Shown here: one piece after another, positions 1-64,000 of the stretch
How the letters are laid out: each line of letters starts with the position of its first letter
Numbering within the stretch: the first letter of the stretch is position 1
Source of the DNA: Victivallaceae bacterium
Lineage (GTDB): Bacteria; Verrucomicrobiota; Lentisphaeria; Victivallales; Victivallaceae
Reading direction: 5' to 3'
Assembly (NCBI GenBank): GCA_024405735.1
Contig: JAKSOF010000001.1
Span: 1-64,000, forward strand
Length of the DNA: 64,000 nucleotides
Program-made: the position numbers and the translations under genes
The notes under the pieces: model-generated
What the model was told of the DNA's origin: nothing
The model's input: only the letters and a program-made list of their open reading frames with translations
The model's database searches: none

Positions 1-62
1 ATCTCTCATCTCTCATCTCTCATCTCTCATCTCTCATCTCTCATCTCTCATCTCTCATCTCT
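1..62. repeat. Heptanucleotide tandem repeat (ATCTCTC)n
   Basis: Eight perfect copies of the 7-base unit ATCTCTC are followed by a ninth that ends in A instead of C. The array touches the window edge, so its true length is unknown. One strand is pure C/T apart from the A in each unit. No reading frame with a start uses it. It is a simple-sequence tract of the kind that changes length by slippage; no role can be assigned. Confidence 0.95.
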
Positions 63-257
63 AAAATCGCAGGAGATTTTAAGGGGGCAGGGGGATCTTT
101 AACAAAAAGTAAAAACTACCACAGCGAGCCGACGAGTACCGCAGACGCGACAGCGTCGAGGAACGGATCGAGGGGAGCCGGGGGCACCCCCGAAAATCGA
201 CCGAAGCCGCGAAGCGGGGCGCACCCTCTTACGGGTGCGCAGGAGATTTTAAGGGGG
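63..257. repeat. Non-coding block bounded by a 20-bp direct repeat
   Basis: A 20-base sequence containing AGGAGATTTTAAGGGGG occurs exactly at 68-87 and again at 238-257. The 150 bases between hold several short hairpins: GCGACAGCGTCG near 150, GGGGG/CCCCC near 180-191, CCGC-GAA-GCGG near 209, and a perfect 8-bp stem GCGCACCC (219-226) / GGGTGCGC (233-240). The first repeat also forms AAAATC/GATTTT (63-80). No coding frame with a credible start is visible. It lies just downstream of the minus-strand yfcE stop, but there is no T-run after the 219-240 hairpin on the minus strand, so a classic terminator is not supported. It could be a repetitive extragenic palindrome cluster or an insertion flanked by a duplication. 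Confidence 0.7.
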
Positions 258-259
258 AA

Positions 260-799
260 TCACTCGCTGAAAAGCGTCTCCCCGTTTTCGAGTTTGCGGA
301 CGGAAAGCTTCTCCCCGTCGTAAAAGCCGAATGTCGCCGGGAAACCGTTTTTCGGCAATGAGATGGAGCCGGGATTGAAAATGGTTATATCTTCTTTTTC
401 GGCAATTCCCGGGATGTGGGTATGACCGTGCGCCAGTACGTTTCCCGTGCCGACGGGGGGCAGATGCCCCGCATTCCACAAATGTCCGTGCGTCAAAAAG
501 AAACGCCTTGCCGGCAGATCCAGTTGCGTGTAATCCGCCATCATCGGGAAGCGGAGCATCATCTGGTCGACTTCCGAATCGCAGTTGCCGCGTACCGCGA
601 GGATTTTGTCTGATTTGGCATTGAGCAACTTTGCGGCTTCAACGGGGTCGTAGAAGTCCGGGATCCCGTTGCGCGGACCGTGGTAGAGCGCGTCACCGAG
701 GAATAAAATCCGGTCGGGGCAAAGTGCGTCGGCAACGGAAAAAAGTTTTTTTAATGCCGATGGGACGCCGTGAACGTCGGAAAAAAAGAGAAGTTTCAT
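260..799 (-). CDS. yfcE: YfcE/MJ0936-type metallophosphodiesterase
   Basis: A 179-residue cytosolic calcineurin-like phosphoesterase. Metal-binding motifs are in the family order: SDVH at 7-10 (D8, H10), GD at 35-36, GNCD at 71-74, THGH at 103-106 and GHTH at 125-128. Length fits the small one-domain YfcE family, whose members hydrolyse phosphodiesters with Mn2+ in vitro; the physiological substrate is not known. The start codon overlaps the pdxY stop in an ATGA, so the two are co-transcribed from the promoter at 1663-1692. Family assignment is firm; substrate is not. Confidence 0.88.
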   Translation of the reverse strand: MKLLFFSDVHGVPSALKKLFSVADALCPDRILFLGDALYHGPRNGIPDFYDPVEAAKLLNAKSDKILAVRGNCDSEVDQMMLRFPMMADYTQLDLPARRFFLTHGHLWNAGHLPPVGTGNVLAHGHTHIPGIAEKEDITIFNPGSISLPKNGFPATFGFYDGEKLSVRKLENGETLFSE

Positions 800-1626
800 A
801 ACCCTTGCTCGATACGCCGGGTCAGTTCGGGGATCGCCTTTTCAAAGCAGACTCCGTACCAGTGATCGGCGGGCGTCGCGTGGATCGCCGCGCAGACGAT
901 GTCGGCGGCGAGCGCGGCGGCGTCGAATGCGGAAAATCCGCGCAACAGCGCTCCCGCGAAAACGGAAGCGTAAACATCGCCCGTCCCGTGTGAAGTGCGG
1001 TTGATCCGGGGATTGAAATCGTAGCGGATATTTTTGCCGTCGCTGACGGCGATGCCGAGTTTGCTTTCCTCAAAGGAAACTCCGGTCAGAATGACGTTTT
1101 TGATGTCGAGCTGATGCAGTTCCGCGATAAGTTCCCCGATTTCCTTTTGGGTGTATCCGGCAAGTTTCGGCTCTCTGCCGAGGAGAAAGGCGGCTTCCGT
1201 CAAGTTGGGCAAAAGATAATCCGCCCCCATGCAGAGCCGCTTCATCTTTTGCGGGAAATCCGCGTCGAAGCCGGGGTAGAGTTTGCCGTTGTCCGCCATT
1301 ACTGGATCGACGATGCGGAGCGCGCCCGGCGCGGCGCATTTTTGGATGATCTCAAGGATCGGATCGATCTGGTCGGCGCAGACGTATCCCGTATAAAATG
1401 CGTCGAAGCGCAGATTTTCCTTTTGCCAGCTTTCGAGGATCGGTTTCATATCGGAAGAGAGGTCGCGGAAGGTATAATTGTGAAACCCTCCCGTGTGCGT
1501 CGAAAGCACCGCCGACGGCAGGATGACCGTTTCGATGCCGCAAGCGGAAATGACGGGCAATGCGACTGTGATCGAGCATTGCCCGAAACAGGAAATGTCT
1601 TGAATGGTAAGCAGTTTCTTTTCCAT
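796..1626 (-). CDS. pdxY: Pyridoxal/pyridoxamine kinase (PdxY-like)
   Basis: A 276-residue ribokinase-fold enzyme expected to phosphorylate the 5'-hydroxyl of B6 vitamers in the salvage route to pyridoxal phosphate. Visible features are the N-terminal strand ending QDISCFGQCS, the HTGGF loop, the DPVMADNG segment for nucleotide/metal contact, and the C-terminal anion-hole motif TSHGTGDVYAS with the catalytic Asp. The start chosen is the ATG at 1626, which begins MEKKLLTIQD like the family; an upstream in-frame ATG at 1674 would add 16 residues overlapping the promoter. First gene of a two-gene unit with yfcE. A generic PfkB-type kinase is the alternative, less likely given the QDIS start. Confidence 0.85.
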   Translation of the reverse strand: MEKKLLTIQDISCFGQCSITVALPVISACGIETVILPSAVLSTHTGGFHNYTFRDLSSDMKPILESWQKENLRFDAFYTGYVCADQIDPILEIIQKCAAPGALRIVDPVMADNGKLYPGFDADFPQKMKRLCMGADYLLPNLTEAAFLLGREPKLAGYTQKEIGELIAELHQLDIKNVILTGVSFEESKLGIAVSDGKNIRYDFNPRINRTSHGTGDVYASVFAGALLRGFSAFDAAALAADIVCAAIHATPADHWYGVCFEKAIPELTRRIEQGL

Positions 1627-1662
1627 ACGGATTCTCTTGTAAAAATGAAATAACGTTCTTTT

Positions 1663-1692
1663 AATATAACACAAAAGAGATGTTTTTGCTAA
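1663..1692 (-). promoter_or_regulatory. Sigma-70-type promoter for pdxY-yfcE
   Basis: Read on the minus strand: -35 TTAGCA (1692-1687), 18-base spacer, -10 TATATT (1668-1663). It sits 37 bases upstream of the chosen pdxY ATG, which supports that start over the longer one. Confidence 0.6.
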
Positions 1693-1696
1693 TTTT

Positions 1697-2806
1697 TTAT
1701 TGGAGTGTGATCAGCGTGATTTCCGCGGTCGTGCCGAAGCGGACGGGCATACCGCCCCAGATACCCGTCCCGTCGGAAACGTAAAGTTTCATCTTGTTGA
1801 CTTCGTACCAGCCGGAAACGAATCCGTCGTTGTGATCGGCGACGTATTTTTTCAACCCGGGAAAAAGTCCGCCGTGCGTGTGTCCCGAAAGTTGGAGGAT
1901 ATAGCCCAGTTCTGCATTTTTTGCGGCATCGCGCGGCACGTGTGAGAGGAGGATCGCCGGATAAAGGCTGCCGGATATGGCGCGTCCGGCGTCGGGAACG
2001 ACGTCTCCCGTCTTTTCCGATTGATTGTTGGTGATGCCCGCGACGGTCAAATGACAGGGGAGGTCGACGCGGGCGTTTTCCAGCATCTGAATATGATGAT
2101 CGAGAAAAAATCCATTCCAGTCGCGGTAGCCGGAGTAGTATTCGTGATTTCCGGCGACGCCGAAAACGCCGTATTTCGCGCGCAGATCGCCCAGTTCGCT
2201 CAACTTTTTGGCGAGATCGTCGTTTTCTCCCTCGTAGTAGCCGTCCATATTGTCGCCGAGCAAGGCGATGATGTCGGCGTTAAGACGGTTGGTCTTTTCG
2301 ACGATACGGCGTATGTCTTGTGCCGAGCAGCGCAAATCAGCGTGGATGTCGGTCAATACCGCGATTTTGACGCCTTTGGCTTCTTCGGGAAGGTGCGGGA
2401 TCGTGACGGTATAACTTTTAACGACCGGCTCTCTCGCCCCGTTGTACAGCCCCCATGCGGCGATGAAAAGAGAGATCAGCAAGAGCGCGAAATCGGTTTT
2501 GCGGTCGGCGGCGGTACGCCATTTGCCGCCTTTTGCCGCGCGGATGAGCCGCCAGACGCCGGGAAGGATCAGCAACAGCGCAAAGACGATCAGCGCAAAT
2601 AAAAGTCCCGCCATCATCAGATAGAGCCAGCCGGGGATCGGCGGCGGCACGAAAGGGTGTCCTGTAATAAACGCAAAGATCCGCAACCGGAAAGCGATCG
2701 CTCCCACGGCGAATGCAAGCAGGCATTTCGCGATCCGGGAAATTTTAAGCGGCAATATCGCAACGCCGGAAACGATGACGAAAATCAATGCGTTATAGGT
2801 GAACAT
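1697..2806 (-). CDS. Membrane-anchored metallophosphoesterase (YaeI/YkuE-like)
   Basis: A 369-residue protein with about four predicted membrane segments at roughly 4-20, 26-44, 60-82 and 104-120, followed by a calcineurin-like phosphoesterase domain. Metal-site motifs are TDIHAD (about 152-157), LLGDNMDG (about 185), GNHEYY (about 220), a LSHVPRD segment and SGHTHGG (about 310). The catalytic domain should face outward or sit on the membrane surface. Relatives include YkuE and YaeI and some lipid-A precursor pyrophosphatases, so a lipid or UDP-lipid substrate is possible but not shown. It follows the C39-like gene by 16 bases, probably in one transcript. Confidence 0.82.
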   Translation of the reverse strand: MFTYNALIFVIVSGVAILPLKISRIAKCLLAFAVGAIAFRLRIFAFITGHPFVPPPIPGWLYLMMAGLLFALIVFALLLILPGVWRLIRAAKGGKWRTAADRKTDFALLLISLFIAAWGLYNGAREPVVKSYTVTIPHLPEEAKGVKIAVLTDIHADLRCSAQDIRRIVEKTNRLNADIIALLGDNMDGYYEGENDDLAKKLSELGDLRAKYGVFGVAGNHEYYSGYRDWNGFFLDHHIQMLENARVDLPCHLTVAGITNNQSEKTGDVVPDAGRAISGSLYPAILLSHVPRDAAKNAELGYILQLSGHTHGGLFPGLKKYVADHNDGFVSGWYEVNKMKLYVSDGTGIWGGMPVRFGTTAEITLITLQ

Positions 2807-2822
2807 CGTTTGAAATACGGTT

Positions 2823-3566
2823 TTACCGTCCGTTTCCCGTCGGAGAAACGATCAGTATCTCATAGGTCATCGCCACCGCGTTGTCGAGCGTCATCAGCTT
2901 GTTGTCGGAACTGTTTCCCCAGGGATCGCGGTAGATCACCCGGTCGATCCCGCCTTTTTTATCGACGGCATAGCCTGTGATGATGCGCATATGACCGCCC
3001 GGAGTGCGGTCTTTCGGATCAAGATTCATCTCGACCGACCAGAGCATCGGGATCCCGTTGTCGATGTTTTCCTTGAGGAGCGTCAACATCAATTCGCGCA
3101 ATTCTTTGCGGTTTTTGGCAAAAAGCGGGACTGCGATATGGGGATCGGCGACTTCCAAAGCGCGCATCCCCGACTGCGCGAATTTGCGCATCTTGCCTTT
3201 GGGGGCGACGGAACCGTATGCGTCAAAAAGCCGGTCGAATTCCGGTTTCGACAGACGGTAAACATAACGGATGGCAAAACCGGGGATCTGGTTGTTTTCA
3301 AACGCGGCGACGATCATTCCGGTCGAAGTCCCGGTTTTTTTACTGCTGTCAAAAAGTTTGGCAAGTTTTTTTTGCGGGATCTTTTCGTCGTAATAACGCA
3401 ACACCATCGAGGTCGCCGCCGGGGCGCAGAAATTGCGTTTTTGCGAAACGTGCGGGATTTTGTCGATGTAGACTTTGTCATTGACGCGCTTGACGTTTGC
3501 GGAGAAGTTTTCAACGGCGACGAGCGGCAATGCCATCAAGGCAAGAAAGAAAAAAATCTTTTTCAT
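2823..3566 (-). CDS. Exported C39-like cysteine peptidase family protein
   Basis: A 247-residue protein with a signal peptide (MKKIFFFLALMALPLVAVE). The C39_2 papain-like fold is indicated by the NFCAPAA motif with the nucleophile at C47, GGHMRIITGY with the His at about 193, and the YRDPWGN motif supplying the third catalytic position. It lacks the ABC transporter fused to bacteriocin-type C39 peptidases, so it is more likely a periplasmic or secreted peptidase or a related acyl/amidase-type enzyme. A second protein of the same type lies at 25133-26269. The start is set by the signal peptide and by a promoter with a palindrome 15-60 bases upstream. Confidence 0.78.
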   Translation of the reverse strand: MKKIFFFLALMALPLVAVENFSANVKRVNDKVYIDKIPHVSQKRNFCAPAATSMVLRYYDEKIPQKKLAKLFDSSKKTGTSTGMIVAAFENNQIPGFAIRYVYRLSKPEFDRLFDAYGSVAPKGKMRKFAQSGMRALEVADPHIAVPLFAKNRKELRELMLTLLKENIDNGIPMLWSVEMNLDPKDRTPGGHMRIITGYAVDKKGGIDRVIYRDPWGNSSDNKLMTLDNAVAMTYEILIVSPTGNGR

Positions 3567-3580
3567 AACGGGAGATCCTG

Positions 3581-3627
3581 TTTTATATCTGCTGATATAA
3601 AATAGCGCACCCGTCGGAAAAATGCAA
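3581..3627 (-). promoter_or_regulatory. Promoter with 9-bp palindromic operator candidate
   Basis: On the minus strand: -35 TTGCAT (3627-3622), 17 bases, -10 TATTTT (3604-3599). A perfect inverted repeat, TTTTATATC (3581-3589) and GATATAAAA (3594-3602) with a 4-base spacer, overlaps the -10 and the likely start of transcription. Such a position fits a repressor operator for the C39-like/phosphoesterase unit. Confidence 0.6.
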
Positions 3628-3633
3628 TATCTA

Positions 3634-3652
3634 CCGCAGGCGAAACCTGCGG
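3634..3652. terminator. Hairpin between the MBL gene and the C39-like gene
   Basis: Stem CCGCAGG (3634-3640), loop CGAAA, CCTGCGG (3646-3652). It is followed by TTTTT on the plus strand; on the minus strand, where it would end the uxaBA-MBL transcript, the tail is TAGATATTGCATTTTT, so it is a weak intrinsic terminator at best. Confidence 0.45.
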
Positions 3653-3665
3653 TTTTTACCGGGCG

Positions 3666-4460
3666 TTAAAAATCCTTCGTTTCTCCAAGGGCAAGTTCGT
3701 CGAAACGGCAATCGGGCAGGGCGTTTTTCAAATAAGCGATCGCCGCTTCCCCGGTGCAATGAAGCAAGGCAAGACGACGGATCCTGATGCGTTTCAAAAA
3801 AGCGGCGGTCAAGGCAAGACGCGCCGCATCGGCGCAACGCAAATGCAAGCCGCCGACGATGGTGCGGATTTTGATTTCGGGGTGGATTTTCTGACAGAAA
3901 AAGAGCGTATTGAGGATCCCCGCGTGACAGCATCCCGTGACGAGGACGCCGCCTGCCGTAAGCAGAGCCGTTTCCTCCGGAATGTTATCCGGCATCGTGC
4001 AAGTTTTGTCGTGGAAAAAATTTCCGCCGCAATCTTCCGCCGTGACGCGGGGGATGGGGCCCGTGAGAAAAACGCCTTTGGCGATTTCCTGAAACGCCGA
4101 AACGGGATGAAAAACGGTATGAGACAATACTTTTTTTGCCGCTTCCGGCATCGTGAGACAATGGACTTCGCCGTCGTCGTGGCGACTGTAATGGGGCATC
4201 GCGACCCCCTGACACGCATAGATTTTTTCGGGCGACAAACGGCAAAGTCCGCCCGTGTGGTCGCGGTGGCCGTGGGAAAGGATCACTCTCGCAATGGACT
4301 CGGGAGCGATCCCCGCCTGCCGGAGATTGGGTACGAGCGCCGCGCCCGCGCCCGTGTCGAAAAGGTAGGGACAATTCCGGTAATTCAACAGCATCGCCAA
4401 GCCGAATTCCGCGCGGAATCCCGGTGTTTTGCGGTCATCGACGAGCAAGGTGATTTTCAT
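3666..4460 (-). CDS. MBL-fold hydrolase in the galacturonate operon
   Basis: A 264-residue metallo-beta-lactamase-fold protein of the group annotated as 7,8-dihydropterin-6-methyl-4-aminobenzene-phosphate synthase-like (COG1237). The N-terminal LLVDD and FDTG segments and the zinc motif SHGHRDHTGG (H63, H65, D67, H68) are present, with later GCCHAG and GGLHLR segments completing the site. Its start overlaps the uxaA stop by four bases (ATGA), so it is translated with the uronate genes. A dihydropterin role is not supported by context; a lactonase or phosphoester step linked to uronate breakdown is a guess. Family firm, substrate unknown. Confidence 0.8.
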   Translation of the reverse strand: MKITLLVDDRKTPGFRAEFGLAMLLNYRNCPYLFDTGAGAALVPNLRQAGIAPESIARVILSHGHRDHTGGLCRLSPEKIYACQGVAMPHYSRHDDGEVHCLTMPEAAKKVLSHTVFHPVSAFQEIAKGVFLTGPIPRVTAEDCGGNFFHDKTCTMPDNIPEETALLTAGGVLVTGCCHAGILNTLFFCQKIHPEIKIRTIVGGLHLRCADAARLALTAAFLKRIRIRRLALLHCTGEAAIAYLKNALPDCRFDELALGETKDF

Positions 4461-5890
4461 AAGGTCACACCGTCCTTGAAAATCGCAATCTCCTCAAAGG
4501 CGTTGTTTTCGTTGGCGGCGGCTTCGCCGTTGACGACGGCAAGGATCTTTTTTCGGAAATCCCGGTCGACTTCGGCGGGATCCCGGCGCAAGACTTCCGA
4601 GGCGTCAAAGTCGATCCAGTGCGCTTTGTTTGCCGCAAGTTCCTGATTGGTCGCGATTTTGACGGTCGGCACGACGGTGCCGAAAGGCGTCCCGCGCCCG
4701 GTGGAAAAGAGGATCAACTGCGCGCCCGCCGCGGCAAGAAGCGTCGACGCCACCATGTCGTTGCCGGGACCCGTCAGCAGATGAAGTCCTTTTTTGCGGA
4801 CGGCTTCGCCCATATTCAGAACATCTTCAACGGGCGCGCTGCCCGCTTTTTGCGTACACCCCAGCGCCTTGTCTTCCAGCGTCGTGATGCCGCCCGCCTT
4901 GTTGCCGGGAGAGGGGTTTTCCGAAACCGTTTCGCCGTAGCGGAAAAAGTATTGCTTGAAACCGTTTATCATGTTGACGCACTTGTCAAAGACTTCGCGG
5001 TCGCGGCAACGGCGCATCAACAGCGTTTCCGCCCCGAACATCTCGGGGACTTCCGACAGGATCGTTGTGCCGCCCTGTCCGTTGAGAAAGTCGCTGAAAC
5101 GGCCGATCAGCGGATTGGCGGTGATGCCGCTCAACCCGTCGGAGCCGCCGCATTTCAAACCGACGACGAGGCGATCAAGCGGACAGTTTTGCCGGCGGTC
5201 TTTGGCGGCGAGCGCGGCAAGTTGCCGCAATGCGGCAAGCCCCGCTTCGATCTCGTTCTTTTCCTCCTGCGCGACGATGAAGCGGATGCGTGCCGTATCG
5301 TAGTCGCCCAGCGTTTTTTTGAATTCGGAAATCGTGTTGTTTTCGCATCCCAATCCGACAATCAGGACTCCGCCCGCGTTGGGATGCCGGGCGAGATCGG
5401 CGAGGATCTGCCGCGTCAGCGCGTGGTCGGCGCCGAGTTGGGAGCAACCGTAGGGATGCTCCAGCGCGAGCGCGCGGTCGACGTTTTCCGGCAGTTCCGA
5501 GTTGATCTTGTTTGCTAAAGTCCGCGCCAGTTGATTGACGCATCCGACGGTCGGGATGACAAAAAGATGATTGCGGATGCCGACTTTGCCGTCGCTCCGG
5601 ATGTAACCGGAAAATTCCGGCGCGTTTTCTTCCTTGGGAACTTCGGTGAAACAGGGCGCGTATTGATAGTCGAGCAAGCCGGAAAGATCCGTCGCCATAT
5701 TGTGGCTGTGAACGTGCTCTCCTTGAGAAATCGCGCGCGTCGCGTGACCGATGGGCATTCCGTATTTGACGACGGTTTCCCCTTGGGCGATGGCGCGAAG
5801 CGCGATCTTGTGGCCGCGCGGGACATCTCCGCCGTCGCTCAAAACGACTTCGACGTTGTCCAGCGGATGGATCCGGAAAGTTTTCATCAT
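4457..5890 (-). CDS. uxaA: Altronate dehydratase
   Basis: A 477-residue enzyme that converts D-altronate to 2-keto-3-deoxygluconate in the galacturonate isomerase pathway. The N-terminal SAF domain (about 1-95) contains KYGMPIGHA and the GEHVHSHN segment. The C-terminal UxaA_C domain begins near GYIRSDGKVGIRN and carries HPYGCSQLG, GLGCENN and GLKCGGSDGLSG. Length is close to the roughly 495 residues of the E. coli enzyme. Two adjacent ATGs (5890 and 5887) are possible; the second gives the usual MKTF start. It overlaps uxaB in a tandem-ATG/TGA junction and is followed by the MBL gene. Confidence 0.93.
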   Translation of the reverse strand: MMKTFRIHPLDNVEVVLSDGGDVPRGHKIALRAIAQGETVVKYGMPIGHATRAISQGEHVHSHNMATDLSGLLDYQYAPCFTEVPKEENAPEFSGYIRSDGKVGIRNHLFVIPTVGCVNQLARTLANKINSELPENVDRALALEHPYGCSQLGADHALTRQILADLARHPNAGGVLIVGLGCENNTISEFKKTLGDYDTARIRFIVAQEEKNEIEAGLAALRQLAALAAKDRRQNCPLDRLVVGLKCGGSDGLSGITANPLIGRFSDFLNGQGGTTILSEVPEMFGAETLLMRRCRDREVFDKCVNMINGFKQYFFRYGETVSENPSPGNKAGGITTLEDKALGCTQKAGSAPVEDVLNMGEAVRKKGLHLLTGPGNDMVASTLLAAAGAQLILFSTGRGTPFGTVVPTVKIATNQELAANKAHWIDFDASEVLRRDPAEVDRDFRKKILAVVNGEAAANENNAFEEIAIFKDGVTL

Positions 5891-7329
5891 TGCAAGAGAT
5901 CCTTCAACGCCTGCCGGACGCCGTGTTTTTCGATGTTTTCAAGATGACGGGAAACCGTTTCCGCAAGAAGGGGGACGCTGGTAAGATCCATTTCCCAGAA
6001 ATCCTGATTGGCGAGCGCGCTCCTCGTGAATTCCCCGGCGGCAAGCCCGCGGTTCCGGGCGAAAAACGCGAGCACTTCCGGCGAGTCGGAAACGGGATAA
6101 TTTTTTCCGTCGACGCACCCCGTCGCCTTGCCTTCACGATCCACTTCGATGCGGTAAAAACGCAAAAGCGCCGCAAGCGCGAACGTGAGGAATTTCGGCA
6201 GTTCACCTTTCATTTTGAGGTAGTCGAGCAACGTCGGCAACACGCGGACTTTGTATTTCGACACCGAGTTGAGCGAGATCGAGAGCAACTGATGGTGCGC
6301 AAAGGGGTTGAGGAAACGTTCGACGATGGAGTCGGCGAAAAATTTCTTTTCGGCATCCGGCAACGCGACCGTCGGAAAGATCTCGTCGTAGATCGAGCGA
6401 CGCACGATTTTGCCGAAAAGGGGATCATTCATCATCTCGTCGACCTGTTTCAAGCCGCCGAGGATCGCCGCGAGCACGTTGGCGGTGTGCGCCCCGTTGA
6501 GGAAGCGCACTTTGCGGGTGCGGTAAGGCGTGAGGTCGTCGGTGATGCAGACGTTGAAACCGCATTCGGCAAGCGGCAGTTCCTTGAGTGCATCAGGCGC
6601 GCATTCCAGTACGAAAAAGTGGAAAATTTCGCCGCAGTCGATCAGTTTGTCCTCGTAGCCGAAAGATTTCTCCATTTCCGCGGCTTCGGCACGCGGATAC
6701 CCGGCGACGATCCGGTCGACGAGCGTATCGACGAAAACGCATTCTTGCTCGATGTATCCGGCAAATTCAGTGGGCAATTTCCACAGTTTTGCATATTGGA
6801 GGATGCACTTTTTGAGGGTCTTGCCGTTGTGCTCGATAAGTTCGCAGGGGATGAAAGTCACCCCCGGCAGATGTTGCTTGAAGCGTTCAAAAACGAGCGC
6901 CGTAAGTTTCGCCGGAAACGTCGTTTGCGTTTTGCCGGGTGTGTAGGCTTCCTCTTTGTACTCGATGCCCGCCTCGGTCGTGTTGGAAAAGATGAATTTG
7001 ACCGTCGGCTTGGAAAATTCTTTCTGCAACGCTTCCCATTGCGTGTAGGCGTCGATACATCCCGCGACGACTTCGATGATCTCGCGTTTTTCGACGACCT
7101 TGCCGTTGGAAACGCCGCGCAGTAAAAGCGTGTAGAGCCCCTCTTGCGCGTTGATCGCTTCCGCCATCCCGCGCGGTTGCGGCTGAACCAGAGTGACGGA
7201 ACCGTTGAATTTGCCCTGCTGATTCATTCCGTTGAGCATCCAGTCGATAAAGGCACGCAGGAAATTTCCTTCGCCGAATTGGATCGCGCGGGTCGGCAGA
7301 GCAACGGGGGCGGTGCGTTTCAACAACAT
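5887..7329 (-). CDS. uxaB: Tagaturonate reductase (altronate oxidoreductase)
   Basis: A 480-residue NAD-dependent mannitol-dehydrogenase-family enzyme expected to reduce D-tagaturonate to D-altronate. Recognisable segments are TRAIQFGEGNFLRAFIDWM near the N-terminus for the dinucleotide fold, IFSNTTEAGIEY, VRFLNGAHTANVL in the catalytic region and the Lys-containing KYKVRVLPTL segment. Length equals E. coli UxaB (483). First gene of uxaB-uxaA-MBL. uxaC, kdgK and a dedicated regulator are not in the window. Its promoter carries a 10-bp direct repeat just upstream of the -35. Confidence 0.93.
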   Translation of the reverse strand: MLLKRTAPVALPTRAIQFGEGNFLRAFIDWMLNGMNQQGKFNGSVTLVQPQPRGMAEAINAQEGLYTLLLRGVSNGKVVEKREIIEVVAGCIDAYTQWEALQKEFSKPTVKFIFSNTTEAGIEYKEEAYTPGKTQTTFPAKLTALVFERFKQHLPGVTFIPCELIEHNGKTLKKCILQYAKLWKLPTEFAGYIEQECVFVDTLVDRIVAGYPRAEAAEMEKSFGYEDKLIDCGEIFHFFVLECAPDALKELPLAECGFNVCITDDLTPYRTRKVRFLNGAHTANVLAAILGGLKQVDEMMNDPLFGKIVRRSIYDEIFPTVALPDAEKKFFADSIVERFLNPFAHHQLLSISLNSVSKYKVRVLPTLLDYLKMKGELPKFLTFALAALLRFYRIEVDREGKATGCVDGKNYPVSDSPEVLAFFARNRGLAAGEFTRSALANQDFWEMDLTSVPLLAETVSRHLENIEKHGVRQALKDLLQ

Positions 7330-7382
7330 TTTTTGGTCTCCTTAAATTATACGAAAAAGTGCTTTTGTCGGTGCCGGAATAA

Positions 7383-7442
7383 ACTATACTGCAACTTCGT
7401 GCAAAGAGCAATGGTAATTTTGTAACAAGTGCTGGTAATTTT
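7383..7442 (-). promoter_or_regulatory. uxaB promoter with 21-bp-spaced direct repeat
   Basis: Minus strand: -35 TTGCTC (7411-7406), 17 bases, -10 TATAGT (7388-7383). Immediately upstream, the 10-mer AAAATTACCA occurs twice (7442-7433 and 7421-7412), with starts 21 bases apart, that is two helical turns. The arrangement resembles a site for a dimeric activator or an AraC/LacI-type regulator of uronate genes. The distal copy overlaps the end of the neighbouring flavoprotein gene. Confidence 0.6.
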
Positions 7443-8670
7443 ATCGTGTGCGCGCCGCCGCCGCGAGTTTTCCGCTCGAAAAGGCGAATTGCAGATTGTA
7501 ACCGCCGCACGGTCCTGTGAGGTCGAGCATTTCTCCGGCGAAAAAGAGATCGCGCACAAGTTTGCTTTCCATGGTTTTCGGATCGACTTCGCGCAGATCG
7601 ACGCCGCCGGACATCGCCATCGCCCGGGACATCGGGCAGAGTTCCCGGAGCGTCAGAGGCTGTTTTTTGAGCGAATTTGTCAGGGAAATGATCGCGGCGT
7701 TGGAAAGATCCATATTGAGTTTTTCCTCCCCGACGCTGTTTTGTACGAGGATGCGCGCGAGCGCCTGCGGCAAAAATTTCCCGAGCGAATTATGCACGTG
7801 CTTTTTGGGAGAACTCCGTCTTTCCGTTTCCCAGAAACCGTACCAGAAATCCCGGTCGAGTTCCGGCGTGAAATCAAGATGGAGCGTCAAATTTCCCGCT
7901 TCGGCAAAGGCGCGGTAGGCGTCGCGCGAGAGGTCGATCGCCGCCGGACCGGAAATGCCGTCCGCCGTAAAGAGCAGAATGCCGCGCGTCAGGCATTGTC
8001 TGCGTCCCGCGCCAAAAGTAAGTGCCGCATCGTCCAATGAGATGCCGGAAAGCGTCCGCACCCACGTTTCGGCGAGCAGTAACGGCGCCATCGCGGGGGA
8101 GGGCGCAATGATATGGTGGCCCGCATCCCGGCTTAAAGTCAATGCGGCGGAGGTGCCGCCCAGCGCCGGAGCCGCCGTGCCGCCGCCGGCGAGAATGACG
8201 CGGTCGGCGGCGAAAAATTCGCCTGACGCGATGACGCCGACGGCGCACTTGTTTTCGATGACGACGCGCTCCACTTGTTTGCGGCAGAATATCTTTCCGC
8301 CGTGGTCGAGGATCGGGCGCAAAAAGGCGTCCGCGATCTCGGAAGAGCGACCGCTTGCGGGGAAATAGCATCCGTCGCTTTGAAGGAGGATTTTTACGCC
8401 CCGTAACTTCAGATGCTTTAAAAGCCACGCTTGCGGCGCATAGTCAAGAGCATCTGCCATAAAACGCCCGTTGCGTCCGAAAGACGCCATGAATTTTTCT
8501 TCGGGCAAGTCGTGGCTGAAATTACATCTGCCGCCGCCCGTCGCCAGCAATTTGACGGCGGGGCGCGGAAGTTTTTCCAGAAGAAGCGTGTCGCAACCGC
8601 GTTCGACGCTGTGCAGCGCCGCCGAAAGTCCGGCGGGACCGCTTCCGCAGATGATGATTTTTTCCGGCAT
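7441..8670 (-). CDS. HI0933/YhiN-family FAD-dependent oxidoreductase
   Basis: A 409-residue flavoprotein. The N-terminal dinucleotide motif GSGPAGLSAAL is followed by LLEK and the family signature ATGGGRCNFSHD; the C-terminal FAD motif is GPCGGYNLQFAFSSGKLAA, preceded by AMSGGVDLREVDP. These define the HI0933/YhiN (BaiN-like) group, whose reactions are mostly unknown; some reduce steroid-type enones. The start is the ATG at 8670, preceded by AAGGAAAT and a strong promoter. An open frame continues upstream but lies across luxS and lacks family homology. Transcribed divergently from luxS. Confidence 0.87.
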   Translation of the reverse strand: MPEKIIICGSGPAGLSAALHSVERGCDTLLLEKLPRPAVKLLATGGGRCNFSHDLPEEKFMASFGRNGRFMADALDYAPQAWLLKHLKLRGVKILLQSDGCYFPASGRSSEIADAFLRPILDHGGKIFCRKQVERVVIENKCAVGVIASGEFFAADRVILAGGGTAAPALGGTSAALTLSRDAGHHIIAPSPAMAPLLLAETWVRTLSGISLDDAALTFGAGRRQCLTRGILLFTADGISGPAAIDLSRDAYRAFAEAGNLTLHLDFTPELDRDFWYGFWETERRSSPKKHVHNSLGKFLPQALARILVQNSVGEEKLNMDLSNAAIISLTNSLKKQPLTLRELCPMSRAMAMSGGVDLREVDPKTMESKLVRDLFFAGEMLDLTGPCGGYNLQFAFSSGKLAAAARTR

Positions 8671-8687
8671 CGTATTTCCTTTTTCAT

Positions 8688-8716
8688 AATATAGCGAAAA
8701 CTTGAAGCGTTTGCAA
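8688..8716 (-). promoter_or_regulatory. Promoter of the HI0933-family gene
   Basis: Minus strand: -35 TTGCAA (8716-8711), 17 bases, -10 TATATT (8693-8688). It stands back to back with the luxS promoter; only eight bases separate the two -35 boxes. Confidence 0.7.
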
Positions 8717-8724
8717 TCCTTTTG

Positions 8725-8753
8725 TTGCATAAAAGAGGCGTTGGCGGTATAGT
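8725..8753 (+). promoter_or_regulatory. luxS promoter
   Basis: -35 TTGCAT (8725-8730), 17 bases, -10 TATAGT (8748-8753), 31 bases before the luxS ATG. Confidence 0.7.
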
Positions 8754-8784
8754 ATATGAAAAACATCCCGGAGAAATTCAAGTT

Positions 8785-9291
8785 ATGCAAAAAGAAATCC
8801 CTTCGGTGACCTTTCAGGTCGATCACGAAAAAATGGATTGCGGCATTTTTTTGCCGATGACGGAAACGATTGGCGGCATCCCCGTCAAAACGCTGGACAT
8901 CCGCGTGGCGAAGCCTTATTGCGACGCCGTATTGACCACGGGCGAAGCGCATACCGTCGAGCATATGCTCGCGACGGGCGTGCGCGCGATCGCCGATGAG
9001 AAGATCAAGGTGCTTTACTTCGGACCGATGGGGTGTTGCACCGGATTTTATCTTTTGCTCGCCGGAAACTTTTCCGACCTTGAGGCGATCCGTTTTCTTC
9101 GCGCGGGCACGGAAAAGGCGCTTGAAATGACGGTTTGCCCCGCCGCCAACCGCCGTCAATGCGGCAACTGCCTGACGTTGCTCCCCGTCGGAAAAGTCCG
9201 TCCGGTACTGGAAAAGATCCGCGATCTTTGTCTTGCGTGTGAAGCGCGCAACGGGTTTGACACTTATACTTATCTGGAGCCGTCCCGATGA
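8785..9291 (+). CDS. luxS: S-ribosylhomocysteine lyase
   Basis: A 168-residue metalloenzyme that splits S-ribosylhomocysteine into homocysteine and DPD, the precursor of autoinducer-2, within the activated methyl cycle that starts at MetK. The metal motif HTVEHMLAT and the GPMGCCTGFY segment are present, and the second Cys-rich segment ANRRQCGNC supplies the third ligand. The start at 8785 has GGAGAA upstream; a frame extending back to 8722 would overlap the promoter. First gene of a three-gene unit with an unknown protein and nudC. AI-2 production follows from the family; signalling use is not shown. Confidence 0.92.
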   Translation: MQKEIPSVTFQVDHEKMDCGIFLPMTETIGGIPVKTLDIRVAKPYCDAVLTTGEAHTVEHMLATGVRAIADEKIKVLYFGPMGCCTGFYLLLAGNFSDLEAIRFLRAGTEKALEMTVCPAANRRQCGNCLTLLPVGKVRPVLEKIRDLCLACEARNGFDTYTYLEPSR

Positions 9292-9611
9292 ATGGTTACG
9301 AGATGCGGCAGGGAACCGTTTACCGCCGCCGCGCCGACGGCGGCAAATTCCTTTTGATCCACCACAATCCGATGGGGATGGAGTCGCTGATCCTGCCGGA
9401 AAAAGCGGGCGCGTTTGATGTCGCTTCCCCCTCGCTGTTGGGGATCGACACCTTGATCGCGATGCGTCAGTCCGGCGAATTCGAGGATACGGGCGACCTG
9501 CCTGCAAAAGAAGTCGCCGCATTGATCGGCAAAATGATCGTTTCCGGCGGCGTGACGCGGGAAATCGCCGAAATGCTGAAAAACGTGTGCGACGAACTGG
9601 AAAAGCGTTAA
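9288..9611 (+). CDS. Small unknown protein translationally coupled to luxS
   Basis: A 107-residue protein not recognised. Its ATG overlaps the luxS stop (ATGA). The N-terminal half is basic and beta-rich (GTVYRRRADGGKFLLIHHNPMG), the C-terminal half is helical and acidic, ending in EIAEMLKNVCDELEKR. There is no signal peptide or membrane segment. It is followed one base later by nudC. Position suggests a role connected with luxS or nucleotide clean-up, but nothing in the sequence demonstrates this. Confidence 0.7.
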   Translation: MNGYEMRQGTVYRRRADGGKFLLIHHNPMGMESLILPEKAGAFDVASPSLLGIDTLIAMRQSGEFEDTGDLPAKEVAALIGKMIVSGGVTREIAEMLKNVCDELEKR

Positions 9612-9612
9612 G

Positions 9613-10437
9613 ATGTTTCTCGTCAATCCGGTCCAATATCCGTTTGTACCTGCCGGAACGTGCGATGCCGCTTCGCGCATCGTCGCGATTTCCGGCGCGG
9701 ACGTGCTGACAAACGGAAAATTGCATTTGCCGCAGTTAAAGGAACTTCATTTTGCCGGAAACACGATGCTTCTTGCCGTCGGCGAAATCGACGGCGCGCC
9801 GTGTTTCGTCTGCCGTTATCCCGAAAAGGAAATCCCCGCCGGATTTTCCTTTGTCCCCGGCCGCTTTCTCCTTGCCGGAGCCGATTTTTCCACCCGCGAA
9901 GCTTTTTGCCGAGCCCGGGAAATGCTGTTGTGGCGCGAAAGTCACCGCTTTTGCGGCAAGTGCGGCGGAGCGTTGACGCCGTCAACAAACGATCTGGCGA
10001 TGAAGTGTCCCGCTTGCGGCGCGCTCTATTTCCCGCAGATCGCCCCCGCCGTGATCGTCGCGATCACGCGCAATGACGGCGGGGAGATCCTGTTGGCGCA
10101 CAATCACCGTTTTGCCGACGGCGTTTTCAGCCTGATCGCGGGCTTTGTCGAAGCCGGAGAAACGGCGGAGGAAGCCGTCCACCGCGAGATCAGGGAGGAA
10201 ACCGGGATCGAAGTCGACGGTCTGCGTTATCTCGCCAGTCAGTCCTGGCCTTTTCCCAACAGTCTGATGCTCGCCTTTTCCGCCCGGTACGCCGGCGGTG
10301 AGATCATCGTCGATCACAACGAACTTGCCGAATGCAACTGGTATAAAAAAGGCGCGTTGCCGAAACTCCCGGAAAAGGGCAGTATCGCACGCGCCGTGCT
10401 GGATGCTTTTGAAGGAAAAAACGGGATCCCCCTTTGA
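9613..10437 (+). CDS. nudC: NADH pyrophosphatase / NAD-cap hydrolase
   Basis: A 274-residue NudC-type Nudix protein. It has an N-terminal beta domain, a zinc ribbon CGKC...CPAC at about 113-133, and a Nudix box starting GFVEAGETAEEAVHREI at about 177 and ending REETGIEVDG, followed by the NudC-specific SQSWPFPNSLM motif. It hydrolyses NAD(H) to NMN(H) and AMP and removes NAD caps from RNA in studied bacteria. Third gene of the luxS unit; convergent with hisD, with the two stop codons directly adjacent. Confidence 0.93.
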   Translation: MFLVNPVQYPFVPAGTCDAASRIVAISGADVLTNGKLHLPQLKELHFAGNTMLLAVGEIDGAPCFVCRYPEKEIPAGFSFVPGRFLLAGADFSTREAFCRAREMLLWRESHRFCGKCGGALTPSTNDLAMKCPACGALYFPQIAPAVIVAITRNDGGEILLAHNHRFADGVFSLIAGFVEAGETAEEAVHREIREETGIEVDGLRYLASQSWPFPNSLMLAFSARYAGGEIIVDHNELAECNWYKKGALPKLPEKGSIARAVLDAFEGKNGIPL

Positions 10438-11721
10438 TTATTTCTCCTTGCGGATGCTTCCGGCGTTGCCGTGCGCGGCAAGCATTTCCATCGCGCCGAA
10501 ACGCTCGATGATGCCGATCTCTTTTTGCAACGCCTTTTGCGTGTATTTGACGATGCTGGTGCGCCGCATAAAGGAAACCGTTTCCAGACCGTTGAAAGCG
10601 CGGGCGCTCCCCGCCGTGGGCAGCACGTGCGACGGTCCGGCGCAGAAGTCTCCGGCGGGTTCCGGAGTCCAGTCGCCGAGGAAAATCGCTCCGGCGGCGG
10701 TGATCTTTTTTGCGTATTTTTCCGGATTTTCCGTCTGGATCTCCAGATGTTCCGGTGCGTAACTGCTCGCGAGACGGCACGCCTCATCCAGATTTTTCGT
10801 GCAAATGAGGAACATCCCCTTGTCCATCACTTTTTTGACGGTTTCGATGCGGGGAAGTTTCGCCGCTTGTTTTTCGACTTCGGTCGCGACCGCGTCGAGG
10901 AGTTTCTGACTGTCGCTGACCAGCACCGCCTGTTCCAAGCCGGAGCCGTGCTCCGCCTGACTGAGCAAGTCCGCGGCGATGAAAGAAACGTTGGCGCGGC
11001 GGTCGGCGACGATCAGAATTTCCGATGGTCCGGCGACGAGGTCGATCCCCACTTTGCCGAAAAGCAGTTTTTTGGCGGCGGTGACATAGGCGTTGCCGGG
11101 GCCGACGATCTTTTCGACCGGGCGGATCGTTTCGGTGCCGAGCGCGAGCGCGGCGACGCCGTAAACGCCGCCGAGCCGGTAGATTTCTTTCACTCCGGCG
11201 CATTTCATCGCGTAGAGCGTCGCGGGAGGAATGTTGCCCGGGGGCGTCACGGCGACGATCTCCTTGACGCCCGCCGCCTTGGCGATGCCGGCGGTGTGCA
11301 ACACGGTCGAAACCAGCGGCGCGGTGCCGCCCGGGATGTAGACCCCGACGCGATCAAGCGGCGTATATTTTTCACCGAGTTTCACTCCGCTGCGGGGCGA
11401 AAAACTCCAGTTGAGCGGCTTCGTGACGCGGGCGAAATCCGTGATCTGCTTCAAGGCGGAGCGGATCGCTTTTTTGTCGGCGGCGGGCAGTTTTTTGATC
11501 GCCGCTTCAACTTCCGGCGCGCTTACCTGAAACATTTCGGGCGTCAATTTGACGTGATCGAATTTTTCGGCAAAACGCACGAGCGCGCGGTTTCCTTCCG
11601 CGCGGACGGCGTCGATGATCTCGCGCGCCGCCGTTTCCGCTTGCGGCGGATAGGCGGGGCGGTCGAATAAAGCGGCGCAACGCGCCTCGAAATCGGCTTG
11701 CTTAAAGGAAAGTCGGATCAT
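10438..11721 (-). CDS. hisD: Histidinol dehydrogenase
   Basis: A 427-residue zinc enzyme for the last two oxidations of histidine synthesis. Family segments are seen in order: YIPGGTAPLVSTVLH, the nucleotide-region VGPGNAYVTAAK, KVGIDLVAGPSEILIVAD, the zinc-site LSQAEHGSG and the C-terminal APEHLEIQ and GPSHVLPT. Length matches the family. It is the last gene of ilvE-panC-hisD; no other his genes are nearby. Its stop codon abuts that of nudC. Confidence 0.95.
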   Translation of the reverse strand: MIRLSFKQADFEARCAALFDRPAYPPQAETAAREIIDAVRAEGNRALVRFAEKFDHVKLTPEMFQVSAPEVEAAIKKLPAADKKAIRSALKQITDFARVTKPLNWSFSPRSGVKLGEKYTPLDRVGVYIPGGTAPLVSTVLHTAGIAKAAGVKEIVAVTPPGNIPPATLYAMKCAGVKEIYRLGGVYGVAALALGTETIRPVEKIVGPGNAYVTAAKKLLFGKVGIDLVAGPSEILIVADRRANVSFIAADLLSQAEHGSGLEQAVLVSDSQKLLDAVATEVEKQAAKLPRIETVKKVMDKGMFLICTKNLDEACRLASSYAPEHLEIQTENPEKYAKKITAAGAIFLGDWTPEPAGDFCAGPSHVLPTAGSARAFNGLETVSFMRRTSIVKYTQKALQKEIGIIERFGAMEMLAAHGNAGSIRKEK

Positions 11722-11739
11722 TTTTTCCTCTTGTTTCTT

Positions 11740-12582
11740 TTAAAGATCAAACATTTCGTTGTCGATCAGCCGCGTCGTGCCGAAAAAGGCGGCGGCTGCG
11801 ACGATGAGACGGCGTGTTTTTTTAGTCGGCGCCTCCAATGTTTCGGTATCAAGCGCGGAAACGTAATCGACACGACCTCCGGCGGCGGTGATGACCGCTT
11901 TTGCGTTGTGAAGCGCGACGTCGATCTTTCCGGGGTCGGCGATGATCGCCGCTTTGGCACCGAGGAGCGATTGGTGGATGGCGAGCGCCCGCTGTCTTTC
12001 ATCCTGCGAGAGATAGCGGTTGCGCGAACTCGTCGCCAGACCGTCCTCGTCGCGGATGAGTTTCCCGTTGATGATCTCGATCGGGAAATCAAGGTCGCGC
12101 ACCATGCGCTTGATGACAAGAAGCTGTTGTGCGTCCTTTTCGCCGAAAACGGCGAAATCCGGCTGGGCGAGGTGAAAAAGTTTCGTTACCACCGTCGTCA
12201 CTCCGCGGAAAAAAGTCGGACGGCTCGCGCCGCACAAGGGGCGCGACAGCATCATCTCGTTGACAAAGGTCGAGGCATCGGCATCGTACATTTCCGACGG
12301 CTCCGGGGCAAAAACGACGTCGACTTTGTGCTCTTCGCACATTTTGGCGTCGCGCTCGAAGTCGCGCGGATAACTGTCGAAATCCTCGTTGGGCGCGAAT
12401 TGGGTCGGGTTGACGAAAACGGAAACGATCACGACGTCCGCCTTGGCGCGGGCGATGTCGATCAGCGACATATGACCCTTGTGCAGAAATCCCATCGTCG
12501 GCACGAGCGCGATCGTCCTGCCGGAGCGTCTGGTTTCAAGCGCGAATTTCTGCAGTTCTTTTTTCGTTTTGAAAACGGTCAT
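11740..12582 (-). CDS. panC: Pantothenate synthetase
   Basis: A 280-residue ATP-dependent ligase joining pantoate and beta-alanine, supplying the pathway that ends in CoA. The nucleotidyltransferase motif PTMGFLHKGHMSL (28-40) is present with FVNPTQF, the FGEKDAQQL segment, and the ATP-loop RDEDGLATSSRNRYL. Length is normal. It begins two bases after the ilvE stop, so is co-translated with it. Another CoA gene, coaE, is at 18410. Confidence 0.95.
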   Translation of the reverse strand: MTVFKTKKELQKFALETRRSGRTIALVPTMGFLHKGHMSLIDIARAKADVVIVSVFVNPTQFAPNEDFDSYPRDFERDAKMCEEHKVDVVFAPEPSEMYDADASTFVNEMMLSRPLCGASRPTFFRGVTTVVTKLFHLAQPDFAVFGEKDAQQLLVIKRMVRDLDFPIEIINGKLIRDEDGLATSSRNRYLSQDERQRALAIHQSLLGAKAAIIADPGKIDVALHNAKAVITAAGGRVDYVSALDTETLEAPTKKTRRLIVAAAAFFGTTRLIDNEMFDL

Positions 12583-12584
12583 TT

Positions 12585-13595
12585 TTACGCTTCCACCATC
12601 CAGTTGTGGGTGTCTTCGATCTCGCCGTGCTGGATCGCCATCATACGGTCGTAAAGTTTCTTGAGCTGAGGACCGATCTCCGTCAGATGGTAATCGTAGA
12701 CTTCATCGCCGAAAAAGATCCTGCCGACGGGCGTCAGCACGACTGCGGTGCCGCAGGCGGCGATCTCCGCGAAATCGGGCAATTCGGTCGCCCGCACCTG
12801 ACGGCGCTCGACCGGCATTCCGAGATCGGCGGCGACGGTCATCAGCGACTTGTTGGTCACCGAGGGCAGAATGGAGTTCGAGAGACTCGTCACATATTTG
12901 CCGTCCTTGGTGATCGCGAGGAAGTTGCTGGTGCTGAATTCATCGACGAAAGTGTGCGTCGCGGGGTCGAGGAAAAGCGCGACGGGGCAATGGTATTTCT
13001 CTTTGCAGATCTTGCTCGAAAGCAGACTTGCGGCGTAGTTTCCCGCCGCCTTGATGTGTCCGGTGCCGTGCGGCGCCGCGCGGTCGTAGTCGATCGAAAC
13101 CATCGCGTCGACCGGTTTGATGCCGCCCTTGTAATAAGGACCGACCGGCATCACCATGATGACCAGTTCGTACTCATTGCTCGCGTTGACGCCGATCTGC
13201 GGTTGCGTGCCGAACATGACCGGGCGGATGTAGAGCGAACCGCCGGTGCCGTAGGGCGGCACATAGTCGATATTGTCGCGGACAACGGTTTTTACCGCCT
13301 CGATGAAGCGTTCTTCCGGAAATTCCGCCATCACGAGCTGACGGGCGGAACTGTTGAGCCGTTTCGCGTTTTCATCGGGGCGGAAAATACGCACTTTGCC
13401 GTCCTTGCAGGCAAAGGCTTTCATCCCCTCGAAGATCGCCTGTCCGTAATGCAGCACGTTGGCGGCGACCGACATGGAAATGTTGAAATCCTCCGTCAGA
13501 CGCCCCTCGTCCCACTGTCCGTTGGCGTAGTGGAAGCGGATGTTGCTCCGCGTTTGACTGAAAGCGAAACCCAGTTTGTCCCATTCGATATTCAT
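12585..13595 (-). CDS. ilvE: Branched-chain amino acid aminotransferase
   Basis: A 336-residue fold-type IV PLP enzyme of the type II BCAT group, interconverting Leu/Ile/Val and their 2-oxoacids. The PLP lysine is K182 in HIKAAGNYAASLL; other family marks are HYGQAIFEGMKAF, RPVMFGTQPQIGV, VDEFSTSNFLAI and ACGTAVVLTPVG. The ATG at 13595 has AGAGGTGG upstream and lies close to a promoter; an earlier in-frame ATG would place the promoter inside the gene. The branched-chain 2-oxoacid link with panC (pantoate derives from 2-oxoisovalerate) makes the pairing sensible. Confidence 0.94.
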   Translation of the reverse strand: MNIEWDKLGFAFSQTRSNIRFHYANGQWDEGRLTEDFNISMSVAANVLHYGQAIFEGMKAFACKDGKVRIFRPDENAKRLNSSARQLVMAEFPEERFIEAVKTVVRDNIDYVPPYGTGGSLYIRPVMFGTQPQIGVNASNEYELVIMVMPVGPYYKGGIKPVDAMVSIDYDRAAPHGTGHIKAAGNYAASLLSSKICKEKYHCPVALFLDPATHTFVDEFSTSNFLAITKDGKYVTSLSNSILPSVTNKSLMTVAADLGMPVERRQVRATELPDFAEIAACGTAVVLTPVGRIFFGDEVYDYHLTEIGPQLKKLYDRMMAIQHGEIEDTHNWMVEA

Positions 13596-13641
13596 CACTT
13601 TACCACCTCTATATATTTCGGGTTGACGTTCAAATATATAA

Positions 13642-13670
13642 AATATACTCCGTTTTACCGTCAATATCAA
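13642..13670 (-). promoter_or_regulatory. Promoter of ilvE-panC-hisD
   Basis: Minus strand: -35 TTGATA (13670-13665), 17 bases, -10 TATATT (13647-13642), in an AT-rich stretch. A second TATATT lies at 13638-13633. Confidence 0.6.
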
Positions 13671-13738
13671 GAAAAAAGCGCGTTTTCGTCGCAGAATAAA
13701 AATTTTTTGAAAAAAAACGGCAATTTTTGGATTTGCGA

Positions 13739-13767
13739 TTGGAAAAAATTTCAGAGCGCGTTATCTT
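13739..13767 (+). promoter_or_regulatory. Promoter of the Pal-like gene
   Basis: -35 TTGGAA (13739-13744), 17 bases, -10 TATCTT (13762-13767), about 65 bases before the ATG. The boxes are weaker than others in the window. Confidence 0.45.
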
Positions 13768-13831
13768 ATATGAGTAGGATAAAATCGAGAGATCGATCTT
13801 TCAATATCAACATTAAAAAGGTGTAGTGAAA

Positions 13832-14404
13832 ATGATGAAGCATTTCTTCCGTTGTGCCGCCGTCGCGGCGTTGTTCCTTGCCGTCGGTACGGGCTGTCAG
13901 AGCGAAAATCCGCAGGAAGACCTCTCTGCGGTCCCCTCCGCGTACGATGATCCCGCCAATATGACTGCGCTCAACGGCGGCGTCACCCCTTGGACAGACG
14001 GCGCCGCGAATCTCGACAGCGCGGACGCCAACGGCTGGCGCGTCGCGGACCCCAGCGGCAACCGCCTCGGTATGCCGGTCATCTATTTCGCCTACGATTC
14101 GGACGTGCTCGTTCCCAGCGAGACCGCCAATCTGGACAAGATCGCCAACTATATGCTCGGCAAGCCGAAACTTGCTCTGGTGATCGAGGGACACTGCGAC
14201 CAGCGCGGCACCGATGAATACAACCGCGCGCTCGGCGAACGCCGCGCCAATGCCATCCGCGCCTATCTCGCGCAAAAGGGCATCGCGGACAACCGGATGA
14301 ATACGATGAGTTTCGGCAAGGATAAGCCGGCGGTCGAGGGCAGCGGGGATTCGGTCTGGCGTCAGAACCGCCGCGGCGTGCCCGTGCCGATGATTATGCC
14401 GTAG
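13832..14404 (+). CDS. pal: Peptidoglycan-associated lipoprotein (OmpA-domain)
   Basis: A 190-residue outer-membrane lipoprotein. A signal peptide ends in the lipobox VGTGC; a low-complexity linker follows, then an OmpA C-terminal domain. Peptidoglycan-binding motifs are IYFAYDSD and GHCDQRGTDEYNRALGERRA, the classic diaminopimelate-contact region of Pal, and then NRRGVPV near the end. It anchors the outer membrane to the wall, normally with Tol proteins, which are not in the window. The ATG at 13832 has AAGGTG eight bases upstream; a GTG at 13826 is possible. A strong terminator follows. It is good evidence for a Gram-negative envelope. Confidence 0.88.
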   Translation: MMKHFFRCAAVAALFLAVGTGCQSENPQEDLSAVPSAYDDPANMTALNGGVTPWTDGAANLDSADANGWRVADPSGNRLGMPVIYFAYDSDVLVPSETANLDKIANYMLGKPKLALVIEGHCDQRGTDEYNRALGERRANAIRAYLAQKGIADNRMNTMSFGKDKPAVEGSGDSVWRQNRRGVPVPMIMP

Positions 14405-14429
14405 GTTATCGTTTTCAGTGATTTTTTAT

Positions 14430-14462
14430 CCGGCGGCGCGCAAAAACTCCGCCGGTTTTTTT
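14430..14462 (+). terminator. Intrinsic terminator after pal
   Basis: Stem CCGGCGG (14430-14436) / CCGCCGG (14449-14455) followed by seven T residues. Confidence 0.85.
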
Positions 14463-14485
14463 GCTTTTGAGAAAGAGGTAGTTTT

Positions 14486-15682
14486 ATGAGCAAGATCCGT
14501 GCGGAGCACGTTTTTACTTCCGAATCGGTTTCCGAGGGGCATCCCGACAAAGTCTGTGACCGGATCTCCGATTCGATCCTCGACGCCTGTCTGGAGCAGG
14601 ACCCCGACAGCCGCGTCGCCTGTGAAGCGCTGGCGACGACCGACCGGGTCGTTGTTTCCGGCGAGATCACGACGCGCGCCGAAGTCGATTGGGAAAAGAT
14701 CGTCCGTCAGGCGGTTCGCGAGATCGGATACGATCAGCCGGGGCTCGGCTTCAACGCCGACGATCTCAAGGTCGAAATTTATATCCACGCGCAAAGCCCC
14801 GATATTTCGCAGGGCGTGACCGCCGACGAGTCGGCGAATCACGAGCAGGGGGCAGGGGATCAGGGGATGATGTTCGGCTACGCGAGCGACGAGACCCCGG
14901 AATTGATGCCGGCGACGCTGATTTATTCGCACCGCATCGTGCAGGAATTTGCCCGCCGCCGCAAGAGCGATCCCGCCGTGGCGCAGTATTTGCGCCCCGA
15001 TGCCAAATCGCAGGTGTCGATCCGTTACCGCGACGGCCGTCCGGTGCGCGTCGAATCCATCGTGCTTTCGCATCAGCATACGGCAAATATGCCGAAGGAT
15101 TTTCTGGAAAATCTCACGCAGGAGATCGTCCGTCAGGTGATCCCTGCGGAATTGCTTTGCGGCGATGTGCGTTACTTTGTCAATCCGACGGGGCGTTTTG
15201 AGATCGGCGGTCCGCACGGCGATACGGGACTTACCGGACGCAAGATCATCGTCGACACCTACGGCGGCGTCGGTTCGCACGGCGGCGGCGCCTTTTCGGG
15301 CAAAGACCCCTCCAAGGTCGACCGTTCGGCGGCGTATTTCTGCCGCTATATCGCCAAAAACATCGTCGCCGCCAAGCTCGCGCACAAGTGCGAAGTTCAG
15401 GTTTCCTACGCGATCGGCGTCGCCCAGCCGTTGAGCATCAACGTCGACACTTACGGTACCGGAGTGCTCAACGATGCCGATTTTGAAAAACTTGTCCGCG
15501 CCGTTTTCGATCTCCGCCCGGCGGAAATCATCAAGTCGCTCGATTTGAAGCATCCGCGCGCGTGGCATTACCGCGATACAACGGCGTACGGACACTTCGG
15601 GCGTGATCTTTTCCCCTGGGAAAAATGCGACAAGGTCGACGCGCTCATTCAAATGGCTGGCGTTTTCCCGCGAAAAAAATAA
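14486..15682 (+). CDS. metK: S-adenosylmethionine synthetase
   Basis: A 398-residue enzyme forming SAM from methionine and ATP. Signatures are [55 protein letters not shown] (as shorter blocks at 15256-15330) and the C-terminal GHFGRD. Length is normal. It lies between the pal terminator and thyX; no SAM riboswitch fits in the 23 bases left. With luxS elsewhere in the window it completes part of the methyl cycle. Head of the run metK-thyX-mutM-lipoprotein-lexA-like. Confidence 0.96.
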
Positions 15683-15716
15683 CCGGATCATTTCGAAAAA
15701 ATAAAGGAAAAGCAAG

Positions 15717-16412
15717 ATGGAACATCTCAACATCCCCCCCGAAAATCACGTCAAAGTGCTCGGCGGTCAGGGCTGGGTCGGTCTGATCGATCACCTCGGC
15801 AGCGAAAGCACCATCGTCAACGCCGCCCGGGTTTCCTTCGGCAAACTTAAAAAAGAGATGGATGAGCGCGACGTCAAACTGCTTGGTTATCTGATCGACA
15901 ACCGCCACACGAGTCCGCTGGAGCATCTCGTTTTTACTTTCAGCATCCATTGCCCCTTGTTCATCCGCGGTCAATGGCACCGCCACCGGACTTGGAGTTA
16001 CAACGAGATCAGCCGCCGCTACACGGAAATCGATATGGAATTCTACACGCCGGAGCATTTGCGCCGCCAGTCTGAAAACAACCGTCAGGCGTCTTATGCC
16101 GACCCCGATTTCGACGACGCCGCTTTGCGGGAGCAAATCGCCGCGCACAATCAGACTTCGCTGAAACTTTACGAAGACTTGCTTGCGGCGGGCGTCTGCC
16201 GCGAACAGGCGCGCGGAGTTCTGCCGCAGAATATGATGGTCACTTTTTGGGGTACGGTGGATCTCGCCAATCTGCTTCATTTTCTCGAATTGCGCGACAG
16301 CGATCACGCACAGGCGGAAATTCAGGAATACGCCAAGGCGATCAAGCAGTTGATCAAACCGATCATTCCCAACGTCGCCGCCTACTTCGCGGGCAAAGGA
16401 CAGGCGTGGTGA
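15717..16412 (+). CDS. thyX: Flavin-dependent thymidylate synthase
   Basis: A 231-residue FAD enzyme making dTMP from dUMP with methylene-THF and NAD(P)H. The ThyX motif RHRTWSYNEISRRY matches the RHRX7S consensus exactly, and ARVSFGK, HTSPLEH, LPQNMM and the C-terminal region are normal. It replaces ThyA and is common in anaerobes. It follows metK by 34 bases and precedes mutM. Confidence 0.95.
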   Translation: MEHLNIPPENHVKVLGGQGWVGLIDHLGSESTIVNAARVSFGKLKKEMDERDVKLLGYLIDNRHTSPLEHLVFTFSIHCPLFIRGQWHRHRTWSYNEISRRYTEIDMEFYTPEHLRRQSENNRQASYADPDFDDAALREQIAAHNQTSLKLYEDLLAAGVCREQARGVLPQNMMVTFWGTVDLANLLHFLELRDSDHAQAEIQEYAKAIKQLIKPIIPNVAAYFAGKGQAW

Positions 16413-16436
16413 TTTTTTAAGGGAAAAGTACGCACC

Positions 16437-17261
16437 ATGCCGGAACTTCCCGAAGCGGAATCCATCGGCAGGGCGCTTCGCCGCGCTTTGACCGGGAAAA
16501 AAATCGTGCGCGTCGAAATTTTTTCCGAAAAGATGCGCACCTCGTTACTTCCGCTTTTGACGGCGCGCCTTGAGGGGCGCACCTTCACCGGTATCCGGCG
16601 GCGCGGCCGCTATCTCATCGCCGATCTCGACGACGGACGGGGGATTTTGATGCATTTCGGAATGTCGGGCGTTGTGCGCGTCGAATCCGCCGATTTCCCC
16701 CGCCGCAAGCACGAACACGTCTTTTTTTATCTTGACAACGAGCTTGCTTTCCGCTTCGAGTGTCCCCGCCGCTTCAGTTTGCTTGAAGTATGCGAATGCA
16801 ATTCCTGCGACCGGATGCCGTCCGCGCTCGCCAAACTCGGCGCCGAGCCGCTTTCGGCGGATTTCAACGGCGGCTATCTCTACCGGAAATCACGCAACCG
16901 GCACACTGCCGTCAAATGCTTTTTAATGGACAATGCCGTCGTTTCCGGTATCGGCAACATCTATGCGGCGGAAACGCTCTTTTCCGCCAAAGTCCGCCCC
17001 GACCGTGAAGCCGCCTCGCTGACGAAAAAAGAGTGCGCTTCATTGGCGCAATGCGCCGTTTCCATTTTGAATCAGGCGATTTCCGACGGCGGCACGACGA
17101 TCGCCGATTTCCGCAACGTCGACGGCAGCGAAGGGAAGTTTGTCCAACATCTGCAAGTTTACGGCAAAAAAGGCGAAATGTGTCCGCGTTGCGGTCATCC
17201 GATCTCGGTGATCCGGCAAGGCGGCAGAAGTTCTTTCTTTTGCCCGGAGTGTCAAAAATAA
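16437..17261 (+). CDS. mutM: Formamidopyrimidine-DNA glycosylase (Fpg/MutM)
   Basis: A 274-residue bifunctional base-excision enzyme for oxidised purines. The catalytic MPELPEAES start (P2, E3) is intact, the H2TH region has NAVVSGIGNIYAAE, and the C-terminal zinc finger CPRC...CPEC is complete with the Arg of GRSSFFC. The position of E. coli Lys57 (RRAKYL) reads Arg here (RRGRYL, R58 counting Met). Nei would not normally keep this PELPE start with NIYAAE, so Fpg is preferred. It sits in a DNA-metabolism run with thyX and the LexA-like gene. Confidence 0.92.
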   Translation: MPELPEAESIGRALRRALTGKKIVRVEIFSEKMRTSLLPLLTARLEGRTFTGIRRRGRYLIADLDDGRGILMHFGMSGVVRVESADFPRRKHEHVFFYLDNELAFRFECPRRFSLLEVCECNSCDRMPSALAKLGAEPLSADFNGGYLYRKSRNRHTAVKCFLMDNAVVSGIGNIYAAETLFSAKVRPDREAASLTKKECASLAQCAVSILNQAISDGGTTIADFRNVDGSEGKFVQHLQVYGKKGEMCPRCGHPISVIRQGGRSSFFCPECQK

Positions 17262-17276
17262 AAGGTCGATCGTAAA

Positions 17277-17759
17277 ATGAAAAAAACTCTTTTTTTGCTT
17301 TTTCCCGCGCTTCTGGCGTTGACGGGATGCCGAAGTTCCGAAACCGGCAATGATGTTGCGAAACCCGCCGCGGCGCAATTTGTCGAACAGGACTTTGTTG
17401 CGCTTCAAAAAGGAAAAACCCTTGCCGATCACTATATGGAGTGTTTCACCGCGGCGGTGAAGCAAAATGATTTTTCCTTGTTGCAACCGGCATTGTCCGC
17501 CAAACTTCCCATACCGAAACAGCGCGCGCACTTCGCCGACCAGATGAAGTGGATCTCGGAAAAACTCGGCGTTTTGAAAGAGGCGGTCTACCTCGACGTT
17601 TTTCGCAAAGGCGCGCTTTGCGAATACGTCTGGAAACTCACGTTTGAAAAGGAATCCGGCGGCAAAATTGCGCCGATCGATCTGCCTTACATCGTGCGTA
17701 CCGTATGCGAACCCGACGGCGAAGTGAAAATTCTGATGGTGGGCTTTGTCGTTCGCTGA
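17277..17759 (+). CDS. Small lipoprotein of unknown function
   Basis: A 160-residue protein with a signal peptide ending in the lipobox LTGC (C18 or so), then a soluble domain of about 130 residues. The mature part has an alpha-beta pattern resembling NTF2/DUF3887-like small domains (LADHYMECFTAAVKQNDF followed by beta strands with VWKLTFEKE and EVKILMVGFVV), but no family is certain. The stop lies 14 bases inside the start of the LexA-like gene, so the two are probably co-translated. Confidence 0.75.
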   Translation: MKKTLFLLFPALLALTGCRSSETGNDVAKPAAAQFVEQDFVALQKGKTLADHYMECFTAAVKQNDFSLLQPALSAKLPIPKQRAHFADQMKWISEKLGVLKEAVYLDVFRKGALCEYVWKLTFEKESGGKIAPIDLPYIVRTVCEPDGEVKILMVGFVVR

Positions 17760-18309
17760 AAAACCGCCGAAGCGCTTGACGGACAAGCAATTCGCTTTGC
17801 TGAAATTCGTGTCGGATTTCGTCACCTCCCATTACGGGATGGCGCCGACCGTGCGCGAGTGCGCCGCCTTTTTCGGGAAAAGCGAATCGACGCTTTTCGC
17901 TCATCTGGCGGCGCTTCAGCGCAAAGGTTTTCTGCGGCGCACAAGTCAGGCGCGAAGCATCCTTTTGCGGGAGCCCGCCTTTGCCGGAGTTCTGTCTTAT
18001 TTGCCGCTCTTTCAGGTGTTGGATGCGGAAAAAGATTTTGCCGATCAAAACGCCGTGCGGCAGATCCTTGCCGTGCTTCCCAAAACCCGCAATCCCTGCT
18101 TCGCCGTCAAAATGGCGGACGATTCGTTGCACGGCATCGGCATTTTTGAGGAGGATCTTGTCGTGGCGGAATGGCGCGCCGTCCCGGAAGCGGGGGATCT
18201 GGTGGTGACCGTTACCTCCGCCGGGATCCGGGTGAAACGGTTTGAAGGAGGGGAGGATCGCCGTTTGATTTTCGGCGTTGTTCTTTCCATCCAGCGTTTT
18301 TACCGCTGA
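17746..18309 (+). CDS. LexA-like repressor lacking the Ala-Gly cleavage site
   Basis: A 187-residue protein that aligns along the whole length of LexA. Residues 11-74 form the LexA winged helix (LTDKQFALLKFVSDF, MAPTVRECAAFFGKS, LQRKGFLRR). The C-terminal S24-like domain keeps the Ser of DDSLHGIGI (S127) and the Lys of IRVKRF (K164). Aligned without gaps to E. coli PLVGRVAAGEPLL, the segment PAFAGVLSYLPLF has Ser84-Tyr85 where Ala84-Gly85 is cut. Autocleavage by the usual route is therefore doubtful. The start is TTG at 17746; no better start is in frame before the helix. Alternatives: a constitutive regulator, or a LexA paralogue responding to another trigger. Confidence 0.75.
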   Translation: MSFAEKPPKRLTDKQFALLKFVSDFVTSHYGMAPTVRECAAFFGKSESTLFAHLAALQRKGFLRRTSQARSILLREPAFAGVLSYLPLFQVLDAEKDFADQNAVRQILAVLPKTRNPCFAVKMADDSLHGIGIFEEDLVVAEWRAVPEAGDLVVTVTSAGIRVKRFEGGEDRRLIFGVVLSIQRFYR

Positions 18310-18323
18310 AATGCAAAAAAAAT

Positions 18324-18351
18324 TTGACTTTTGGCGAAAATGGGATAAATT
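18324..18351 (+). promoter_or_regulatory. Promoter of coaE-rho-divIC
   Basis: -35 TTGACT (18324-18329), 16 bases, -10 TAAATT (18346-18351), 59 bases before coaE. Confidence 0.55.
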
Positions 18352-18409
18352 ATAGAAGAAACTTCCAGTTTTTCCGAAAATCTTCCGGCGGAAACGCGAT
18401 TTTTTCAAT

Positions 18410-19000
18410 ATGATTTTAGGTATCACCGGTGCAATCGGCGGCGGAAAAAGTTTGATTTCCGATTATTTTTTCCGGCGCGGATGGCGTGTTTTCAATGCGG
18501 ACGGGGTTTGCCGGTCTTTATGGCAGTCGCCCGGTCCCGCGATGATGGAGCAGATACGCCGCGATTTCGGCGGGACGCTCTTTGACGACGCCGGAAAATT
18601 TGACCGCGCCAAAATCGCCGATGCCGTATTCGGAGATCCGGAAGCGATGAAAAAGTGGCTTGCCATACTTTATCCGGCATTGAACGCCGCGTTGGAAAAA
18701 GAAATCAGATTGTGCCGCGAAACAGGGAAAAATGGTGCGTTTGAGATCCCGTTGCTCTTTGAAAACCATTACGAAACGAAATTCGACGCCACGATGGCGG
18801 TCTGGGCGGGCAGGGCGTTGCGCCATTTGCGTTTGCGGGAAAAGCGTCACCTTGACGAAAAGGAGATTTTCCGCCGGGAAGCATTGCAGATGCCGGAGGA
18901 GAAAAAACTGGAACTTGCCGATTACGCGGTCATCAATACCGCTTCGGTCGCATTTGCGGAAACTCAACTTGAAATGTTTGAAAGCCATATCAACTTATAG
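18410..19000 (+). CDS. coaE: Dephospho-CoA kinase
   Basis: A 196-residue P-loop kinase for the last step of CoA synthesis. The Walker A is GAIGGGKS (7-14), followed by [10 protein letters not shown], where D31 is the catalytic-type Asp, and the lid segment LREKRHL. Length is typical. It heads a short unit with rho and a DivIC-like gene and follows the LexA-like gene by 100 bases that hold a promoter. Confidence 0.93.
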
Positions 19001-19017
19001 AAAGACAGGTATCGGAA

Positions 19018-20661
19018 ATGAGCGAAGAACACGAAGAAAATATGCGCGACGAACGCGCGGACTACGAAAACGATTTGCGTGAGGAGTACCGTATGGAAGC
19101 GGACTCCGACCGCGGCGATTATGAATTCCGCGCGTCGAGCGATTACGAAAACGTTTCCCCGACCGCAAACCCGAAAGACGGTTTCCCGGAGGAGGATATG
19201 CCCCAGCGCAACCGCCGCTTCAACAACCGCCGCAACAATAATAACAACCGGAATAACAAATTTCAGAAAAACCGCCGCAACAACAACGGCAAGGGCAATC
19301 ACAACAACGGCAATCCTTGCGACGATGCCGCTTTGCCCGCCGGCGCGCCGCTTCCCGAAAACGACGAAAACGCCGAAAACATCGTCCGCGATCCCACCGC
19401 ACCGAGCCTCAACATCAGCGAGTTACAGGAAAAATCGATGCAGGAATTGACCCAGATGGGGACGGAACTCGGCATCGAAGGCATCGGCGCATTGGAAAAA
19501 TCGACCCTTATCTGCGAAATTTTGCGCGCCAATGCCGAAAAGAACGGTCAGATGTACGGCAGCGGCTACCTTGAAGTTCTGCCGGACGGATTCGGCTTTT
19601 TGCGTTCGCCCTCTTACAGTTATCTGCCTTGCCCCGAGGATATTTACCTCAGCCCCTCGCAAATCAAGCGTTTCGCGCTCAAAACCGGCGATTATATCGC
19701 GGGACAGATCCGTGCCCCCCGCGAAAAGGAACGCTTTTTCGCGATGCTCAAGGTCGAAAACATCAATCACGATTCTCCCGAAAGGAAAAAGAACATCATT
19801 CCTTTCACCAGTCTGGAACCCTATTTCCCGACCCAGCGGCTCGTCCTTGAGCGCGAGCCGGACGAAATGTCGACCCGCATCGTCGATCTGGTAACGCCCA
19901 TCGGTAAAGGGCAGCGCGGGTTGATCGTCGCTCCGCCGCGTACCGGCAAAACCGTTCTGTTGCAAAAAGTCGCCAAAAGCATCCGCGCCAACAATCCCGA
20001 AGTGACGCTGATCATTCTCCTCATCGACGAACGTCCCGAGGAAGTTACCGACATGAAGCGCGTCATCGACTGCGAAGTCGTGAGTTCCACTTTTGACGAA
20101 CCGCCCGAACGACACGCGCAAGTCGCCGAAATGGTCGTCGAAAAGGCGAAACGCATGGTCGAATACGGCAAGGACGTGGTCATTCTGCTGGACAGCATCA
20201 CCCGTCTGGCGCGCGCATACAATACATTGCAACCTCACAGCGGCAAAGTATTGACCGGCGGCGTCGACGCCGCCGCGCTCCACAAGCCGAAACGCTTTTT
20301 CGGCGCCGCGCGCAACATCGAGGGCGGCGGCAGTCTGACCATCATCGCCACCGCATTGATCGAGACCGGAAGCAAGATGGACGATGTCATCTTTGAGGAA
20401 TTCAAAGGCACGGGCAATATGGAACTTCACCTTGACCGCGCCGTTTCCGACCGCCGTGTTTATCCGGCGATCAATATCGAAAAGTCCGGCACCCGCAAGG
20501 AGGAATTGCTGCTTCATCCCGACGAATTGAGCAAAGTCTGGCTGTTGCGCAAAGCCATCAGCGGTGTACCTCCCGTCGAAGCGATGGAGCTTTTGCTCGG
20601 ACGCTTGAAAAAAGTTCACAACAATATCGAGTTCCTGCTCACGTTACAACCCGGAAAATGA
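19018..20661 (+). CDS. rho: Transcription termination factor Rho with Asn/Arg-rich insertion
   Basis: A 547-residue hexameric RNA helicase. Domains in order: acidic N-terminus (1-60), an Asn/Arg-rich low-complexity stretch (about 64-100), Rho_N helical domain (about 130-175), cold-shock-like RNA-binding domain ([14 protein letters not shown]), and the ATPase core with Walker A PPRTGKT (about 306-312), [13 protein letters not shown], the secondary-channel [12 protein letters not shown] and [22 protein letters not shown] in two blocks. Core residues look intact. Similar disordered insertions are known in Rho of Bacteroides and Actinobacteria, where they affect RNA binding or condensation. Confidence 0.95.
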
Positions 20662-20670
20662 GGTGATCTT

Positions 20671-20991
20671 ATGTTTAGCGGCGTTTGGCAAGAAAAATCG
20701 TCCGGCTCCGGATTCTGGCTTTGGGTGCTGATTTCCGTGATCGTGATCGGCTCCTTTTTCCTTTTGTTGCCGGTTTACCGCGAATACGGCAAAAAGCGCG
20801 ACGAGTACATTCAAATCAAAGCCGAACGCGCCGCGCTTCAGCAGGAACTTCTGCGCAAGCAAAAACAAGTGCGGGATCTGGAATCCTCTCCTTCGGAAAT
20901 CGAAAAGGTCGCCCGTGAAAAATTCAATCAGGGGCGTGCCGGAGAAACCACCTACATTTACGAGATGCCCAAAGAAGAAAAGAAAAAATAA
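20671..20991 (+). CDS. DivIC/FtsB-family septum formation initiator
   Basis: A 106-residue single-pass membrane protein: short cytoplasmic start, transmembrane helix at about 16-36 (FWLWVLISVIVIGSFFLLL), a coiled coil (about 45-75) and the family tail PSEIEKVAREKFNQGRAGE with YIYEMP. It is expected to scaffold the divisome between FtsQ and FtsL-type partners; ftsW lies at 45082. It begins nine bases after rho. Short and divergent, so FtsB versus DivIC cannot be decided. Confidence 0.82.
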   Translation: MFSGVWQEKSSGSGFWLWVLISVIVIGSFFLLLPVYREYGKKRDEYIQIKAERAALQQELLRKQKQVRDLESSPSEIEKVAREKFNQGRAGETTYIYEMPKEEKKK

Positions 20992-21010
20992 TTTCTCTTT
21001 GCGGCCGGGC

Positions 21011-21247
21011 GGCTTGTCACGGCGTAGCAGTGCAACTGCGGTGTCATTCTCTACGGACTTTAACGGACCAAACCGACATTAACGGACAAAACGGACGCAT
21101 CATCATTGCGTGATTTTGTCTTTTCCATCACGCTAATTGTCCGTTACTGTCCGTAGAAGTCCGTTATCGTCCGTTTTTGCCTTCATTTCGCGGCGACGTC
21201 CGCGAGACAGACATCAGCGTAAGTGCCTCGCACATCAGGCAGTCGGG
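21011..21247 (+). repeat. Novel intergenic repeat element, copy 1 (about 237 bp)
   Basis: This stretch aligns over its full length, without large gaps, to the reverse complement of 61780-62018. Inside are five ACGGAC-like hexamers (21053, 21063, 21072 as ACCGAC, 21082, 21091), a conserved hairpin GCGTGAT (21108-21114) / ATCACGC (21127-21133), and four GTCCGT hexamers at exactly 10-bp steps (21139, 21149, 21159, 21169), so the whole is an imperfect giant palindrome. A second hairpin CGCGG/CCGCG follows near 21190-21204. No coding frame is conserved. It lies between the convergent divIC and DUF2156 genes. It could be a structured RNA, a protein-binding array or a MITE-like element. Confidence 0.85.
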
Positions 21248-21487
21248 CGGACGAAGCGCGAAAGCGCGAAGTATTAGCCCGCGTGGGACGCGCGTCCTCT
21301 TTGCAGAAACAAACAGAAGAGCCCGCGGAGATTTGCGGAGATATTCGTCGGGAATACGATAAAAGCGTCAGTCCGCAAATATCTGCGGCAGCAGGTACAA
21401 AGTCCAGCCTGTGGCTGGTTGAGGGGAGTTTCAGAGGGGGCGAAACAAGCCCCCTTTGGCTTCCATTGCGTCAAAGTGCGGTAATGC
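21248..21487. other. Structured non-coding stretch between repeat copy 1 and terminator
   Basis: About 240 bases without a credible gene. It contains ATTTGCGGA (21331-21339) paired with TCCGCAAAT (21372-21380), CCAGCC-TGT-GGCTGG (21404-21418), and GGGGGC (21436-21441) / GCCCCC (21449-21454). The density of perfect stems is higher than in other gaps of this window. The role is unknown. Confidence 0.5.
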
Positions 21488-21489
21488 AA

Positions 21490-21530
21490 AAAGGCTGTTG
21501 CTTTCTCCTCAAGTTTTGCAACAGCCCTTT
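21490..21530 (-). terminator. Terminator hairpin after the DUF2156 gene
   Basis: Stem GGCTGTTGC (21493-21501) / GCAACAGCC (21518-21526) flanked by A-rich and T-rich sides, so it can act on both strands. It ends the minus-strand mreB-DUF2156 transcript (tail TTTTTG). Confidence 0.8.
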
Positions 21531-21547
21531 GATTTTTTGACGATCTT

Positions 21548-22441
21548 TTATTTCGTCCGGAGCAAATAGCGTTTGTAGAAACGCTCGGGGTCGAGAGAAC
21601 GTTTCATATGACGCATTTCCGCGTCGTTGTAGTCCTGCTCGCAATTCATAAATTTGGCTTTGCCGTTAAGTTCCATCGCAACCATCCGGGTGAGCGTCTG
21701 CGACGCGCCCTTGATCGAGTGGTCGGCTTTTTCAAAGAGAATATCGACCGTATCGGAGGGGAGGATGTTGTAAATGGAAATTCCGGCGGGGTAATCTTCC
21801 TCGGCATAGAGGATGATGCCCTGAAGTTTCAGTTTTTTGAAATTTTTCAAAGCGATGGTCAAAGCCGCCGTTTCCTCGTCGATGAACTGGCATTGCACCA
21901 GGTGGGAGTTGAGATTCTGCACTAATTTGATGGCGGAATCGATTTCCTTGTCGTCGATGATGCGGACTTCCGCCTTGGGCCAGTTCGCCTGAAATTGTTT
22001 GACGAGATTGTATTTTTTGCGGAGTTTCGGCCCCGCGCAAGTCGCGATCTTTTCGATGGAAAAGAGATAGTCGATCGCCCCTTCATCGTATTCGATGTCG
22101 AAACGGGCATCGCAGTCGGCGTGTTTGTCGAGGAATTCTTCGGGGACGTCGTAGACGGCGCCGTCGCTCAATCCGGCGTCGATGAAAGCGCGGCTGATCC
22201 TGTACAATTCCGACGGGGTCGTCCATTTGCCGATCGGATAATGGATCTGGCGTGCCGGACGCTCGTAGACGACGAGCCGGTCGCCGAGATCGGCGAATTC
22301 GTAACCGTAGAATTCCCGGTAGATGAATAAATTGGCAAAGCAGCATTCACTGCTCTGGCTTTTCATCGTTTTGAGATGACGTTCAAAAAGCGCGCAGTCT
22401 TTGAGTTCGACCGGGCGCAACGTGCTGAGATCGATTTTCAT
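21548..22441 (-). CDS. DUF2156 (LPG-synthase C-terminal-like) protein
   Basis: A 297-residue soluble protein of the DUF2156 family, a double GNAT-like fold related to the catalytic domain of MprF-type aminoacyl-phosphatidylglycerol synthases. Recognisable are SECCFANLFIYREFYGYEF near 30, a central KLRKKYNLVKQFQANWP and the C-terminal KGASQTLTRMVAMELNG with NCEQDYND. No MprF-like membrane domain is attached. Relatives without it have no agreed function; aminoacyl or acyl transfer to an envelope component is an inference. It starts four bases after mreB, implying coupling with cell-shape genes. Confidence 0.78.
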   Translation of the reverse strand: MKIDLSTLRPVELKDCALFERHLKTMKSQSSECCFANLFIYREFYGYEFADLGDRLVVYERPARQIHYPIGKWTTPSELYRISRAFIDAGLSDGAVYDVPEEFLDKHADCDARFDIEYDEGAIDYLFSIEKIATCAGPKLRKKYNLVKQFQANWPKAEVRIIDDKEIDSAIKLVQNLNSHLVQCQFIDEETAALTIALKNFKKLKLQGIILYAEEDYPAGISIYNILPSDTVDILFEKADHSIKGASQTLTRMVAMELNGKAKFMNCEQDYNDAEMRHMKRSLDPERFYKRYLLRTK

Positions 22442-22445
22442 GATA

Positions 22446-23471
<1,026 letters not shown>

Positions 23472-23500
23472 AACTCACCTTGTTTTCTGTAATTTTTTAT

Positions 23501-23564
23501 AAAGTGCTGATGTTATGTATAATTATATCACCGAAAGCGCGAAAATACAAATCAAAGTGCTGAT
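23501..23564 (-). promoter_or_regulatory. mreB promoter between two direct repeats
   Basis: Minus strand: -35 TTGTAT (23550-23545), 17 bases, -10 TATAAT (23527-23522). The 11-mer ATCAGCACTTT occurs at 23564-23554, just upstream of the -35, and again at 23511-23501, downstream of the -10; starts are 53 bases apart. The placement is compatible with looping or a two-site regulator. Confidence 0.6.
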
Positions 23565-23586
23565 TTTTTTGCACTTTTCCTTGCGT

Positions 23587-23630
23587 TGAAAAGGAAACGG
23601 CGCTTCGCCGTCGGAAACGGGAAGCGCCGT
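23587..23630 (-). terminator. Terminator of gdhA
   Basis: A 10-bp stem, ACGGCGCTTC (23597-23606) with GAAGCGCCGT (23621-23630). On the minus strand it is followed by TTTCCTTTTC. Confidence 0.75.
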
Positions 23631-23643
23631 CGGAAAGACCGGA

Positions 23644-24987
23644 CTATATGCCGAGGTCGATCATCGCGTCGGCGACTTTGCGGAAGCCGGCGATGTTGGC
23701 GCCCATGACGTAATTGTCGGGTTCGCCGAACTCGGCGGCGGCGTTGCGCGCCGAATTGTGAATGTTGATCATGATGTTGTGGAGCCGGTTGTCGACTTCG
23801 CCTGCATCCCAGCTCAAACGCATCGCGTTTTGGCTCATTTCGAGACCGCTGGTCGCGACGCCGCCGGCGTTGGAAGCCTTGCCGGGCGAGAAAAGCAACT
23901 TATTCGATTGGATGAACTGGGTCGCTTCGAGTGTCGTCGGCATGTTGGCGCCTTCGCAGACGCAGATGCAGCCGTTGGCGACGAGCGCCTTGGCGTCGTC
24001 GAGATCAAGTTCGTTCTGCGTGGCGCAGGGGAGCGCGACATCGCAGGACGTGATCTGCCAGGGGCGCTTGCCCTCGTAGTATTTGGCGCGGGGGAAGCGT
24101 TCGGCGTATTCGCGGATGCGGCCGCGTTTGACGTTTTTGAGTTCGCGGATGAAAGCCTGTTTTTCGGCGTCGATGCCGTCTTCGTCGATGATACAGCCGT
24201 TGGAGTCGCTGCAGGAGATCACCTTGCCGCCGAGGTGCGTCGCCTTGACGATCGCGAACTGCGCGACGTTGCCGGATCCGGAAACCATGATGCGTTTGTT
24301 TTCAAGATCCTGATTGCGGGTGGCGAGCATTTCAAATGCGAAGTAGACGCAGCCGTAACCGGTCGCTTCGGGACGGACGAGACTGCCGCCCCAGTTGAGA
24401 CCTTTTCCGGTAAGGACGCTGTCGTAACTGTTGACGATCTTTTTGTACTGACCGAAAAGGAAACCGATCTCGCGGGCGCCGACGCCGATGTCACCGGCGG
24501 GGACGTCGGTCGAAGCGCCGATGTGACGGTAGAGTTCACGCATGAAACTCTGGCAGAAAGCCATCACTTCGCGGTCGCTCTTGCCCTTGGGGTTGAAATC
24601 GGCACCGCCTTTGCCGCCGCCCATCGGGAGCGTCGTGAGGCTGTTTTTGAAAATCTGTTCAAACCCGAGGAACTTCAGGATGCTGAGGTTGACCGACGGA
24701 TGGAAGCGCAGACCGCCTTTGTAGGGACCGATCGCGCTGTTGAACTGGATGCGGTATCCGGTATTGATCTGAAATTCGCCTTTGTCGTCGATCCAAGGCA
24801 CCTGAAAGGTGATCGTGCGCTCCGGAATGACGATGCGTTCGAGGATCTTGTTTTTTTCGTACTTCGGAGAGGCGTCCAGCAATTTGGAAATGGAGCCGAC
24901 GACTTCGGTCACGCTCTGGACGAATTCCGGTTCATTGCTGTAGCGGCTCTTGACGTCGCTCAACACGTTCTGCGCATACTGGTTCAT
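23644..24987 (-). CDS. gdhA: Glutamate dehydrogenase (GdhA type)
   Basis: A 447-residue hexameric-type enzyme linking 2-oxoglutarate, ammonia and glutamate. Substrate motif KGGLRFHPSVN, catalytic PMGGGKGGADFNPKGKSD region near 120-135, DVPAGDIGVGAREIGF and the dinucleotide motif SGSGNVAQFA identify it; length and GKSDREVM suggest the NADP-preferring anabolic class. The ATG at 24987 has GAAGGGA upstream; earlier in-frame starts overlap the promoter. Monocistronic, with its own promoter and terminator. Confidence 0.95.
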   Translation of the reverse strand: MNQYAQNVLSDVKSRYSNEPEFVQSVTEVVGSISKLLDASPKYEKNKILERIVIPERTITFQVPWIDDKGEFQINTGYRIQFNSAIGPYKGGLRFHPSVNLSILKFLGFEQIFKNSLTTLPMGGGKGGADFNPKGKSDREVMAFCQSFMRELYRHIGASTDVPAGDIGVGAREIGFLFGQYKKIVNSYDSVLTGKGLNWGGSLVRPEATGYGCVYFAFEMLATRNQDLENKRIMVSGSGNVAQFAIVKATHLGGKVISCSDSNGCIIDEDGIDAEKQAFIRELKNVKRGRIREYAERFPRAKYYEGKRPWQITSCDVALPCATQNELDLDDAKALVANGCICVCEGANMPTTLEATQFIQSNKLLFSPGKASNAGGVATSGLEMSQNAMRLSWDAGEVDNRLHNIMINIHNSARNAAAEFGEPDNYVMGANIAGFRKVADAMIDLGI

Positions 24988-25045
24988 TTTTCCCTTCTTC
25001 CTTGCATGCTTTTCGCCGGAATACCCCGGCTTGGTAAATCCATTT

Positions 25046-25074
25046 AATATAACGCGAAAAAGAGTTTTTTTCAA
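25046..25074 (-). promoter_or_regulatory. gdhA promoter
   Basis: Minus strand: -35 TTGAAA (25074-25069), 17 bases, -10 TATATT (25051-25046). Confidence 0.65.
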
Positions 25075-25132
25075 CAAAAAATCGCTTTGTTTCGACGAAA
25101 AAAAAGAAAAAATTCAACTTTGCGCAAAGCGG

Positions 25133-26269
25133 TTAAGGTTCGCAGAGGTAACTTTCGCCCGCGGAAAACTTTTTCGCCACCCGGAAAGGGACCCAAGTCG
25201 GTTTGCCGTCGCTTTCGCTTTGCCATGAATTGCTGACGGCGATCTCGTCGGTGAGCAGATTGTAACCGACGATGAGACAGGCGTGACCGCAATCTTCTTT
25301 GGGCAGAGAGTTCCGCTTGCTTTTGGTGATCTTGTTGCGGCGCCATGATTTCGGGTCGCCGCCGCGCAACTGCGTGTTGCGGGAGCGGATGTCTTCGTAT
25401 CGCGGGTCGGCGAAAAGGATCCAGACAAGCGGCGTTCCGTTGTCGATCGCCTTCCGGATCGCCGGAAACGCGATGTCGCCCTGATTGCGGATGTTGATGC
25501 CGACACTGCGGAAAATCGGGGAGATCTTTTTGTAAGAGTCTTTGAGTTGCGTTCCGTCCTCCCGGTCGCTGTTGAAAAGCGCCGCCAACTGGTGCATCCC
25601 GACGGAATCGATTTCGTAATAGCGCAATATCCGCGCGTAAGTCGCCGGAACGCAGTAACCTTTGCCGCCCTGATCGATTTGCGGGATGACGAGAAAGACG
25701 TCGCCGAAAGAATTTCTCCGGATCCGTCCCGGCAGATCAAGCTGCCGGATCTTTTTGCGGACATCGCCGGAACTTTGCATCTGCGGTGTTTTCCCCGGGG
25801 GATAGATATGCAATATGACGTAATCTCCGGCATCGGCTTCAAGCGCGAAAACAGCGTCGGGCGTTTCCCAGATTTCCGCCTTGTTCTTGAAACGGGCAAG
25901 TCCGAATTTGCCCTTTTCCGGTTTGCCCGCCAGCCGGGTGAGATCGTCGTGCAAGTGCTTTTTCGCCTGTGCGATCGCGCGGCGGGCGTGGTCGGCGACG
26001 TCGCCTTTGTTGCTGAAAACGATCTCGACCGAAGTGATTTTGTCCTGATCGAGATGATACTTCAATTCCTGCGCCATGACGCCGCAGAAAAATGTGTTGC
26101 GCAAATATGCCGATTTTAATTTATCGTCGCCCGGCAGTCGGAGTCGGGCATCGTATTGCCACGCGTCGTTGAGGAGCGGATAGCCGATCCAGCGGTTCCA
26201 CTTCTCCACCGCCGCATGGGATGTTTGCGCCCAAAAAAGAAAAGCGAAAAGCAGACAGATTTTTTTCAT
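25133..26269 (-). CDS. Exported C39-like cysteine peptidase family protein (larger paralogue)
   Basis: A 378-residue protein with a signal peptide (MKKICLLFAFLFWAQTSHA, cut after Ala). The N-terminal 170 residues have no clear family; the C-terminal half carries the C39-like motif GKGYCVPATYARILRYY (Cys near 207), then GHACLIVGYN with the His and SNSWQSE with the Asn/Asp position. The motif order equals that of the protein at 2823-3566. The extra N-terminal domain sets it apart and may recognise a substrate. A periplasmic or secreted peptidase or transpeptidase is likely; the substrate is unknown. The start is fixed by the signal sequence, though no good ribosome-binding site precedes it. Confidence 0.75.
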   Translation of the reverse strand: MKKICLLFAFLFWAQTSHAAVEKWNRWIGYPLLNDAWQYDARLRLPGDDKLKSAYLRNTFFCGVMAQELKYHLDQDKITSVEIVFSNKGDVADHARRAIAQAKKHLHDDLTRLAGKPEKGKFGLARFKNKAEIWETPDAVFALEADAGDYVILHIYPPGKTPQMQSSGDVRKKIRQLDLPGRIRRNSFGDVFLVIPQIDQGGKGYCVPATYARILRYYEIDSVGMHQLAALFNSDREDGTQLKDSYKKISPIFRSVGINIRNQGDIAFPAIRKAIDNGTPLVWILFADPRYEDIRSRNTQLRGGDPKSWRRNKITKSKRNSLPKEDCGHACLIVGYNLLTDEIAVSNSWQSESDGKPTWVPFRVAKKFSAGESYLCEP

Positions 26270-26277
26270 GATGAAGT

Positions 26278-26305
26278 AATATAATCCGCATTCCGGAATA
26301 ATCAA
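26278..26305 (-). promoter_or_regulatory. Promoter of the larger C39-like gene
   Basis: Minus strand: -35 TTGATT (26305-26300), 16 bases, -10 TATATT (26283-26278), only nine bases before the ATG, which implies a very short leader. Confidence 0.5.
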
Positions 26306-26320
26306 GCTCCGGCATGGTTT

Positions 26321-26348
26321 TTGACATTTATGAAAGCGGTGCTATAGT
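26321..26348 (+). promoter_or_regulatory. Promoter of the NAGPA-domain gene
   Basis: -35 TTGACA (26321-26326), 16 bases, -10 TATAGT (26343-26348). Among the best matches to the consensus in the window. Confidence 0.75.
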
Positions 26349-26386
26349 AAAACAACACAGTATCATTTAAATCAAGGAACGGAGAA

Positions 26387-27262
26387 ATGAATAAAAAAGC
26401 GTTGTTTTGCCTTTTTGTTTTTTGTTTTGCCGTATTGCTTTTTGCGAAACCGCTTGACTGGTTGCGTGCCAAGGAAGTTCAGTCGGGGGTGAAACTCATC
26501 ACGATCGACCGCGAAAAGCCGCGGTTGCAGAAAATCAATGTGATGCGCATCGACCTCGGCAACCGCAAACTCCGTTTCGCCGCGACGGGACGCAATGTGG
26601 ATTACGGCAAACCGATGCCGGATTATCCGCAAGTGACGATCCAGACCAAGCGGATAACAACGGCGGAATTTGTCGATTCGCTACAGCAGAAGAAACTCAA
26701 CGTGATCGTCGCCGCCAATGCCGCGCCGTGGAAGCCGTGGACGAAACCTTATACCCACAAGTACGGTTTTTTAAGCGGATTGAATATCGGTCACGGGCAA
26801 GTCGTTTCCGACGACCACAGACACGGCGCCGTCTTTTTGGTGCACAACAACGGCAAGGCGGAAATATGGACGAAGCCGGTGCCGGAAAAACTTTATCCCA
26901 AGTTGCAGATCGCCGTTTCCGGCTTTTCTCCGATCTTGCTCGACGGCAAAATCGCCACCGATGACAAAACGCATTGCGATCCCCGTATGGCGTACGGTTT
27001 GTCCAAAAACAGGCGGAATCTTTTTCTGATCACGGTCGACGGCAGACAACCCGGCTGGAGCGAGGGGGCGACGCTGACCGAACTCGCGCAGCTGATGATC
27101 GACGCGGGAGCGAGCGACGCGCTCAATATGGATGGCGGCGGTTCCACGACGCTCCTCTACGTCGACCGGGGAAGGAAAAACTGCGTGATGGTCAACCGTC
27201 ATACGACAGGCGGTTACGCCCGTCCGGTCGCGAGCAATATCGCGATCTATTTGGAAAAATAA
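26387..27262 (+). CDS. Exported phosphodiester glycosidase (NAGPA-domain) family protein
   Basis: A 291-residue protein with a signal peptide (MNKKALFCLFVFCFAVLLFA). The rest is a single NAGPA/DUF2233 domain: IVAANAAPW early, RMAYGLSKNRRNLFLITVDGR, then GATLTELAQLMIDAGASDAL and the hallmark NMDGGGSTTL. The family includes the human uncovering enzyme and bacterial wall- or exopolysaccharide-acting proteins. The action here is likely periplasmic on a sugar phosphodiester or peptidoglycan-linked sugar; the exact bond is unknown. Single gene, convergent with dus six bases away. Confidence 0.85.
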   Translation: MNKKALFCLFVFCFAVLLFAKPLDWLRAKEVQSGVKLITIDREKPRLQKINVMRIDLGNRKLRFAATGRNVDYGKPMPDYPQVTIQTKRITTAEFVDSLQQKKLNVIVAANAAPWKPWTKPYTHKYGFLSGLNIGHGQVVSDDHRHGAVFLVHNNGKAEIWTKPVPEKLYPKLQIAVSGFSPILLDGKIATDDKTHCDPRMAYGLSKNRRNLFLITVDGRQPGWSEGATLTELAQLMIDAGASDALNMDGGGSTTLLYVDRGRKNCVMVNRHTTGGYARPVASNIAIYLEK

Positions 27263-27268
27263 GGCGGT

Positions 27269-28138
27269 CTACTTTTCGCAAAGTGCGCGAAACTGCGGGC
27301 TTGCCGCTCCCCAGAGCATCCGCGCGATCTCAAGTTTTGCGCCGCGCGGCGGATTTTTGGCGCAAAAAACGCGGAAAAATTCCTCTCTTCCCGTTTCGGC
27401 GTCGGGCGCATCCTTTTTTTCACAACGGCGCAGAAGATAGGGGTCGCGCATCCAGTTGCGGGCGATCATCAATCCTGCGGCGCGGCATTCGCCGAGGAGG
27501 GCAAAGGATACCGCCGAGTCGTCGAGATCGCCGTTGAGGACAAGGGGGATGTTTCCCGCCATTTCCGCAGCGGCGAGAAACCGCTCCCGGCGGTTGGCGA
27601 TTTCGTTATAGGCTTCCGCGACCGTCCGGCAGTGATAGAAAAAACGATCGACCGCGCCCGAAGCGGCAACTCCCGGCAAAAAATCCCCGATCTCGCGCCA
27701 GTCGGTACTGCCCGAACGGAATTTAAGCGAAAATTCCCGGTTCCCGACGGCTTCTTTGACGGCGCGGCAGATTTCGGTGATCTGCGACGGCTGTTTCAGC
27801 ATCGCGCCGCCGGAATGGTGGCGGACGACGCGCTTGCTCGGACATCCGCAGTTGAGATTGATGCCGCTTGCACCGAGTGAGATCCCTCTTTTTGCCGTTT
27901 CGGCGAGAAGCGCGGGGTCGTCCCCCATCAGTTGAAGCACGACCGGCTTGCCCGAAGCGAGAAAACTTTTCAAAAAGCGCGCGACCGTTTTCTGCGGCGG
28001 CGCGATTTCAGAAACCCGCAGAAAAGGCGTCATCCAGCGCGAAACAAGATCCAGTTCGTTGACTGTGCCGACGAACTCCTCGTGCGCGACGCCTTCCATC
28101 GGGCCGGGCCAGAATTGATAATCGCTTTTTTTTGTCAT
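27269..28138 (-). CDS. tRNA-dihydrouridine synthase family protein
   Basis: A 289-residue FMN-dependent TIM-barrel enzyme reducing uridine in tRNA. The N-terminal PGPMEGV, LQLMGDDP, and the active-site NLNCGCPSKRVVRHHSGGAML with C99 are characteristic, followed by FSLKFRSG and HCRTVAEAY in place of the common HGRT. The short length and HCRT variant make subfamily (DusB versus DusC-like) uncertain. The ATG at 28138 is preferred; an upstream start would add 37 residues with no homology. Confidence 0.87.
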   Translation of the reverse strand: MTKKSDYQFWPGPMEGVAHEEFVGTVNELDLVSRWMTPFLRVSEIAPPQKTVARFLKSFLASGKPVVLQLMGDDPALLAETAKRGISLGASGINLNCGCPSKRVVRHHSGGAMLKQPSQITEICRAVKEAVGNREFSLKFRSGSTDWREIGDFLPGVAASGAVDRFFYHCRTVAEAYNEIANRRERFLAAAEMAGNIPLVLNGDLDDSAVSFALLGECRAAGLMIARNWMRDPYLLRRCEKKDAPDAETGREEFFRVFCAKNPPRGAKLEIARMLWGAASPQFRALCEK

Positions 28139-28176
28139 ATTTATAAAATATATGGGGAAAGCCTTTTTTTCCACCC

Positions 28177-28205
28177 TTGATAAATCAAAAGGGAAGGGGT
28201 ATTTT
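28177..28205 (+). promoter_or_regulatory. Promoter of pfp-gatC-gatA
   Basis: -35 TTGATA (28177-28182), 17 bases, -10 TATTTT (28200-28205). Confidence 0.6.
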
Positions 28206-28263
28206 AAAAGAACGGCAAAATTTTTCGTCAGAAAAAGACAATTCAACATAGGAGAAACGTTTT

Positions 28264-29913
28264 ATGAGTCCGATTTCCGCATTGCAGAAGGCGCGTGCCG
28301 CTTACGCGCCGAAACTTCCCGCGGCACTGAAAAACGGCGCCGCCGTCATCGTCACCGAGGGCGCCGCGACGCGATCGGTCGCCGATTGCGAAAAAATTTC
28401 CGCGCTCTTTCCGGAAACCTACGGCAGCCCCGTCCTCACCTTCGCCGCGGGCAACGGCGGAAAACTTCCGGCGATCAACGTCGGCGTGATCCTTTCCGGC
28501 GGACAGGCGCCCGGCGGGCACAACGTGATCGCCGGACTTTTCGACGGTATCAAGAGCCTCAACGCCGACAGCCGTCTTTTCGGCTTCCTCAAAGGGCCCG
28601 ACGGTCTGGTCAAGGATGAAGTGATGGAGCTTGAGAGCGATTTTATCGATGCCTACCGCAACACCGGCGGCTTCGATATGATCGGCTCCGGACGCACAAA
28701 ACTGGAAACCGAGGAGCAATTCCAACTCGCCGAAAAGCATTGCAAGGCGCGCAACATTTCCGCGCTGGTCATCATCGGCGGCGACGATTCCAACACCAAT
28801 GCCTGCGTGCTCGCCGAATACTTCAAGGCGCATCATTCCGGAATTCAGGTGATCGGCTGTCCCAAAACGATCGACGGCGACCTCAAAAACGAATGGATCG
28901 AGGCAAGTTTCGGTTTCGACACCGCCTGCCGCGTTTACAGCGAACTTATCGGCAACTTGTGCCGCGATGCCAATTCGGCGAAAAAATACTGGCACTTCGT
29001 CAAACTGATGGGCCGCAGTGCGAGCCACATCGCGCTGGAGTGCGCGCTTCAGACGCATCCCAACGCCGCGATCGTTTCCGAGGAAGTCGCCGCCAAAAAG
29101 CAGACGCTTGAGGAAATCGTCGATAATCTCGCGTCGATCGTCGCCAACCGCGGCAACGCGGGGCTGAATTTCGGCATCATCCTCGTGCCCGAGGGTCTGG
29201 TCGAATTCATTCCCAATATCAAAACTTTGATCGCCGAACTCAACGACATCCTCGCCGCCAACGCCGCAAGCGTCGAATCTCTGGATGCGCTCGGCAAGGC
29301 GAATTTCGCCGCCGGCAAGTTGAGCGAAGCGAGTGCCAAAACGTTCAACGCGCTCCCCGAAGGCATCCGCAAACAGCTTTGCAACGACCGCGATCCCCAC
29401 GGCAATGTCCAGGTTTCGCTCATCGAAACGGAAAAGATGCTCGCCGAAATGGTCGGCAACCGCCTCAAGGAAATGAAAGCCGCCGGCTCCTACAAGGGCA
29501 AATTCGCCACGCAGACGCACTTTTTCGGTTACGAGGGCCGTTGCGCCGCGCCGTCGAACTACGACGCCGACTACTGCTACAGCCTCGGTTTCAACGCCGC
29601 CGCATTGATCGGCGCGGGACGCACCGGCTATATGTCGAGCGTCCGCAACACGACGAAAAACGCTTCCGAATGGATTTCGGGCGGTATCCCGATCACGATG
29701 ATGATGAATATCGAGCACCGTCACGGCGTCGACAAGCCGGTGATCCGCAAGGCGCTGGTCGAGTTGGACGGTGCGCCTTTCCGGTTCTTCGCCTCGGTTC
29801 GTGAAGAATGGGCGATCAAGACGGATTACGTCTATCCCGGTCCGATCCAGTACTTCGGTCCCTCCGAAGTCTGCGACCAGATCACCAAGACCCTTGAACT
29901 TGAAAAGAAATAA
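28264..29913 (+). CDS. pfp: Diphosphate-fructose-6-phosphate 1-phosphotransferase
   Basis: A 549-residue PPi-dependent phosphofructokinase of the long form. The phosphoryl-donor site GGQAPGGHN (about 79) and GGDDSNTNA (about 172), where the second Asp replaces the Gly of ATP enzymes, define pyrophosphate use; the catalytic PKTIDGDLKN (about 200) has the Lys typical of PPi-PFK. It gives reversible, energy-saving glycolysis, common in anaerobes and PVC bacteria. It is followed by gatC after two bases. Confidence 0.94.
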   Translation: MSPISALQKARAAYAPKLPAALKNGAAVIVTEGAATRSVADCEKISALFPETYGSPVLTFAAGNGGKLPAINVGVILSGGQAPGGHNVIAGLFDGIKSLNADSRLFGFLKGPDGLVKDEVMELESDFIDAYRNTGGFDMIGSGRTKLETEEQFQLAEKHCKARNISALVIIGGDDSNTNACVLAEYFKAHHSGIQVIGCPKTIDGDLKNEWIEASFGFDTACRVYSELIGNLCRDANSAKKYWHFVKLMGRSASHIALECALQTHPNAAIVSEEVAAKKQTLEEIVDNLASIVANRGNAGLNFGIILVPEGLVEFIPNIKTLIAELNDILAANAASVESLDALGKANFAAGKLSEASAKTFNALPEGIRKQLCNDRDPHGNVQVSLIETEKMLAEMVGNRLKEMKAAGSYKGKFATQTHFFGYEGRCAAPSNYDADYCYSLGFNAAALIGAGRTGYMSSVRNTTKNASEWISGGIPITMMMNIEHRHGVDKPVIRKALVELDGAPFRFFASVREEWAIKTDYVYPGPIQYFGPSEVCDQITKTLELEKK

Positions 29914-29915
29914 CT

Positions 29916-30221
29916 ATGGCGGACTCCAAGATCGACATCGCCTATGTGGCGCAGCTGGCGCGGCTCGAACTCGATCCCGCGCAAGCTGAAAAACTGCAGG
30001 GAGAGCTGGGCAATATCGTCCGGTATATCGATAAACTCGCCGAGCTCGACGTCACCGGCGTCGAGCCGACGGCGCACGCGATTTCGCGGCGCAACGTCTG
30101 GCGCGAAGATGAGGTGCGCGACTCTTTCCCCCGGGAAACGATGCTCGCCAACGCCCCCGATCTAGTCGATGAGACATTGATCAAAGTGCCGCAGGTCCTG
30201 CCGGGGGAGGGGAGCAATTAA
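29916..30221 (+). CDS. gatC: Asp/Glu-tRNA amidotransferase subunit C
   Basis: A 101-residue GatC. Start helix VAQLARLELDPAQAEKLQGE, then YIDKLAELDVTGVEPTAHA and the conserved LREDEV-like WREDEVRDSF, ending with IKVPQVL. It stabilises GatA in the GatCAB complex that makes Gln-tRNA and/or Asn-tRNA by transamidation. Directly followed by gatA; gatB is not in this window. Confidence 0.94.
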   Translation: MADSKIDIAYVAQLARLELDPAQAEKLQGELGNIVRYIDKLAELDVTGVEPTAHAISRRNVWREDEVRDSFPRETMLANAPDLVDETLIKVPQVLPGEGSN

Positions 30222-30222
30222 A

Positions 30223-31707
30223 ATGAGCGGAATCGATTTTGCAAAACTTTCCGTCGCAAGTTGCGCCGATGCGCTGGCGAAAAAAGAGTATTCCTCGGAG
30301 GAACTCGTCAAGGCGATCGCGGCAAATATCCGCCGCAACGATGACAAGATCCATGCGTTTTTGAATTTCGACGAAGAAGCCGCGTTGCGCGCCGCCAAAG
30401 AATCCGACGCGCGCCGCGCTTCCGGCAAGGCTTTGAGCGCGTTTGACGGCATCCCCGTCGGCATGAAAGACAATATCGCCGTCACCGGGGAAACGCTTTC
30501 CTGCGCGAGCAAAATTCTCGCCCCCGTCAAGTCGCCATACGATGCGACGGCGGTCGCGAAACTGAAAAATCAGGGTTTCATCCCGTTCGGCCGTCTCAAT
30601 ATGGACGAATTCGCGATGGGGTCAAGCTGTGAAAACAGCGCCTTTTTCCCGACGGCGAATCCCCTTGACACCAGCCGCGTGCCCGGCGGTTCCTCCGGCG
30701 GCAGCGCGGCGGCGGTCGCGGCGAAATTTCTGCCGTCGGCGCTCGGTTCCGACACCGGCGGCTCCATCCGTCAGCCGGCAAGTTTCTGCGGCACGGTCGG
30801 CTTGAAGCCGACTTACGGAAGAGTTTCCCGTTACGGACTGGTCGCGTTCGCTTCCAGTCTGGATCAGATCGGACCTCTGTCGCCCTGCGTCGAGGACGCG
30901 GCGATCATTCTCGACGCGGTTTCGGGGCACGACCCGATGGATGCGACGAGCCTTGATCTCGCCGGGACTCACGCGCTCGCGGCAGTCCGGGAAAAGCGCG
31001 ACACGCAACTCAAGGGAATGAAAATCGGTCTTCCCAAAGAATACTACGCTTCGTCCGGTTTGGATTCCGGCGTCGCCAAGGTTTTCGGAGAGGCGATCGA
31101 AAACCTGAAAAAACTCGGCGCCGAGATCGTCGAAGTGAGTTTGCCGCACACCGAATACGCGGTCGCGGTCTACTACATCGTCGCCACCGCCGAGGCGAGC
31201 GCGAATCTGGCGCGTTTCGACGGCATCCGCTACGGCGACCGCAAGGCGGGGCGCGATCTGGTCGACACCTACTTCAAGAGCCGCGGCGCGGGCTTCGGCG
31301 CGGAAGTGAAACGCAGGATATTGCTCGGCACCTACGTCTTGTCGAGCGGCTATTACGATGCTTATTATCTGCGCGCGCAAAAAGTCCGCACGCTGATCAA
31401 ACGCGACTTCGAGGAGGCTTTCAAGTCGTGCGACTTGTTGCTGACTCCGGTCGCGCCGAATCTGCCTTTCCACTTCGGAGAAAAAAGCGATCCGTTGCAG
31501 ATGTACTTGTCGGATATTTTCACGATCGCCCTCAACCTCGCCGGGAATTGCGGTATCAGCATCCCCGGCGGCGTGGATGCTGAAAGCGGACTTCCGGTCG
31601 GGATCCAGTTGATCGCTCCCAGCCTTGCCGAAGAAAAACTTCTCGGCGCGGCGGCGGTCTATGAAAAACAGGCTTTTGCCTTTACCGGAAAACCTTTCGG
31701 GTGCTGA
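30223..31707 (+). CDS. gatA: Asp/Glu-tRNA amidotransferase subunit A
   Basis: A 494-residue amidase-signature glutaminase that supplies ammonia to GatB. The catalytic triad Lys is in GMKDNIAV (about 83), with the cis-Ser and Ser in GGSSGGSAAA (about 156-165) and SDTGGSIRQPA. The remaining fold segments (GRLNMDEFAMGSS, FDGIRYG, RILLGTYVLS, GLPVGIQLIAP) are normal. It begins one base after the gatC stop. ruvC starts one base after its end. Confidence 0.95.
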   Translation: MSGIDFAKLSVASCADALAKKEYSSEELVKAIAANIRRNDDKIHAFLNFDEEAALRAAKESDARRASGKALSAFDGIPVGMKDNIAVTGETLSCASKILAPVKSPYDATAVAKLKNQGFIPFGRLNMDEFAMGSSCENSAFFPTANPLDTSRVPGGSSGGSAAAVAAKFLPSALGSDTGGSIRQPASFCGTVGLKPTYGRVSRYGLVAFASSLDQIGPLSPCVEDAAIILDAVSGHDPMDATSLDLAGTHALAAVREKRDTQLKGMKIGLPKEYYASSGLDSGVAKVFGEAIENLKKLGAEIVEVSLPHTEYAVAVYYIVATAEASANLARFDGIRYGDRKAGRDLVDTYFKSRGAGFGAEVKRRILLGTYVLSSGYYDAYYLRAQKVRTLIKRDFEEAFKSCDLLLTPVAPNLPFHFGEKSDPLQMYLSDIFTIALNLAGNCGISIPGGVDAESGLPVGIQLIAPSLAEEKLLGAAAVYEKQAFAFTGKPFGC

Positions 31708-31708
31708 C

Positions 31709-32212
31709 GTGATCGTACTCGGCATCGACCCGGCGATCCGGACGACCGGTTACGGCGTGATCCGCGTCGAGGGGACGCATATCGAGATCCTCGACTGCGG
31801 CACGATCGTCAACAGTCAGAAATTACCGCACTCCGAATGCGTGCGCCGCATTTACGGCGGCATTGCGGAATTGATCGCGGCTTATCGTCCCGATGCCGCC
31901 GCCGTCGAAAGTCCTTTTGTCGGACGCAATGCGTCGACGGCGATCATCCTCGGTATGGCGCGCGGCGCGTTGCTGACGGCGTTGAGCAATGCCGGAGTCG
32001 CCGCTTTCAGCTACACCCCGTCCGCCGGGAAACAGGCGGCGACGGGACGCGGTTCGGCGACCAAGGAGCAGGTGGCGGTGATGCTTGCTTCCGAACTCGG
32101 TATTTCGATCGAGCAGATCCCGCTTGATTCGACCGATGCGCTCGCGCTTGCCATCTGTCACGCCCAGCGCGCACTGCATCCCGAATACGGCAAATTGGGA
32201 AATCCGCTGTAA
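31709..32212 (+). CDS. ruvC: Holliday junction resolvase RuvC
   Basis: A 167-residue endonuclease of the RNase H fold. Acidic residues are in the usual places: D7 in MIVLGIDPAIRTTGYG, the Glu of AAVESPFVGRN, and the DSTDALALAICH pair at the end. The GTG at 31709 gives the canonical start right after gatA; an ATG at 31661 would overlap gatA by 47 bases. The stop overlaps the next ATG by one base. ruvA/ruvB are not in the window. Confidence 0.92.
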   Translation: MIVLGIDPAIRTTGYGVIRVEGTHIEILDCGTIVNSQKLPHSECVRRIYGGIAELIAAYRPDAAAVESPFVGRNASTAIILGMARGALLTALSNAGVAAFSYTPSAGKQAATGRGSATKEQVAVMLASELGISIEQIPLDSTDALALAICHAQRALHPEYGKLGNPL

Positions 32213-32820
32213 TGGCGGCAAATTGCCATACTCACCAGAGTAGGGGTGGCAGGGAACTTGTTTCCGCGACTGCCCTCGTCGCTCCCTTGACATCGCTTGA
32301 ATTTCATCCGTGGTGTGTGTCGGAAACTTTCACGCAGTTGCCCCGGCTTTTTCTGGAAAATGCTCCCCGCGCCGCCGCGCTCGGCGAATGCGGCATCGAC
32401 CATTTGCGCGGCGCGCCGTTTGCCGTACAAATGCGCGCTTTGGAAGCCGTCGCCGAATTGGCGGAAACGTTAAAAAAACCGCTTGTCATTCACAGCGTCC
32501 GCGGCGACAATGAAGTTTTTGCCGTGCTGAAAAATTTTTCCGGCAACGTCCTCTTTCACGGATTCTGTCACGCGGTGCGCCGCTTGGACGCGCTGTTGGA
32601 AAAAGGTTATTTCGTTTCGCTTGCCCCTTACGCATGGCGCAAAAAAGAACTTGCCAATAGATTGAAAAACGATGATTTCAATCGCATCGGCTTTGAAACG
32701 GACGACACGGATTTACCGATCGATGCCGTCGTCGCCGACGCGGCGCGCGAACTTGAGTTGCCCGACCTTGATGCGCTGAGCGACGCCGTGCTGACGGCTT
32801 TTCTTGAAAACCCGCGTTGA
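32212..32820 (+). CDS. Compact TatD-family metal-dependent hydrolase
   Basis: A 202-residue protein, about 60 residues shorter than usual TatD nucleases. Metal residues of the family are visible: CHTHQ (H6, H8), GECGID with the Glu, VIHSVRGD with a His, LFHGFCH with a His and the terminal FETDDTDLP with the Asp. The deletions fall in the first half after the HTH. It probably acts as a 3'-5' exonuclease or D-aminoacyl hydrolase like other TatD proteins; activity of the shortened form is unproven. Its ATG shares a base with the ruvC stop (TAATG). Confidence 0.8.
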   Translation: MAANCHTHQSRGGRELVSATALVAPLTSLEFHPWCVSETFTQLPRLFLENAPRAAALGECGIDHLRGAPFAVQMRALEAVAELAETLKKPLVIHSVRGDNEVFAVLKNFSGNVLFHGFCHAVRRLDALLEKGYFVSLAPYAWRKKELANRLKNDDFNRIGFETDDTDLPIDAVVADAARELELPDLDALSDAVLTAFLENPR

Positions 32821-32849
32821 TATTGATTTGCAAATCCGCTGTTTTTTTC

Positions 32850-32878
32850 TTGCGGAAACCAAAATACTGCGCTATATT
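32850..32878 (+). promoter_or_regulatory. argG promoter
   Basis: -35 TTGCGG (32850-32855), 17 bases, -10 TATATT (32873-32878). Confidence 0.65.
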
Positions 32879-32931
32879 AAAGGTATTACAACCAACCTTT
32901 GCGCAAATTGCGCGGAAATGGAGTTTTGATT

Positions 32932-34134
32932 ATGAAAATCGTCGTCGCCTATTCCGGCGGACTTGACACCTCCGTGATCGTCAAGTGGGTCAAAGAAACG
33001 TACAAAGCCGAAGTCATCTGCTACTGCGCCGACGTGGGGCAGCAGGAGGAACTCGACGGGCTTGAAGCCAAGGCGATCGCCACCGGTGCGAGCAAATGCA
33101 TCATCGACGACCTCAACGAAGAATTCGCCCGCGATTTCATTTTCCCGATGCTCCAGGGCGAAGCGATCTACGAAAACAATTATCTGCTCGGCACTTCCAT
33201 CGCGCGTCCCCTCATCGCGAAGCGGCTGGTCGAAGTCGCCAAAGCCGAAGGCGCCGATGCGATCTGTCACGGCGCGACCGGCAAAGGCAACGATCAGGTG
33301 CGCTTTGAGTTGAATGCCAACGCGATCGATCCCTCGATCAAGGTCATCGCCGCGTGGCGCGATCCCAACTGGCATTTCACCGGCCGTCTCGATATGATCG
33401 AGTACGCCAAAAAGAACAACATCCCCGTCAGCGTTTCGGCGAAAAAGCCCTACAGCATGGACCGCAATCTGCTGCACATCAGTTTCGAGGGCGGCATCCT
33501 CGAAGACCCGTGGAATGAATTCCCCGAGGACATCGCCGTGATGACCAAGCCGCTTTCGCAGGCCGCCGACGAGCCGGAAGACGTCGTCATCACCTTTGAA
33601 AAGGGCATCCCCGTCAAGATCAACGGCAAGGAATACAGCCCCGCGAACATTATGCGCACCCTCAACGAAATGGGCAGCCGTCACGCCGTCGGCCGCATCG
33701 ACATCGTTGAAAACCGTTTCGTCGGGATGAAAAGCCGCGGCGTCTACGAGACTCCCGCCGGGACGATTTTGCAGGCGGCGCACCGCGGTCTGGAGGAGAT
33801 CACCCTCGACCGCGAAGTGATGCACTTGCGCGACAGTCTGATCCCGCGTTATGCGGATATGATCTACAACGGTTTCTGGTATGCGCCGGAGCGCGAGATG
33901 CTTCAGGTGATGATTACCGAAAGCCAGAAATTCGTCACCGGCGACGTCCGCGTCAAACTTTACAAGGGCGCCTGCCACGTTACCGGACGCCGGAGCATTT
34001 ACAGTCTTTACGACGATGCGATCGCGAGTTTCGAGGGTGTCGACGCTTACGACCACAAAGATGCCGCGGGCTTCATCAAACTGAATGCCCTGCGCCTCAA
34101 AGTGCTCGCCCGCAGCAAGCAGAAGCGTTATTGA
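32932..34134 (+). CDS. argG: Argininosuccinate synthase
   Basis: A 400-residue N-type ATP-pyrophosphatase joining citrulline and aspartate. The P-loop [12 protein letters not shown] is at 6-17; [33 protein letters not shown] and [17 protein letters not shown] follow as in the family. The ATG at 32932 has GGAG upstream and gives the canonical [10 protein letters not shown] start. Monocistronic with its own terminator; argJ is at 48707. Confidence 0.96.
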
Positions 34135-34157
34135 TTTCCGCTTGATTCGGAAAACAG

Positions 34158-34196
34158 AAGGCTTCGTCGGCGGTGCTGTCGGCGAAGCCTTTTTTT
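34158..34196 (+). terminator. Intrinsic terminator after argG
   Basis: Stem AAGGCTTCG (34158-34166) / CGAAGCCTT (34183-34191) with a run of T to 34196. It runs into the ribosome-binding site of the next gene, so the ABC genes may depend on read-through or share control with argG. Confidence 0.8.
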
Positions 34197-34215
34197 GAGG
34201 AAAGGCAAAAAAGTC

Positions 34216-35247
34216 ATGGCGCGCGTGACGATCGAAAAAATTTGCAAAAGTTACGGCAAGGAACCCGTTTTGAACGATCTTTCCTTTGAGATCGCCGACG
34301 GGGAGATTTTCTTTTTGCTCGGGGCTTCGGGATGCGGCAAATCGACGTTGTTGCGCATTCTCGCCGGATTGCTGACGCCGGATGCCGGACACATCCTTTT
34401 TGACGGAGAGCCGATCGACGCTTTGCCGCCGGAAAAAAGGCAGACGGCGATGGTCTTTCAGAACTACGCTCTCTGGCCGCATATGACGGTGCGGGAAAAC
34501 ATCGCCTTTGCCTTGCGCTGTGCGGGCAAAAAGGGCAAAGAAGCCGATGCGCGCGTTTGCGAAGTCCTTGAGAGCGTCCGACTGGAAAACTTTGCCGACC
34601 GCAGGATCCCCGCGCTTTCCGGCGGACAACAGCAACGGGTCGCACTCGCGCGTGCGCTTGCGGTGCGGCCGAAACTGCTCCTGCTCGACGAACCGCTTTC
34701 CAATCTGGACGCGCGTCTGCGGGAAACGATGCGCGGCGAGATCCGCACCATCTGCCGACGGGAAAAATTGACGGCGCTCTACGTCACCCACGACCGGCAG
34801 GAGGCTTTCAGCATCGGCGACCGGATCGCCTGGATGGATCGCGGCGTCATCGGTCAGTCGGGACGTCCGGAGGAACTGTATTATTTTCCGGAAAGCCGCG
34901 CCTGCGCCGAATTTTTCGGCGACGCCAATTTTATTTCGGGCAAAGTCAGCGGTGAAAACTGGGAAACGCCTTTCGGAAGTTTTCCGCTCGGCGGAAAATC
35001 CCGGAATGCCGGTTGCGCGATGATCCGTCCGGAAATGATTCAATTTTCGGATGAAAAAAACGGTTTTCCCTGCCGCGTCAAAGAGGTGACGTTTCTCGGT
35101 GAAAGCACTCAAATCGGCGTCGAAACGCAAATCGGCGGCGTCGCGTTGACGCTCCGCGAATGCGGCGGAGCACCGTGCCGCGCCGGAGAAACGGTTTATC
35201 TTTCATTCAAAGAGGGGCAGTTGGTCGCCGTGGCGGAAAAGCGATGA
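34216..35247 (+). CDS. ABC importer ATPase, iron/spermidine type (FbpC/PotA-like)
   Basis: A 343-residue ATP-binding subunit. Walker A GASGCGKST (36-44), a Q-loop VFQNYALWPHM, signature LSGGQQQRVALARALA (about 135), Walker B LLLLDEPLSNLD and the His of YVTHDRQEA are intact. The C-terminal 110 residues form a TOBE-like regulatory domain. ATG 34216 has GAGGAAAGG upstream; a TTG at 34195 is a weaker option. Its stop overlaps the start of the binding-protein gene. With its neighbours it resembles ferric-iron or thiamine/2-aminoethylphosphonate importers; substrate is not determined. Confidence 0.9.
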   Translation: MARVTIEKICKSYGKEPVLNDLSFEIADGEIFFLLGASGCGKSTLLRILAGLLTPDAGHILFDGEPIDALPPEKRQTAMVFQNYALWPHMTVRENIAFALRCAGKKGKEADARVCEVLESVRLENFADRRIPALSGGQQQRVALARALAVRPKLLLLDEPLSNLDARLRETMRGEIRTICRREKLTALYVTHDRQEAFSIGDRIAWMDRGVIGQSGRPEELYYFPESRACAEFFGDANFISGKVSGENWETPFGSFPLGGKSRNAGCAMIRPEMIQFSDEKNGFPCRVKEVTFLGESTQIGVETQIGGVALTLRECGGAPCRAGETVYLSFKEGQLVAVAEKR

Positions 35248-36809
35248 AAAAGCAGATTTTTTTCTTTCTTGCCCTGTGGTTCGCGCTTCTTGCTCTGCCG
35301 TTTTTTCTGCATTCCGGCAACGGCGGCGGCATTTTTGCCCCTTTTGCCGATACTTTAGTCGTTATTACAGCCCACAACAAGACGATCCGCGACGAGTATC
35401 AGCGCGGCTTCAGCGAATATTACCGCAAATTGCGCGGGCGCGACGTGGTGATCGATTTCCGCTCACCGGGCGGGACGAGCGACATCGTGCGTTACATCGC
35501 CGACCGTTTTGAGGCGGAATTCCGCGACTACGTCCGGGCGGATCCCGCGCGCGGCAACTGGAGCGAACTTGCGGCGCGCAGTTTTGCCGATCCCCGCGCA
35601 ACGGGCGAAGGCGCGAAATTCCGCAAACTTTTTCTTGATTCCTGTGTCGGCATCGGTATCGACGTGATGGCGGGCGGCGGCATTTTCGATCAGGCGCGTC
35701 AGGCGGAGCGCGGTTTTGCGGTCCCGGGCGGCGTTGAAGTGCGTCATCCGGAGTATTTCAGGCATATCCCGCAAAAATTCGGCGGTTCCGACGTTTACGA
35801 CAAGGAGGGACGGTATTACTCGGTGGTGCTTTCGACTTTCGGCATCGTCTGCAATCTTGACCGGATCCGAGATCAGAAAATTCCGCTTCCGCAAACGTGG
35901 CGCGATCTGGGGCAGGGGGTGTTTTCCGGTGCGCTCGCCGTCGGTGATCCGACGAAATCGGGTTCCGTCACCAAGTGCTTTGAAATCATGATCCAGCAGT
36001 GTATGAATGACGCTCCGACACCCGACGACGGATGGGCAAGCGGGCTCAATCTCATCAAGCGCATTTTCGCCAACAGCCGTCTGGTGAGCGACAGTGCGGG
36101 CGCGATCGTCCGCGACGTCGGCATCGGCAATTCCGTCTGCGGGATCGCCATCGACAGTTACGGCATCAGCGAGAGGGAATATCAGAAAACGTTGTTTGAC
36201 GGGAAAACGCATCTCGCTTACCTTACGCCGCGCGGCGGTACGGCGGTTTCCGGCGACCCGGCGCAGATTTTGCGCGGCGCACCGCATCGTCGGGTCGCCG
36301 AAGATTTTCTCGATTATCTGCTTTCACCGGAGGGGCAAAAACTTCATTGCTACCGCGTCGGTACGCCGGATGGTCCCCGTGCCTATCCGATCAACCGTCC
36401 TCCGGTGCGCCGGGATCTTTACGATGAAAATTACCAAAAATACGCCTTTGACTGCAATTATGATCCCTATGTTTCGGGGGAGGATTTCGTCTACCGTCCG
36501 GAGCGTACCGGACGCTATTACACACTGATCCGGCAGACGGTCAAGATCCTGATGATCGACTGTCACGCCGAATTGATTTCCGCGTGGCGCGCGATCCTCG
36601 CGGCGGGCGGACCGGAAAAGGTGCCGCAGGCTTTTGCCGCTTTCAACGCCTTGCCTTATTCTTACGCCGAAGCGGACGAAGCGGCGAAGTCGATCTCGCT
36701 CCGCTCCGGACGGAGCGCGGCGCAAGTCGCGGCAACGATGCGCAAGTGGAGCGATTTCGCCAGAGCGCATTACCGCCTTGCCGAAAAACTTGCAGGGGAG
36801 GGCAGATGA
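35244..36809 (+). CDS. ABC importer substrate-binding protein, unusually long
   Basis: A 521-residue exported solute-binding protein of the type-II (iron-binding FbpA-like) fold. An N-terminal hydrophobic helix (MKKQIFFFLALWFALLALPF) without a lipobox directs export or anchors it. The fold begins TLVVITAHNKTIRDEY, and later segments such as YSVVLSTFGIVCNLDRI, GDPTKSGSVTK and RVAEDFLDYLLSPEGQKL are typical. About 170 residues exceed the usual length, as an insertion after residue 70 and a C-terminal helical extension. Ligand unknown. Coupled to ATPase and permease by ATGA overlaps. Confidence 0.85.
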   Translation: MKKQIFFFLALWFALLALPFFLHSGNGGGIFAPFADTLVVITAHNKTIRDEYQRGFSEYYRKLRGRDVVIDFRSPGGTSDIVRYIADRFEAEFRDYVRADPARGNWSELAARSFADPRATGEGAKFRKLFLDSCVGIGIDVMAGGGIFDQARQAERGFAVPGGVEVRHPEYFRHIPQKFGGSDVYDKEGRYYSVVLSTFGIVCNLDRIRDQKIPLPQTWRDLGQGVFSGALAVGDPTKSGSVTKCFEIMIQQCMNDAPTPDDGWASGLNLIKRIFANSRLVSDSAGAIVRDVGIGNSVCGIAIDSYGISEREYQKTLFDGKTHLAYLTPRGGTAVSGDPAQILRGAPHRRVAEDFLDYLLSPEGQKLHCYRVGTPDGPRAYPINRPPVRRDLYDENYQKYAFDCNYDPYVSGEDFVYRPERTGRYYTLIRQTVKILMIDCHAELISAWRAILAAGGPEKVPQAFAAFNALPYSYAEADEAAKSISLRSGRSAAQVAATMRKWSDFARAHYRLAEKLAGEGR

Positions 36810-38476
36810 TGAAAAGCCGGCGTCTGATGCAATATCTCCTCGGCGTTGCCATCGTCGGTTTTTTTGTCGTTTTTCTCGTCCTTCCGGTCGGCGGCGTGGC
36901 GGCGGTCGGCTGCCAATGGCAACTGATGCTGGAAGTTTTCCGCGATCCGGTCTATATGAACGGACTTTTCAACAGTTTGAAAATCGCCGTGACGACGACG
37001 TTGCTCGTCGGCGCGATGACATTGCCGCTTGCGTTGCTTTACGACCGTTATCGTTTCCCCGGACGGGATGCCGTGAATCTTGCGATGTTTCTGCCGATGA
37101 TTTTGCCGCCTTTTGTCGGCGCGCTCGGGTTTCAGCAGATTTTCGGGTATTACGGCGTCGTCAACGCCGTTTTGGCGGATCTCGGGATCGCGCGCGTGGA
37201 CTTCCTCGGCGGGAGCGGACGCTTCTGGAGCATTTGCGTGATCGAAGCGTTGCATTTGTATCCCGTTTTTTACCTGAATCTCGTCACGGCGCTCGGCAAT
37301 ATCGACCCCGCGCTGGAGGATGCGGCGGCGAATTCGGGGGCGTCGCCGCTGCAAAGATTTTGCCATATCACACTGCCGCTTTTGCGCCCCGGAATGCTTG
37401 CGGGCGGCATTCTCGTACTGATCTGGAGTTTTACGGAACTCGGTACGCCGCTTATGTTCAACTGTACGGAATTGACCGCAGTTCAGATTTTCAACGGACT
37501 TACGGAATTGGAAAGCAATCCCGTGCCTTTTACGCTCGTACTGGTGACGCTTGCGGTATCGCTTGCTCTTTATCTTGTTTCCAAAAAACTTCTCGGCGGC
37601 AGCCGTGCCGTCGCAGTCAAGGGAAACAACGTGCGGATTTTGAAAGACCTTCCGGGATTTTGCCGTTATCTGCCGACCTTGGCTTTCGGCTTCGTGACGC
37701 TGATTGCCGTGTTGCCGCATCTCGCCTTGGTATTGATCGCTTTTTCCCGCGTTTACTATCAAAGCGTATTGCCGGGGCAATTCACGCTGGCGAATTTTGA
37801 GGAGGCGCTTTCCAATTCGCTTGTTTTGCCATCGATCGGCAACAGTTTGCGCTATTCTTTGCTGGCGACGCTCATCGCGATGGGGATCGGCGTTTTGGCG
37901 GCGCTCGGCGCGGGACGCTGGCAACTCAAAGGCGGGATTTTGCTTGATTTACTGGTGATGACGCCGCTTGCCGTGCCGGGGATCGTCGTCGCTTTCGGAT
38001 ATTTATTTATGTCGGTACGTTACCATTGGGCGTCGGGATTCAACGCGTTGGAAAATCCCTTTTTTCTGCTCGCCATCGCCTATGCGGTGCGGCGGATCCC
38101 CTTTGTCGTGCGCGCGGTCGCTTCCGGCTTGGAACAGACTCCGGCGGAACTGGAGGAAGCGGCGCGCAATTTCGGCGCAAGCGCATCGCGGGCGTTTCTC
38201 CGGATCACCTTGCCGCTTGTCGGCGCCAATATCCTCGTCGGGGGACTTTTTGCTTTCAGCTTTTCGATGCTCGAAGTTTCCGATTCGCTGATCCTCGCGC
38301 AGAAGTCGGAGTTTTTTCCGATCTCCCGCGCGCTTTACGAATTGTCGCAAATCATCGGCTCCGGCAATGCGGTCGCGGCGGCATTCGGCGTCTGGACGAT
38401 GCTTTTTCTCGCGGCGACGCTCGGTGCGGCGACGGCTTTGCTCGGACGCCGGATCGGCGCCGTTTTCAAATTGTAG
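36806..38476 (+). CDS. ABC importer permease, fused two-domain (FbpB-like)
   Basis: A 556-residue integral membrane protein with about 12 helices and two permease halves. Each half has an EAA loop that contacts the ATPase: EDAAANSGASPLQRFCHITLP in the first (residue about 170) and EEAARNFGASASRAFLRITLP in the second (about 450), both kept as broken blocks. This layout is that of iron(III) importers such as FbpB/SfuB. It overlaps the preceding gene by four bases. Its stop is one base from the convergent SirB1-like gene. Confidence 0.9.
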   Translation: MMKSRRLMQYLLGVAIVGFFVVFLVLPVGGVAAVGCQWQLMLEVFRDPVYMNGLFNSLKIAVTTTLLVGAMTLPLALLYDRYRFPGRDAVNLAMFLPMILPPFVGALGFQQIFGYYGVVNAVLADLGIARVDFLGGSGRFWSICVIEALHLYPVFYLNLVTALGNIDPALEDAAANSGASPLQRFCHITLPLLRPGMLAGGILVLIWSFTELGTPLMFNCTELTAVQIFNGLTELESNPVPFTLVLVTLAVSLALYLVSKKLLGGSRAVAVKGNNVRILKDLPGFCRYLPTLAFGFVTLIAVLPHLALVLIAFSRVYYQSVLPGQFTLANFEEALSNSLVLPSIGNSLRYSLLATLIAMGIGVLAALGAGRWQLKGGILLDLLVMTPLAVPGIVVAFGYLFMSVRYHWASGFNALENPFFLLAIAYAVRRIPFVVRAVASGLEQTPAELEEAARNFGASASRAFLRITLPLVGANILVGGLFAFSFSMLEVSDSLILAQKSEFFPISRALYELSQIIGSGNAVAAAFGVWTMLFLAATLGAATALLGRRIGAVFKL

Positions 38477-38477
38477 A

Positions 38478-39308
38478 CTATGCTTGCGGCTCTTCCTGCT
38501 TGCCGTCGTCGGGGTAATAGGGGTAGGGCAGATAATCGAGCATCTGATCGTCGTCGCGTCCGGAAAGCGCTTGCGCAATGGTCAGAATGTAACGGAAACT
38601 GTCGCTGTTGACCGCCGCCGAAAAAAGCGTTGACGAGGCGAATTGCAACAAGGTACGGTCGTCGAAAAGTTCCATGTCGCGCAGACTTTTGGCGCGTGAA
38701 ATCTGCCAGTCGTGCGCGGGGATGAGAAGCGCGCCGCTGGCGTGGCAGAGCGTGAAATCACCGCAATTGCGCAAGACGAGATAGTTTTGCGGATCGCCGA
38801 CGAGTTTCCGGCAGATGCCGCAGAGCAGAGCCGCGGAACCGATTTTTTCGCGGAGGATCAATCCGATACAGTAATTTTCCGGACGGAGCGTCGTTTCGAT
38901 CTCGGCGGTGAAGCCTTCCTTGCGCATAAAAGAAGCGATGTCTTCGGGCGAACGGATCTCCCTTTTTTGTGCGGCGGCAAGGAATTTGCGCCAGTTTTCC
39001 TCTAAAAGCGGCCGCGAATCGTTGTCGAACCATTGCAGATGCACGTCGATCAGCGCGTCGATGAAATCGACATTTTTTTGCGCCAGTTTCCGGGCGAATG
39101 CGCGGCGGCGGCGGCGCAAAGTCAATGCCGCCTGCAACTGATGGACTCTTTTGCGGAGAACGGGGTCGTCCTTTTCCTGCAATTCGCCCAAAAGGTCGCC
39201 CAACTCGCTTTCCCGGTACAAAATTTCCGCCATCGCGTTGACGGCGATATTTTCGTCGGGGTCGTCGAGGAGCGATGCCAGTTGGCGGATCGTCGCGGTT
39301 TTCGCCAT
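38478..39308 (-). CDS. SirB1/transglutaminase-core2-like protein with helical N-terminus
   Basis: A 276-residue soluble protein. Residues 1-60 resemble a HEAT-like helical pair (TIRQLASLLDDPDENIAVNA, then LGELQEKDDPVLRKRVHQL). The middle (about 160-220) aligns with the SirB1/Tgl-core2 pattern: N-x-C-x-x-LILREKIGSAALLCGICRKLVG followed by YLVLRNCGDFTLCHASGALLIPAHDW. In the family this domain is of unclear activity and often accompanies tetratricopeptide tails. The last 20 residues are acidic and proline-rich. Co-transcribed after the DnaQ-like gene. Assignment is moderate. Confidence 0.6.
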   Translation of the reverse strand: MAKTATIRQLASLLDDPDENIAVNAMAEILYRESELGDLLGELQEKDDPVLRKRVHQLQAALTLRRRRRAFARKLAQKNVDFIDALIDVHLQWFDNDSRPLLEENWRKFLAAAQKREIRSPEDIASFMRKEGFTAEIETTLRPENYCIGLILREKIGSAALLCGICRKLVGDPQNYLVLRNCGDFTLCHASGALLIPAHDWQISRAKSLRDMELFDDRTLLQFASSTLFSAAVNSDSFRYILTIAQALSGRDDDQMLDYLPYPYYPDDGKQEEPQA

Positions 39309-39312
39309 ATCG

Positions 39313-40092
39313 CTATTTGTGTTCGGGAAATTTGCCGATCAATGCGTTGCCGGCGATTTCCTTGACGTCGTCCGGGAAGTCGCTGCGGATGATCCAGCGC
39401 AGGAAGCCGGGATCGTTTTCGCTGATCTCCCGCAATGTGCGTCCGGCGTTTTTGCCGAAATTGACGATCGCTTCGTCGCCGTTCCATTTGAAACGGCGCG
39501 TGCGGTCGATCGCGTCGGGGTCGGTCATGTCGCCGAAATCGGCAAGCCCCGCGACGTCGGCGGGCAATTCCGGATGACGGTCGAGCTGACCGAGCAAAAC
39601 TTCCAGCGTCGCATCGGTGTCGGCGCAGGCGCCGTGCGCCCCCTCCAACTCCTTGCCGCAGAAAAACTTGTATGCGGCGCTCAGCGTGCGCGGATAAAGT
39701 TTGCAGAAAATGTTGTAAACATCGATGACTTTGCGGTTTTCAAAGCTGAAATCAACTCCGGCGCGCTTGAATTCCGCATCCAGAAGCGGAATGTCGAAGC
39801 CCGTGATGTTGTAGCCGCCCAGATCGCAGTCGGCGAGATAACCGGCAAGTTTGTCGGCGATGTCGGCAAACTGCGGGCAGTCGGCGACGTCGGCGTCGGT
39901 GATGCCGTGGATCGCCGTCGCCCCCGGCGGGATCGGGATCCCGGGGTTGAGGCGGCGGACGTTGCTTTGAGTGCTGCCGTCGGGGCGGAGCATCAGCACC
40001 GCGATTTCGACGATCCGGTCGCGTTGCGGGACGATGCCGGTGCTTTCGATGTCAAAGAGCGCCAGCGGACGGGTCAATTCCAATTTCGCCAT
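39313..40092 (-). CDS. DnaQ-like DEDDh exonuclease with DUF3820-like tail
   Basis: A 259-residue 3'-5' exonuclease. Exo I is FDIESTG (D14, E16), Exo II NITGFDIPLLD (central Asp), Exo III HGACADTDAT with the His and Asp. After residue 185 comes a short beta domain (FKWNGDEAIVNFGKNAGRTL then LRWIIRSDFPDDV) like DUF3820, which in other proteins follows such nucleases. It is not the polymerase epsilon subunit by architecture; a repair or RNA-trimming role is likely. It precedes the SirB1-like gene by four bases. Confidence 0.88.
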   Translation of the reverse strand: MAKLELTRPLALFDIESTGIVPQRDRIVEIAVLMLRPDGSTQSNVRRLNPGIPIPPGATAIHGITDADVADCPQFADIADKLAGYLADCDLGGYNITGFDIPLLDAEFKRAGVDFSFENRKVIDVYNIFCKLYPRTLSAAYKFFCGKELEGAHGACADTDATLEVLLGQLDRHPELPADVAGLADFGDMTDPDAIDRTRRFKWNGDEAIVNFGKNAGRTLREISENDPGFLRWIIRSDFPDDVKEIAGNALIGKFPEHK

Positions 40093-40125
40093 CGTAAAAA
40101 TCTCCTGTTAAACGGTATTTTTTTC

Positions 40126-40154
40126 AATATATCATCCCAAGAAAGAGATTGCAA
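40126..40154 (-). promoter_or_regulatory. Promoter of the DnaQ-like gene
   Basis: Minus strand: -35 TTGCAA (40154-40149), 17 bases, -10 TATATT (40131-40126). Confidence 0.7.
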
Positions 40155-40173
40155 TATGAAAATCTCTTTTTTG
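40142..40173 (+). terminator. Hairpin with T-run in the divergent intergenic region
   Basis: Perfect 9-bp stem AAAGAGATT (40142-40150) / AATCTCTTT (40161-40169) with a 10-base loop, then TTT. It looks like a plus-strand terminator although no plus-strand gene ends here, and it covers the -35 of the minus-strand promoter. Confidence 0.5.
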
Positions 40174-40197
40174 AGCGGAGTTTTTTCATTTCTCAAC

Positions 40198-40226
40198 TTG
40201 AATTGAGCGCCGATAAAGTGTATCTT
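40198..40226 (+). promoter_or_regulatory. dapB promoter
   Basis: -35 TTGAAT (40198-40203), 17 bases, -10 TATCTT (40221-40226). The small inverted repeat CTCAA/TTGAG (40192-40206) overlaps the -35. Confidence 0.55.
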
Positions 40227-40266
40227 ATTTCCCGAAGAAAGAAAGAAGCCTGAAAAGGAGTTTTTT

Positions 40267-41070
40267 ATGGTAAAAGTCATTATTTGCGGCGCCGCCGGCA
40301 GAATGGGGCGCCGTCTGGTCGCCAATGTGTTGGAACATCCCGATTTTGAACTTACGGGAGCGGTCGAGTATGCCGCTTCCCCCGAACTCGGCAAGGATGC
40401 GGGAGTTCTTGCCGGCGCCGGCGAGTGCGGCGTCAAGGTGACGGCGGATATTTCTCCGCTTCTGAAAAATTGCGACGCAGTCATCAATTTCGCGACGGCG
40501 GGCGTGGTCGAATGCGCGGAGCTTTGCGCAAAAAACCGTTGCGCCATCGTCATCGGGACGACTGCGCTGACGGCAGATGACAAGTCTGCGCTCGGGCGTC
40601 TTGCCGGCGCCGGATGCCGCATTGTCGCCGCGAGCAATATGAGCGTCGGCGTCAATCTGCTCTTTAAGCTCGCCAAAGAGGCGACCCGGATCCTCGGCAA
40701 CGCCTACGACGTCGAGATCGTCGAAATGCACCACAATCAGAAAAAGGACGCCCCCTCCGGCACCGCCGTCCGGCTCGCCGAAGTCGTCTGCGAGGCGCGC
40801 AACTGGAATTACGACGAAGACGTCCGTCACGGGCGCGTCGGCATGGTCGGCAAACGCACCGGTCACGAGATCGGGATGCACTCCCTCCGCGGCGGCGACG
40901 TCGTCGGCGATCATACGGTGATCTTTGCAATCGACGGCGAACGCGTCGAATTGACCCACAAAGCGTCGAGCCGCGATACTTTCGCCAAGGGCGCGTTGCG
41001 GGCGGCGGCGTTTCTCAAGGATGCCGCGCCCGGGCTTTACGATATGCAGGATGTGCTCGGTCTGAAGTGA
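40267..41070 (+). CDS. dapB: 4-hydroxy-tetrahydrodipicolinate reductase
   Basis: A 267-residue enzyme of lysine/diaminopimelate synthesis. The dinucleotide motif is ICGAAGRMGR (6-15), the catalytic/substrate motif is EMHHNQKKDAPSGTA (about 154), and the C-terminal GMHSLRGGDVVGDHTV and ELTHKASSRDTFA segments match. It supports a meso-DAP cell wall. First gene of a long run reaching murG. Its stop is followed two bases later by the ATP-cone gene. Confidence 0.96.
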   Translation: MVKVIICGAAGRMGRRLVANVLEHPDFELTGAVEYAASPELGKDAGVLAGAGECGVKVTADISPLLKNCDAVINFATAGVVECAELCAKNRCAIVIGTTALTADDKSALGRLAGAGCRIVAASNMSVGVNLLFKLAKEATRILGNAYDVEIVEMHHNQKKDAPSGTAVRLAEVVCEARNWNYDEDVRHGRVGMVGKRTGHEIGMHSLRGGDVVGDHTVIFAIDGERVELTHKASSRDTFAKGALRAAAFLKDAAPGLYDMQDVLGLK

Positions 41071-41072
41071 CA

Positions 41073-42002
41073 ATGAAGCCGCGTAACGCCGACATCACCG
41101 TCATTGAAATGGACGGCAGTTGCGAACTTTTCCGCATGGAGGAGTTGCAGAACCGCCTTTTCGGCGCGTTTGTCGCCGTCGGGCGCAGTGACTGCGCGAG
41201 CCTTGCCGAAGACATCGCGCTGGCGACGGAGCGCGCGCTCCGCGATTGCGACCGTCCGAATCTCACTTTCGGGCGGGGCGAACTGGATGCCGCGATCGTG
41301 CGTCTGCTGGAAAATGCCGGTTATCCGCAGGCGGCGCAAGTCTATATGCGCCGCGGCGTTTCCAGCGTCATCACGATCGACACCGGAGCCAAAGCGGAGA
41401 TCGCCTTGCTTTTGCGCAAGCATTTAAGTTGCTCCGAAGTCCGTTTCAACCATATCGTCGACGCCGTGATGCAATCAATGCAAAAAGCGGAAATATCCGC
41501 GGCGACGCCGACGCTCATCTTGGAAATGGGCCGTCACTTTGAGCGGGAATACCGCGAAGCCCCGTTGCAGTTGCCGTTGCCGCAGATGCCCTCGTTTGAC
41601 CGGGAGTCGCTTTTGCCGCTGTTGTCGGCGGAAACGGCGCGTCTGGTCGGGCGCGGCATTTTGCGCGTCGCCGGGATCCATACGCTTTTTCCGTCGTTGC
41701 GCTTTTACTGTCTGCTCAACGATTTCGCGGCGGAGAAAAATTATCTGCCGCCGGTGACGGAGCTGGAGATCATTCCCGATCTGCGTCAAATCGGGCGGAT
41801 GATCGACGAGATGCGGGTCGTCATCAACCGCGCGCTCGATCTGCCGGAGCCTTTGCCCTGTCTGCTGACGCTGCCCGATCTGCCGGAATTTGTCGAACAT
41901 TATTTTGAGCAGGAGCGTTCCGGCATCGCTCCGGTCGCGGGTGAACTTGCCGACGTGATCGCGTCGGAAATCGGTTGTACGCTTTACAAACTTTCCTATT
42001 GA
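41073..42002 (+). CDS. ATP-cone domain protein with unknown C-terminal domain
   Basis: A 309-residue protein. Residues about 8-100 match the ATP-cone that senses ATP/dATP in ribonucleotide reductases and NrdR: VIEMDGSCELFRMEELQNRL early, then LTFGRGELDAAIVRLLENAG and AAQVYMRRG. No NrdR zinc ribbon and no reductase catalytic domain follow; the remaining 200 residues (LSCSEVRFNHIVDAVMQSM, LLSAETARLVGRGILRVAG and acidic C-terminus) are unknown. A GTG at 41067 is an alternative start. It lies between dapB and an SGNH hydrolase and is probably a nucleotide-responsive regulator or enzyme; function is not claimed. Confidence 0.75.
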   Translation: MKPRNADITVIEMDGSCELFRMEELQNRLFGAFVAVGRSDCASLAEDIALATERALRDCDRPNLTFGRGELDAAIVRLLENAGYPQAAQVYMRRGVSSVITIDTGAKAEIALLLRKHLSCSEVRFNHIVDAVMQSMQKAEISAATPTLILEMGRHFEREYREAPLQLPLPQMPSFDRESLLPLLSAETARLVGRGILRVAGIHTLFPSLRFYCLLNDFAAEKNYLPPVTELEIIPDLRQIGRMIDEMRVVINRALDLPEPLPCLLTLPDLPEFVEHYFEQERSGIAPVAGELADVIASEIGCTLYKLSY

Positions 42003-42013
42003 GGAGGATTTTT

Positions 42014-42658
42014 ATGTCCAAAGTGATATTGTTTCAAGGGGATTCCGTGACGGACAGTCAGCGCGACCGCAATTGCGACGGCATATGTTACGGGATGGGG
42101 CACGGTTATGCTCTCCTTGTCGCTTCGCGCCTTCTGGCGGATCACCCCGCCGACGGACTGCGTTTTTTCAACCACGGCATTTCCGGCAACCGGGTCGTCG
42201 ATCTTTACGCCCGTTGGAAAATCGACACGATCAACGTGAAACCGGATATTCTTTCCATTCTGATCGGCGTCAACGACACCTGGCACGAAGCGCAGTGTCA
42301 AAATGGCGTCGAGCTCGACCGCTATGAGGAAGTCTACCGGATGCTCGTCGCGTGGACGCGCCGGGCGTTGCCGAAGTGCCAAATGCTCCTGATGGAGCCA
42401 TTCGCATTGCCTTTCGGTCAGCCGATGACGTGGTCGGCAAAACTGCGCGCGGAAATCCCGAAACGCGCGAAAATCGTCAAAAAGATCGCCGCCGATTTCA
42501 ATATCCCGTTTCTGCCCCTGCAGAAAAAAATCGACGCCGCGGTCAAGGCGGCAAAAGGCAATTACGCGCATTTGCTGATGGACGGGGTGCATCCCGCCTG
42601 CGCCGGACACCAGTTGATCGCCGACGAGTGGATCAAGGCGACAAAGGAGTTCTTTTAA
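42014..42658 (+). CDS. SGNH/GDSL-family hydrolase
   Basis: A 214-residue serine hydrolase. Block I is FQGDSVTD with the Ser at 11, block II GISGNR, block III GVNDTW, and block V DGVHPACAGH with the Asp and His at about 189-193. There is no signal peptide, so it acts inside the cell or is exported otherwise. Family members deacetylate carbohydrates or act as lipases/acyl esterases; the DSVTDSQRD start resembles acetylxylan/rhamnogalacturonan acetylesterase-type proteins of gut bacteria. A strong GGAGG lies seven bases before the ATG. Confidence 0.87.
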   Translation: MSKVILFQGDSVTDSQRDRNCDGICYGMGHGYALLVASRLLADHPADGLRFFNHGISGNRVVDLYARWKIDTINVKPDILSILIGVNDTWHEAQCQNGVELDRYEEVYRMLVAWTRRALPKCQMLLMEPFALPFGQPMTWSAKLRAEIPKRAKIVKKIAADFNIPFLPLQKKIDAAVKAAKGNYAHLLMDGVHPACAGHQLIADEWIKATKEFF

Positions 42659-43198
42659 ATGGAAAAACTGATCGTTTCTCTGTTGCAGGAACTCGGGGAA
42701 GACCCATCGCGTGAGGGATTGCTCAAGACCCCCGAACGGGTGACCCGGAGTTTGAAATATCTTACGCGCGGTTATTCCCAGAAACTGGACGAGGTCGTTC
42801 ACGGCGCGCTTTTTGAAGCGGTCTCCGACGATATGGTCATCGTGCGCGACATCGAGTTCTACAGCCTTTGCGAACACCATCTTCTGCCCTTTTTCGGCAA
42901 GTGCCACGTCGGCTACATCCCCAAAAAGAAAGTCCTCGGCGTCAGCAAAGTCGCGCGCATCGTCGATATGTTTGCCCGCCGGTTGCAGATCCAGGAGCGG
43001 CTGACCCACGAGATCGCCGCCAGTATTCAGGAAGTGCTCGACTGTGAAGGGGTCGGCGTCGTGATGGAAGCCCAGCATCTGTGCATGCAGATGCGCGGGG
43101 TGGAAAAACAGCGTTCCGTGATGACGACGAGCGCGATGCTCGGCTCTTTCCGCCGCGAACTTGCCACCCGCAACGAATTTACCCGGTTGATCCGATGA
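42659..43198 (+). CDS. folE: GTP cyclohydrolase I
   Basis: A 179-residue enzyme opening GTP to dihydroneopterin triphosphate for folate and 7-deazaguanine synthesis. Zinc-ligand segments are [14 protein letters not shown] and the late Cys of [32 protein letters not shown] and [12 protein letters not shown] are standard. The ATG follows the SGNH stop directly. Product may feed QueF (49911) and folate for ThyX. Confidence 0.95.
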
Positions 43199-43662
43199 GA
43201 GCTTTGTTGCAGAGAGTCCGCCGCGCCCAAGTCGACATCGACGGCGTCTGCGTCGGCAAAATCGGTCAGGGATTGCTGATCTTTTTGGGCGTCACCCTGA
43301 CCGATACGCCGGAGGATGCGGTCAAACTCGCCAAAAAATGCGCCGATTTGCGTATTTTTGAAGATGAAAACGAAAAACTTAATTTGAGTTTGCTTGACAT
43401 CGGCGGCAGTGCACTCGTCGTTTCGCAATTTACTTTGTACGGCGAGACGGCGGGCAGCGGCAGGCGGCCCTCTTTTTCGGCGGCGGCGCGTCCGGACGTC
43501 GCCGTGCCCTGCTATGAAAAATTTATTTCCGCGTTGAAAGAACTCGGCATTGGCGTTGAAACCGGACGCTTCGGAGCGGATATGCAAGTCGACCTCGTCA
43601 ACGACGGACCCGTGACTTTGATGTTGGAGTTACCCCCAAAAACAGGAAAGGATAAAAAATGA
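43195..43662 (+). CDS. dtd: D-aminoacyl-tRNA deacylase
   Basis: A 155-residue DTD that removes D-amino acids and glycine from mischarged tRNA. The start [40 protein letters not shown] and the cross-subunit Gly-cisPro in [10 protein letters not shown] are all present. It overlaps folE by four bases (ATGA) and its end overlaps the next start. Confidence 0.95.
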
Positions 43663-45068
43663 AACTCAACGACGCTTTGACCGCACGGATCTCCTCCGCC
43701 AAACAGGAGCACCTTTTGCGTTATTTTGACGCGCTGACGGAAAAGGAACAGGCGGATTTCGCCGCCCAGCTTGAAGAAGTCGATTTTGCCGCCTTGCCGG
43801 AACTCGTCGAAAATTACGTTTTGAATCGTCCGCACATCACGATCCCCGACGACCTCGGTCCCGCGCCTTATTATCCGCTGTCGCCGCGCGACGACGCGCA
43901 AAAGAAGTTGTACCTTGACGCGGTTTCCTGCGGTGAAAAACTGATCCGCGCCGGACGCGTCGCCTGTCTTACCGTCGCGGGCGGGCAGGGGACCCGGCTC
44001 GGTTTCGACGGTCCCAAGGGGACGTTTCCGATCGGTCCCGTCACCGGACGGTCGCTTTTCGCCTATTTCGCGGGCGGCATCCGCCGTACCGAAAAGAAAT
44101 ACGGCGTCAAGATCGTCTGGTATCTGATGACGAGCCGTCTCAATCACGAAGCGACCGTTGATTTTTTCAGGAAAAACGACTATTTCGGTCTTGACGCCGA
44201 TCAGGTTTTCTTTTTTACGCAGGGCACGATGCCGGCGATCGGATACGACGGGAAACTGCTGATGAATGCGAAAAACTCGCTCGCCCTTTCTCCCGACGGT
44301 CACGGCGGCACATTGCTCGCGTTGCGGAAATCCGGCGCACTGGACAAAATGAAACGCGACGGCGTCGATACGATCAGTTATTTCCAGGTCGACAATCCGC
44401 TCGTGCCCGTCATCGATCCGAAATTCATCGGGTTGCACCATTTGACCGGTTCCCAGATGAGCGCGGTGATGCTCGCCAAGACCAATGCGATGGAGAAACT
44501 CGGCAATTTCTGCGTTTCGCAAAACCGACTTCAGATCATCGAATACAGCGATCTTCCCAAGGAACTTGCGGAAAAGACGCTGCCGGACGGCACGCTCGCT
44601 TTCATTGCGGGAAGCCCCGCCATTCACGTGATCGATCGCACTTTTGTCGAAACGCTGACTGCGGGCGGAAAACTTCAGCTCCCCTGGCACCGCGCCGACA
44701 AAAAGATCCCCTTTATCGGTCAGGACGGCAATCTGGTTTCTCCCGAGTCGCCCAACGGTGTCAAACTGGAATCTTTCATCTTTGACGCACTTCCGCTCGC
44801 CGAAAAGACGATGGTGCTTGAGTGCGACCGCGCGGAAGTTTTCGCTCCGACCAAAAATCCGACCGGCGTCGATTCGGTGGAAAGCTGCCGCGCGATGCTG
44901 ATCGACCGCGACTGCCGCCGTTTGAGATCCGCCGGAGTCAAAATCGGCGATGGCGCACAGATCGAGATCGATCCCGCGCTCGCCGTTGATGCGGCGGACG
45001 TTGCGGAACTGGTCGCGGCGCGCAACATTTCCGAAATCGCGTCCGGCGAAAAGGTCGTGATCGACTGA
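43659..45068 (+). CDS. UDP-sugar pyrophosphorylase, UAP1-like
   Basis: A 469-residue nucleotidyltransferase of the eukaryote-type UDPGP/UAP family, expected to make UDP-GlcNAc or a related UDP-sugar from UTP and a sugar-1-phosphate. The uridine-binding motif [18 protein letters not shown] (about 107-124), the [15 protein letters not shown] loop, [13 protein letters not shown] and [14 protein letters not shown], and the FEAPTKN-like [12 protein letters not shown] are in UAP order. It is not GlmU. Its position ahead of ftsW and murG points to UDP-GlcNAc supply for peptidoglycan. Confidence 0.88.
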
Positions 45069-45081
45069 AGGACTTGCCGCA

Positions 45082-46254
45082 ATGTTTGAAAGTTACGTTG
45101 CCAAGCCGAAATTCGAGGAGGATCCCGATCACTCCTCCGTCCTGCCGCATCTTATCACGCTGTTGATGGTCACTTGCTGTCTGATCTTTTTCGGATTGAC
45201 GATGCTCTATTCGGCAAGTTACGGCACCGCCGGATTGCAGTATTTCCGCAAACAGGCGCTTTGGGTGATCCTCGGACTGATGGGAGGAGGGGCGATCGTT
45301 GCGGTCGGCTACCGCCGGCTGATCGCGATAAGTCCCTGGCTGATCGGATTGTGCATCGTGCTTTTGCTTGCCTGTCTGTGCTTTCACAAAGTCAACGGGG
45401 CGTACCGTTGGATAAGGATCGGGCCGGTTTCGATCCAGCCCTCGGAATTCGCAAAAGTCGCCGTCGCGCTTTTTGTCGCCAAATACTGCAGTGAAAACTG
45501 GATGAGTTTTGCCCGGCTCAAGTGGCGCGGCGGCATTTTGCCGCTCGGCGCAGTCGTCGGTGCGGTGATGGCTTCCGTGCTGATCGGACACGATCTCGGC
45601 ACGACTTTGCTGATCGGTACGATGGCTTGCGGCGCGCTTTTTGTGGCGGGTTTGCCTTTCCGGTATATCGGCGTGCCGCTGTCGTTGTCGGCGGCGGGAG
45701 CGGTATTCATTTACTTTTTCGACCCGATGCGGCTTGCCCGCATCACGACTTTCTGGCGGCCGGAGGAATTGCAAAGCGGCAAGGGCTATCAGCTCTGGTT
45801 CAGTCTGCTTGCACTGGGGGAGGGGGATTGGCTCGGACTCGGATTTCTCGGCAGCCGGATGAAAGCCGATTATCTTCCCGAGTGCCACACCGACTTCATC
45901 CTTTCCGTCGTGGGCGAGGAGTTGGGCTTTATCGGCATCCTTGCCGTGATCGTCGGTTTCGCGGTCTACGGCTTTTGCGCGTGGCGCATCGCGATGCACG
46001 CGCGGGAACGCTCCGGAATGATCCTCGGCGCGGCGTTGCTCTTTTACATCACCGTACAGGCGGCGATCAACCTCGCCGTGATTTCCGGCAGCATCCCGAC
46101 CAAGGGAATGCCCGCGCCTTTCATCAGTTACGGCGGAAGCAATATGCTTGCGTCGATGTTCGCGACGGCGCTGTTGATCGCCATTGCGCTGGATTCTATT
46201 TTTCCCGATTACAACCGGGTGCTGTGGGCTAAAATCAGAGGTAAAAATTTATGA
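45082..46254 (+). CDS. ftsW: SEDS-family peptidoglycan glycosyltransferase FtsW
   Basis: A 390-residue membrane protein with about ten helices. SEDS signatures: GAYRWIRIGPVSIQPSEFAK in the first half, IGHDLGTTLLI, GLGFLGSRMKADYLPECHTDFILSVVGEELG region, and GLLPTKGMPAPFISYGGS-like SIPTKGMPAPFISYGGS near the end. It polymerises septal glycan together with a class b PBP. Overlap with murG (ATGA) and absence of mrdB context favour FtsW over RodA. Confidence 0.93.
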   Translation: MFESYVAKPKFEEDPDHSSVLPHLITLLMVTCCLIFFGLTMLYSASYGTAGLQYFRKQALWVILGLMGGGAIVAVGYRRLIAISPWLIGLCIVLLLACLCFHKVNGAYRWIRIGPVSIQPSEFAKVAVALFVAKYCSENWMSFARLKWRGGILPLGAVVGAVMASVLIGHDLGTTLLIGTMACGALFVAGLPFRYIGVPLSLSAAGAVFIYFFDPMRLARITTFWRPEELQSGKGYQLWFSLLALGEGDWLGLGFLGSRMKADYLPECHTDFILSVVGEELGFIGILAVIVGFAVYGFCAWRIAMHARERSGMILGAALLFYITVQAAINLAVISGSIPTKGMPAPFISYGGSNMLASMFATALLIAIALDSIFPDYNRVLWAKIRGKNL

Positions 46255-47342
46255 AAATCGTCATTTCCTGCGGCGGGACGGGGGGGCATTTTTTCCCCGG
46301 ACTTGCGCTTGCGCGCGAAGCGGGCAAGGAGAATGCAAGATTGTTGCTTTCCGGCATCCACGCTGAAAATCAGAAAGCGATCGCGGAAAAATATGAGATC
46401 CCGGCAGTCGCATTGCCGCCGATGCCGGTTTGGAAGCGTCATTTTTTCCGTTTCCTCGGCGGACTGGCAAAAGGGTATGCCACCGCGCGAAAGACGATGA
46501 AAGTTGATCGCCCCGACGCGGTGATCGGAATGGGCTCCTTTGCTTCACTGCCGATTTTGCTCGCGGCGAAAAATCTGCACATTCCCGTCTTTTTGCACGA
46601 CGGAAATGCCCGCATCGGCAAAGCGAACCGCATTTTGAGCCGTTGCGCGAAAATGCTCGGCATCGCCTTTCCCGCAGTCAATCATTGCAGTTGCCCCGTT
46701 TATGAATGCGGTATGCCGGTGCGGCAGGAATTGATCGTGCAAGCGGAAATGACGCGCTTTGATGCGCTGGCAAAAATCAAAGAACTTTTCGGCACGGATT
46801 TTTCCGCCGATGCGCCGATCCTGCTTGTTTTCGGCGGCAGTCAGGGGGCGGCGGCAATCAACGCGGCGCTTCCTGTCGCGCTCCGAAAATACGGCAGAAG
46901 TGACATTCAGATCATCCATTTGACCGGGGTCGGCAAACTGGATGCGGCGCGTGAAGCCTATCAGGGGTTGTCCAACCGCCGCCTTTTGCTGGAAACCACT
47001 TCGGAAATGGGCGCGCTCCTTGCGGCGGCGGATCTCGTCGTTTCGCGCAGCGGCGGCAGTACGGTGGCGGAACTTGCCCTTTTCGGGAAACCTGCGGTTC
47101 TGATCCCTTATCCTTATGCCGCAGAGGGGCATCAGACGGATAACGCCCGTTACTATGAAAAAGGCGGAGCCGCAAGTGTTTTACTGCAAAGCGATTTGTC
47201 CGCCGACGTGTTGCTTGCGCTTTTAAAATGTTATTTGGATGACGAGAGCAAAAGAAAAAGCGCTTCCGGCTGTGCGAAAGCACTCGGGCGTCCCCGCGCC
47301 GCCGCCGATTTTCTTGCGGCGGTCGCAAGGGAAATCAAATAG
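46251..47342 (+). CDS. murG: Lipid II-forming GlcNAc transferase MurG
   Basis: A 363-residue GT-B enzyme that adds GlcNAc to lipid I at the inner membrane face. G-loop 1 is SCGGTGGHFFPGLALA (6-21), loop 2 is GMGSFASLP, loop 3 GGSQGAAAIN, and SRSGGSTVAEL with AVLIPYPYAAEGHQT gives the UDP-GlcNAc site. It overlaps ftsW and its stop lies three bases from the convergent DUF308 gene. Confidence 0.95.
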   Translation: MKIVISCGGTGGHFFPGLALAREAGKENARLLLSGIHAENQKAIAEKYEIPAVALPPMPVWKRHFFRFLGGLAKGYATARKTMKVDRPDAVIGMGSFASLPILLAAKNLHIPVFLHDGNARIGKANRILSRCAKMLGIAFPAVNHCSCPVYECGMPVRQELIVQAEMTRFDALAKIKELFGTDFSADAPILLVFGGSQGAAAINAALPVALRKYGRSDIQIIHLTGVGKLDAAREAYQGLSNRRLLLETTSEMGALLAAADLVVSRSGGSTVAELALFGKPAVLIPYPYAAEGHQTDNARYYEKGGAASVLLQSDLSADVLLALLKCYLDDESKRKSASGCAKALGRPRAAADFLAAVAREIK

Positions 47343-47345
47343 CGT

Positions 47346-47894
47346 TTATTGTCCGATTTTTTTCTCGTTGAGGAAAAATCCGGTCAACGCGGTCGAGATA
47401 CCGGAAAGGCAGAGCAACGTGCCGACCGCCCATCCGTAGGATGCCAATCCGAGCCACGGCGTGGCGAAAAAGATCCCGCCCACGATGCAGGAAAGAATCC
47501 CGGAGAGCATCGACGCCGGCACATTTCCCGTGCCGAAACCGAAAAGGACTTCCTGGATCCCGTTGAAAAGGATCCACGCCCCGATGAACATCAGCAAAAA
47601 GGTGTCGAAAACGAGCGGGCGTTTCAACAGTACGATGCCGAAAACGATCAGCACGGCGGCGCTCAAAATGCCCGGTAACGTGTATTTTCTTTCCGCAAAG
47701 ATGCCCGCCAGATTGAAAATCCCGTCCACAAGAAGCAATATTCCTGCGATCATCGTGACGAATTGCAGGATCTTCGGCAGATTGGAAAAGACCAGTATCC
47801 CGAGGAGAATGAGCAAAACGCCGCGGAAAATCAGCATTTTGCGGGAGTACGCCACAAAACTGCGGAACAAGTGTTTTTTTGCGTTTTCTTCCAT
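47346..47894 (-). CDS. DUF308/HdeD-family membrane protein
   Basis: A 182-residue protein with six predicted membrane helices in three similar pairs, the DUF308 layout of HdeD. Segments such as FRGVLLILLGILVFSN, GILLLVDGIFNLAGIF, WILFNGIQEVLFGF and GGIFFATPWLGLASYGWAVG are seen. E. coli HdeD links to acid resistance; the role here is unknown. It follows purQ by 18 bases at the end of the queF-argJ-purQ unit. Confidence 0.88.
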   Translation of the reverse strand: MEENAKKHLFRSFVAYSRKMLIFRGVLLILLGILVFSNLPKILQFVTMIAGILLLVDGIFNLAGIFAERKYTLPGILSAAVLIVFGIVLLKRPLVFDTFLLMFIGAWILFNGIQEVLFGFGTGNVPASMLSGILSCIVGGIFFATPWLGLASYGWAVGTLLCLSGISTALTGFFLNEKKIGQ

Positions 47895-47912
47895 CAGCAG
47901 AATCCTTTCCTG

Positions 47913-48704
47913 TTAAAAATTGTCCGCAATATAGTCGACGGCATTGCGGAAAAAAATTACGCCGTCGCCTTCGGCTTGCGCTCCGCGGCGCGTCCAGTCG
48001 GGCGCGTTGTAGGGAGAGAGGAAAGCTTCGGGGTGCGGCATAAGACCGAAAATGCGTCCCGTCGGATCGCAGATACCGGCGATCGAACGGAGCGAACCGT
48101 TGGGATTGACCGGAAATTCTGTTGCCGGATTTCCGTCGGCGTCAACGTAACGCAAGACCGCGAGATGGCGTTTTTCCAATTCGTCAAGCGTTGCCTCGTC
48201 GGCGACGAATTTGCCTTCGCCGTGACGCAACGGCAGACGCAGACGGTCGATGCCGCGGGTGAAAACGCACGGACTTTGCTTGTCGGCGGCAAGTTCGCAC
48301 CAGTCATCGCGGAAAAGCCCCGTGTCGTTGTGCGCCAGCGCGACCGTCTGATTGAAGTAATCGCCGTCGAGCGCCGGCACCATGCCGAGCCGGGTGAGCG
48401 TCTGGAACCCGTTGCAGATACCGATGACCAGTTTCCCGTCATCGACGAATTTCTGCAACTGCGCTTGCAGTCTCACTTTGACGCGGTTGGCGAAAACCGT
48501 GCCGGAGCCGAGGTGGTCGCCGAAAGAAAACCCGCCGATGAAACAGAGCATCTGAAATTCTTCGAGCGTCCGTTTTTCCCCGAGGTCGTTGAGATGGACC
48601 AGTTCGGGAGTCGCGCCGACGAGTTTGCACGCCGCCGCCGTCTCTTTTTCACAGTTCAGACCGAATCCGGTGATGACCAGAACCTTGATGTCAGACTTTT
48701 TCAT
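47913..48704 (-). CDS. purQ: Phosphoribosylformylglycinamidine synthase, glutaminase subunit
   Basis: A 263-residue class I amidotransferase supplying ammonia to PurL. The nucleophile is C97 in IGICNGFQTL and the His/Glu pair is in MPHPEAF (about 233-235). FGLNCEKE and GGFSFGDHLGSG are typical. It is some 35 residues longer than the Bacillus-type PurQ, with extra sequence between 120 and 200, and resembles the longer PurQ forms. PurS and PurL are not in this window. It is translated two bases after argJ. Confidence 0.92.
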   Translation of the reverse strand: MKKSDIKVLVITGFGLNCEKETAAACKLVGATPELVHLNDLGEKRTLEEFQMLCFIGGFSFGDHLGSGTVFANRVKVRLQAQLQKFVDDGKLVIGICNGFQTLTRLGMVPALDGDYFNQTVALAHNDTGLFRDDWCELAADKQSPCVFTRGIDRLRLPLRHGEGKFVADEATLDELEKRHLAVLRYVDADGNPATEFPVNPNGSLRSIAGICDPTGRIFGLMPHPEAFLSPYNAPDWTRRGAQAEGDGVIFFRNAVDYIADNF

Positions 48705-48706
48705 GA

Positions 48707-49933
48707 TTAGGTGTGATAATCCGCGTTAATTTTTACATACTCATAAGATATATCGCTGCTCCAGACCCAGTAGGAGCAGTCGCCGTCGTGAAAGTCACAG
48801 CGGATCGTGAATTCCGGCGCCTTGACCGTATCCAGAAGATCCGCTTCCGGTGTGCCGGCGTCGCCGCCGGAAAGCACGACCGGAATGGAACCGAAAAAAA
48901 CATCGCATTTATCGGGGCAGAATTCCGCCCCTGAATAACCGAGTGCCGCCACCACGCGTCCCCAGTTGGGGTCGTTGCCGAACCACGCCGTTTTGCACAG
49001 CAGAGAATTGGCGACCGCTTCGGCGGCGATTTTGGCGTCGTGCGTCGTGCGGGCGTTGACGACTTCGATCGTCACCAGCTTCGTCGAGCCTTCGCCGTCG
49101 CCGACCATCCGGCGCGCGAGGTTTTGCATCACGAGCAAAAGCGCCTGCTGAAATTGCGTCGCTTCGGGCGTTCCCGGCAGGATCGCCGCGCCCGATTTGC
49201 CGTTGGCGAGGATCATCACCGTATCATTGGTGCTCATATCGCCGTCGACCGTGATGCGGTTGAAAGAATCCTGCGCGTTCTTTTCGAGCATCGACTGAAG
49301 CAACGCATTGTCGATCTTGGCATCCGTCGCGATAAAACAGAGCATCGTCGCATGCGGACTTGTCAGGCAGGGATCGATCATACCCGCTCCCTTGGTCATC
49401 GCGCCGATGGTGACGGTTTTGCCGGAAATTTCCAGTTGCAACGCCGTTGCCTTGGGCACGGTGTCGGTCGTCATGATGGCGCGCGCCGCATTTTCGCCGC
49501 CTTTGTCGGAAAGGGCGGCAACGGCGGCGTCAATGCCGCGCTTGAGGATCGGCATCGGCATTTGCACGCCGATACGCCCCGTCGAAGCGACGGCGACAAG
49601 GTCGGAAGATATGTTCAACGCGATCCCCGCAAGTCTCGCGCTTTCTTTTGCCGATTCCAACCCCTGAAATCCGGTACAGGCATTGGCGATGCCGCTGTTG
49701 ATGATCGCCGCCTGCAGTTTGCCGCCTTTCAGGACTTTGGCACGGTCGAATTGCACCGGAGCCGCCGCGAATTTGCAGGAGGTGAAAACTCCGGCGAAAT
49801 CGCACGGCACTTCCGAAAAGATCATCGCGAAATCCGGCGCGCCGCTGCGCTTGAATCCGGCGGTCACGCCCGCCGCCTTGAAGCCGGGGACGCTGCTGAC
49901 GGAGCCGTTTTCAATCCATTGCAGATTCGTCAT
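48707..49933 (-). CDS. argJ: Glutamate N-acetyltransferase / amino-acid acetyltransferase
   Basis: A 408-residue ornithine acetyltransferase that recycles the acetyl group in arginine synthesis. The self-cleavage site is in TKGAGMIDPCLTSPHATML, where the Thr of HATML is the nucleophile of the beta chain (written in two blocks: TKGAGMID and PHATML). Other marks are NSGIANACTG, VASTGRIG, NRITVDGDMSTNDT and DPNWGRV. It overlaps queF by 23 bases. It pairs functionally with argG at 32932. Confidence 0.94.
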   Translation of the reverse strand: MTNLQWIENGSVSSVPGFKAAGVTAGFKRSGAPDFAMIFSEVPCDFAGVFTSCKFAAAPVQFDRAKVLKGGKLQAAIINSGIANACTGFQGLESAKESARLAGIALNISSDLVAVASTGRIGVQMPMPILKRGIDAAVAALSDKGGENAARAIMTTDTVPKATALQLEISGKTVTIGAMTKGAGMIDPCLTSPHATMLCFIATDAKIDNALLQSMLEKNAQDSFNRITVDGDMSTNDTVMILANGKSGAAILPGTPEATQFQQALLLVMQNLARRMVGDGEGSTKLVTIEVVNARTTHDAKIAAEAVANSLLCKTAWFGNDPNWGRVVAALGYSGAEFCPDKCDVFFGSIPVVLSGGDAGTPEADLLDTVKAPEFTIRCDFHDGDCSYWVWSSDISYEYVKINADYHT

Positions 49934-50357
49934 CGATTTTTCCTCCGTAGGTCGCTTTGACGTTGATCGCGATGCCGCCGCGGGGACGGAAACGCCCCGT
50001 CACTTCGGCGCGGCGCGGCGCGCACGCTTCGACGACCGCGTCGAGCAGACGGTTGACCGCCTCCTCGTGAAAGATGTTGGCGTTGCGGAAACTGTAGAGA
50101 TAAAGTTTGAGCGATTTGCTCTCGATACACCGTTTGCCGGGGACGTAACGCACCTTGAGATGACCGAAGTCGGGCTGTCCGGTGACCGGGCAGAGCGAAG
50201 TGTATTCGGGGCAATCGAATTCGATGACGTAATCCCGGTCGGGATAAAGATTTTCAAACGTTTCAAGTTTCGCTTCGCCGGGCGCTTTCGGATAACGTTT
50301 TTCCGATGCGTGGAGCAAAGTCAAGTCCTTGAACCTGTCCGGAGTTAGATCCTGCAT
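49911..50357 (-). CDS. queF: NADPH-dependent 7-cyano-7-deazaguanine reductase
   Basis: A 148-residue unimodular QueF reducing preQ0 to preQ1 for queuosine in tRNA. The catalytic Cys is C56 in YTSLCPVTGQPDF, with D63 as acid, and the family motif ESKSLKLYLYSFRN follows. The ATG at 50357 is supported by a promoter 42 bases upstream. First gene of a four-gene unit. Confidence 0.95.
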   Translation of the reverse strand: MQDLTPDRFKDLTLLHASEKRYPKAPGEAKLETFENLYPDRDYVIEFDCPEYTSLCPVTGQPDFGHLKVRYVPGKRCIESKSLKLYLYSFRNANIFHEEAVNRLLDAVVEACAPRRAEVTGRFRPRGGIAINVKATYGGKIDDESAMD

Positions 50358-50398
50358 AAAAACCTGCCGTATTTTGCCGATATTTCTGTCAATGGTAC

Positions 50399-50427
50399 AA
50401 TATAGCATTCTTTTGTCGGGCTGTCAA
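50399..50427 (-). promoter_or_regulatory. Promoter of queF-argJ-purQ-DUF308
   Basis: Minus strand: -35 TTGACA (50427-50422), 17 bases, -10 TATATT (50404-50399), a near-consensus site. Confidence 0.75.
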
Positions 50428-50471
50428 TGCTTTTTTCCTTTGTTAAAATCGCTTTTTTTTTCGTATTCTCC

Positions 50472-50500
50472 TTGATAAAAGAGCAGGAGCCCATTATATT
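50472..50500 (+). promoter_or_regulatory. Promoter of the rubredoxin gene
   Basis: -35 TTGATA (50472-50477), 17 bases, -10 TATATT (50495-50500). Confidence 0.7.
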
Positions 50501-50557
50501 TAAATCCGGACAGTTTTTTGATGCGCACAAGCGCGCAAAGCAACCCGAAGGAGCAAA

Positions 50558-50722
50558 ATGATGAAAAAGTATGTTTGCAATGTCTGCGGCTACATTTACG
50601 ATCCGGCGACCGGCGACCCCGACAGCGGCATCGCCGCCGGAACCGCGTTTGAAGATATTCCGGCGGACTGGGTCTGTCCGCTTTGCGGCGTCGGCAAAGA
50701 CGATTTCTCCCCGGTGGAATAG
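50558..50722 (+). CDS. Rubredoxin
   Basis: A 54-residue complete rubredoxin. The iron is held by C7 and C10 ([12 protein letters not shown]) and C40 and C43 ([13 protein letters not shown]). Length and spacing are exactly those of anaerobe rubredoxins, one-electron carriers often used for oxygen or superoxide detoxification. GAAGGAG lies just before the ATG pair at 50558/50561. It has its own promoter and is followed 16 bases later by a BamE-like lipoprotein gene. Confidence 0.96.
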
Positions 50723-50738
50723 GCAAGGGAAGGGTATC

Positions 50739-51068
50739 GTGAAAAAGATCATCTTTTCGGCGCTTTTTGCCGTTTTCACCGCAGGATGCTATTTGATGTA
50801 TCCGGCGGTGGAAAAATCCAAAAATCTCCGCGTCGGTATGACCAAGGAGGAAGTGCTTGCCGTCATGGGCGAACCTTTGTCCGAAGAAGCCTTTTGCCGT
50901 CCCAATATCTGGTTTTACTACACGCGGACCGTCTGGGCGGACGGGTTGACCACCGAGGATGAATGTATGCCGCTGGTCTTTATCGAAGGACGGCTCGCCG
51001 GATGGGGCAACGAGTACTACAACGACTACCGCATGCGCCCGAAATATCTGCGGGAAATCAAACAGTGA
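50739..51068 (+). CDS. BamE/SmpA-like small lipoprotein
   Basis: A 109-residue lipoprotein starting at a GTG preceded by AAGGGAAGGG. The signal peptide ends in the lipobox FTAGC. The mature part has the SmpA/OmlA hallmark LRVGMTKEEVLAVMGEPL, followed by beta strands with WFYYTRTVW and PLVFIEGRLAGWG. BamE helps outer-membrane beta-barrel assembly, but several small lipoproteins share this fold, so the exact role is open. Its stop overlaps the next GTG start. Confidence 0.8.
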   Translation: MKKIIFSALFAVFTAGCYLMYPAVEKSKNLRVGMTKEEVLAVMGEPLSEEAFCRPNIWFYYTRTVWADGLTTEDECMPLVFIEGRLAGWGNEYYNDYRMRPKYLREIKQ

Positions 51069-51571
51069 AATCTTCCCGTCTGAAAAACATCTGGCGCGCT
51101 TTTTACCTCAAAGTCGTGCGCGGCGACGGTTCTCCCGAATACATCGCCCGCGGCTGGTCGCTCGGCGTTTTCGTCGGGTGCGTCGTACCGGTTTTCTGCC
51201 AGTTGTACGTTGCGGTCCCGCTTTCCTTTTTGCTGAAAGCTTCCAAATTCGGCGCGATCGCCGGGACGTTTATCACGACGCCGCCGACGGCGATCGTGAT
51301 CTATCCGATCCAGATCTGGCTCGGCGACCGGCTCATCGGCGGTAATCTTACCTTTGCCGGCATCGAGGATGCGACCGTCCAAATGCTGACGCACGGGAAT
51401 TTCAAGGCTTTTTCGGCATTGGGGCGGGAAATGATCGCCGCCTTTTTCGCCGCCGGATTGCTGTGGGGCGTCGTGATGGCTCCCGCCGTCTACTTTTTGG
51501 TCCGTTTGATGGTGACGCGTTACCGCGCTTTCCGTGAAAAGCGGAAAAAATCCCGGAATATGGCGAAATGA
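51065..51571 (+). CDS. DUF2062 membrane protein
   Basis: A 168-residue protein beginning at a GTG that overlaps the previous stop. DUF2062 features are a basic N-terminus (RLKNIWRAFYLKVVRGDGSP), the segment YIARGWSLGVFVGCVVPVF, FITTPPTAIVIYPIQIWLG and a C-terminal helix pair, giving about three or four membrane spans. The family is often found beside envelope glycosyltransferases; biochemical role is unknown. Overlaps dprA by four bases. Confidence 0.85.
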   Translation: MKSSRLKNIWRAFYLKVVRGDGSPEYIARGWSLGVFVGCVVPVFCQLYVAVPLSFLLKASKFGAIAGTFITTPPTAIVIYPIQIWLGDRLIGGNLTFAGIEDATVQMLTHGNFKAFSALGREMIAAFFAAGLLWGVVMAPAVYFLVRLMVTRYRAFREKRKKSRNMAK

Positions 51572-52695
51572 CCGACCGTGAAGTCGCCGTCGTCCTCAAC
51601 CTGATTTCGGGGATCGGATTCGTCAAATTCAGCGCGTTGCGCGACGCTTTCGGCTCGGCGGCGGCGATCGCCAACCGGAGCAAGGCGGAATATCTCGAAG
51701 TTCCCGGTATCGGCGAAATGCTTGCAGGCAAACTTGCCGACTGCGACTGGCGTAATTCCTTTGATGCCGAATCGGATCTTGCCGACCGCGGCGGAGTGCG
51801 GCTCGTCACTTATTTTGATGAAAACTATCCCGATGTGTTGCGTCAGCTTTACGATCCGCCGCTTGTGCTCTATGTGCGCGGTCAGCTCGGCGAATACCCC
51901 GACCGCGCCGTCGCCATCGTCGGCACCCGCAAAACGACAAGTTACGGCAGAAGAATGACGCAAGCCATCGCCGCGGATGCCGTCAGCGCGGGATTCACCG
52001 TCGTTTCCGGCTTGGCGTACGGCGTCGATACCGTCGCGCATCAGACGACTGTTGACGCGGGCGGCAGGACGGTCGCCGTGGTGGCGGGCGGACTGATGCA
52101 CTTGCACCCGATGGAAAATATCCCGCTCGCCAATGCGATCATCGCGCATGGCGGCGCGGTCATCAGTGAATTTCCGATGGATTTCCCCGTTTCCCGCACC
52201 GGGTTTCCCCGCCGCAACCGCATTGTCGCCGGGTTGACGCGGGCGACGATCGTCACCGAAGCGGGATTGCAAAGCGGCGCATTGATCACCGCGAAACTCG
52301 CCTTGGAAAACGGCCGCGAAGTCTTTGCCGTGCCGGGACAGGCGGATAATCCGCAATCAAGCGGCTGTCACAAACTCATCAAAGAGGGCGCCGCCTTGAT
52401 CGAGAATTTCGACGACGTGCTGGAAAATTTCGGTTTCGGCTTTTTACCCGGGATGTCACCCCGGGAAAGCGACGGCGACGCCCCCTCGTACAATGCCGCA
52501 TCGTCCGGCGACCTGCCGCAGAATCAGCGCCGTCTGATGGAGTTGCTCGACAACGGCGATGCGTCGCTTGAGGAAATTCAGATGGCGCTTGATTGCGATG
52601 TCGCCACTTTGCTCGGTGATTTGATGCAACTGGAAATGAAATTTCTCATCGAGCGCGATGCCGATCAGCGTTACCGCGTCTTGCGTCGCGCATAA
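51568..52695 (+). CDS. dprA: DNA-processing protein DprA
   Basis: A 375-residue recombination mediator that loads RecA on incoming single-stranded DNA in transformation. The N-terminal helix-hairpin-helix region (LNLISGIGFVKFSALRDAF; GIGEMLAGKL) is followed by the Rossmann core with VGTRKTTSYGRRMT, SGLAYGVDTVAHQ, FPRRNRIVAGL and TEAGLQSGALITAKLALENG, and a C-terminal winged helix (about 310-375). Other competence genes are not here. Convergent with hydE at three bases. Confidence 0.95.
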   Translation: MTDREVAVVLNLISGIGFVKFSALRDAFGSAAAIANRSKAEYLEVPGIGEMLAGKLADCDWRNSFDAESDLADRGGVRLVTYFDENYPDVLRQLYDPPLVLYVRGQLGEYPDRAVAIVGTRKTTSYGRRMTQAIAADAVSAGFTVVSGLAYGVDTVAHQTTVDAGGRTVAVVAGGLMHLHPMENIPLANAIIAHGGAVISEFPMDFPVSRTGFPRRNRIVAGLTRATIVTEAGLQSGALITAKLALENGREVFAVPGQADNPQSSGCHKLIKEGAALIENFDDVLENFGFGFLPGMSPRESDGDAPSYNAASSGDLPQNQRRLMELLDNGDASLEEIQMALDCDVATLLGDLMQLEMKFLIERDADQRYRVLRRA

Positions 52696-52698
52696 CGT

Positions 52699-53778
52699 TT
52701 ATTGCCGTTTCAAATAGTGCAAGGGTGTGCCGCTTTCGCGGTAAGCGATGATTTCCCCGATTTTTTGCAGGGATTTTTCCAACTCCAACCTTGCATTTTT
52801 TGCATTTTCGTCGATGTCCGGCTTGTTGTCGTAGAGCCTGTAATTCCGCTTTTTTGCGGCTTCTCCGAGATTGGGCATAATGACGTTTGCGCCCGCGAGA
52901 ATGCCTCTTTGCCGTCCGTCGGCAGGGGAGATCGCCTGCAAACTCGTCGCGGCGGCGATGTTGACGTCGCGGAGCATCAGCCTCGTCACGGCGATCATAT
53001 TGAGCGCAAGGAGCAATCGTTTTTGCTTGATTTCCTCCGTGTCGGGATAACGTTTTCCGAGCGGCGTGTCGCCGTGGGCGAGAAAGGGCCCCATTCCGAT
53101 CATATCCAAGTCCTGATCGCGGAAAAATTCAAGATCGGTTGCAAGCTGATCGAGCGTCTGACCGGGGAGCCCGATCATCACGCCGCTTCCGACGGTGAAA
53201 CCTGCTTCCCGTAAATCGTCGAGCGATCGCCGACGCCTCTGGTAATTTGCCTTTTCATCGTGGATCTGCTGAAAAAGCGCCGCATCGGAAGTTTCGATCC
53301 GCAACAAATAGCGTTCCGCACCGGATTCTCGCCACAACCGATAGGTGTCAGGCGTCTCTTCTCCGCAGGAGAGGGTGATGCCGACATCAGCCGAGATTTT
53401 TTTGATCCCGGAAACGATTTCGGCGACCCGTTTTACAAAGTTTTCGTCGTTGCGTTCGCCGCTTTGCAGAACGACGGCGCCGTAGCCGTGGTCGATCGCA
53501 AAGCGCGCATTTTCAAGGATTTCCGCATCGCTTAACGTGTAGCGCGCGACTTTTTCGTTGCTTTTGCGGATGCCGCAATAAAGACAGTCGCAACGGCAGA
53601 CGTTGGAAAATTCGACAAGACCGCGCAAAAAGACTTTATTGCCGAGGATTTTACGCTTGACGCGATGGGCGGCGCGATGCAAAAGCAATGCGCTTTCTCC
53701 CTGCAAGGCAAGAAGTTGCACGATTTCATCGTGGGTCGGCATTGACCCCTTTTCGATTTTTTCAATTAATTTTTCCAT
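52699..53778 (-). CDS. hydE: [FeFe]-hydrogenase maturase HydE
   Basis: A 359-residue radical SAM protein. The 4Fe-4S motif CX3CX2C is C61, C65, C68 in CRCDCLYCGI. HydE-type segments GAVVLQSGERND, YLLRIETSDAALFQ, GSGVMIGLPGQT and GPFLAHGDTPL are present. HydE acts with HydG and HydF to build the dithiomethylamine-bridged H-cluster. Neither partner nor a hydrogenase is in the window. Start overlaps the end of pepF by 17 bases. BioB and PylB are related but lack the PFLAHGDTPL signature. Confidence 0.9.
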   Translation of the reverse strand: MEKLIEKIEKGSMPTHDEIVQLLALQGESALLLHRAAHRVKRKILGNKVFLRGLVEFSNVCRCDCLYCGIRKSNEKVARYTLSDAEILENARFAIDHGYGAVVLQSGERNDENFVKRVAEIVSGIKKISADVGITLSCGEETPDTYRLWRESGAERYLLRIETSDAALFQQIHDEKANYQRRRRSLDDLREAGFTVGSGVMIGLPGQTLDQLATDLEFFRDQDLDMIGMGPFLAHGDTPLGKRYPDTEEIKQKRLLLALNMIAVTRLMLRDVNIAAATSLQAISPADGRQRGILAGANVIMPNLGEAAKKRNYRLYDNKPDIDENAKNARLELEKSLQKIGEIIAYRESGTPLHYLKRQ

Positions 53779-55552
53779 CGCAGAGAGCGATTTCCCGTTT
53801 CAGCGCATCGACGATCCCGGCAAAGTAATCGAGCGCGGCATGCACCGGGGCGGGGGTGGAGAGATCGACTCCCGCGTCGCGCATGATGTCCAGCGCATCC
53901 TTGGAACCTCCCGCCGAGAGGAAACCGAAATAGCGTTCCGTCTTTCCATTAAGAATGTCTTTGGCAAGTTTCAGCGCCGCGCTCATTCCCGTCGCGTATT
54001 TGTAGACGTAGAAATCGTAGTAGAAGTGGGGAATTCTCGCCCATTCGAGCGCGATGAGGAAATTTGCCTTGACATCGGGACCGTAATAAAGCTGATTGAG
54101 TTCGTAGTAACACTTTTCCAGCATATCGGCGGAAAGCGGGATCCCCTTTTCGCAGCAAGCGTGGATCTTTTCCTCAAATTCCGCAAACATCGTCTGCCGG
54201 TAGATCGTCCCGCGTATTTCATCGGCGAGGTGCCCGTACAAATAGGCGCGAAAAGCGTGATCGCCGCGGCTCTTTTTCAGCAGATATTCAAAGAGCAGTA
54301 TCTCGTTGGTGGTACTGGCGACTTCGGCGACGAAAATCTCGTAATCCGCATAGTGGTAACTCTGATGCGTTTTGCTGTAATACGTGTGCAGCGAGTGACC
54401 GAGTTCATGGGCGAGGGTAAAGACGTCGTTGAGCGTGCCGTTGAAGTTCAAAAGCAAATAGGGATAACTGTCGAAACAGCCGCTTGAGTATGCGCCGGAG
54501 CGTTTTCCTTTGCGTTCGGGAGCGTCGATCCACTTTTCGGCAAAGGCGCGGTCGAGGATCTTGCCGTACTCTTTGCCGAGCGGAGCAAGCGCCGCCTTGA
54601 CCAGACGTTTCGCCTCGTCAAAGGTGTAACGTTTGCGGCAATCAGGCAACAGCGGATTGTAGATGTCGTACATGTCGAGTTTGTCGAGCTTCATCACCTC
54701 TTTGCGCAGGGCGATATAGCGGTAAAAGGCATCCAGGTGATCGTGCACCGCCGAGATCAGATTGTGGTAGACGTCGGTCGGGATCGCGTCGCCGTCGAGC
54801 GCGGCGCAGAGGGCGGAATCGTAATGACGCAACTGCGCTTCGGCGACGTGGACTTTGACGTTGCCCTCCAGCGTCGAAGCAAAGGTGTTGCGGAACTTTT
54901 TGTAGGTCTTGTAGAGTTTTTCAAACGCCTTCTTGCGTACATTGCGGTCGGCGGATTCGAGAAATTCGAGGTAATTGCCGTGGGTGAGGGGGACTCTTTT
55001 GCCATTTTCGTCGACGGTTTTTGCGAAGTCCAGTTCCGCATCGTTGAGGATCTCAAAGGTGTCGGAGGCGTTGCCGAGCGCGTCGGAAAGGATGCCGAGC
55101 ATTTTTTCCTCGGCTTCGCTCAAAGAATGTTTTTTTCTCCGCAAAATGAAGCGGATGGTGTACTCGTAAGGCTTCAGCGCTTTGCTCCGCAGGAATTTTT
55201 CAATTTTTTCGTCGGGGATCGCCAGAAGTTCGGGGTCGAACCACGCCTGCGTCGGCGCAAGTTTGGCGAGCAGCGCGGAAACGCGGTCGGCTCTTTCCTT
55301 GTTGACGTTGAGAAGCGTGTTTTCATCGCTTTTCAAATGGGCGAAAGTGTAGACTTTTTCGACCAGACGGTCGAAATCGTCGGAGGCTTGGATCGCCTTT
55401 GCCAGCGTTTGGGCGGAGTCGGCGAGCTTGCCCTTGAAAGAAAGAAATTTTTTCGCAAGCGTTTCGATGCGGGCAAAATCTTTTTCCCAAAGGGAAATAT
55501 CCGAGTAAAGGGCGTCAAGATCCCAGACGGGGAGGGCGGGATTTTTTGTCAT
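53762..55552 (-). CDS. pepF: Oligoendopeptidase F
   Basis: A 596-residue M3B zinc peptidase acting on cytosolic oligopeptides. The zinc motif HELGHSLH is at about 384, with the third ligand Glu in FVAEVASTTNE. The N-terminal helical lid (about 1-200) and SGAYSSGCFDSYPYLLLNF before the active site are typical. The ATG at 55552 is chosen over one nine codons upstream inside the MFS gene end. Together with the MFS transporter and hydE it forms a minus-strand unit. Confidence 0.94.
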   Translation of the reverse strand: MTKNPALPVWDLDALYSDISLWEKDFARIETLAKKFLSFKGKLADSAQTLAKAIQASDDFDRLVEKVYTFAHLKSDENTLLNVNKERADRVSALLAKLAPTQAWFDPELLAIPDEKIEKFLRSKALKPYEYTIRFILRRKKHSLSEAEEKMLGILSDALGNASDTFEILNDAELDFAKTVDENGKRVPLTHGNYLEFLESADRNVRKKAFEKLYKTYKKFRNTFASTLEGNVKVHVAEAQLRHYDSALCAALDGDAIPTDVYHNLISAVHDHLDAFYRYIALRKEVMKLDKLDMYDIYNPLLPDCRKRYTFDEAKRLVKAALAPLGKEYGKILDRAFAEKWIDAPERKGKRSGAYSSGCFDSYPYLLLNFNGTLNDVFTLAHELGHSLHTYYSKTHQSYHYADYEIFVAEVASTTNEILLFEYLLKKSRGDHAFRAYLYGHLADEIRGTIYRQTMFAEFEEKIHACCEKGIPLSADMLEKCYYELNQLYYGPDVKANFLIALEWARIPHFYYDFYVYKYATGMSAALKLAKDILNGKTERYFGFLSAGGSKDALDIMRDAGVDLSTPAPVHAALDYFAGIVDALKREIALCDGKIN

Positions 55553-55556
55553 TTTT

Positions 55557-56849
55557 TTATTCCTGCGTTGATGGTGCATTCTTTTTGCCGAAATCAGCCG
55601 GGAGATTCCGGACGGCGAAAAGCGTCACGGCAAAACTCACGAGCGTCGCCAGAGTCACCCAGAGGTAAAAGAGCTGATATTTCCCGAGCGCAGGAAGATA
55701 CTGCGGCAATTTTTGCAGAATGTCGCCGGAAAAGAGCCCCGGCAGCCGGAGCCCGAGGATCATCAGGCAGGTGAGATATGCAAAAATCGTCGTTTTGAAT
55801 TTGCCGCACTTCCCGGCGAGGAAAAGCATCAGAAGCATATAGCCGGTGAAACCGAATCCGTAGCCGAATTGCTCGACGGAAATGATCGTTGCCTGCAAAA
55901 CCGGATCATGAACGGGGAAAAATGCCCAGATAAGATAGAGCAGATCCGGCACGTTGAGCAACAGTGCCATCGGGAAAAGCGTCTTTTTGAGCCCCCAATG
56001 CGCCGCCGCCCAGCCGCCGATGACGCCGCCCGCCAGCATCGCCGCCACCGCGTAGACACCGTTGAAAAGGCTGTAACGCGCAAGCTCCATCGCGCCGCCT
56101 GCCGGATCAAGCAAAAAGAGTTTGCCGATGATCGTCAGTTGCGCTTCGGCGAAGCGGTAAAAAAGGAGAAAAAGCAAAAATGCTCCGAGGTGCGGCAATT
56201 TGCCCAAGGTCTTTACGGCGTCGAGCCAACTTTGCGCGTCGCGCGTTTCAAGTTGCCGCTCTTTGGGCAGCGTGAAAATATGCCAGAGGGCGAGCGCGAA
56301 AAAAAGGATCGCGGAAAGCCCCAGCGCCTGTTGCCACGATGTGAGCCCGGCAAAAGGTTTCGTATGGGCGACAAAGAGCAGCAATCCGCCGTTGGCGACG
56401 ATCATCGCCGCGCGGTAGCAGACGCTGCGCCAGCCGGAATAAACCGCCTGCCGGTGGTCGTCGAGCGCGACGAGGTAAAATCCGTCGGCGGCGATGTCGT
56501 GCGTCGCCGAAAAGAAAGCCCCCGCGAGCAGAAAATAAAAAAGAATTCCGTGCCAGGTATGCAAGGTGAATGCCGCTACGCCGAAAACGCCGCAGAGCAA
56601 AAACTGCATCGCGACGATCCATTTTTTCTTGGTCGCCGTACAGTCGACGAGCGACGACCAGATCGGCTTGAAAACCCAGGGCATACCGAGGATGCTGACG
56701 GCGTGGGCGATTTTTTCCGGCGGATAGTTCAAGGCGGCAAAGAGGACGACGGCGACTTCGCAGATGATCGCCGCCGGCACGCCTTCCGCAAAATAGAGCG
56801 AAAAGATCCAGCCGGGGAAATGTTGTTTGGCAGAGAGCGTATCGGTCAT
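55557..56849 (-). CDS. AmpG-like major facilitator transporter
   Basis: A 430-residue membrane protein with 12 predicted helices. AmpG/PAT-type features are the start SLYFAEGVPAAIICEVAVVLF, PWVFKPIWSSLVD after helix 2 and the HDIAADGFYLVAL motif after helix 4. AmpG imports anhydro-muropeptides for wall recycling; this protein lies in that group but could carry another substrate. It heads the unit with pepF, whose peptidase could process imported peptides (inference). Confidence 0.82.
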   Translation of the reverse strand: MTDTLSAKQHFPGWIFSLYFAEGVPAAIICEVAVVLFAALNYPPEKIAHAVSILGMPWVFKPIWSSLVDCTATKKKWIVAMQFLLCGVFGVAAFTLHTWHGILFYFLLAGAFFSATHDIAADGFYLVALDDHRQAVYSGWRSVCYRAAMIVANGGLLLFVAHTKPFAGLTSWQQALGLSAILFFALALWHIFTLPKERQLETRDAQSWLDAVKTLGKLPHLGAFLLFLLFYRFAEAQLTIIGKLFLLDPAGGAMELARYSLFNGVYAVAAMLAGGVIGGWAAAHWGLKKTLFPMALLLNVPDLLYLIWAFFPVHDPVLQATIISVEQFGYGFGFTGYMLLMLFLAGKCGKFKTTIFAYLTCLMILGLRLPGLFSGDILQKLPQYLPALGKYQLFYLWVTLATLVSFAVTLFAVRNLPADFGKKNAPSTQE

Positions 56850-56861
56850 CGCGAAACCCTT

Positions 56862-56902
56862 TTTAAATAAAAACGCGGTTCCCTGTTGACGGAAACCGCG
56901 TC
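56862..56902 (-). terminator. Terminator of guaA
   Basis: Stem ACGCGGTT (56873-56880) / AACCGCGT (56894-56901), reinforced by further pairs, followed on the minus strand by TTTTTATTT. It lies directly before the MFS ribosome-binding site. Confidence 0.8.
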
Positions 56903-56918
56903 ACAAAACATATTTCTT

Positions 56919-57902
56919 TTATTCCCACTCGATCGTGGCGGGACCTTTGGGACTCAAATCGTAAAGCACGCGGCAAACGCCCGGCACTTCGGCAAGGATG
57001 CGGTCGGTGATCTTTTTGAGGAGTGCCCAATCCAGTTCCGGCACTGTCGCCGACATCGCGTCGACGGTGTTGACGGCGCGGATGATGACCGGCCAGTCGA
57101 AAACGCGCTTGGCGTCACGGACTCCGGTAGAGCGATAATCGGGCACGACCGTGAAAAACTGCCACACTTTGCCGACCAGCCCCGCCTTGGCGAATTCCTC
57201 GCGCAAAATCGCGTCGGATTCGCGCAATGCATTCAAACGGTCGCGGGTGATCGCTCCCGTACAGCGCACGCCGAGTCCGGGACCGGGGAAGGGCTGACGG
57301 TTGACCATTTCATTTGGCAGACCGAGCGCGGCGCCGACGACGCGCACTTCATCTTTGAAAAGCAGTTTGAGCGGCTCGACCAACTGGAATTTGAGATCTT
57401 CCGGCAGACCGCCGACGTTGTGGTGCGCCTTGACGCCGTGGCTTTCGAGAATATCGGGGTAGATCGTGCCCTGCGCGAGGAAATCGACCTCCTGAAGTTT
57501 GCGCGCTTCCTCCTCGAAAACGCGGATGAATTCGCCGCCGATCACTTTGCGCTTGGTTTCGGGATCCGCGACGCCCGCGAGTTTGTCGAGAAAACGGTCG
57601 GTCGCGTCGACGTAGATCAAATTGGCATCGAGCTGATTGCGGAAAACTTCCACGACCTGTTCGCTCTCGCCCTTGCGCATCAATCCGTGATTGACGTGAA
57701 CGCAGACGAGCTGTTTGCCGATCGCCTTGACGAGCAAAGCGGCGACGACACTGCTGTCCACTCCGCCGGAAAGAGCGAGCAACACCTTGCCGGTGCCGAC
57801 CTGGGCACGGACTTTGGCGATTTGCTCAGTGATGAATTTCTCCGCGAGTTCGGGAGTGTTGATGCGGAGCATGTCCGCGGGTCTCACGTTTTCGTCGATC
57901 AT
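56919..57902 (-). CDS. guaA: GMP synthetase ATP-pyrophosphatase subunit without glutaminase domain
   Basis: A 327-residue protein matching only the C-terminal two thirds of bacterial GuaA. The PP-loop is LSGGVDSS (44-51); GTIYPDILES, LIEPLKLLFKDEVR-like QLVEPLKLLFKDEVR, the dimerisation segment NRQPFPGPGLGVR and the final PATIEWE are all present. The N-terminal class I amidotransferase domain is absent and the upstream 250 bases are non-coding, so ammonia must come from a separate subunit (as in archaeal GuaAa/GuaAb) or be free ammonia. It converts XMP to GMP. Confidence 0.93.
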   Translation of the reverse strand: MIDENVRPADMLRINTPELAEKFITEQIAKVRAQVGTGKVLLALSGGVDSSVVAALLVKAIGKQLVCVHVNHGLMRKGESEQVVEVFRNQLDANLIYVDATDRFLDKLAGVADPETKRKVIGGEFIRVFEEEARKLQEVDFLAQGTIYPDILESHGVKAHHNVGGLPEDLKFQLVEPLKLLFKDEVRVVGAALGLPNEMVNRQPFPGPGLGVRCTGAITRDRLNALRESDAILREEFAKAGLVGKVWQFFTVVPDYRSTGVRDAKRVFDWPVIIRAVNTVDAMSATVPELDWALLKKITDRILAEVPGVCRVLYDLSPKGPATIEWE

Positions 57903-57936
57903 TTTTCTTTATCCTTATATAAAAGAGCGTTGCCTT

Positions 57937-57965
57937 AATATAACAAAAAAAGGACGATTTGTCAA
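57937..57965 (-). promoter_or_regulatory. guaA promoter
   Basis: Minus strand: -35 TTGACA (57965-57960), 17 bases, -10 TATATT (57942-57937), 35 bases before the ATG. Identical boxes to the queF promoter. Confidence 0.75.
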
Positions 57966-58083
57966 TATAAAAAAGCAAAAAATCATCGCTCTTTTTTGAC
58001 GGCGATCCGGCTTTTTTCCGGCACCCTGTTTCGGGAAGAAAAAACGGAAATCCCGTTGTCATATCGTGCCGGGAGGGGAAAAG

Positions 58084-58112
58084 TTGCAATTTTCCGCGAG
58101 GTGTGCTAAATT
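58084..58112 (+). promoter_or_regulatory. Promoter of the 1,180-residue secreted protein
   Basis: -35 TTGCAA (58084-58089), 17 bases, -10 TAAATT (58107-58112). TTATAA directly follows. Confidence 0.5.
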
Positions 58113-58150
58113 ATAACATAGTTGTCCACATTAAGGAAAGGATCATATTT

Positions 58151-61100
58151 ATGAATTACATCAGAAAAGCGGGGTTTGCGATGGCGGCATTGGCGGCGAT
58201 CGGATTGTCGGCGGGAAACGATGTGCTTTTTCACGAGGACTTCAACGTTTTCCGCGGCAAGGGCGCGGCGAACTGGGAAACGCTGAAAACCAGCAGCAAT
58301 ATGGTGGAAGTTTTCGTCCGCGACGGCAACACGTTCCGTCTGCTTTCGCCCAGCGATATGTTTATGCCGATCATGGACCCGGTTTCCGACGGCAAAGTCG
58401 ATCTTGTGATCCGCGCTTACGGTTTCGACCCCAAGTGCAACTACGGTTTCAACGTCAATTTCAGGCAGGACGTCGTGCGGCGCACCGCGCAGAGCATCCG
58501 TTTCTTTGTGCGCGGCAAAAGCGGCAAAATGATCGTCAGTTACGGTACTTACGCCGACAATTTCTTTAAGACCATCAAAAGCGAAAGTTTTGACGTGCCG
58601 GCCGACGTGATGAAAAACGACTGCACGGTCTCCGTCGAATTCAAGGGCGACAAAGCGATCGCCACTTTTAACGGCAAAAGCGTTTCTTTCGACGGTGTCG
58701 GCGGCACGGACGGTCAGTTGAGCATCAACCGCATGAATTTTTTCGACTCGCTCGTTTTGAGTAAATTCGAGGTCTCCGGCAAAAAGACGGAAGCGGCGAA
58801 AAACGCCCGGAAATTCCGCGTGACGCTTCCCGAAGCGCCGATGGGACTTCCGATTTACTGCGACGTCGAATTTTCCGAGCACGGGCTCTTTTACGAAGCC
58901 GTGCTGACGCTTTCCGGCGGCGAGTTTCTGACGCCTCCGGGGCAGGGCAACTACCACGGAATGCGCACCAACCGCATCGATCACCCCTATTTCAAAGTCA
59001 TCACCAAAGACAAAACGATCGAGTACAATCTTCTGGACGGCTTCCTCCACCTCGCCAACAAGGAGATCGCCCCGATCCACGTCTACACGGTCATCTACGA
59101 CAAACCGGAGTGGCCCTTTAAGCGGACGATCCGCTTTTTCAAGCCGCAGGGCGCGTTTGATATGGCGGTCGGCGCGAAGCTCGCCGCTTTCCGTCCCCAT
59201 ATCGATCTCACGATGAAGGACTGGGAAACCATTTTTACACCGGAAGGCAAGACGCTCTTTGCCGGGACTTCGCCGGAAAGTAACGTTTCCGTCATTCTGA
59301 CAAGTTCCCCCGACAAAAAGATCGTCGCCAAATTGCCGCGCACGAGTACGCGCGTCGAAGATGCGATCAATTTCGCCAAAGTCAACCACTTTTTCTACCC
59401 CGGCGAGGCGTTGGATTTCACGCTGACGCTCAAGGGCGCGACTCTGCCCGCCAAAAGCGAGATCGCACTTGCCGACGCCTTTTTGAAGCCGGTGAAAAAA
59501 CTGGAGCTTTCTCCTGAAAAATCCGTTGAAAAACTCGGTCAGCGCGACCTCGCGGTCGAAACCTACCGCATCAAACTGGATGAACTTCCCGTCGGCGTTT
59601 ACCATATCACGGTGAAATCGCAGGATGCGACCATTCCTTTTGACCGCTTTATGGCGTTTGAAGTGATGCCTCTCGACCCCTCGCAGCCGACGGCGGCGCA
59701 AGCTTCGGGACTGCCTTACATCTACAGCGCGTTGACGGAGACCCGCGGGCTCCGCACCGATGCTTTCGACCCTTTCAAACCGTGTGAACGCAACTTCGGG
59801 CACTACGTCAGCGGCACGGTTTTCCTGCCGTGGTATGCGCGCGAAACCAATTTGTACGACACCGTCCATTTCTACGGACGCAAATACTTCGCGTGGCTCG
59901 GCAGCCGCTGTCTTGACAAGTGGCACCTCTCCGAAACTGAAGACATCTGGAAAAACGCCGATGTCGCCCACTTCGGCGTCGAGTTGGAAACGGGCGGACT
60001 CATTGCCCTTTACCGCAGTCAGCGGCTCAAGGAGTTTGTGGAATTCGCCAAGCAGACGAAAGATCCTTTTTACGACATCCCCCGGCTGGAAAAACTCGCT
60101 TTGGTCGACGGCGGCAATATGGAGGCTTTTAGTGGAATGGAAAACCGCAGTCTCGACGCGGAAACCTACCGCTATACGGTGGTGAACCATTTCCCCGAAT
60201 GGCTCGAATTCGCCAACAAGAGCACGGCAAAGCGCATTCACGACAAACTCGTCGAATTGCGCAAGGTCAATCCGAAACTGATGTTCGCCTGCTACGGTCC
60301 CGCGCCGATCTATACCGGCACGTATATGGGACCGGAATTCGCGCTTTACCTCGGTCTGGCGAAAACCAGTCCCGACGACGTCGCCTATTTGCAGTACGAG
60401 GATTACCCCGAACTTTGCGACTATCCCGAATCGCGCGGTTCCTTCTTCCTCGGCACGCTCTCGATGTCGGTGCCGCAGATCCGCATCGCGCCGGAACTTT
60501 ACGGTGACGGGTTCGGCAGCGGCTGTCCCGACGGCGCGGCGTTTTTCGCGCATCCGCCCTACGGCATCGGCGGCAACAACTATTTCTACCGCACGCGCAA
60601 CCGCGTTTACGAGTACATTTACGGCACGGCGTTTATGGGAGATGAAAAATTCCAGTACTGGAACCGTTTCGGCATCCAGCTCGGCGCCGCCCGCTATGAA
60701 CGTCTCGAAAACTTCCTCAAAGCGTGGGGCAACGCGATGCGCAATCTCCCGGTGAAGCCGATGCGCTCCGCCGCCTACGTTTTCAGTATGGATTCGTGGA
60801 ACGCCAACCAGGGCGGCGACGCCCACTTCGCGGTCAAAGGGGTCGAGGGCACCGACGTCGCATTCGTCCTTGAAGCCGCCCAGGTGCGCAAGACGGCGAG
60901 CGCGATGATGCCCTTCATCTATGAAAACGTCAGCAACAACGGTCTCTGCGCCGGTTATCAATTGATGGCGAAAAATCTGAAAAACCTCAAGGCGGAAAAC
61001 TGCGACATCCTCGTGCTGCCGCCGTTGAAAGGGGTTCCCGCCGATCAGCAGAATGAGATCCGCCGCCTCTACAACGAGGGCGTGACGATCATCTGCTCCG

Positions 61101-61693
61101 AGGAGCCGGGCGATCTCGCCGATCTCTTTAAAGTGAAAGACGGCGGCAAATTCGTCAAGGTCAATATGGCAAAAGGTACGGAGAAATTCCTTCCCGGTAT
61201 GGTCGATGCGACGACCGACGTCTGCTTCGGCGGACGCTTTCTTGCCGACGGCGCGGAGGTGCTGATCGACGGCGAGATCCCCGTCCTCTACAAGGCGACC
61301 AACGGCAAGGCGAATGCCTACTTTTTCAACGTGCCGCCGACCACGGCGACTTCCGATATGCTCTGGGAGCGTCACGGCTACGGACGCGTCGTCATCAGCC
61401 AACTGATGATCAAGGCGGTGCAGGAAATTTTTGCCCGCGACAACAAGGTCGAAGTGTTTGCCGACTCCGGTCGTGTCCTCGCGGCGGAAACGGCAAAAGG
61501 CTTCGCTGTCGTGCATCGCAACAACAGTGACGAAGACAAACTTGTCGAATTGACTTTCCGCAAACGCGATCCCAAGGAACATCTCATCTCCTTTGACCGC
61601 GAATACCAGATCTTGCAGGACGATGCCGAAGTGCTGAAAGTGCGTTTCAACACCAAATTCCGCTCGGCGGCGTTTATGGAGATCGGCAGATAG
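58151..61693 (+). CDS. Large secreted glycosidase-like protein
   Basis: A 1,180-residue protein with a signal peptide (about 1-22, MNYIRKAGFAMAALAAIGLSAG). Residues about 25-210 look like a LamG/DUF1080-type beta sandwich (LFHEDFNVF, RFFVRGKSGK, DSLVLSKFEVSG). Beta-rich domains follow to about 530, then a region rich in Trp, Tyr and acidic residues (DKWHLSETEDIW, YEDYPELCDYPE) that may be an (alpha/beta)8 catalytic domain, then about 870-1070 resembling the amidotransferase-like trimerisation domain of GH42 enzymes (RSAAYVFSMDSW, CDILVLPPLKGVPADQQNEI). Catalytic acids cannot be named. AGGAAAGGA precedes the ATG. It is likely a polysaccharide-acting enzyme in the periplasm or outside. Confidence 0.7.
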   Translation: MNYIRKAGFAMAALAAIGLSAGNDVLFHEDFNVFRGKGAANWETLKTSSNMVEVFVRDGNTFRLLSPSDMFMPIMDPVSDGKVDLVIRAYGFDPKCNYGFNVNFRQDVVRRTAQSIRFFVRGKSGKMIVSYGTYADNFFKTIKSESFDVPADVMKNDCTVSVEFKGDKAIATFNGKSVSFDGVGGTDGQLSINRMNFFDSLVLSKFEVSGKKTEAAKNARKFRVTLPEAPMGLPIYCDVEFSEHGLFYEAVLTLSGGEFLTPPGQGNYHGMRTNRIDHPYFKVITKDKTIEYNLLDGFLHLANKEIAPIHVYTVIYDKPEWPFKRTIRFFKPQGAFDMAVGAKLAAFRPHIDLTMKDWETIFTPEGKTLFAGTSPESNVSVILTSSPDKKIVAKLPRTSTRVEDAINFAKVNHFFYPGEALDFTLTLKGATLPAKSEIALADAFLKPVKKLELSPEKSVEKLGQRDLAVETYRIKLDELPVGVYHITVKSQDATIPFDRFMAFEVMPLDPSQPTAAQASGLPYIYSALTETRGLRTDAFDPFKPCERNFGHYVSGTVFLPWYARETNLYDTVHFYGRKYFAWLGSRCLDKWHLSETEDIWKNADVAHFGVELETGGLIALYRSQRLKEFVEFAKQTKDPFYDIPRLEKLALVDGGNMEAFSGMENRSLDAETYRYTVVNHFPEWLEFANKSTAKRIHDKLVELRKVNPKLMFACYGPAPIYTGTYMGPEFALYLGLAKTSPDDVAYLQYEDYPELCDYPESRGSFFLGTLSMSVPQIRIAPELYGDGFGSGCPDGAAFFAHPPYGIGGNNYFYRTRNRVYEYIYGTAFMGDEKFQYWNRFGIQLGAARYERLENFLKAWGNAMRNLPVKPMRSAAYVFSMDSWNANQGGDAHFAVKGVEGTDVAFVLEAAQVRKTASAMMPFIYENVSNNGLCAGYQLMAKNLKNLKAENCDILVLPPLKGVPADQQNEIRRLYNEGVTIICSEEPGDLADLFKVKDGGKFVKVNMAKGTEKFLPGMVDATTDVCFGGRFLADGAEVLIDGEIPVLYKATNGKANAYFFNVPPTTATSDMLWERHGYGRVVISQLMIKAVQEIFARDNKVEVFADSGRVLAAETAKGFAVVHRNNSDEDKLVELTFRKRDPKEHLISFDREYQILQDDAEVLKVRFNTKFRSAAFMEIGR

Positions 61694-61716
61694 GCAAATT
61701 CAATTTGCACCGACCG

Positions 61717-61746
61717 AAAAGGGACTGTCCGGCAGTCCCTTTTTTA
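61717..61746 (+). terminator. Terminator of the large secreted-protein gene
   Basis: Stem AAGGGACTG (61719-61727) / CAGTCCCTT (61733-61741) with T-run to 61746. A smaller GCAAATT/AATTTGC hairpin precedes it (61694-61708). Confidence 0.85.
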
Positions 61747-61779
61747 TTTGTACGCAACGGGAGCAAGAGGGCGCTCACG

Positions 61780-62018
61780 CCGACTGCCCGATATGCAGTA
61801 CTTCCCACGCTGATGTTTCTCTCGCGGATGCCGCCACGAAAGAAAGGCGGAAACGGACGATAACGGACTTCAACAGACGGTAACGGACAATCAGCGTGAT
61901 GAAAAAATGATAAAATCACGCAATGATGACGCGTCCGTTTTGTCCGTTAATGTCGGTTTTGTCCGTAAAAGTCCGTATGGGATGACAGCGCAGCTGCATT
62001 GTTTCGCTGTAATCAGCC
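61780..62018 (-). repeat. Novel intergenic repeat element, copy 2 (about 239 bp, inverted)
   Basis: Reverse-complement copy of 21011-21247, diverged but collinear. Plus-strand positions: ACGGAC-like hexamers at 61853, 61863, 61873 (ACAGAC) and 61883; hairpin GCGTGAT (61894-61900) / ATCACGC (61915-61921); GTCCGT-like hexamers at 61933, 61942, 61952 (GTCGGT), 61961 and 61971. The loop is 14 bases against 12 in copy 1. A perfect stem ACAGCG/CGCTGT near 61985-62010 is added at one end. It lies between the terminator of the secreted-protein gene and the iclR promoter. No gene is visible in 61750-62079. Confidence 0.85.
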
Positions 62019-62079
62019 TTCTCACTCCCATCTGGTTTATATGATTGTTGCCGAAAACCGGATTTTTTGCCGAAAACAT

Positions 62080-62143
62080 TTGACAAAGCGGGAAAATGCT
62101 TTTACATTATTGCGTATAGTGATATTAAATTTCATATTGTGAA
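62080..62143 (+). promoter_or_regulatory. iclR promoter and palindromic operator candidate
   Basis: -35 TTGACA (62080-62085), 17 bases, -10 TACATT (62103-62108); a second -10-like TATAGT lies at 62115-62120. The palindrome TTCA-TATTG-TGAA (62131-62143) ends three bases before the ATG, where a ribosome-binding site would be; none is seen. This would suit autoregulation by the IclR protein. Confidence 0.6.
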
Positions 62144-62146
62144 TTT

Positions 62147-62890
62147 ATGATCAAAGTCATCGACAAGACCTTGAAGGTGCTGGAAACGATCGTTTCCGCA
62201 TCGCCGTGTGCGGTAACGCCGAAAAAACTCGCTCAAACGCTTGATTTGACGGTATCGACGGTATCTCATATTCTGAAAATGCTGTTGGAGTCGGGGTATA
62301 TCTTGCAGATTTCGCGGCAGGAGGGTTATGTCGCCGGACCGAAACTTGCGGTTTTGGGCAATATCGCCGATTTCGAGGGCAAACTTCTGGCGGCGGGGAA
62401 ACCGCTTGTCGATCATATTGCGGAAAACATTCAGGACACCGTGCTGATCTCGCGCGTCTACGGCAAGTTGCGTTATGTGCTTTACCTTAAAAACGGCAAT
62501 CCGGCACGGGAGATACGGGTACAGCGCGCGGGGACGCGCGACCTTTTTTGGACGGCGACCGGGCTTGCGGAAATGGCGTATCGTCCGTGGCAGGAAGTCC
62601 TGACATTGTACCGCGCTTACCCGGCAAAAGAATGTCTGCCGGATGCGACAGACGAAGAAGCGTTGCAGAAACTTCTCTCCAGAATACGCAAGGAGGGGTT
62701 CTACACGACGCGCAAACGCGATATGGGGATTTTTGCCGTACCGGTTCTGGTCGACGGCAATTTCGTCGCGGCGCTGGGGTGCAACATTCCCGCGAGCCGT
62801 TATACGGTGCAACACATCAAAAAAGTATTGAAAATCCTGATCGGGGCGGCGGCGGAATTATCCTCCGCATTGAGTGCCTGCGAGATATGA
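62147..62890 (+). CDS. IclR-family transcriptional regulator
   Basis: A 247-residue regulator. The N-terminal winged helix-turn-helix (about 5-65) has VTPKKLAQTLDLTVSTVSHILKML as recognition region in two blocks, and the C-terminal effector domain (about 75-245) ends with the ligand-loop segment FAVPVLVDGNFVAALGCNIP and helix RYTVQHIKKVLKIL. IclR proteins usually sense small carbon compounds; next to a sugar-acid dehydratase gene 12 bases downstream it probably controls that gene and perhaps the secreted-protein gene upstream. No Shine-Dalgarno sequence is visible. Confidence 0.9.
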   Translation: MIKVIDKTLKVLETIVSASPCAVTPKKLAQTLDLTVSTVSHILKMLLESGYILQISRQEGYVAGPKLAVLGNIADFEGKLLAAGKPLVDHIAENIQDTVLISRVYGKLRYVLYLKNGNPAREIRVQRAGTRDLFWTATGLAEMAYRPWQEVLTLYRAYPAKECLPDATDEEALQKLLSRIRKEGFYTTRKRDMGIFAVPVLVDGNFVAALGCNIPASRYTVQHIKKVLKILIGAAAELSSALSACEI

Positions 62891-62902
62891 AAAGAGGTCA
62901 AA

Positions 62903-64000
62903 ATGAAAATTACCGATGTCAAAACTTTTGTCTGCAACGCATTCCGCACCAATTTCGTTTTCGTCAAGGTGGAAACGGATTCGGGGCTCTACGGCTGGGG
63001 TGAAGCGACTTTGGAGTACAAGGAATCGACCGTTGTCGCCGCGATCGGCGACCTGAAAGATTGGCTGATCGGCAAAGATCCGCACAATATCGAACTTTTC
63101 CGGCACGACTGTTACCGCGACGCCTACTGGCGCGGCGGTCCCGTATTGATGAGCGCGCTTGCCGGCGTTGAAATGGCGCTTTGGGACATCAAGGGCAAGG
63201 ATTTGAATGTCCCCGTTTATCAACTTCTCGGCGGCAAGGTGCGCGACGAAGTGCCGATCTACGTCAACGGCTGGTTCGCCCCCGCCAAAACGCCGGATGA
63301 ATTTGCCGCCAAGGCGCAGGAGGTGCGCAAAAACAAGTTTCTCGGCTGCAAGTGGGATCCTTTCGGCAAGGCGTGGCAGCAGATCGGCAAAAAGGAATTG
63401 CGTCAGGCGATGGAAAATATCGCCAAGGTCTCGGAAACGGTCGGCGATGATGTGCAACTTCTGATCGAGGGGCACGGACGCTTCGACATCCCGACTGCGG
63501 TCAAGATCGGGCGGATGCTGGAGGATTTCGACATTTTCTGGTTCGAGGAGCCGATCCCGCCGGACGACAAGGAAGGGATGCGCGAAGTCAAGGAGCGCGT
63601 GCGCGTTTCGATCGCGGCGGGCGAAAGACTTTACAACCGCTACGAGTACCGGCAGTTTTTCGATCTCAACTGCGCCGATTACATACAGCCGGACATTTCG
63701 CACGCGGGCGGCATTATGGAAATGCGGATGCTCGGCGCCGAAGCCGAATGCCGCCACATCGGTTTCTGTCCGCACAATCCGTCGGGTCCGGTCGCCAATG
63801 CGGCGACGTTGCAACTTGCGGCGTGCGTGCCGAATTTCGTGATGCTCGAAATGATGATGAGCGACGTGCCGTGGCGTAAGGAGATCTGCGACGAAACGCT
63901 CGTCGTCCGCAACGGCAAAATGGTCATCCCGGAGCGTCCCGGCATCGGCATCGACTTGAATGAAAAGGAGTTGCTGAAGCACCCCTACATCCGCACGAAT
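62903..64000 (+). CDS. Enolase-superfamily sugar-acid dehydratase (DgoD-like), cut by window end
   Basis: At least 366 residues with no stop before the window end. Mandelate racemase/galactonate-dehydratase type: capping domain first (MKITDVKTFVCNAFRTNFVF, GWGEATLEYKESTVV), then the barrel with metal ligands E189 (LLIEGHGR), E215 (WFEEPIPP) and E241 (AAGERL), the base H191 and the second His H291 (CPHNPSGP). D-galactonate dehydratase has the analogous Asp-x-His, Glu, Glu and His positions. It likely dehydrates a sugar acid to a 2-keto-3-deoxy acid. AGAGG lies before the ATG. Exact substrate is open. Confidence 0.87.
   Translation, partial: MKITDVKTFVCNAFRTNFVFVKVETDSGLYGWGEATLEYKESTVVAAIGDLKDWLIGKDPHNIELFRHDCYRDAYWRGGPVLMSALAGVEMALWDIKGKDLNVPVYQLLGGKVRDEVPIYVNGWFAPAKTPDEFAAKAQEVRKNKFLGCKWDPFGKAWQQIGKKELRQAMENIAKVSETVGDDVQLLIEGHGRFDIPTAVKIGRMLEDFDIFWFEEPIPPDDKEGMREVKERVRVSIAAGERLYNRYEYRQFFDLNCADYIQPDISHAGGIMEMRMLGAEAECRHIGFCPHNPSGPVANAATLQLAACVPNFVMLEMMMSDVPWRKEICDETLVVRNGKMVIPERPGIGIDLNEKELLKHPYIRTN

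What the first reader, a model, noticed from the sequence alone, without database searches (positions are those of the whole stretch)
21011..62018. A novel ~238-bp intergenic repeat family: two diverged, inverted copies 40 kb apart
21011-21247 and the reverse complement of 61780-62018 align end to end with nearly equal length (237 and 239 bases). Similarity is highest in the central part and runs to the edges, but the copies have many substitutions, so they are not recent duplicates: the architecture is being kept. Neither holds a conserved reading frame and both sit in gaps next to terminators. I do not recognise the element from any known family; that is memory, not a search.
Basis: seen in the sequence. 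Interest (0 to 1): 0.85.

Follow-up and report, generated by a model that had tools for sequence, protein, structure and literature searches.

The report
Phased GTCCGT-array repeats, four-helix gene linked
The two window repeats are real members of a dispersed, gene-less DNA family built from short sites spaced about 10 bases apart in mirror-image arrays, and in related bacteria the same arrays bracket a small four-helix-bundle gene whose relatives have long been suspected of being part of a selfish mobile element.

Summary
In detail: 21011-21247 and revcomp 61780-62018 are 83% identical end to end. It is incomplete. The genome has about 12 core copies, and the right third of the '238-bp element' belongs to a separate ~40-copy repeat running on to ~21490. 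The true core is a pair of inverted arrays: 5 ACGGAC hexamers every 9-10 bp, an inner stem-loop, then 4 GTCCGT hexamers exactly every 10 bp. Hexamers are conserved, spacers drift without covariation, so this is not simply a conserved RNA stem. No Rfam, phage or plasmid match. In relatives the same arrays bracket or lie beside four-helix-bundle-suffix genes (TIGR04258; S23/IVP fold). Inverted 9/10-bp arrays score >=6 at about a third of 97 such genes, versus 0/291 shuffles and 1/80 control windows. Array motif follows protein similarity. The window genome's only TIGR04258 gene carries the genome's second array family. One gene+array unit is 99% identical between two genera and stops at the array. 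Gene-deleted copies exist. Best reading: gene-less members of an array-ended, mobile four-helix-bundle element; the link of this exact subfamily to a gene, and the mobility mechanism, are inferred.

The parts
21011..21052 (+). copy 1, left flank (GGCTTGTCACGGCGTAGCA-GTGCAACTGCGGTGTCAT..), shared by core copies
   Evidence: alignment of 11 copies; CAACTGCGnTGTC..ACGGAC found only in own genome and G008
21053..21096 (+). copy 1, R array: five ACGGAC-type hexamers, starts 21053/21063/21072/21082/21091 (spacing 10,9,10,9)
   Evidence: (10 pattern matches vs 0.48 expected)
21108..21133 (+). copy 1, inner stem-loop GCGTGAT..ATCACGC; not compensated in other copies
21139..21174 (+). copy 1, F array: four GTCCGT hexamers, exactly 10-bp period
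21182..21247 (+). module B (TCGCGG/CCGCGA hairpin and CAGGCAGTCGGGCGG), belongs to a more abundant separate repeat
61933..61976 (-). copy 2, R array (five ACGGAC/ACCGAC hexamers read on the minus strand)
61853..61888 (-). copy 2, F array (four GTCCGT-type hexamers, one GTCTGT, read on the minus strand), 10-bp period
61780..61850 (-). copy 2, module B portion
61716..61744 (+). bidirectional-looking intrinsic terminator next to copy 2
62080..62108 (+). sigma-70-like promoter of the IclR-family gene to the right of copy 2

Best explanation
The window repeats are gene-less members of a class of dispersed elements whose signature is inverted arrays of a short motif repeated every 9 or 10 bp. In relatives such arrays are part of the same unit as a TIGR04258 gene (four helix bundle suffix protein, S23/IVP fold), which they flank or whose four-helix domain they bracket. 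Most likely the arrays are periodic recognition sites for the multimeric four-helix-bundle protein, and the array hairpin marks the end of a mobile unit; gene-less copies arise by internal deletion and are spread in trans. SHOWN: array-gene association, co-variation of array type with protein type, one sharp inter-genus transfer unit ending at an array, internally deleted copies. INFERRED: that the protein binds the arrays, that this exact GTCCGT subfamily descends from a gene-bearing one, and the enzyme that moves it (unknown).
For: 10-bp GTCCGT arrays in 31/149 relatives, 0 with the reversed control pattern. Paired R..F arrays enclosing TIGR04258 genes. Of 97 TIGR04258 loci about a third have inverted phased arrays at score >=6 and 44 at >=5, versus 0/291 shuffles and 1/80 control windows; 19/80 named loci in other phyla at >=5, 0/80 shuffled, e.g. 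Chthoniobacter flavus. Array genomes carry the gene more often: 26/31 vs 45/118, p=5e-6. Of 20 loci fetched only by the array pattern, 4 have the gene alongside. Array motif follows protein similarity: 47/82 nearest neighbours vs null mean 11.2, max 25 of 2000. Own genome: a second standalone family (TCYCANNNN)n, 40 pattern hits vs 0 control; one pair lies just upstream of the genome's only TIGR04258 gene. Prediction test: GTATTC 9-bp arrays occur in all 7 genomes with the matching gene clade among only 16/149 positive, p=4e-8 (two of the seven have only the gene's own array). A 666-bp gene unit is 99.1% identical between two genera and ends at the array in three genomes. Gene-deleted copies in G101 and G007. 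Fold S23: 2gsc, 2rld.
Against: The own-genome GTCCGT copies have no gene inside and no sequence trace of one; the subfamily with this flank is known only from G000 and G008, and G008 has no detected TIGR04258 gene. No clean target-site duplication was found for the window copies. In G011 arrays are single, not inverted. No transposase or RT partner: RT presence does not associate with arrays (13/31 vs 50/118, p=1). Motif-phylogeny agreement could reflect linkage rather than recognition. The 80 named loci were picked by similarity to a query with arrays.
Confidence: 0.55

Rival explanations
1. Regulatory or structural sites: the arrays are binding sites (DNA or 3' UTR RNA) that act downstream of genes, for example in termination, mRNA stability or chromosome organisation, and the four-helix gene is merely an autoregulated user. 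They spread slowly by recombination and are not a mobile element.
For: Copies prefer 3' sides of genes: 7 of 11 convergent, 0 divergent (rough ORF calls); hexamers conserved in diverged copies while spacers drift.
Against: Large copy-number differences between species and different motif families per genome; inter-genus unit ending at an array; gene-deleted derivatives.
Confidence: 0.22
2. Ordinary MITE of a conventional transposon: the GTCCGT arrays are transposase sites and the resemblance to arrays at four-helix genes is capture or coincidence.
For: Short, gene-less, dispersed, internal inverted repeats.
Against: Ends are not inverted repeats, no target-site duplication seen; no partner enzyme found, though only Y1 transposase and RT families were searched; the gene-array association is far above chance.
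Confidence: 0.13
3. Mutational by-product: short tandem repeats that grow by slippage, and low-complexity protein linkers, explain the arrays.
For: Unit number varies by whole units; protein linkers are repetitive.
Against: Fixed 9 or 10-bp period with drifting spacers, mirror-image partner arrays in non-coding DNA, and dispersal to gene-less sites are not expected from slippage.
Confidence: 0.06

Closest known systems
23S rRNA intervening sequences (IVS) with S23p/IVP ORF (PF05635), e.g. Coxiella burnetii (PMC4990558)
   Same: Small unit, four-helix-bundle ORF of the S23 family, complementary terminal sequences, sporadic distribution and horizontal transfer; a mobile role for the ORF has been proposed but not shown.
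   Different: Not inside 23S rRNA; arrays of phased short motifs rather than one long stem; extra TIGR04258 suffix domain; many gene-less copies.
REP/BIME sequences with RAYT (Y1) transposase
   Same: High-copy intergenic, inverted, gene-less sequences tied to one gene family.
   Different: No intact Y1 transposase in the genome, no REP-type palindrome design; the protein partner has no known catalytic site.
MITEs
   Same: Short non-autonomous copies; internal deletion derivatives are seen in relatives.
   Different: No terminal inverted repeats or target-site duplication found for the window copies; no transposase.
Avd of diversity-generating retroelements
   Same: Four-helix-bundle protein related to PF05635 (PMC10053308).
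   Different: No association with reverse transcriptase here.

Membership tests
TIGR04258 four helix bundle suffix protein (gene partner in relatives) | score above curated cut-off and S23-like four-helix fold | tested here: met
   68.7 and 63.2 bits vs cut-off 40, TIGR02436 27.9/28.1 vs 24; model pLDDT 92, Foldseek 2gsc prob 1.00, 2rld prob 0.98, but E-values above 0.001; PF05635 below its cut-off
23S rRNA IVS | location within a 23S rRNA gene | tested here: not met
   copies are intergenic between protein genes; no rRNA match in the window
23S rRNA IVS | S23-family ORF enclosed by complementary termini | tested here: inconclusive
   met in kind in relatives' gene-bearing units, not in the window copies
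REP/RAYT | Y1 transposase (PF01797) partner | tested here: not met
   only a 53-aa fragment with two stops, below cut-off
MITE | terminal inverted repeats at the element ends | tested here: not met
   inverted arrays are internal; outer flanks are unrelated modules
MITE | target-site duplication | tested here: inconclusive
   mosaic surroundings hide the ends; ~40-bp direct repeats flank several gene-bearing units in relatives
DGR | linked reverse transcriptase | tested here: not met
   no association of arrays with RVT_1 across 149 genomes
any Rfam family | covariance-model match | tested here: not met
   no match at gathering score or E<=0.5
conserved structured RNA | compensatory changes in the array stem | tested here: not met
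   spacer complementarity 1.5/4 within copies vs 1.6/4 between copies, few pairs

The most novel reading that the evidence does not exclude
A new class of mobile element: a four-helix-bundle ring protein with no catalytic domain recognises arrays of 4-5 sites spaced 9-10 nt apart, the arrays form the ends of the unit, and gene-less arrays spread through bacterial genomes by a mechanism not yet described. This would also explain the long-puzzling S23/IVP genes.
Probability: 0.35. Interest if true: 0.9.

Novelty: new variant of a known kind. Interest (0 to 1): 0.7.

Why it matters
S23/IVP-family four-helix-bundle proteins have had no known function for decades, and the idea that their ORF serves mobility has stayed untested (PMC4990558). 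A bacterial family in which the gene is tied to phased inverted arrays, with many gene-less copies and a sharp transfer unit, gives a concrete binding site and substrate to test. It also explains a class of intergenic repeats in this order and in other bacteria.

Tried and rejected
Rfam, phages and plasmids: no match. Viral contigs: one inverted-array hairpin; the flank pattern gave only chance hits in coding genes. RNA-stem model: rejected for the arrays. RT partner and Y1/RAYT partner: not supported. Empty-site comparison at copy 1: gene order right of divIC is not conserved in the genus, so no empty site could be defined. Literature: 10 searches in the held library found no report of these arrays; this is not an exhaustive search and preprints are not held. 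Pentamer matching: own TCYCA arrays have 5 units in 12 of 17, but gene-linked arrays peak at 4, so ring stoichiometry is only a hint.

Full report
OBSERVATION. The two stretches align end to end; copy 2 matches copy 1 at 83% identity, E=3e-65, and the repeat finder returns the same pair as its top inverted arms. The genome (G000, 1.89 Mb, 26 contigs, 97% complete) holds many more: 11 copies with the core, plus one at C6:41709 found by pattern. The 172-237 part of the query recurs alone at many further places and runs on into a ~250-bp repeat present at ~40 places. So the '238-bp element' is a core joined to part of another repeat. Copy 1 lies between a convergent divIC-like gene and an LPG_synthase_C gene; copy 2 lies between a terminator (61716-61744) and the promoter of an IclR-family gene. 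Of 11 copies, 7 are between convergent genes and none between divergent genes, by rough ORF calls.

ANATOMY. The core is an R array of ACGGAC-type hexamers (five in the window copies, starts 10, 9, 10, 9 bp apart), an inner GCGTGAT/ATCACGC stem-loop, and an F array of GTCCGT hexamers exactly 10 bp apart. The sequence folds well because of the inverted arrays (z about -4.2 to -4.3). Across the copies the hexamers are nearly invariant, F-array spacers vary up to 1.8 bits per position, and spacers are no more complementary within a copy (1.5 of 4, 8 pairs) than between copies (1.6 of 4). Changes in the inner stem are mostly uncompensated (by eye). The constraint therefore looks like repeated recognition sites rather than a base-paired stem; the sample is small.

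DISTRIBUTION. The pattern (GTCCGTNNNN)x3 occurs in 31 of 149 relatives, up to 86 hits in one genome, and the reversed control pattern in none. The subfamily with the window's flank (CAACTGCGnTGTC) is limited to G000 and G008. In G010, G066 and G085 the R and F arrays enclose a reading frame that is a four-helix-bundle-suffix protein: TIGR04258 68.7 bits (cut-off 40), TIGR02436 27.9 (cut-off 24), PF05635 27 bits, below its cut-off (tested on the two G010 proteins). An AlphaFold model of a family member from the search for related loci (pLDDT 92) matches the S23-family structures 2gsc and 2rld best (prob 1.00 and 0.98), with E-values above 0.001.

ASSOCIATION. TIGR04258 genes were found in 71 of 149 relatives. 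I took 97 loci and asked for a 5-mer repeated at a strict 9, 10 or 11-bp period with its reverse complement arrayed nearby. Forty-four loci score >=5 and about a third >=6; 0 of 291 dinucleotide shuffles and 1 of 80 control windows from the same genomes do. Two layouts recur: 10-bp arrays at the start codon and in the linker before the suffix domain, or 9-bp arrays before and after the gene. Of 80 loci from named genomes of other phyla, 19 score >=5 and no shuffle does; these were chosen by similarity to a query that has arrays. In Chthoniobacter flavus Ellin428 the gene lies between ATAGG arrays and CCTAT arrays of 9-bp period. Most gene-linked arrays carry a GGAC/GTCC-like core, 3-6 units, mode 4, but not all (GTATTC). 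Array genomes have the gene more often (26/31 vs 45/118, p=5e-6; within the genus p=0.04). Of 20 loci fetched only by the array pattern (L047-L066), four have the gene alongside. The array motif tracks protein similarity (47/82 vs null maximum 25), as expected if array and gene travel together; this alone does not prove recognition.

OWN GENOME. G000 has one TIGR04258 gene (C22:35116-35259, minus). It lacks GTCCGT arrays, but an inverted pair of TGGGA/TCCCA 9-bp arrays sits just upstream. The pattern (TCYCANNNN)x4 gives 40 hits in the genome and 0 in the control, mostly gene-less inverted pairs ~90 bp apart, and one hit is that gene's array. Thus the genome has two gene-less array families, one tied to its resident gene. 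As a prediction test, GTATTC 9-bp arrays, the type of one gene clade, occur in 16 of 149 genomes, including all 7 known to hold that clade, five of them with 15 to 73 hits; in G029 and G101 there is only a single hit.

MOBILITY. A TIGR04258 unit is 99.1% identical over exactly 666 bp between G029 and G066 (different genera), with unrelated flanks, and its right end, shared by G101, is the last base of a GTATTCAT array. The left ends differ, so this is a single, asymmetric case. In G101 an internally deleted copy (~246 bp) follows an intact gene; in G007 a copy lacks the four-helix domain. In G020, G101 and G011 units are flanked by ~40-bp direct repeats resembling a local host-gene 3' end, mostly more alike within a locus than between loci (by eye). 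These point to mobile units and to a route to gene-less copies. No catalyst is known: reverse transcriptases do not associate with arrays (p=1) and the only Y1 transposase trace in G000 is a broken fragment.

MECHANISM. S23-family proteins assemble from five four-helix bundles (2gsc; title cited in PMC10053308), and Avd of diversity-generating retroelements is related. IVS elements in 23S rRNA carry an S23 ORF between complementary ends and have been proposed to be mobile. I infer that the multimer contacts about one array unit per subunit, and that arrays act as the cis part of the element. Array counts (5 in 12 of 17 own TCYCA arrays; mode 4 elsewhere) are compatible but not decisive.

VERDICT. 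Real, not in Rfam, not described in the literature I could search; best filed as a new variant of dispersed non-coding elements, with a credible case that gene plus arrays form a new class of mobile element.

Noticed in passing
window 21225-21490: A ~250-bp hairpin-rich intergenic repeat at about 40 places in the 1.89-Mb genome, adjacent to but distinct from the array core.
   Followed up: partly
window 1-63: Seven-bp tandem array (ATCTCTC)n at the contig start; CATCTCTCATAACT-like strings recur in intergenic mosaics of this genome.
   Followed up: no
window 58103-61693 (+) / 58106-61582 (-): Long open frames on both strands without any Pfam match.
   Followed up: no
L150 766-1671, L133, L152: A Sel1-repeat gene lies directly beside the transferred four-helix unit; a short piece of it was carried into the third genome.
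   Followed up: partly
L168 (G101), L165 (G020), L167 (G011): Gene-bearing units sit at what looks like the 3' end of a host gene, with ~40-bp direct repeats on both sides.
   Followed up: partly
L278 6844-6917: An inverted GTCCGT array hairpin just after a gene on an IMG/VR viral contig.
   Followed up: no
L133 (G101:C145): Two TIGR04258 genes about 7 kb apart in an island with Fic and WapI-immunity-like genes.
   Followed up: no

Follow-up and report, generated by a model that had tools for sequence, protein, structure and literature searches.

The stretch of Victivallaceae bacterium DNA analysed here (64,000 nucleotides, hereafter the window) contains two copies of a dispersed repeat whose working parts would be two inward-facing arrays of the 6-bp word ACGGAC/GTCCGT, with units about one helix turn apart. 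The reading that we favour, albeit tentatively and as somewhat less probable than its contrary, is that the arrays which these dispersed repeats bear at the ends of genes are sequence-specific sites for a putative oligomeric protein. Related species and several other phyla have the same rows within repeats unrelated to this one, which suggests a binding-site array of an undescribed kind and not a simple hairpin. The putative protein, oligomeric and sequence-specific, would occupy several adjacent words per arm, as MraZ does on its 10-bp repeats; two arms so occupied might mark or insulate the ends of transcription units or else aid the persistence of the repeat.

Re-reading of the window bore out the geometry on which the original prediction had been built. 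In copy 1, whose homologous core spans 21011-21220 on the plus strand, the left arm (21053-21096) consists of five ACGGAC-like hexamers starting at 21053, 21063, 21072, 21082 and 21091, of which the third reads ACCGAC and the others ACGGAC, their alternating steps of 10, 9, 10 and 9 bp forming a 19-bp double unit; the right arm (21139-21174) consists of four GTCCGT words at exact 10-bp steps, starting at 21139, 21149, 21159 and 21169; and between the arms stands a hairpin made of GCGTGAT (21108-21114) and ATCACGC (21127-21133). Copy 2 (61807-62018, minus strand) is 85-86% alike and, as had been claimed, carries a degenerate unit (ACCGAC, 61952-61957) at the matching place of its long left arm (61933-61976); its shorter right arm (61853-61888) has four units, including a further degenerate one, GTCTGT, at 61873-61878. 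Past its core, copy 1 runs on to about 21480 through other repeat modules, and since modules GCGGAGATTTGCGGAGATATTCG... and GGGGGCGAAACAAGCCCCC (within about 21175-21480) are also found beside other copies, the repeat is a mosaic.

When all hexamers of the 64-kb window were counted, GTCCGT alone reached four units at 9-11-bp steps, and in five Markov-simulated windows no hexamer reached even three. Step lengths peak at 10 bp, with some arms at 9. With a helix repeat of 10.5 bp per turn, the last unit of copy 1 ends up about 50 degrees out of phase in the right arm, against about 137 degrees in the left. The proposal that the period places every hexamer on the same face of the helix thus holds as approximate phasing but was overstated, the argument being weakened by the steps of both 9 and 10 bp seen here and by a species of the genus (G014) in which most arrays have a 9-bp step.

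A search of the own genome (G000; 1.89 Mb in 26 contigs) with the repeat returned 19 matches, of which about a dozen are substantial, and homology among the copies extends past the arrays on both sides. Copy 1 has a DivIC gene on one side and a convergent LPG_synthase_C gene on the other, and copy 2 is preceded by a terminator-like hairpin and followed by a gene at 62147 that was judged IclR-like from its first residues alone. No repeat follows the DivIC gene in the close relative G026, where a GGCTGTTGC...GCAACAGCC hairpin comes directly after it instead; at that site in G000 about 500 bp of repeat come first, ahead of a hairpin that shares the stem. Neither G026 nor G008 has such a repeat upstream of the copy-2 gene. 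Because orthologous sites in relatives are without it, in a comparison where synteny differs past the neighbouring genes, the repeat is both lineage-specific and dispersed. The array-bearing repeats themselves differ from species to species, and in the window no known RNA family of Rfam was matched at the gathering score. Elsewhere in the window, at 58103-61693, very long open frames occupy both strands (1196 and 1158 aa, with no Pfam match), the plus-strand frame being suggested as the true gene by a reading of its 3' end.

The two arms keep a nearly fixed order. Among array pairs at most 200 bp apart, the ACGGAC side comes first and the GTCCGT side second in 27 cases against 1 opposite, a count restricted to arrays with three or more GTCCG-core units and including some cases from the same genomes that are not fully independent; under looser criteria, with overlapping pairs included, the proportion is 62 to 6. 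The purine-rich arm comes first on either strand, and seven of the facing pairs join one 10-bp arm with one 9-bp arm. By crude gene calls, the genes that flank an array are convergent in 23 cases and divergent in 7, and where neighbours could be identified through Pfam the facing pairs sit just past the stop codons of unrelated genes, at a distance of a few to about 50 bp: four pairs have convergent neighbours on both sides (L074, L083, L100 and L116), three have tandem neighbours (L133, L151 and L162) and none has divergent ones. Avoidance of promoters would yield the same picture of location as a function at 3' ends, and for single arrays no preferred orientation relative to genes was seen.

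The word is not confined to this genome. Of 34 species of the genus, 16 have GTCCGT arrays of three units, with dozens of matches in G017, G014, G011 and G008, whereas a reversed-pattern control gave two matches in one genome. Presence is patchy, and many of the genus's complete genomes have no arrays. Among 289 genomes from the phylum, 14 contain four-unit arrays (reversed pattern, 0 of 289), which were also found in at least 113 stretches of GTDB genomes, where we estimate a chance expectation of about 0.002 from base counts alone, a figure that ignores composition and the growth of tandem repeats. Among the matches listed are many Lentisphaerae, one of them a Victivallaceae MAG from horse faeces (L064), together with Hydrogenedentota, Sumerlaeota, Acidobacteria, Armatimonadetes, Aminicenantes, Sedimentisphaerales and Puniceicoccales. 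All three spacers are different in 59 of the 113 listed loci, where spacers mostly begin with G; in some arrays the spacers are identical, and pure tandem repeats account for several of those from actinobacteria. The same word with differing spacers thus recurs within a genome, across species and across phyla, and its presence through genus, phylum and many phyla supports the reading of the arrays as protein sites. Viral origin was considered and set aside, as 25 viral contigs carried the word and 18 the reversed word, which is no clear excess; viral contigs with three different spacers numbered 7 and 1, respectively. The papers searched for the GTCCGT word and for Lentisphaerae repeats yielded no relevant description.

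A second dialect, GTCCGACNN, in which GTCCGAC is followed by 2-bp free spacers at a 9-bp step, is present in 11 of the 34 species of the genus with no control matches, and G026 possesses this dialect while lacking the 10-bp GTCCGT type. Besides G026, the genomes with it include G017, G019, G021, G024, G031 and G032 (loci L033, L228 and L229), and a GTCCGAC array at 9 bp often stands opposite a GTCCGT array at 10 bp. It is conceivable, if unlikely, that all of this belongs to an undescribed DNA-binding system spanning phyla, in which words with a GTCCG core, set about one helix turn apart and facing each other at 3' ends, would act as a chromosomal insulator or as a roadblock to transcription and exist as two dialects (GTCCGT plus 4, GTCCGAC plus 2). 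In many species of the genus the region upstream of mraZ also contains, read by eye, AATAGGNNNN-like repeats with a step of 10 bp (directly upstream in L317, L318, L320, L328, L330, L331 and others), an arrangement known from MraZ operators (PMC5282649), and these are likely to be the MraZ operator of the genus; they show that binding to hexamers arrayed at 10 bp can work in these bacteria, and such operators in the same genus support the protein-site reading. Degenerate tandem arrays of period 8 (L096, L100, L151 and L171) and period 7 (L067, L073 and L086), with GGTTGGGN-like and GTTGAGC/GTTCAGG-like units, were noted in the same kind of genomes.

It may be argued that no protein is needed, the arrays being neutral and satellite-like, that is, degenerate tandem repeats driven by slippage in intergenic mosaics, tolerated at 3' ends and without function, an explanation that we consider somewhat unlikely. 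Copies do differ by whole 10-, 19- or 20-bp units, with left and right unit numbers of 5/4, 5/4, 5/4, 5/3, 5/2, 5/0, 3/3, 3/2 and 3/2 (read by eye, degenerate units counted), and the comparison of spacing across copies that the original prediction had proposed accordingly cuts both ways, units being gained or lost entire while the 9-10-bp spacing is kept. The identical spacers of some arrays, the other short arrays of periods 7, 8 and 9 in the same genomes and the patchy presence also fit slippage. Yet if mutation were uniform, slippage would not preserve six bases while scrambling four, although detection partly favours the hexamer: between copies, the hexamer columns vary less than the spacers (p 0.004) and less than other columns (p 0.014), p values that are optimistic given 11 related, non-independent copies. 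Neither the facing order nor the use of a single word across phyla is accounted for by neutral growth.

Pairing of the arms into an interrupted stem, in RNA or in extruded DNA, to give a bidirectional 3'-end hairpin that would protect mRNA ends or terminate transcription, strikes us as improbable. Predicted single-strand folds are strong (z about -4 to -7, the two arms making the interrupted stem), although a strong fold is expected of any inverted hexamer arrays; the facing order, with its purine-rich arm first on either strand, and the proximity of stop codons would likewise suit such a hairpin. The tested base pairs form in 93.8% of cells, but the compensatory changes that an RNA stem should leave did not appear, covariation among the repeat copies being no greater than in shuffles, and the word is itself conserved although compensatory changes would have served a stem. 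Spacers of opposite arms are not complementary within the genus (0.31 versus 0.40 shuffled) and only mildly so outside it (0.48 versus 0.39), arm lengths and periods are unmatched, and distinct hairpin terminators already adjoin both window copies. Still less credible is a non-autonomous mobile element with the inward-facing arrays as transposase sites near its ends, for although it would agree with the inward polarity and with about a dozen copies that are dispersed and missing from orthologous sites, homology continues past the arrays on both sides, no autonomous copy and no target duplication were seen (synteny differing past the neighbouring genes), array-rich species have no REP-type transposase, and the arrays reside in different repeats in each species.

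On balance, sites for a protein are favoured over a stem because the core is fixed while the spacers vary, because the order of the arms is nearly constant, because spacers, periods and unit counts are often unmatched between arms, because covariation is absent and because paired arrays are sited at the 3' ends of unrelated genes. Of the two options left by the original prediction, protein sites or one long stem, the former fits better, and under it a putative protein would bind the arrays cooperatively. Against the protein-site reading stand the lack of orientation of single arrays, the many arrays elsewhere that are pure tandem repeats, the conservation test on 11 related copies and the many genomes of the genus without arrays. 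The four readings overlap in part, so that the likelihoods we attach to them need not sum to one. Hairpins or transposases are the usual explanation for dispersed intergenic repeats; what stays constant here, in many phyla, is a short word repeated at about one turn of the helix, the spacers being free and the facing order fixed. If a protein reads the word, these arrays would bring to light a factor for DNA organisation or for transcription boundaries and provide a ready substrate on which to test it; if none does, they would offer a clean example of phased arrays arising by slippage.

Several known systems invite comparison. REP/BIME elements with RAYT transposases are dispersed, non-coding intergenic repeats with inverted parts as well, but REPs are not known to contain hexamer arrays, and an assignment to REP/RAYT was rejected as no Y1 transposase match was obtained in the array-rich G017, G014 and G011 and its presence does not track the arrays. 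The own genome has a weak Y1-type transposase match with internal stops, likely a remnant (G000:C26:84078-84242, L247). A CsrA sponge RNA was discarded, CsrA being found in 0 of 34 genomes. Plasmid partition sites (parC-type iterons) have phased direct repeats too, arranged as facing or paired sets, whereas the arrays described here are chromosomal, numerous, dispensable and placed beside ordinary genes. The MraZ operator of Mollicutes, (AAAGTGKN3)3 (PMC5282649), resembles them in that a short word recurs in several direct copies at a 10-bp step, which is also found here, its own copies being read by one oligomeric protein, but it is a single promoter site per genome with no facing pair, in contrast to the many facing sites seen here; MraZ itself was rejected as the binder, since the word upstream of mraZ in the genus is AATAGG, in AATAGGNNNN repeats that do not carry GTCCGT. 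The short tandemly repeated repetitive (STRR) sequences of cyanobacteria (Mazel et al. 1990, as presented in PMC2670836) are tandem short units, intergenic, hairpin-capable and present at many sites per genome, traits that the arrays share; the STRR unit is usually 7 bp and its hosts are filamentous cyanobacteria, whereas ours have 9-10-bp units with a 6-7-bp core, free spacers and facing pairs and belong to Lentisphaerae and other phyla, with no cyanobacterium among the matches listed. The closest known counterparts are therefore the cyanobacterial STRR arrays and, for architecture, the MraZ-type 10-bp operators.
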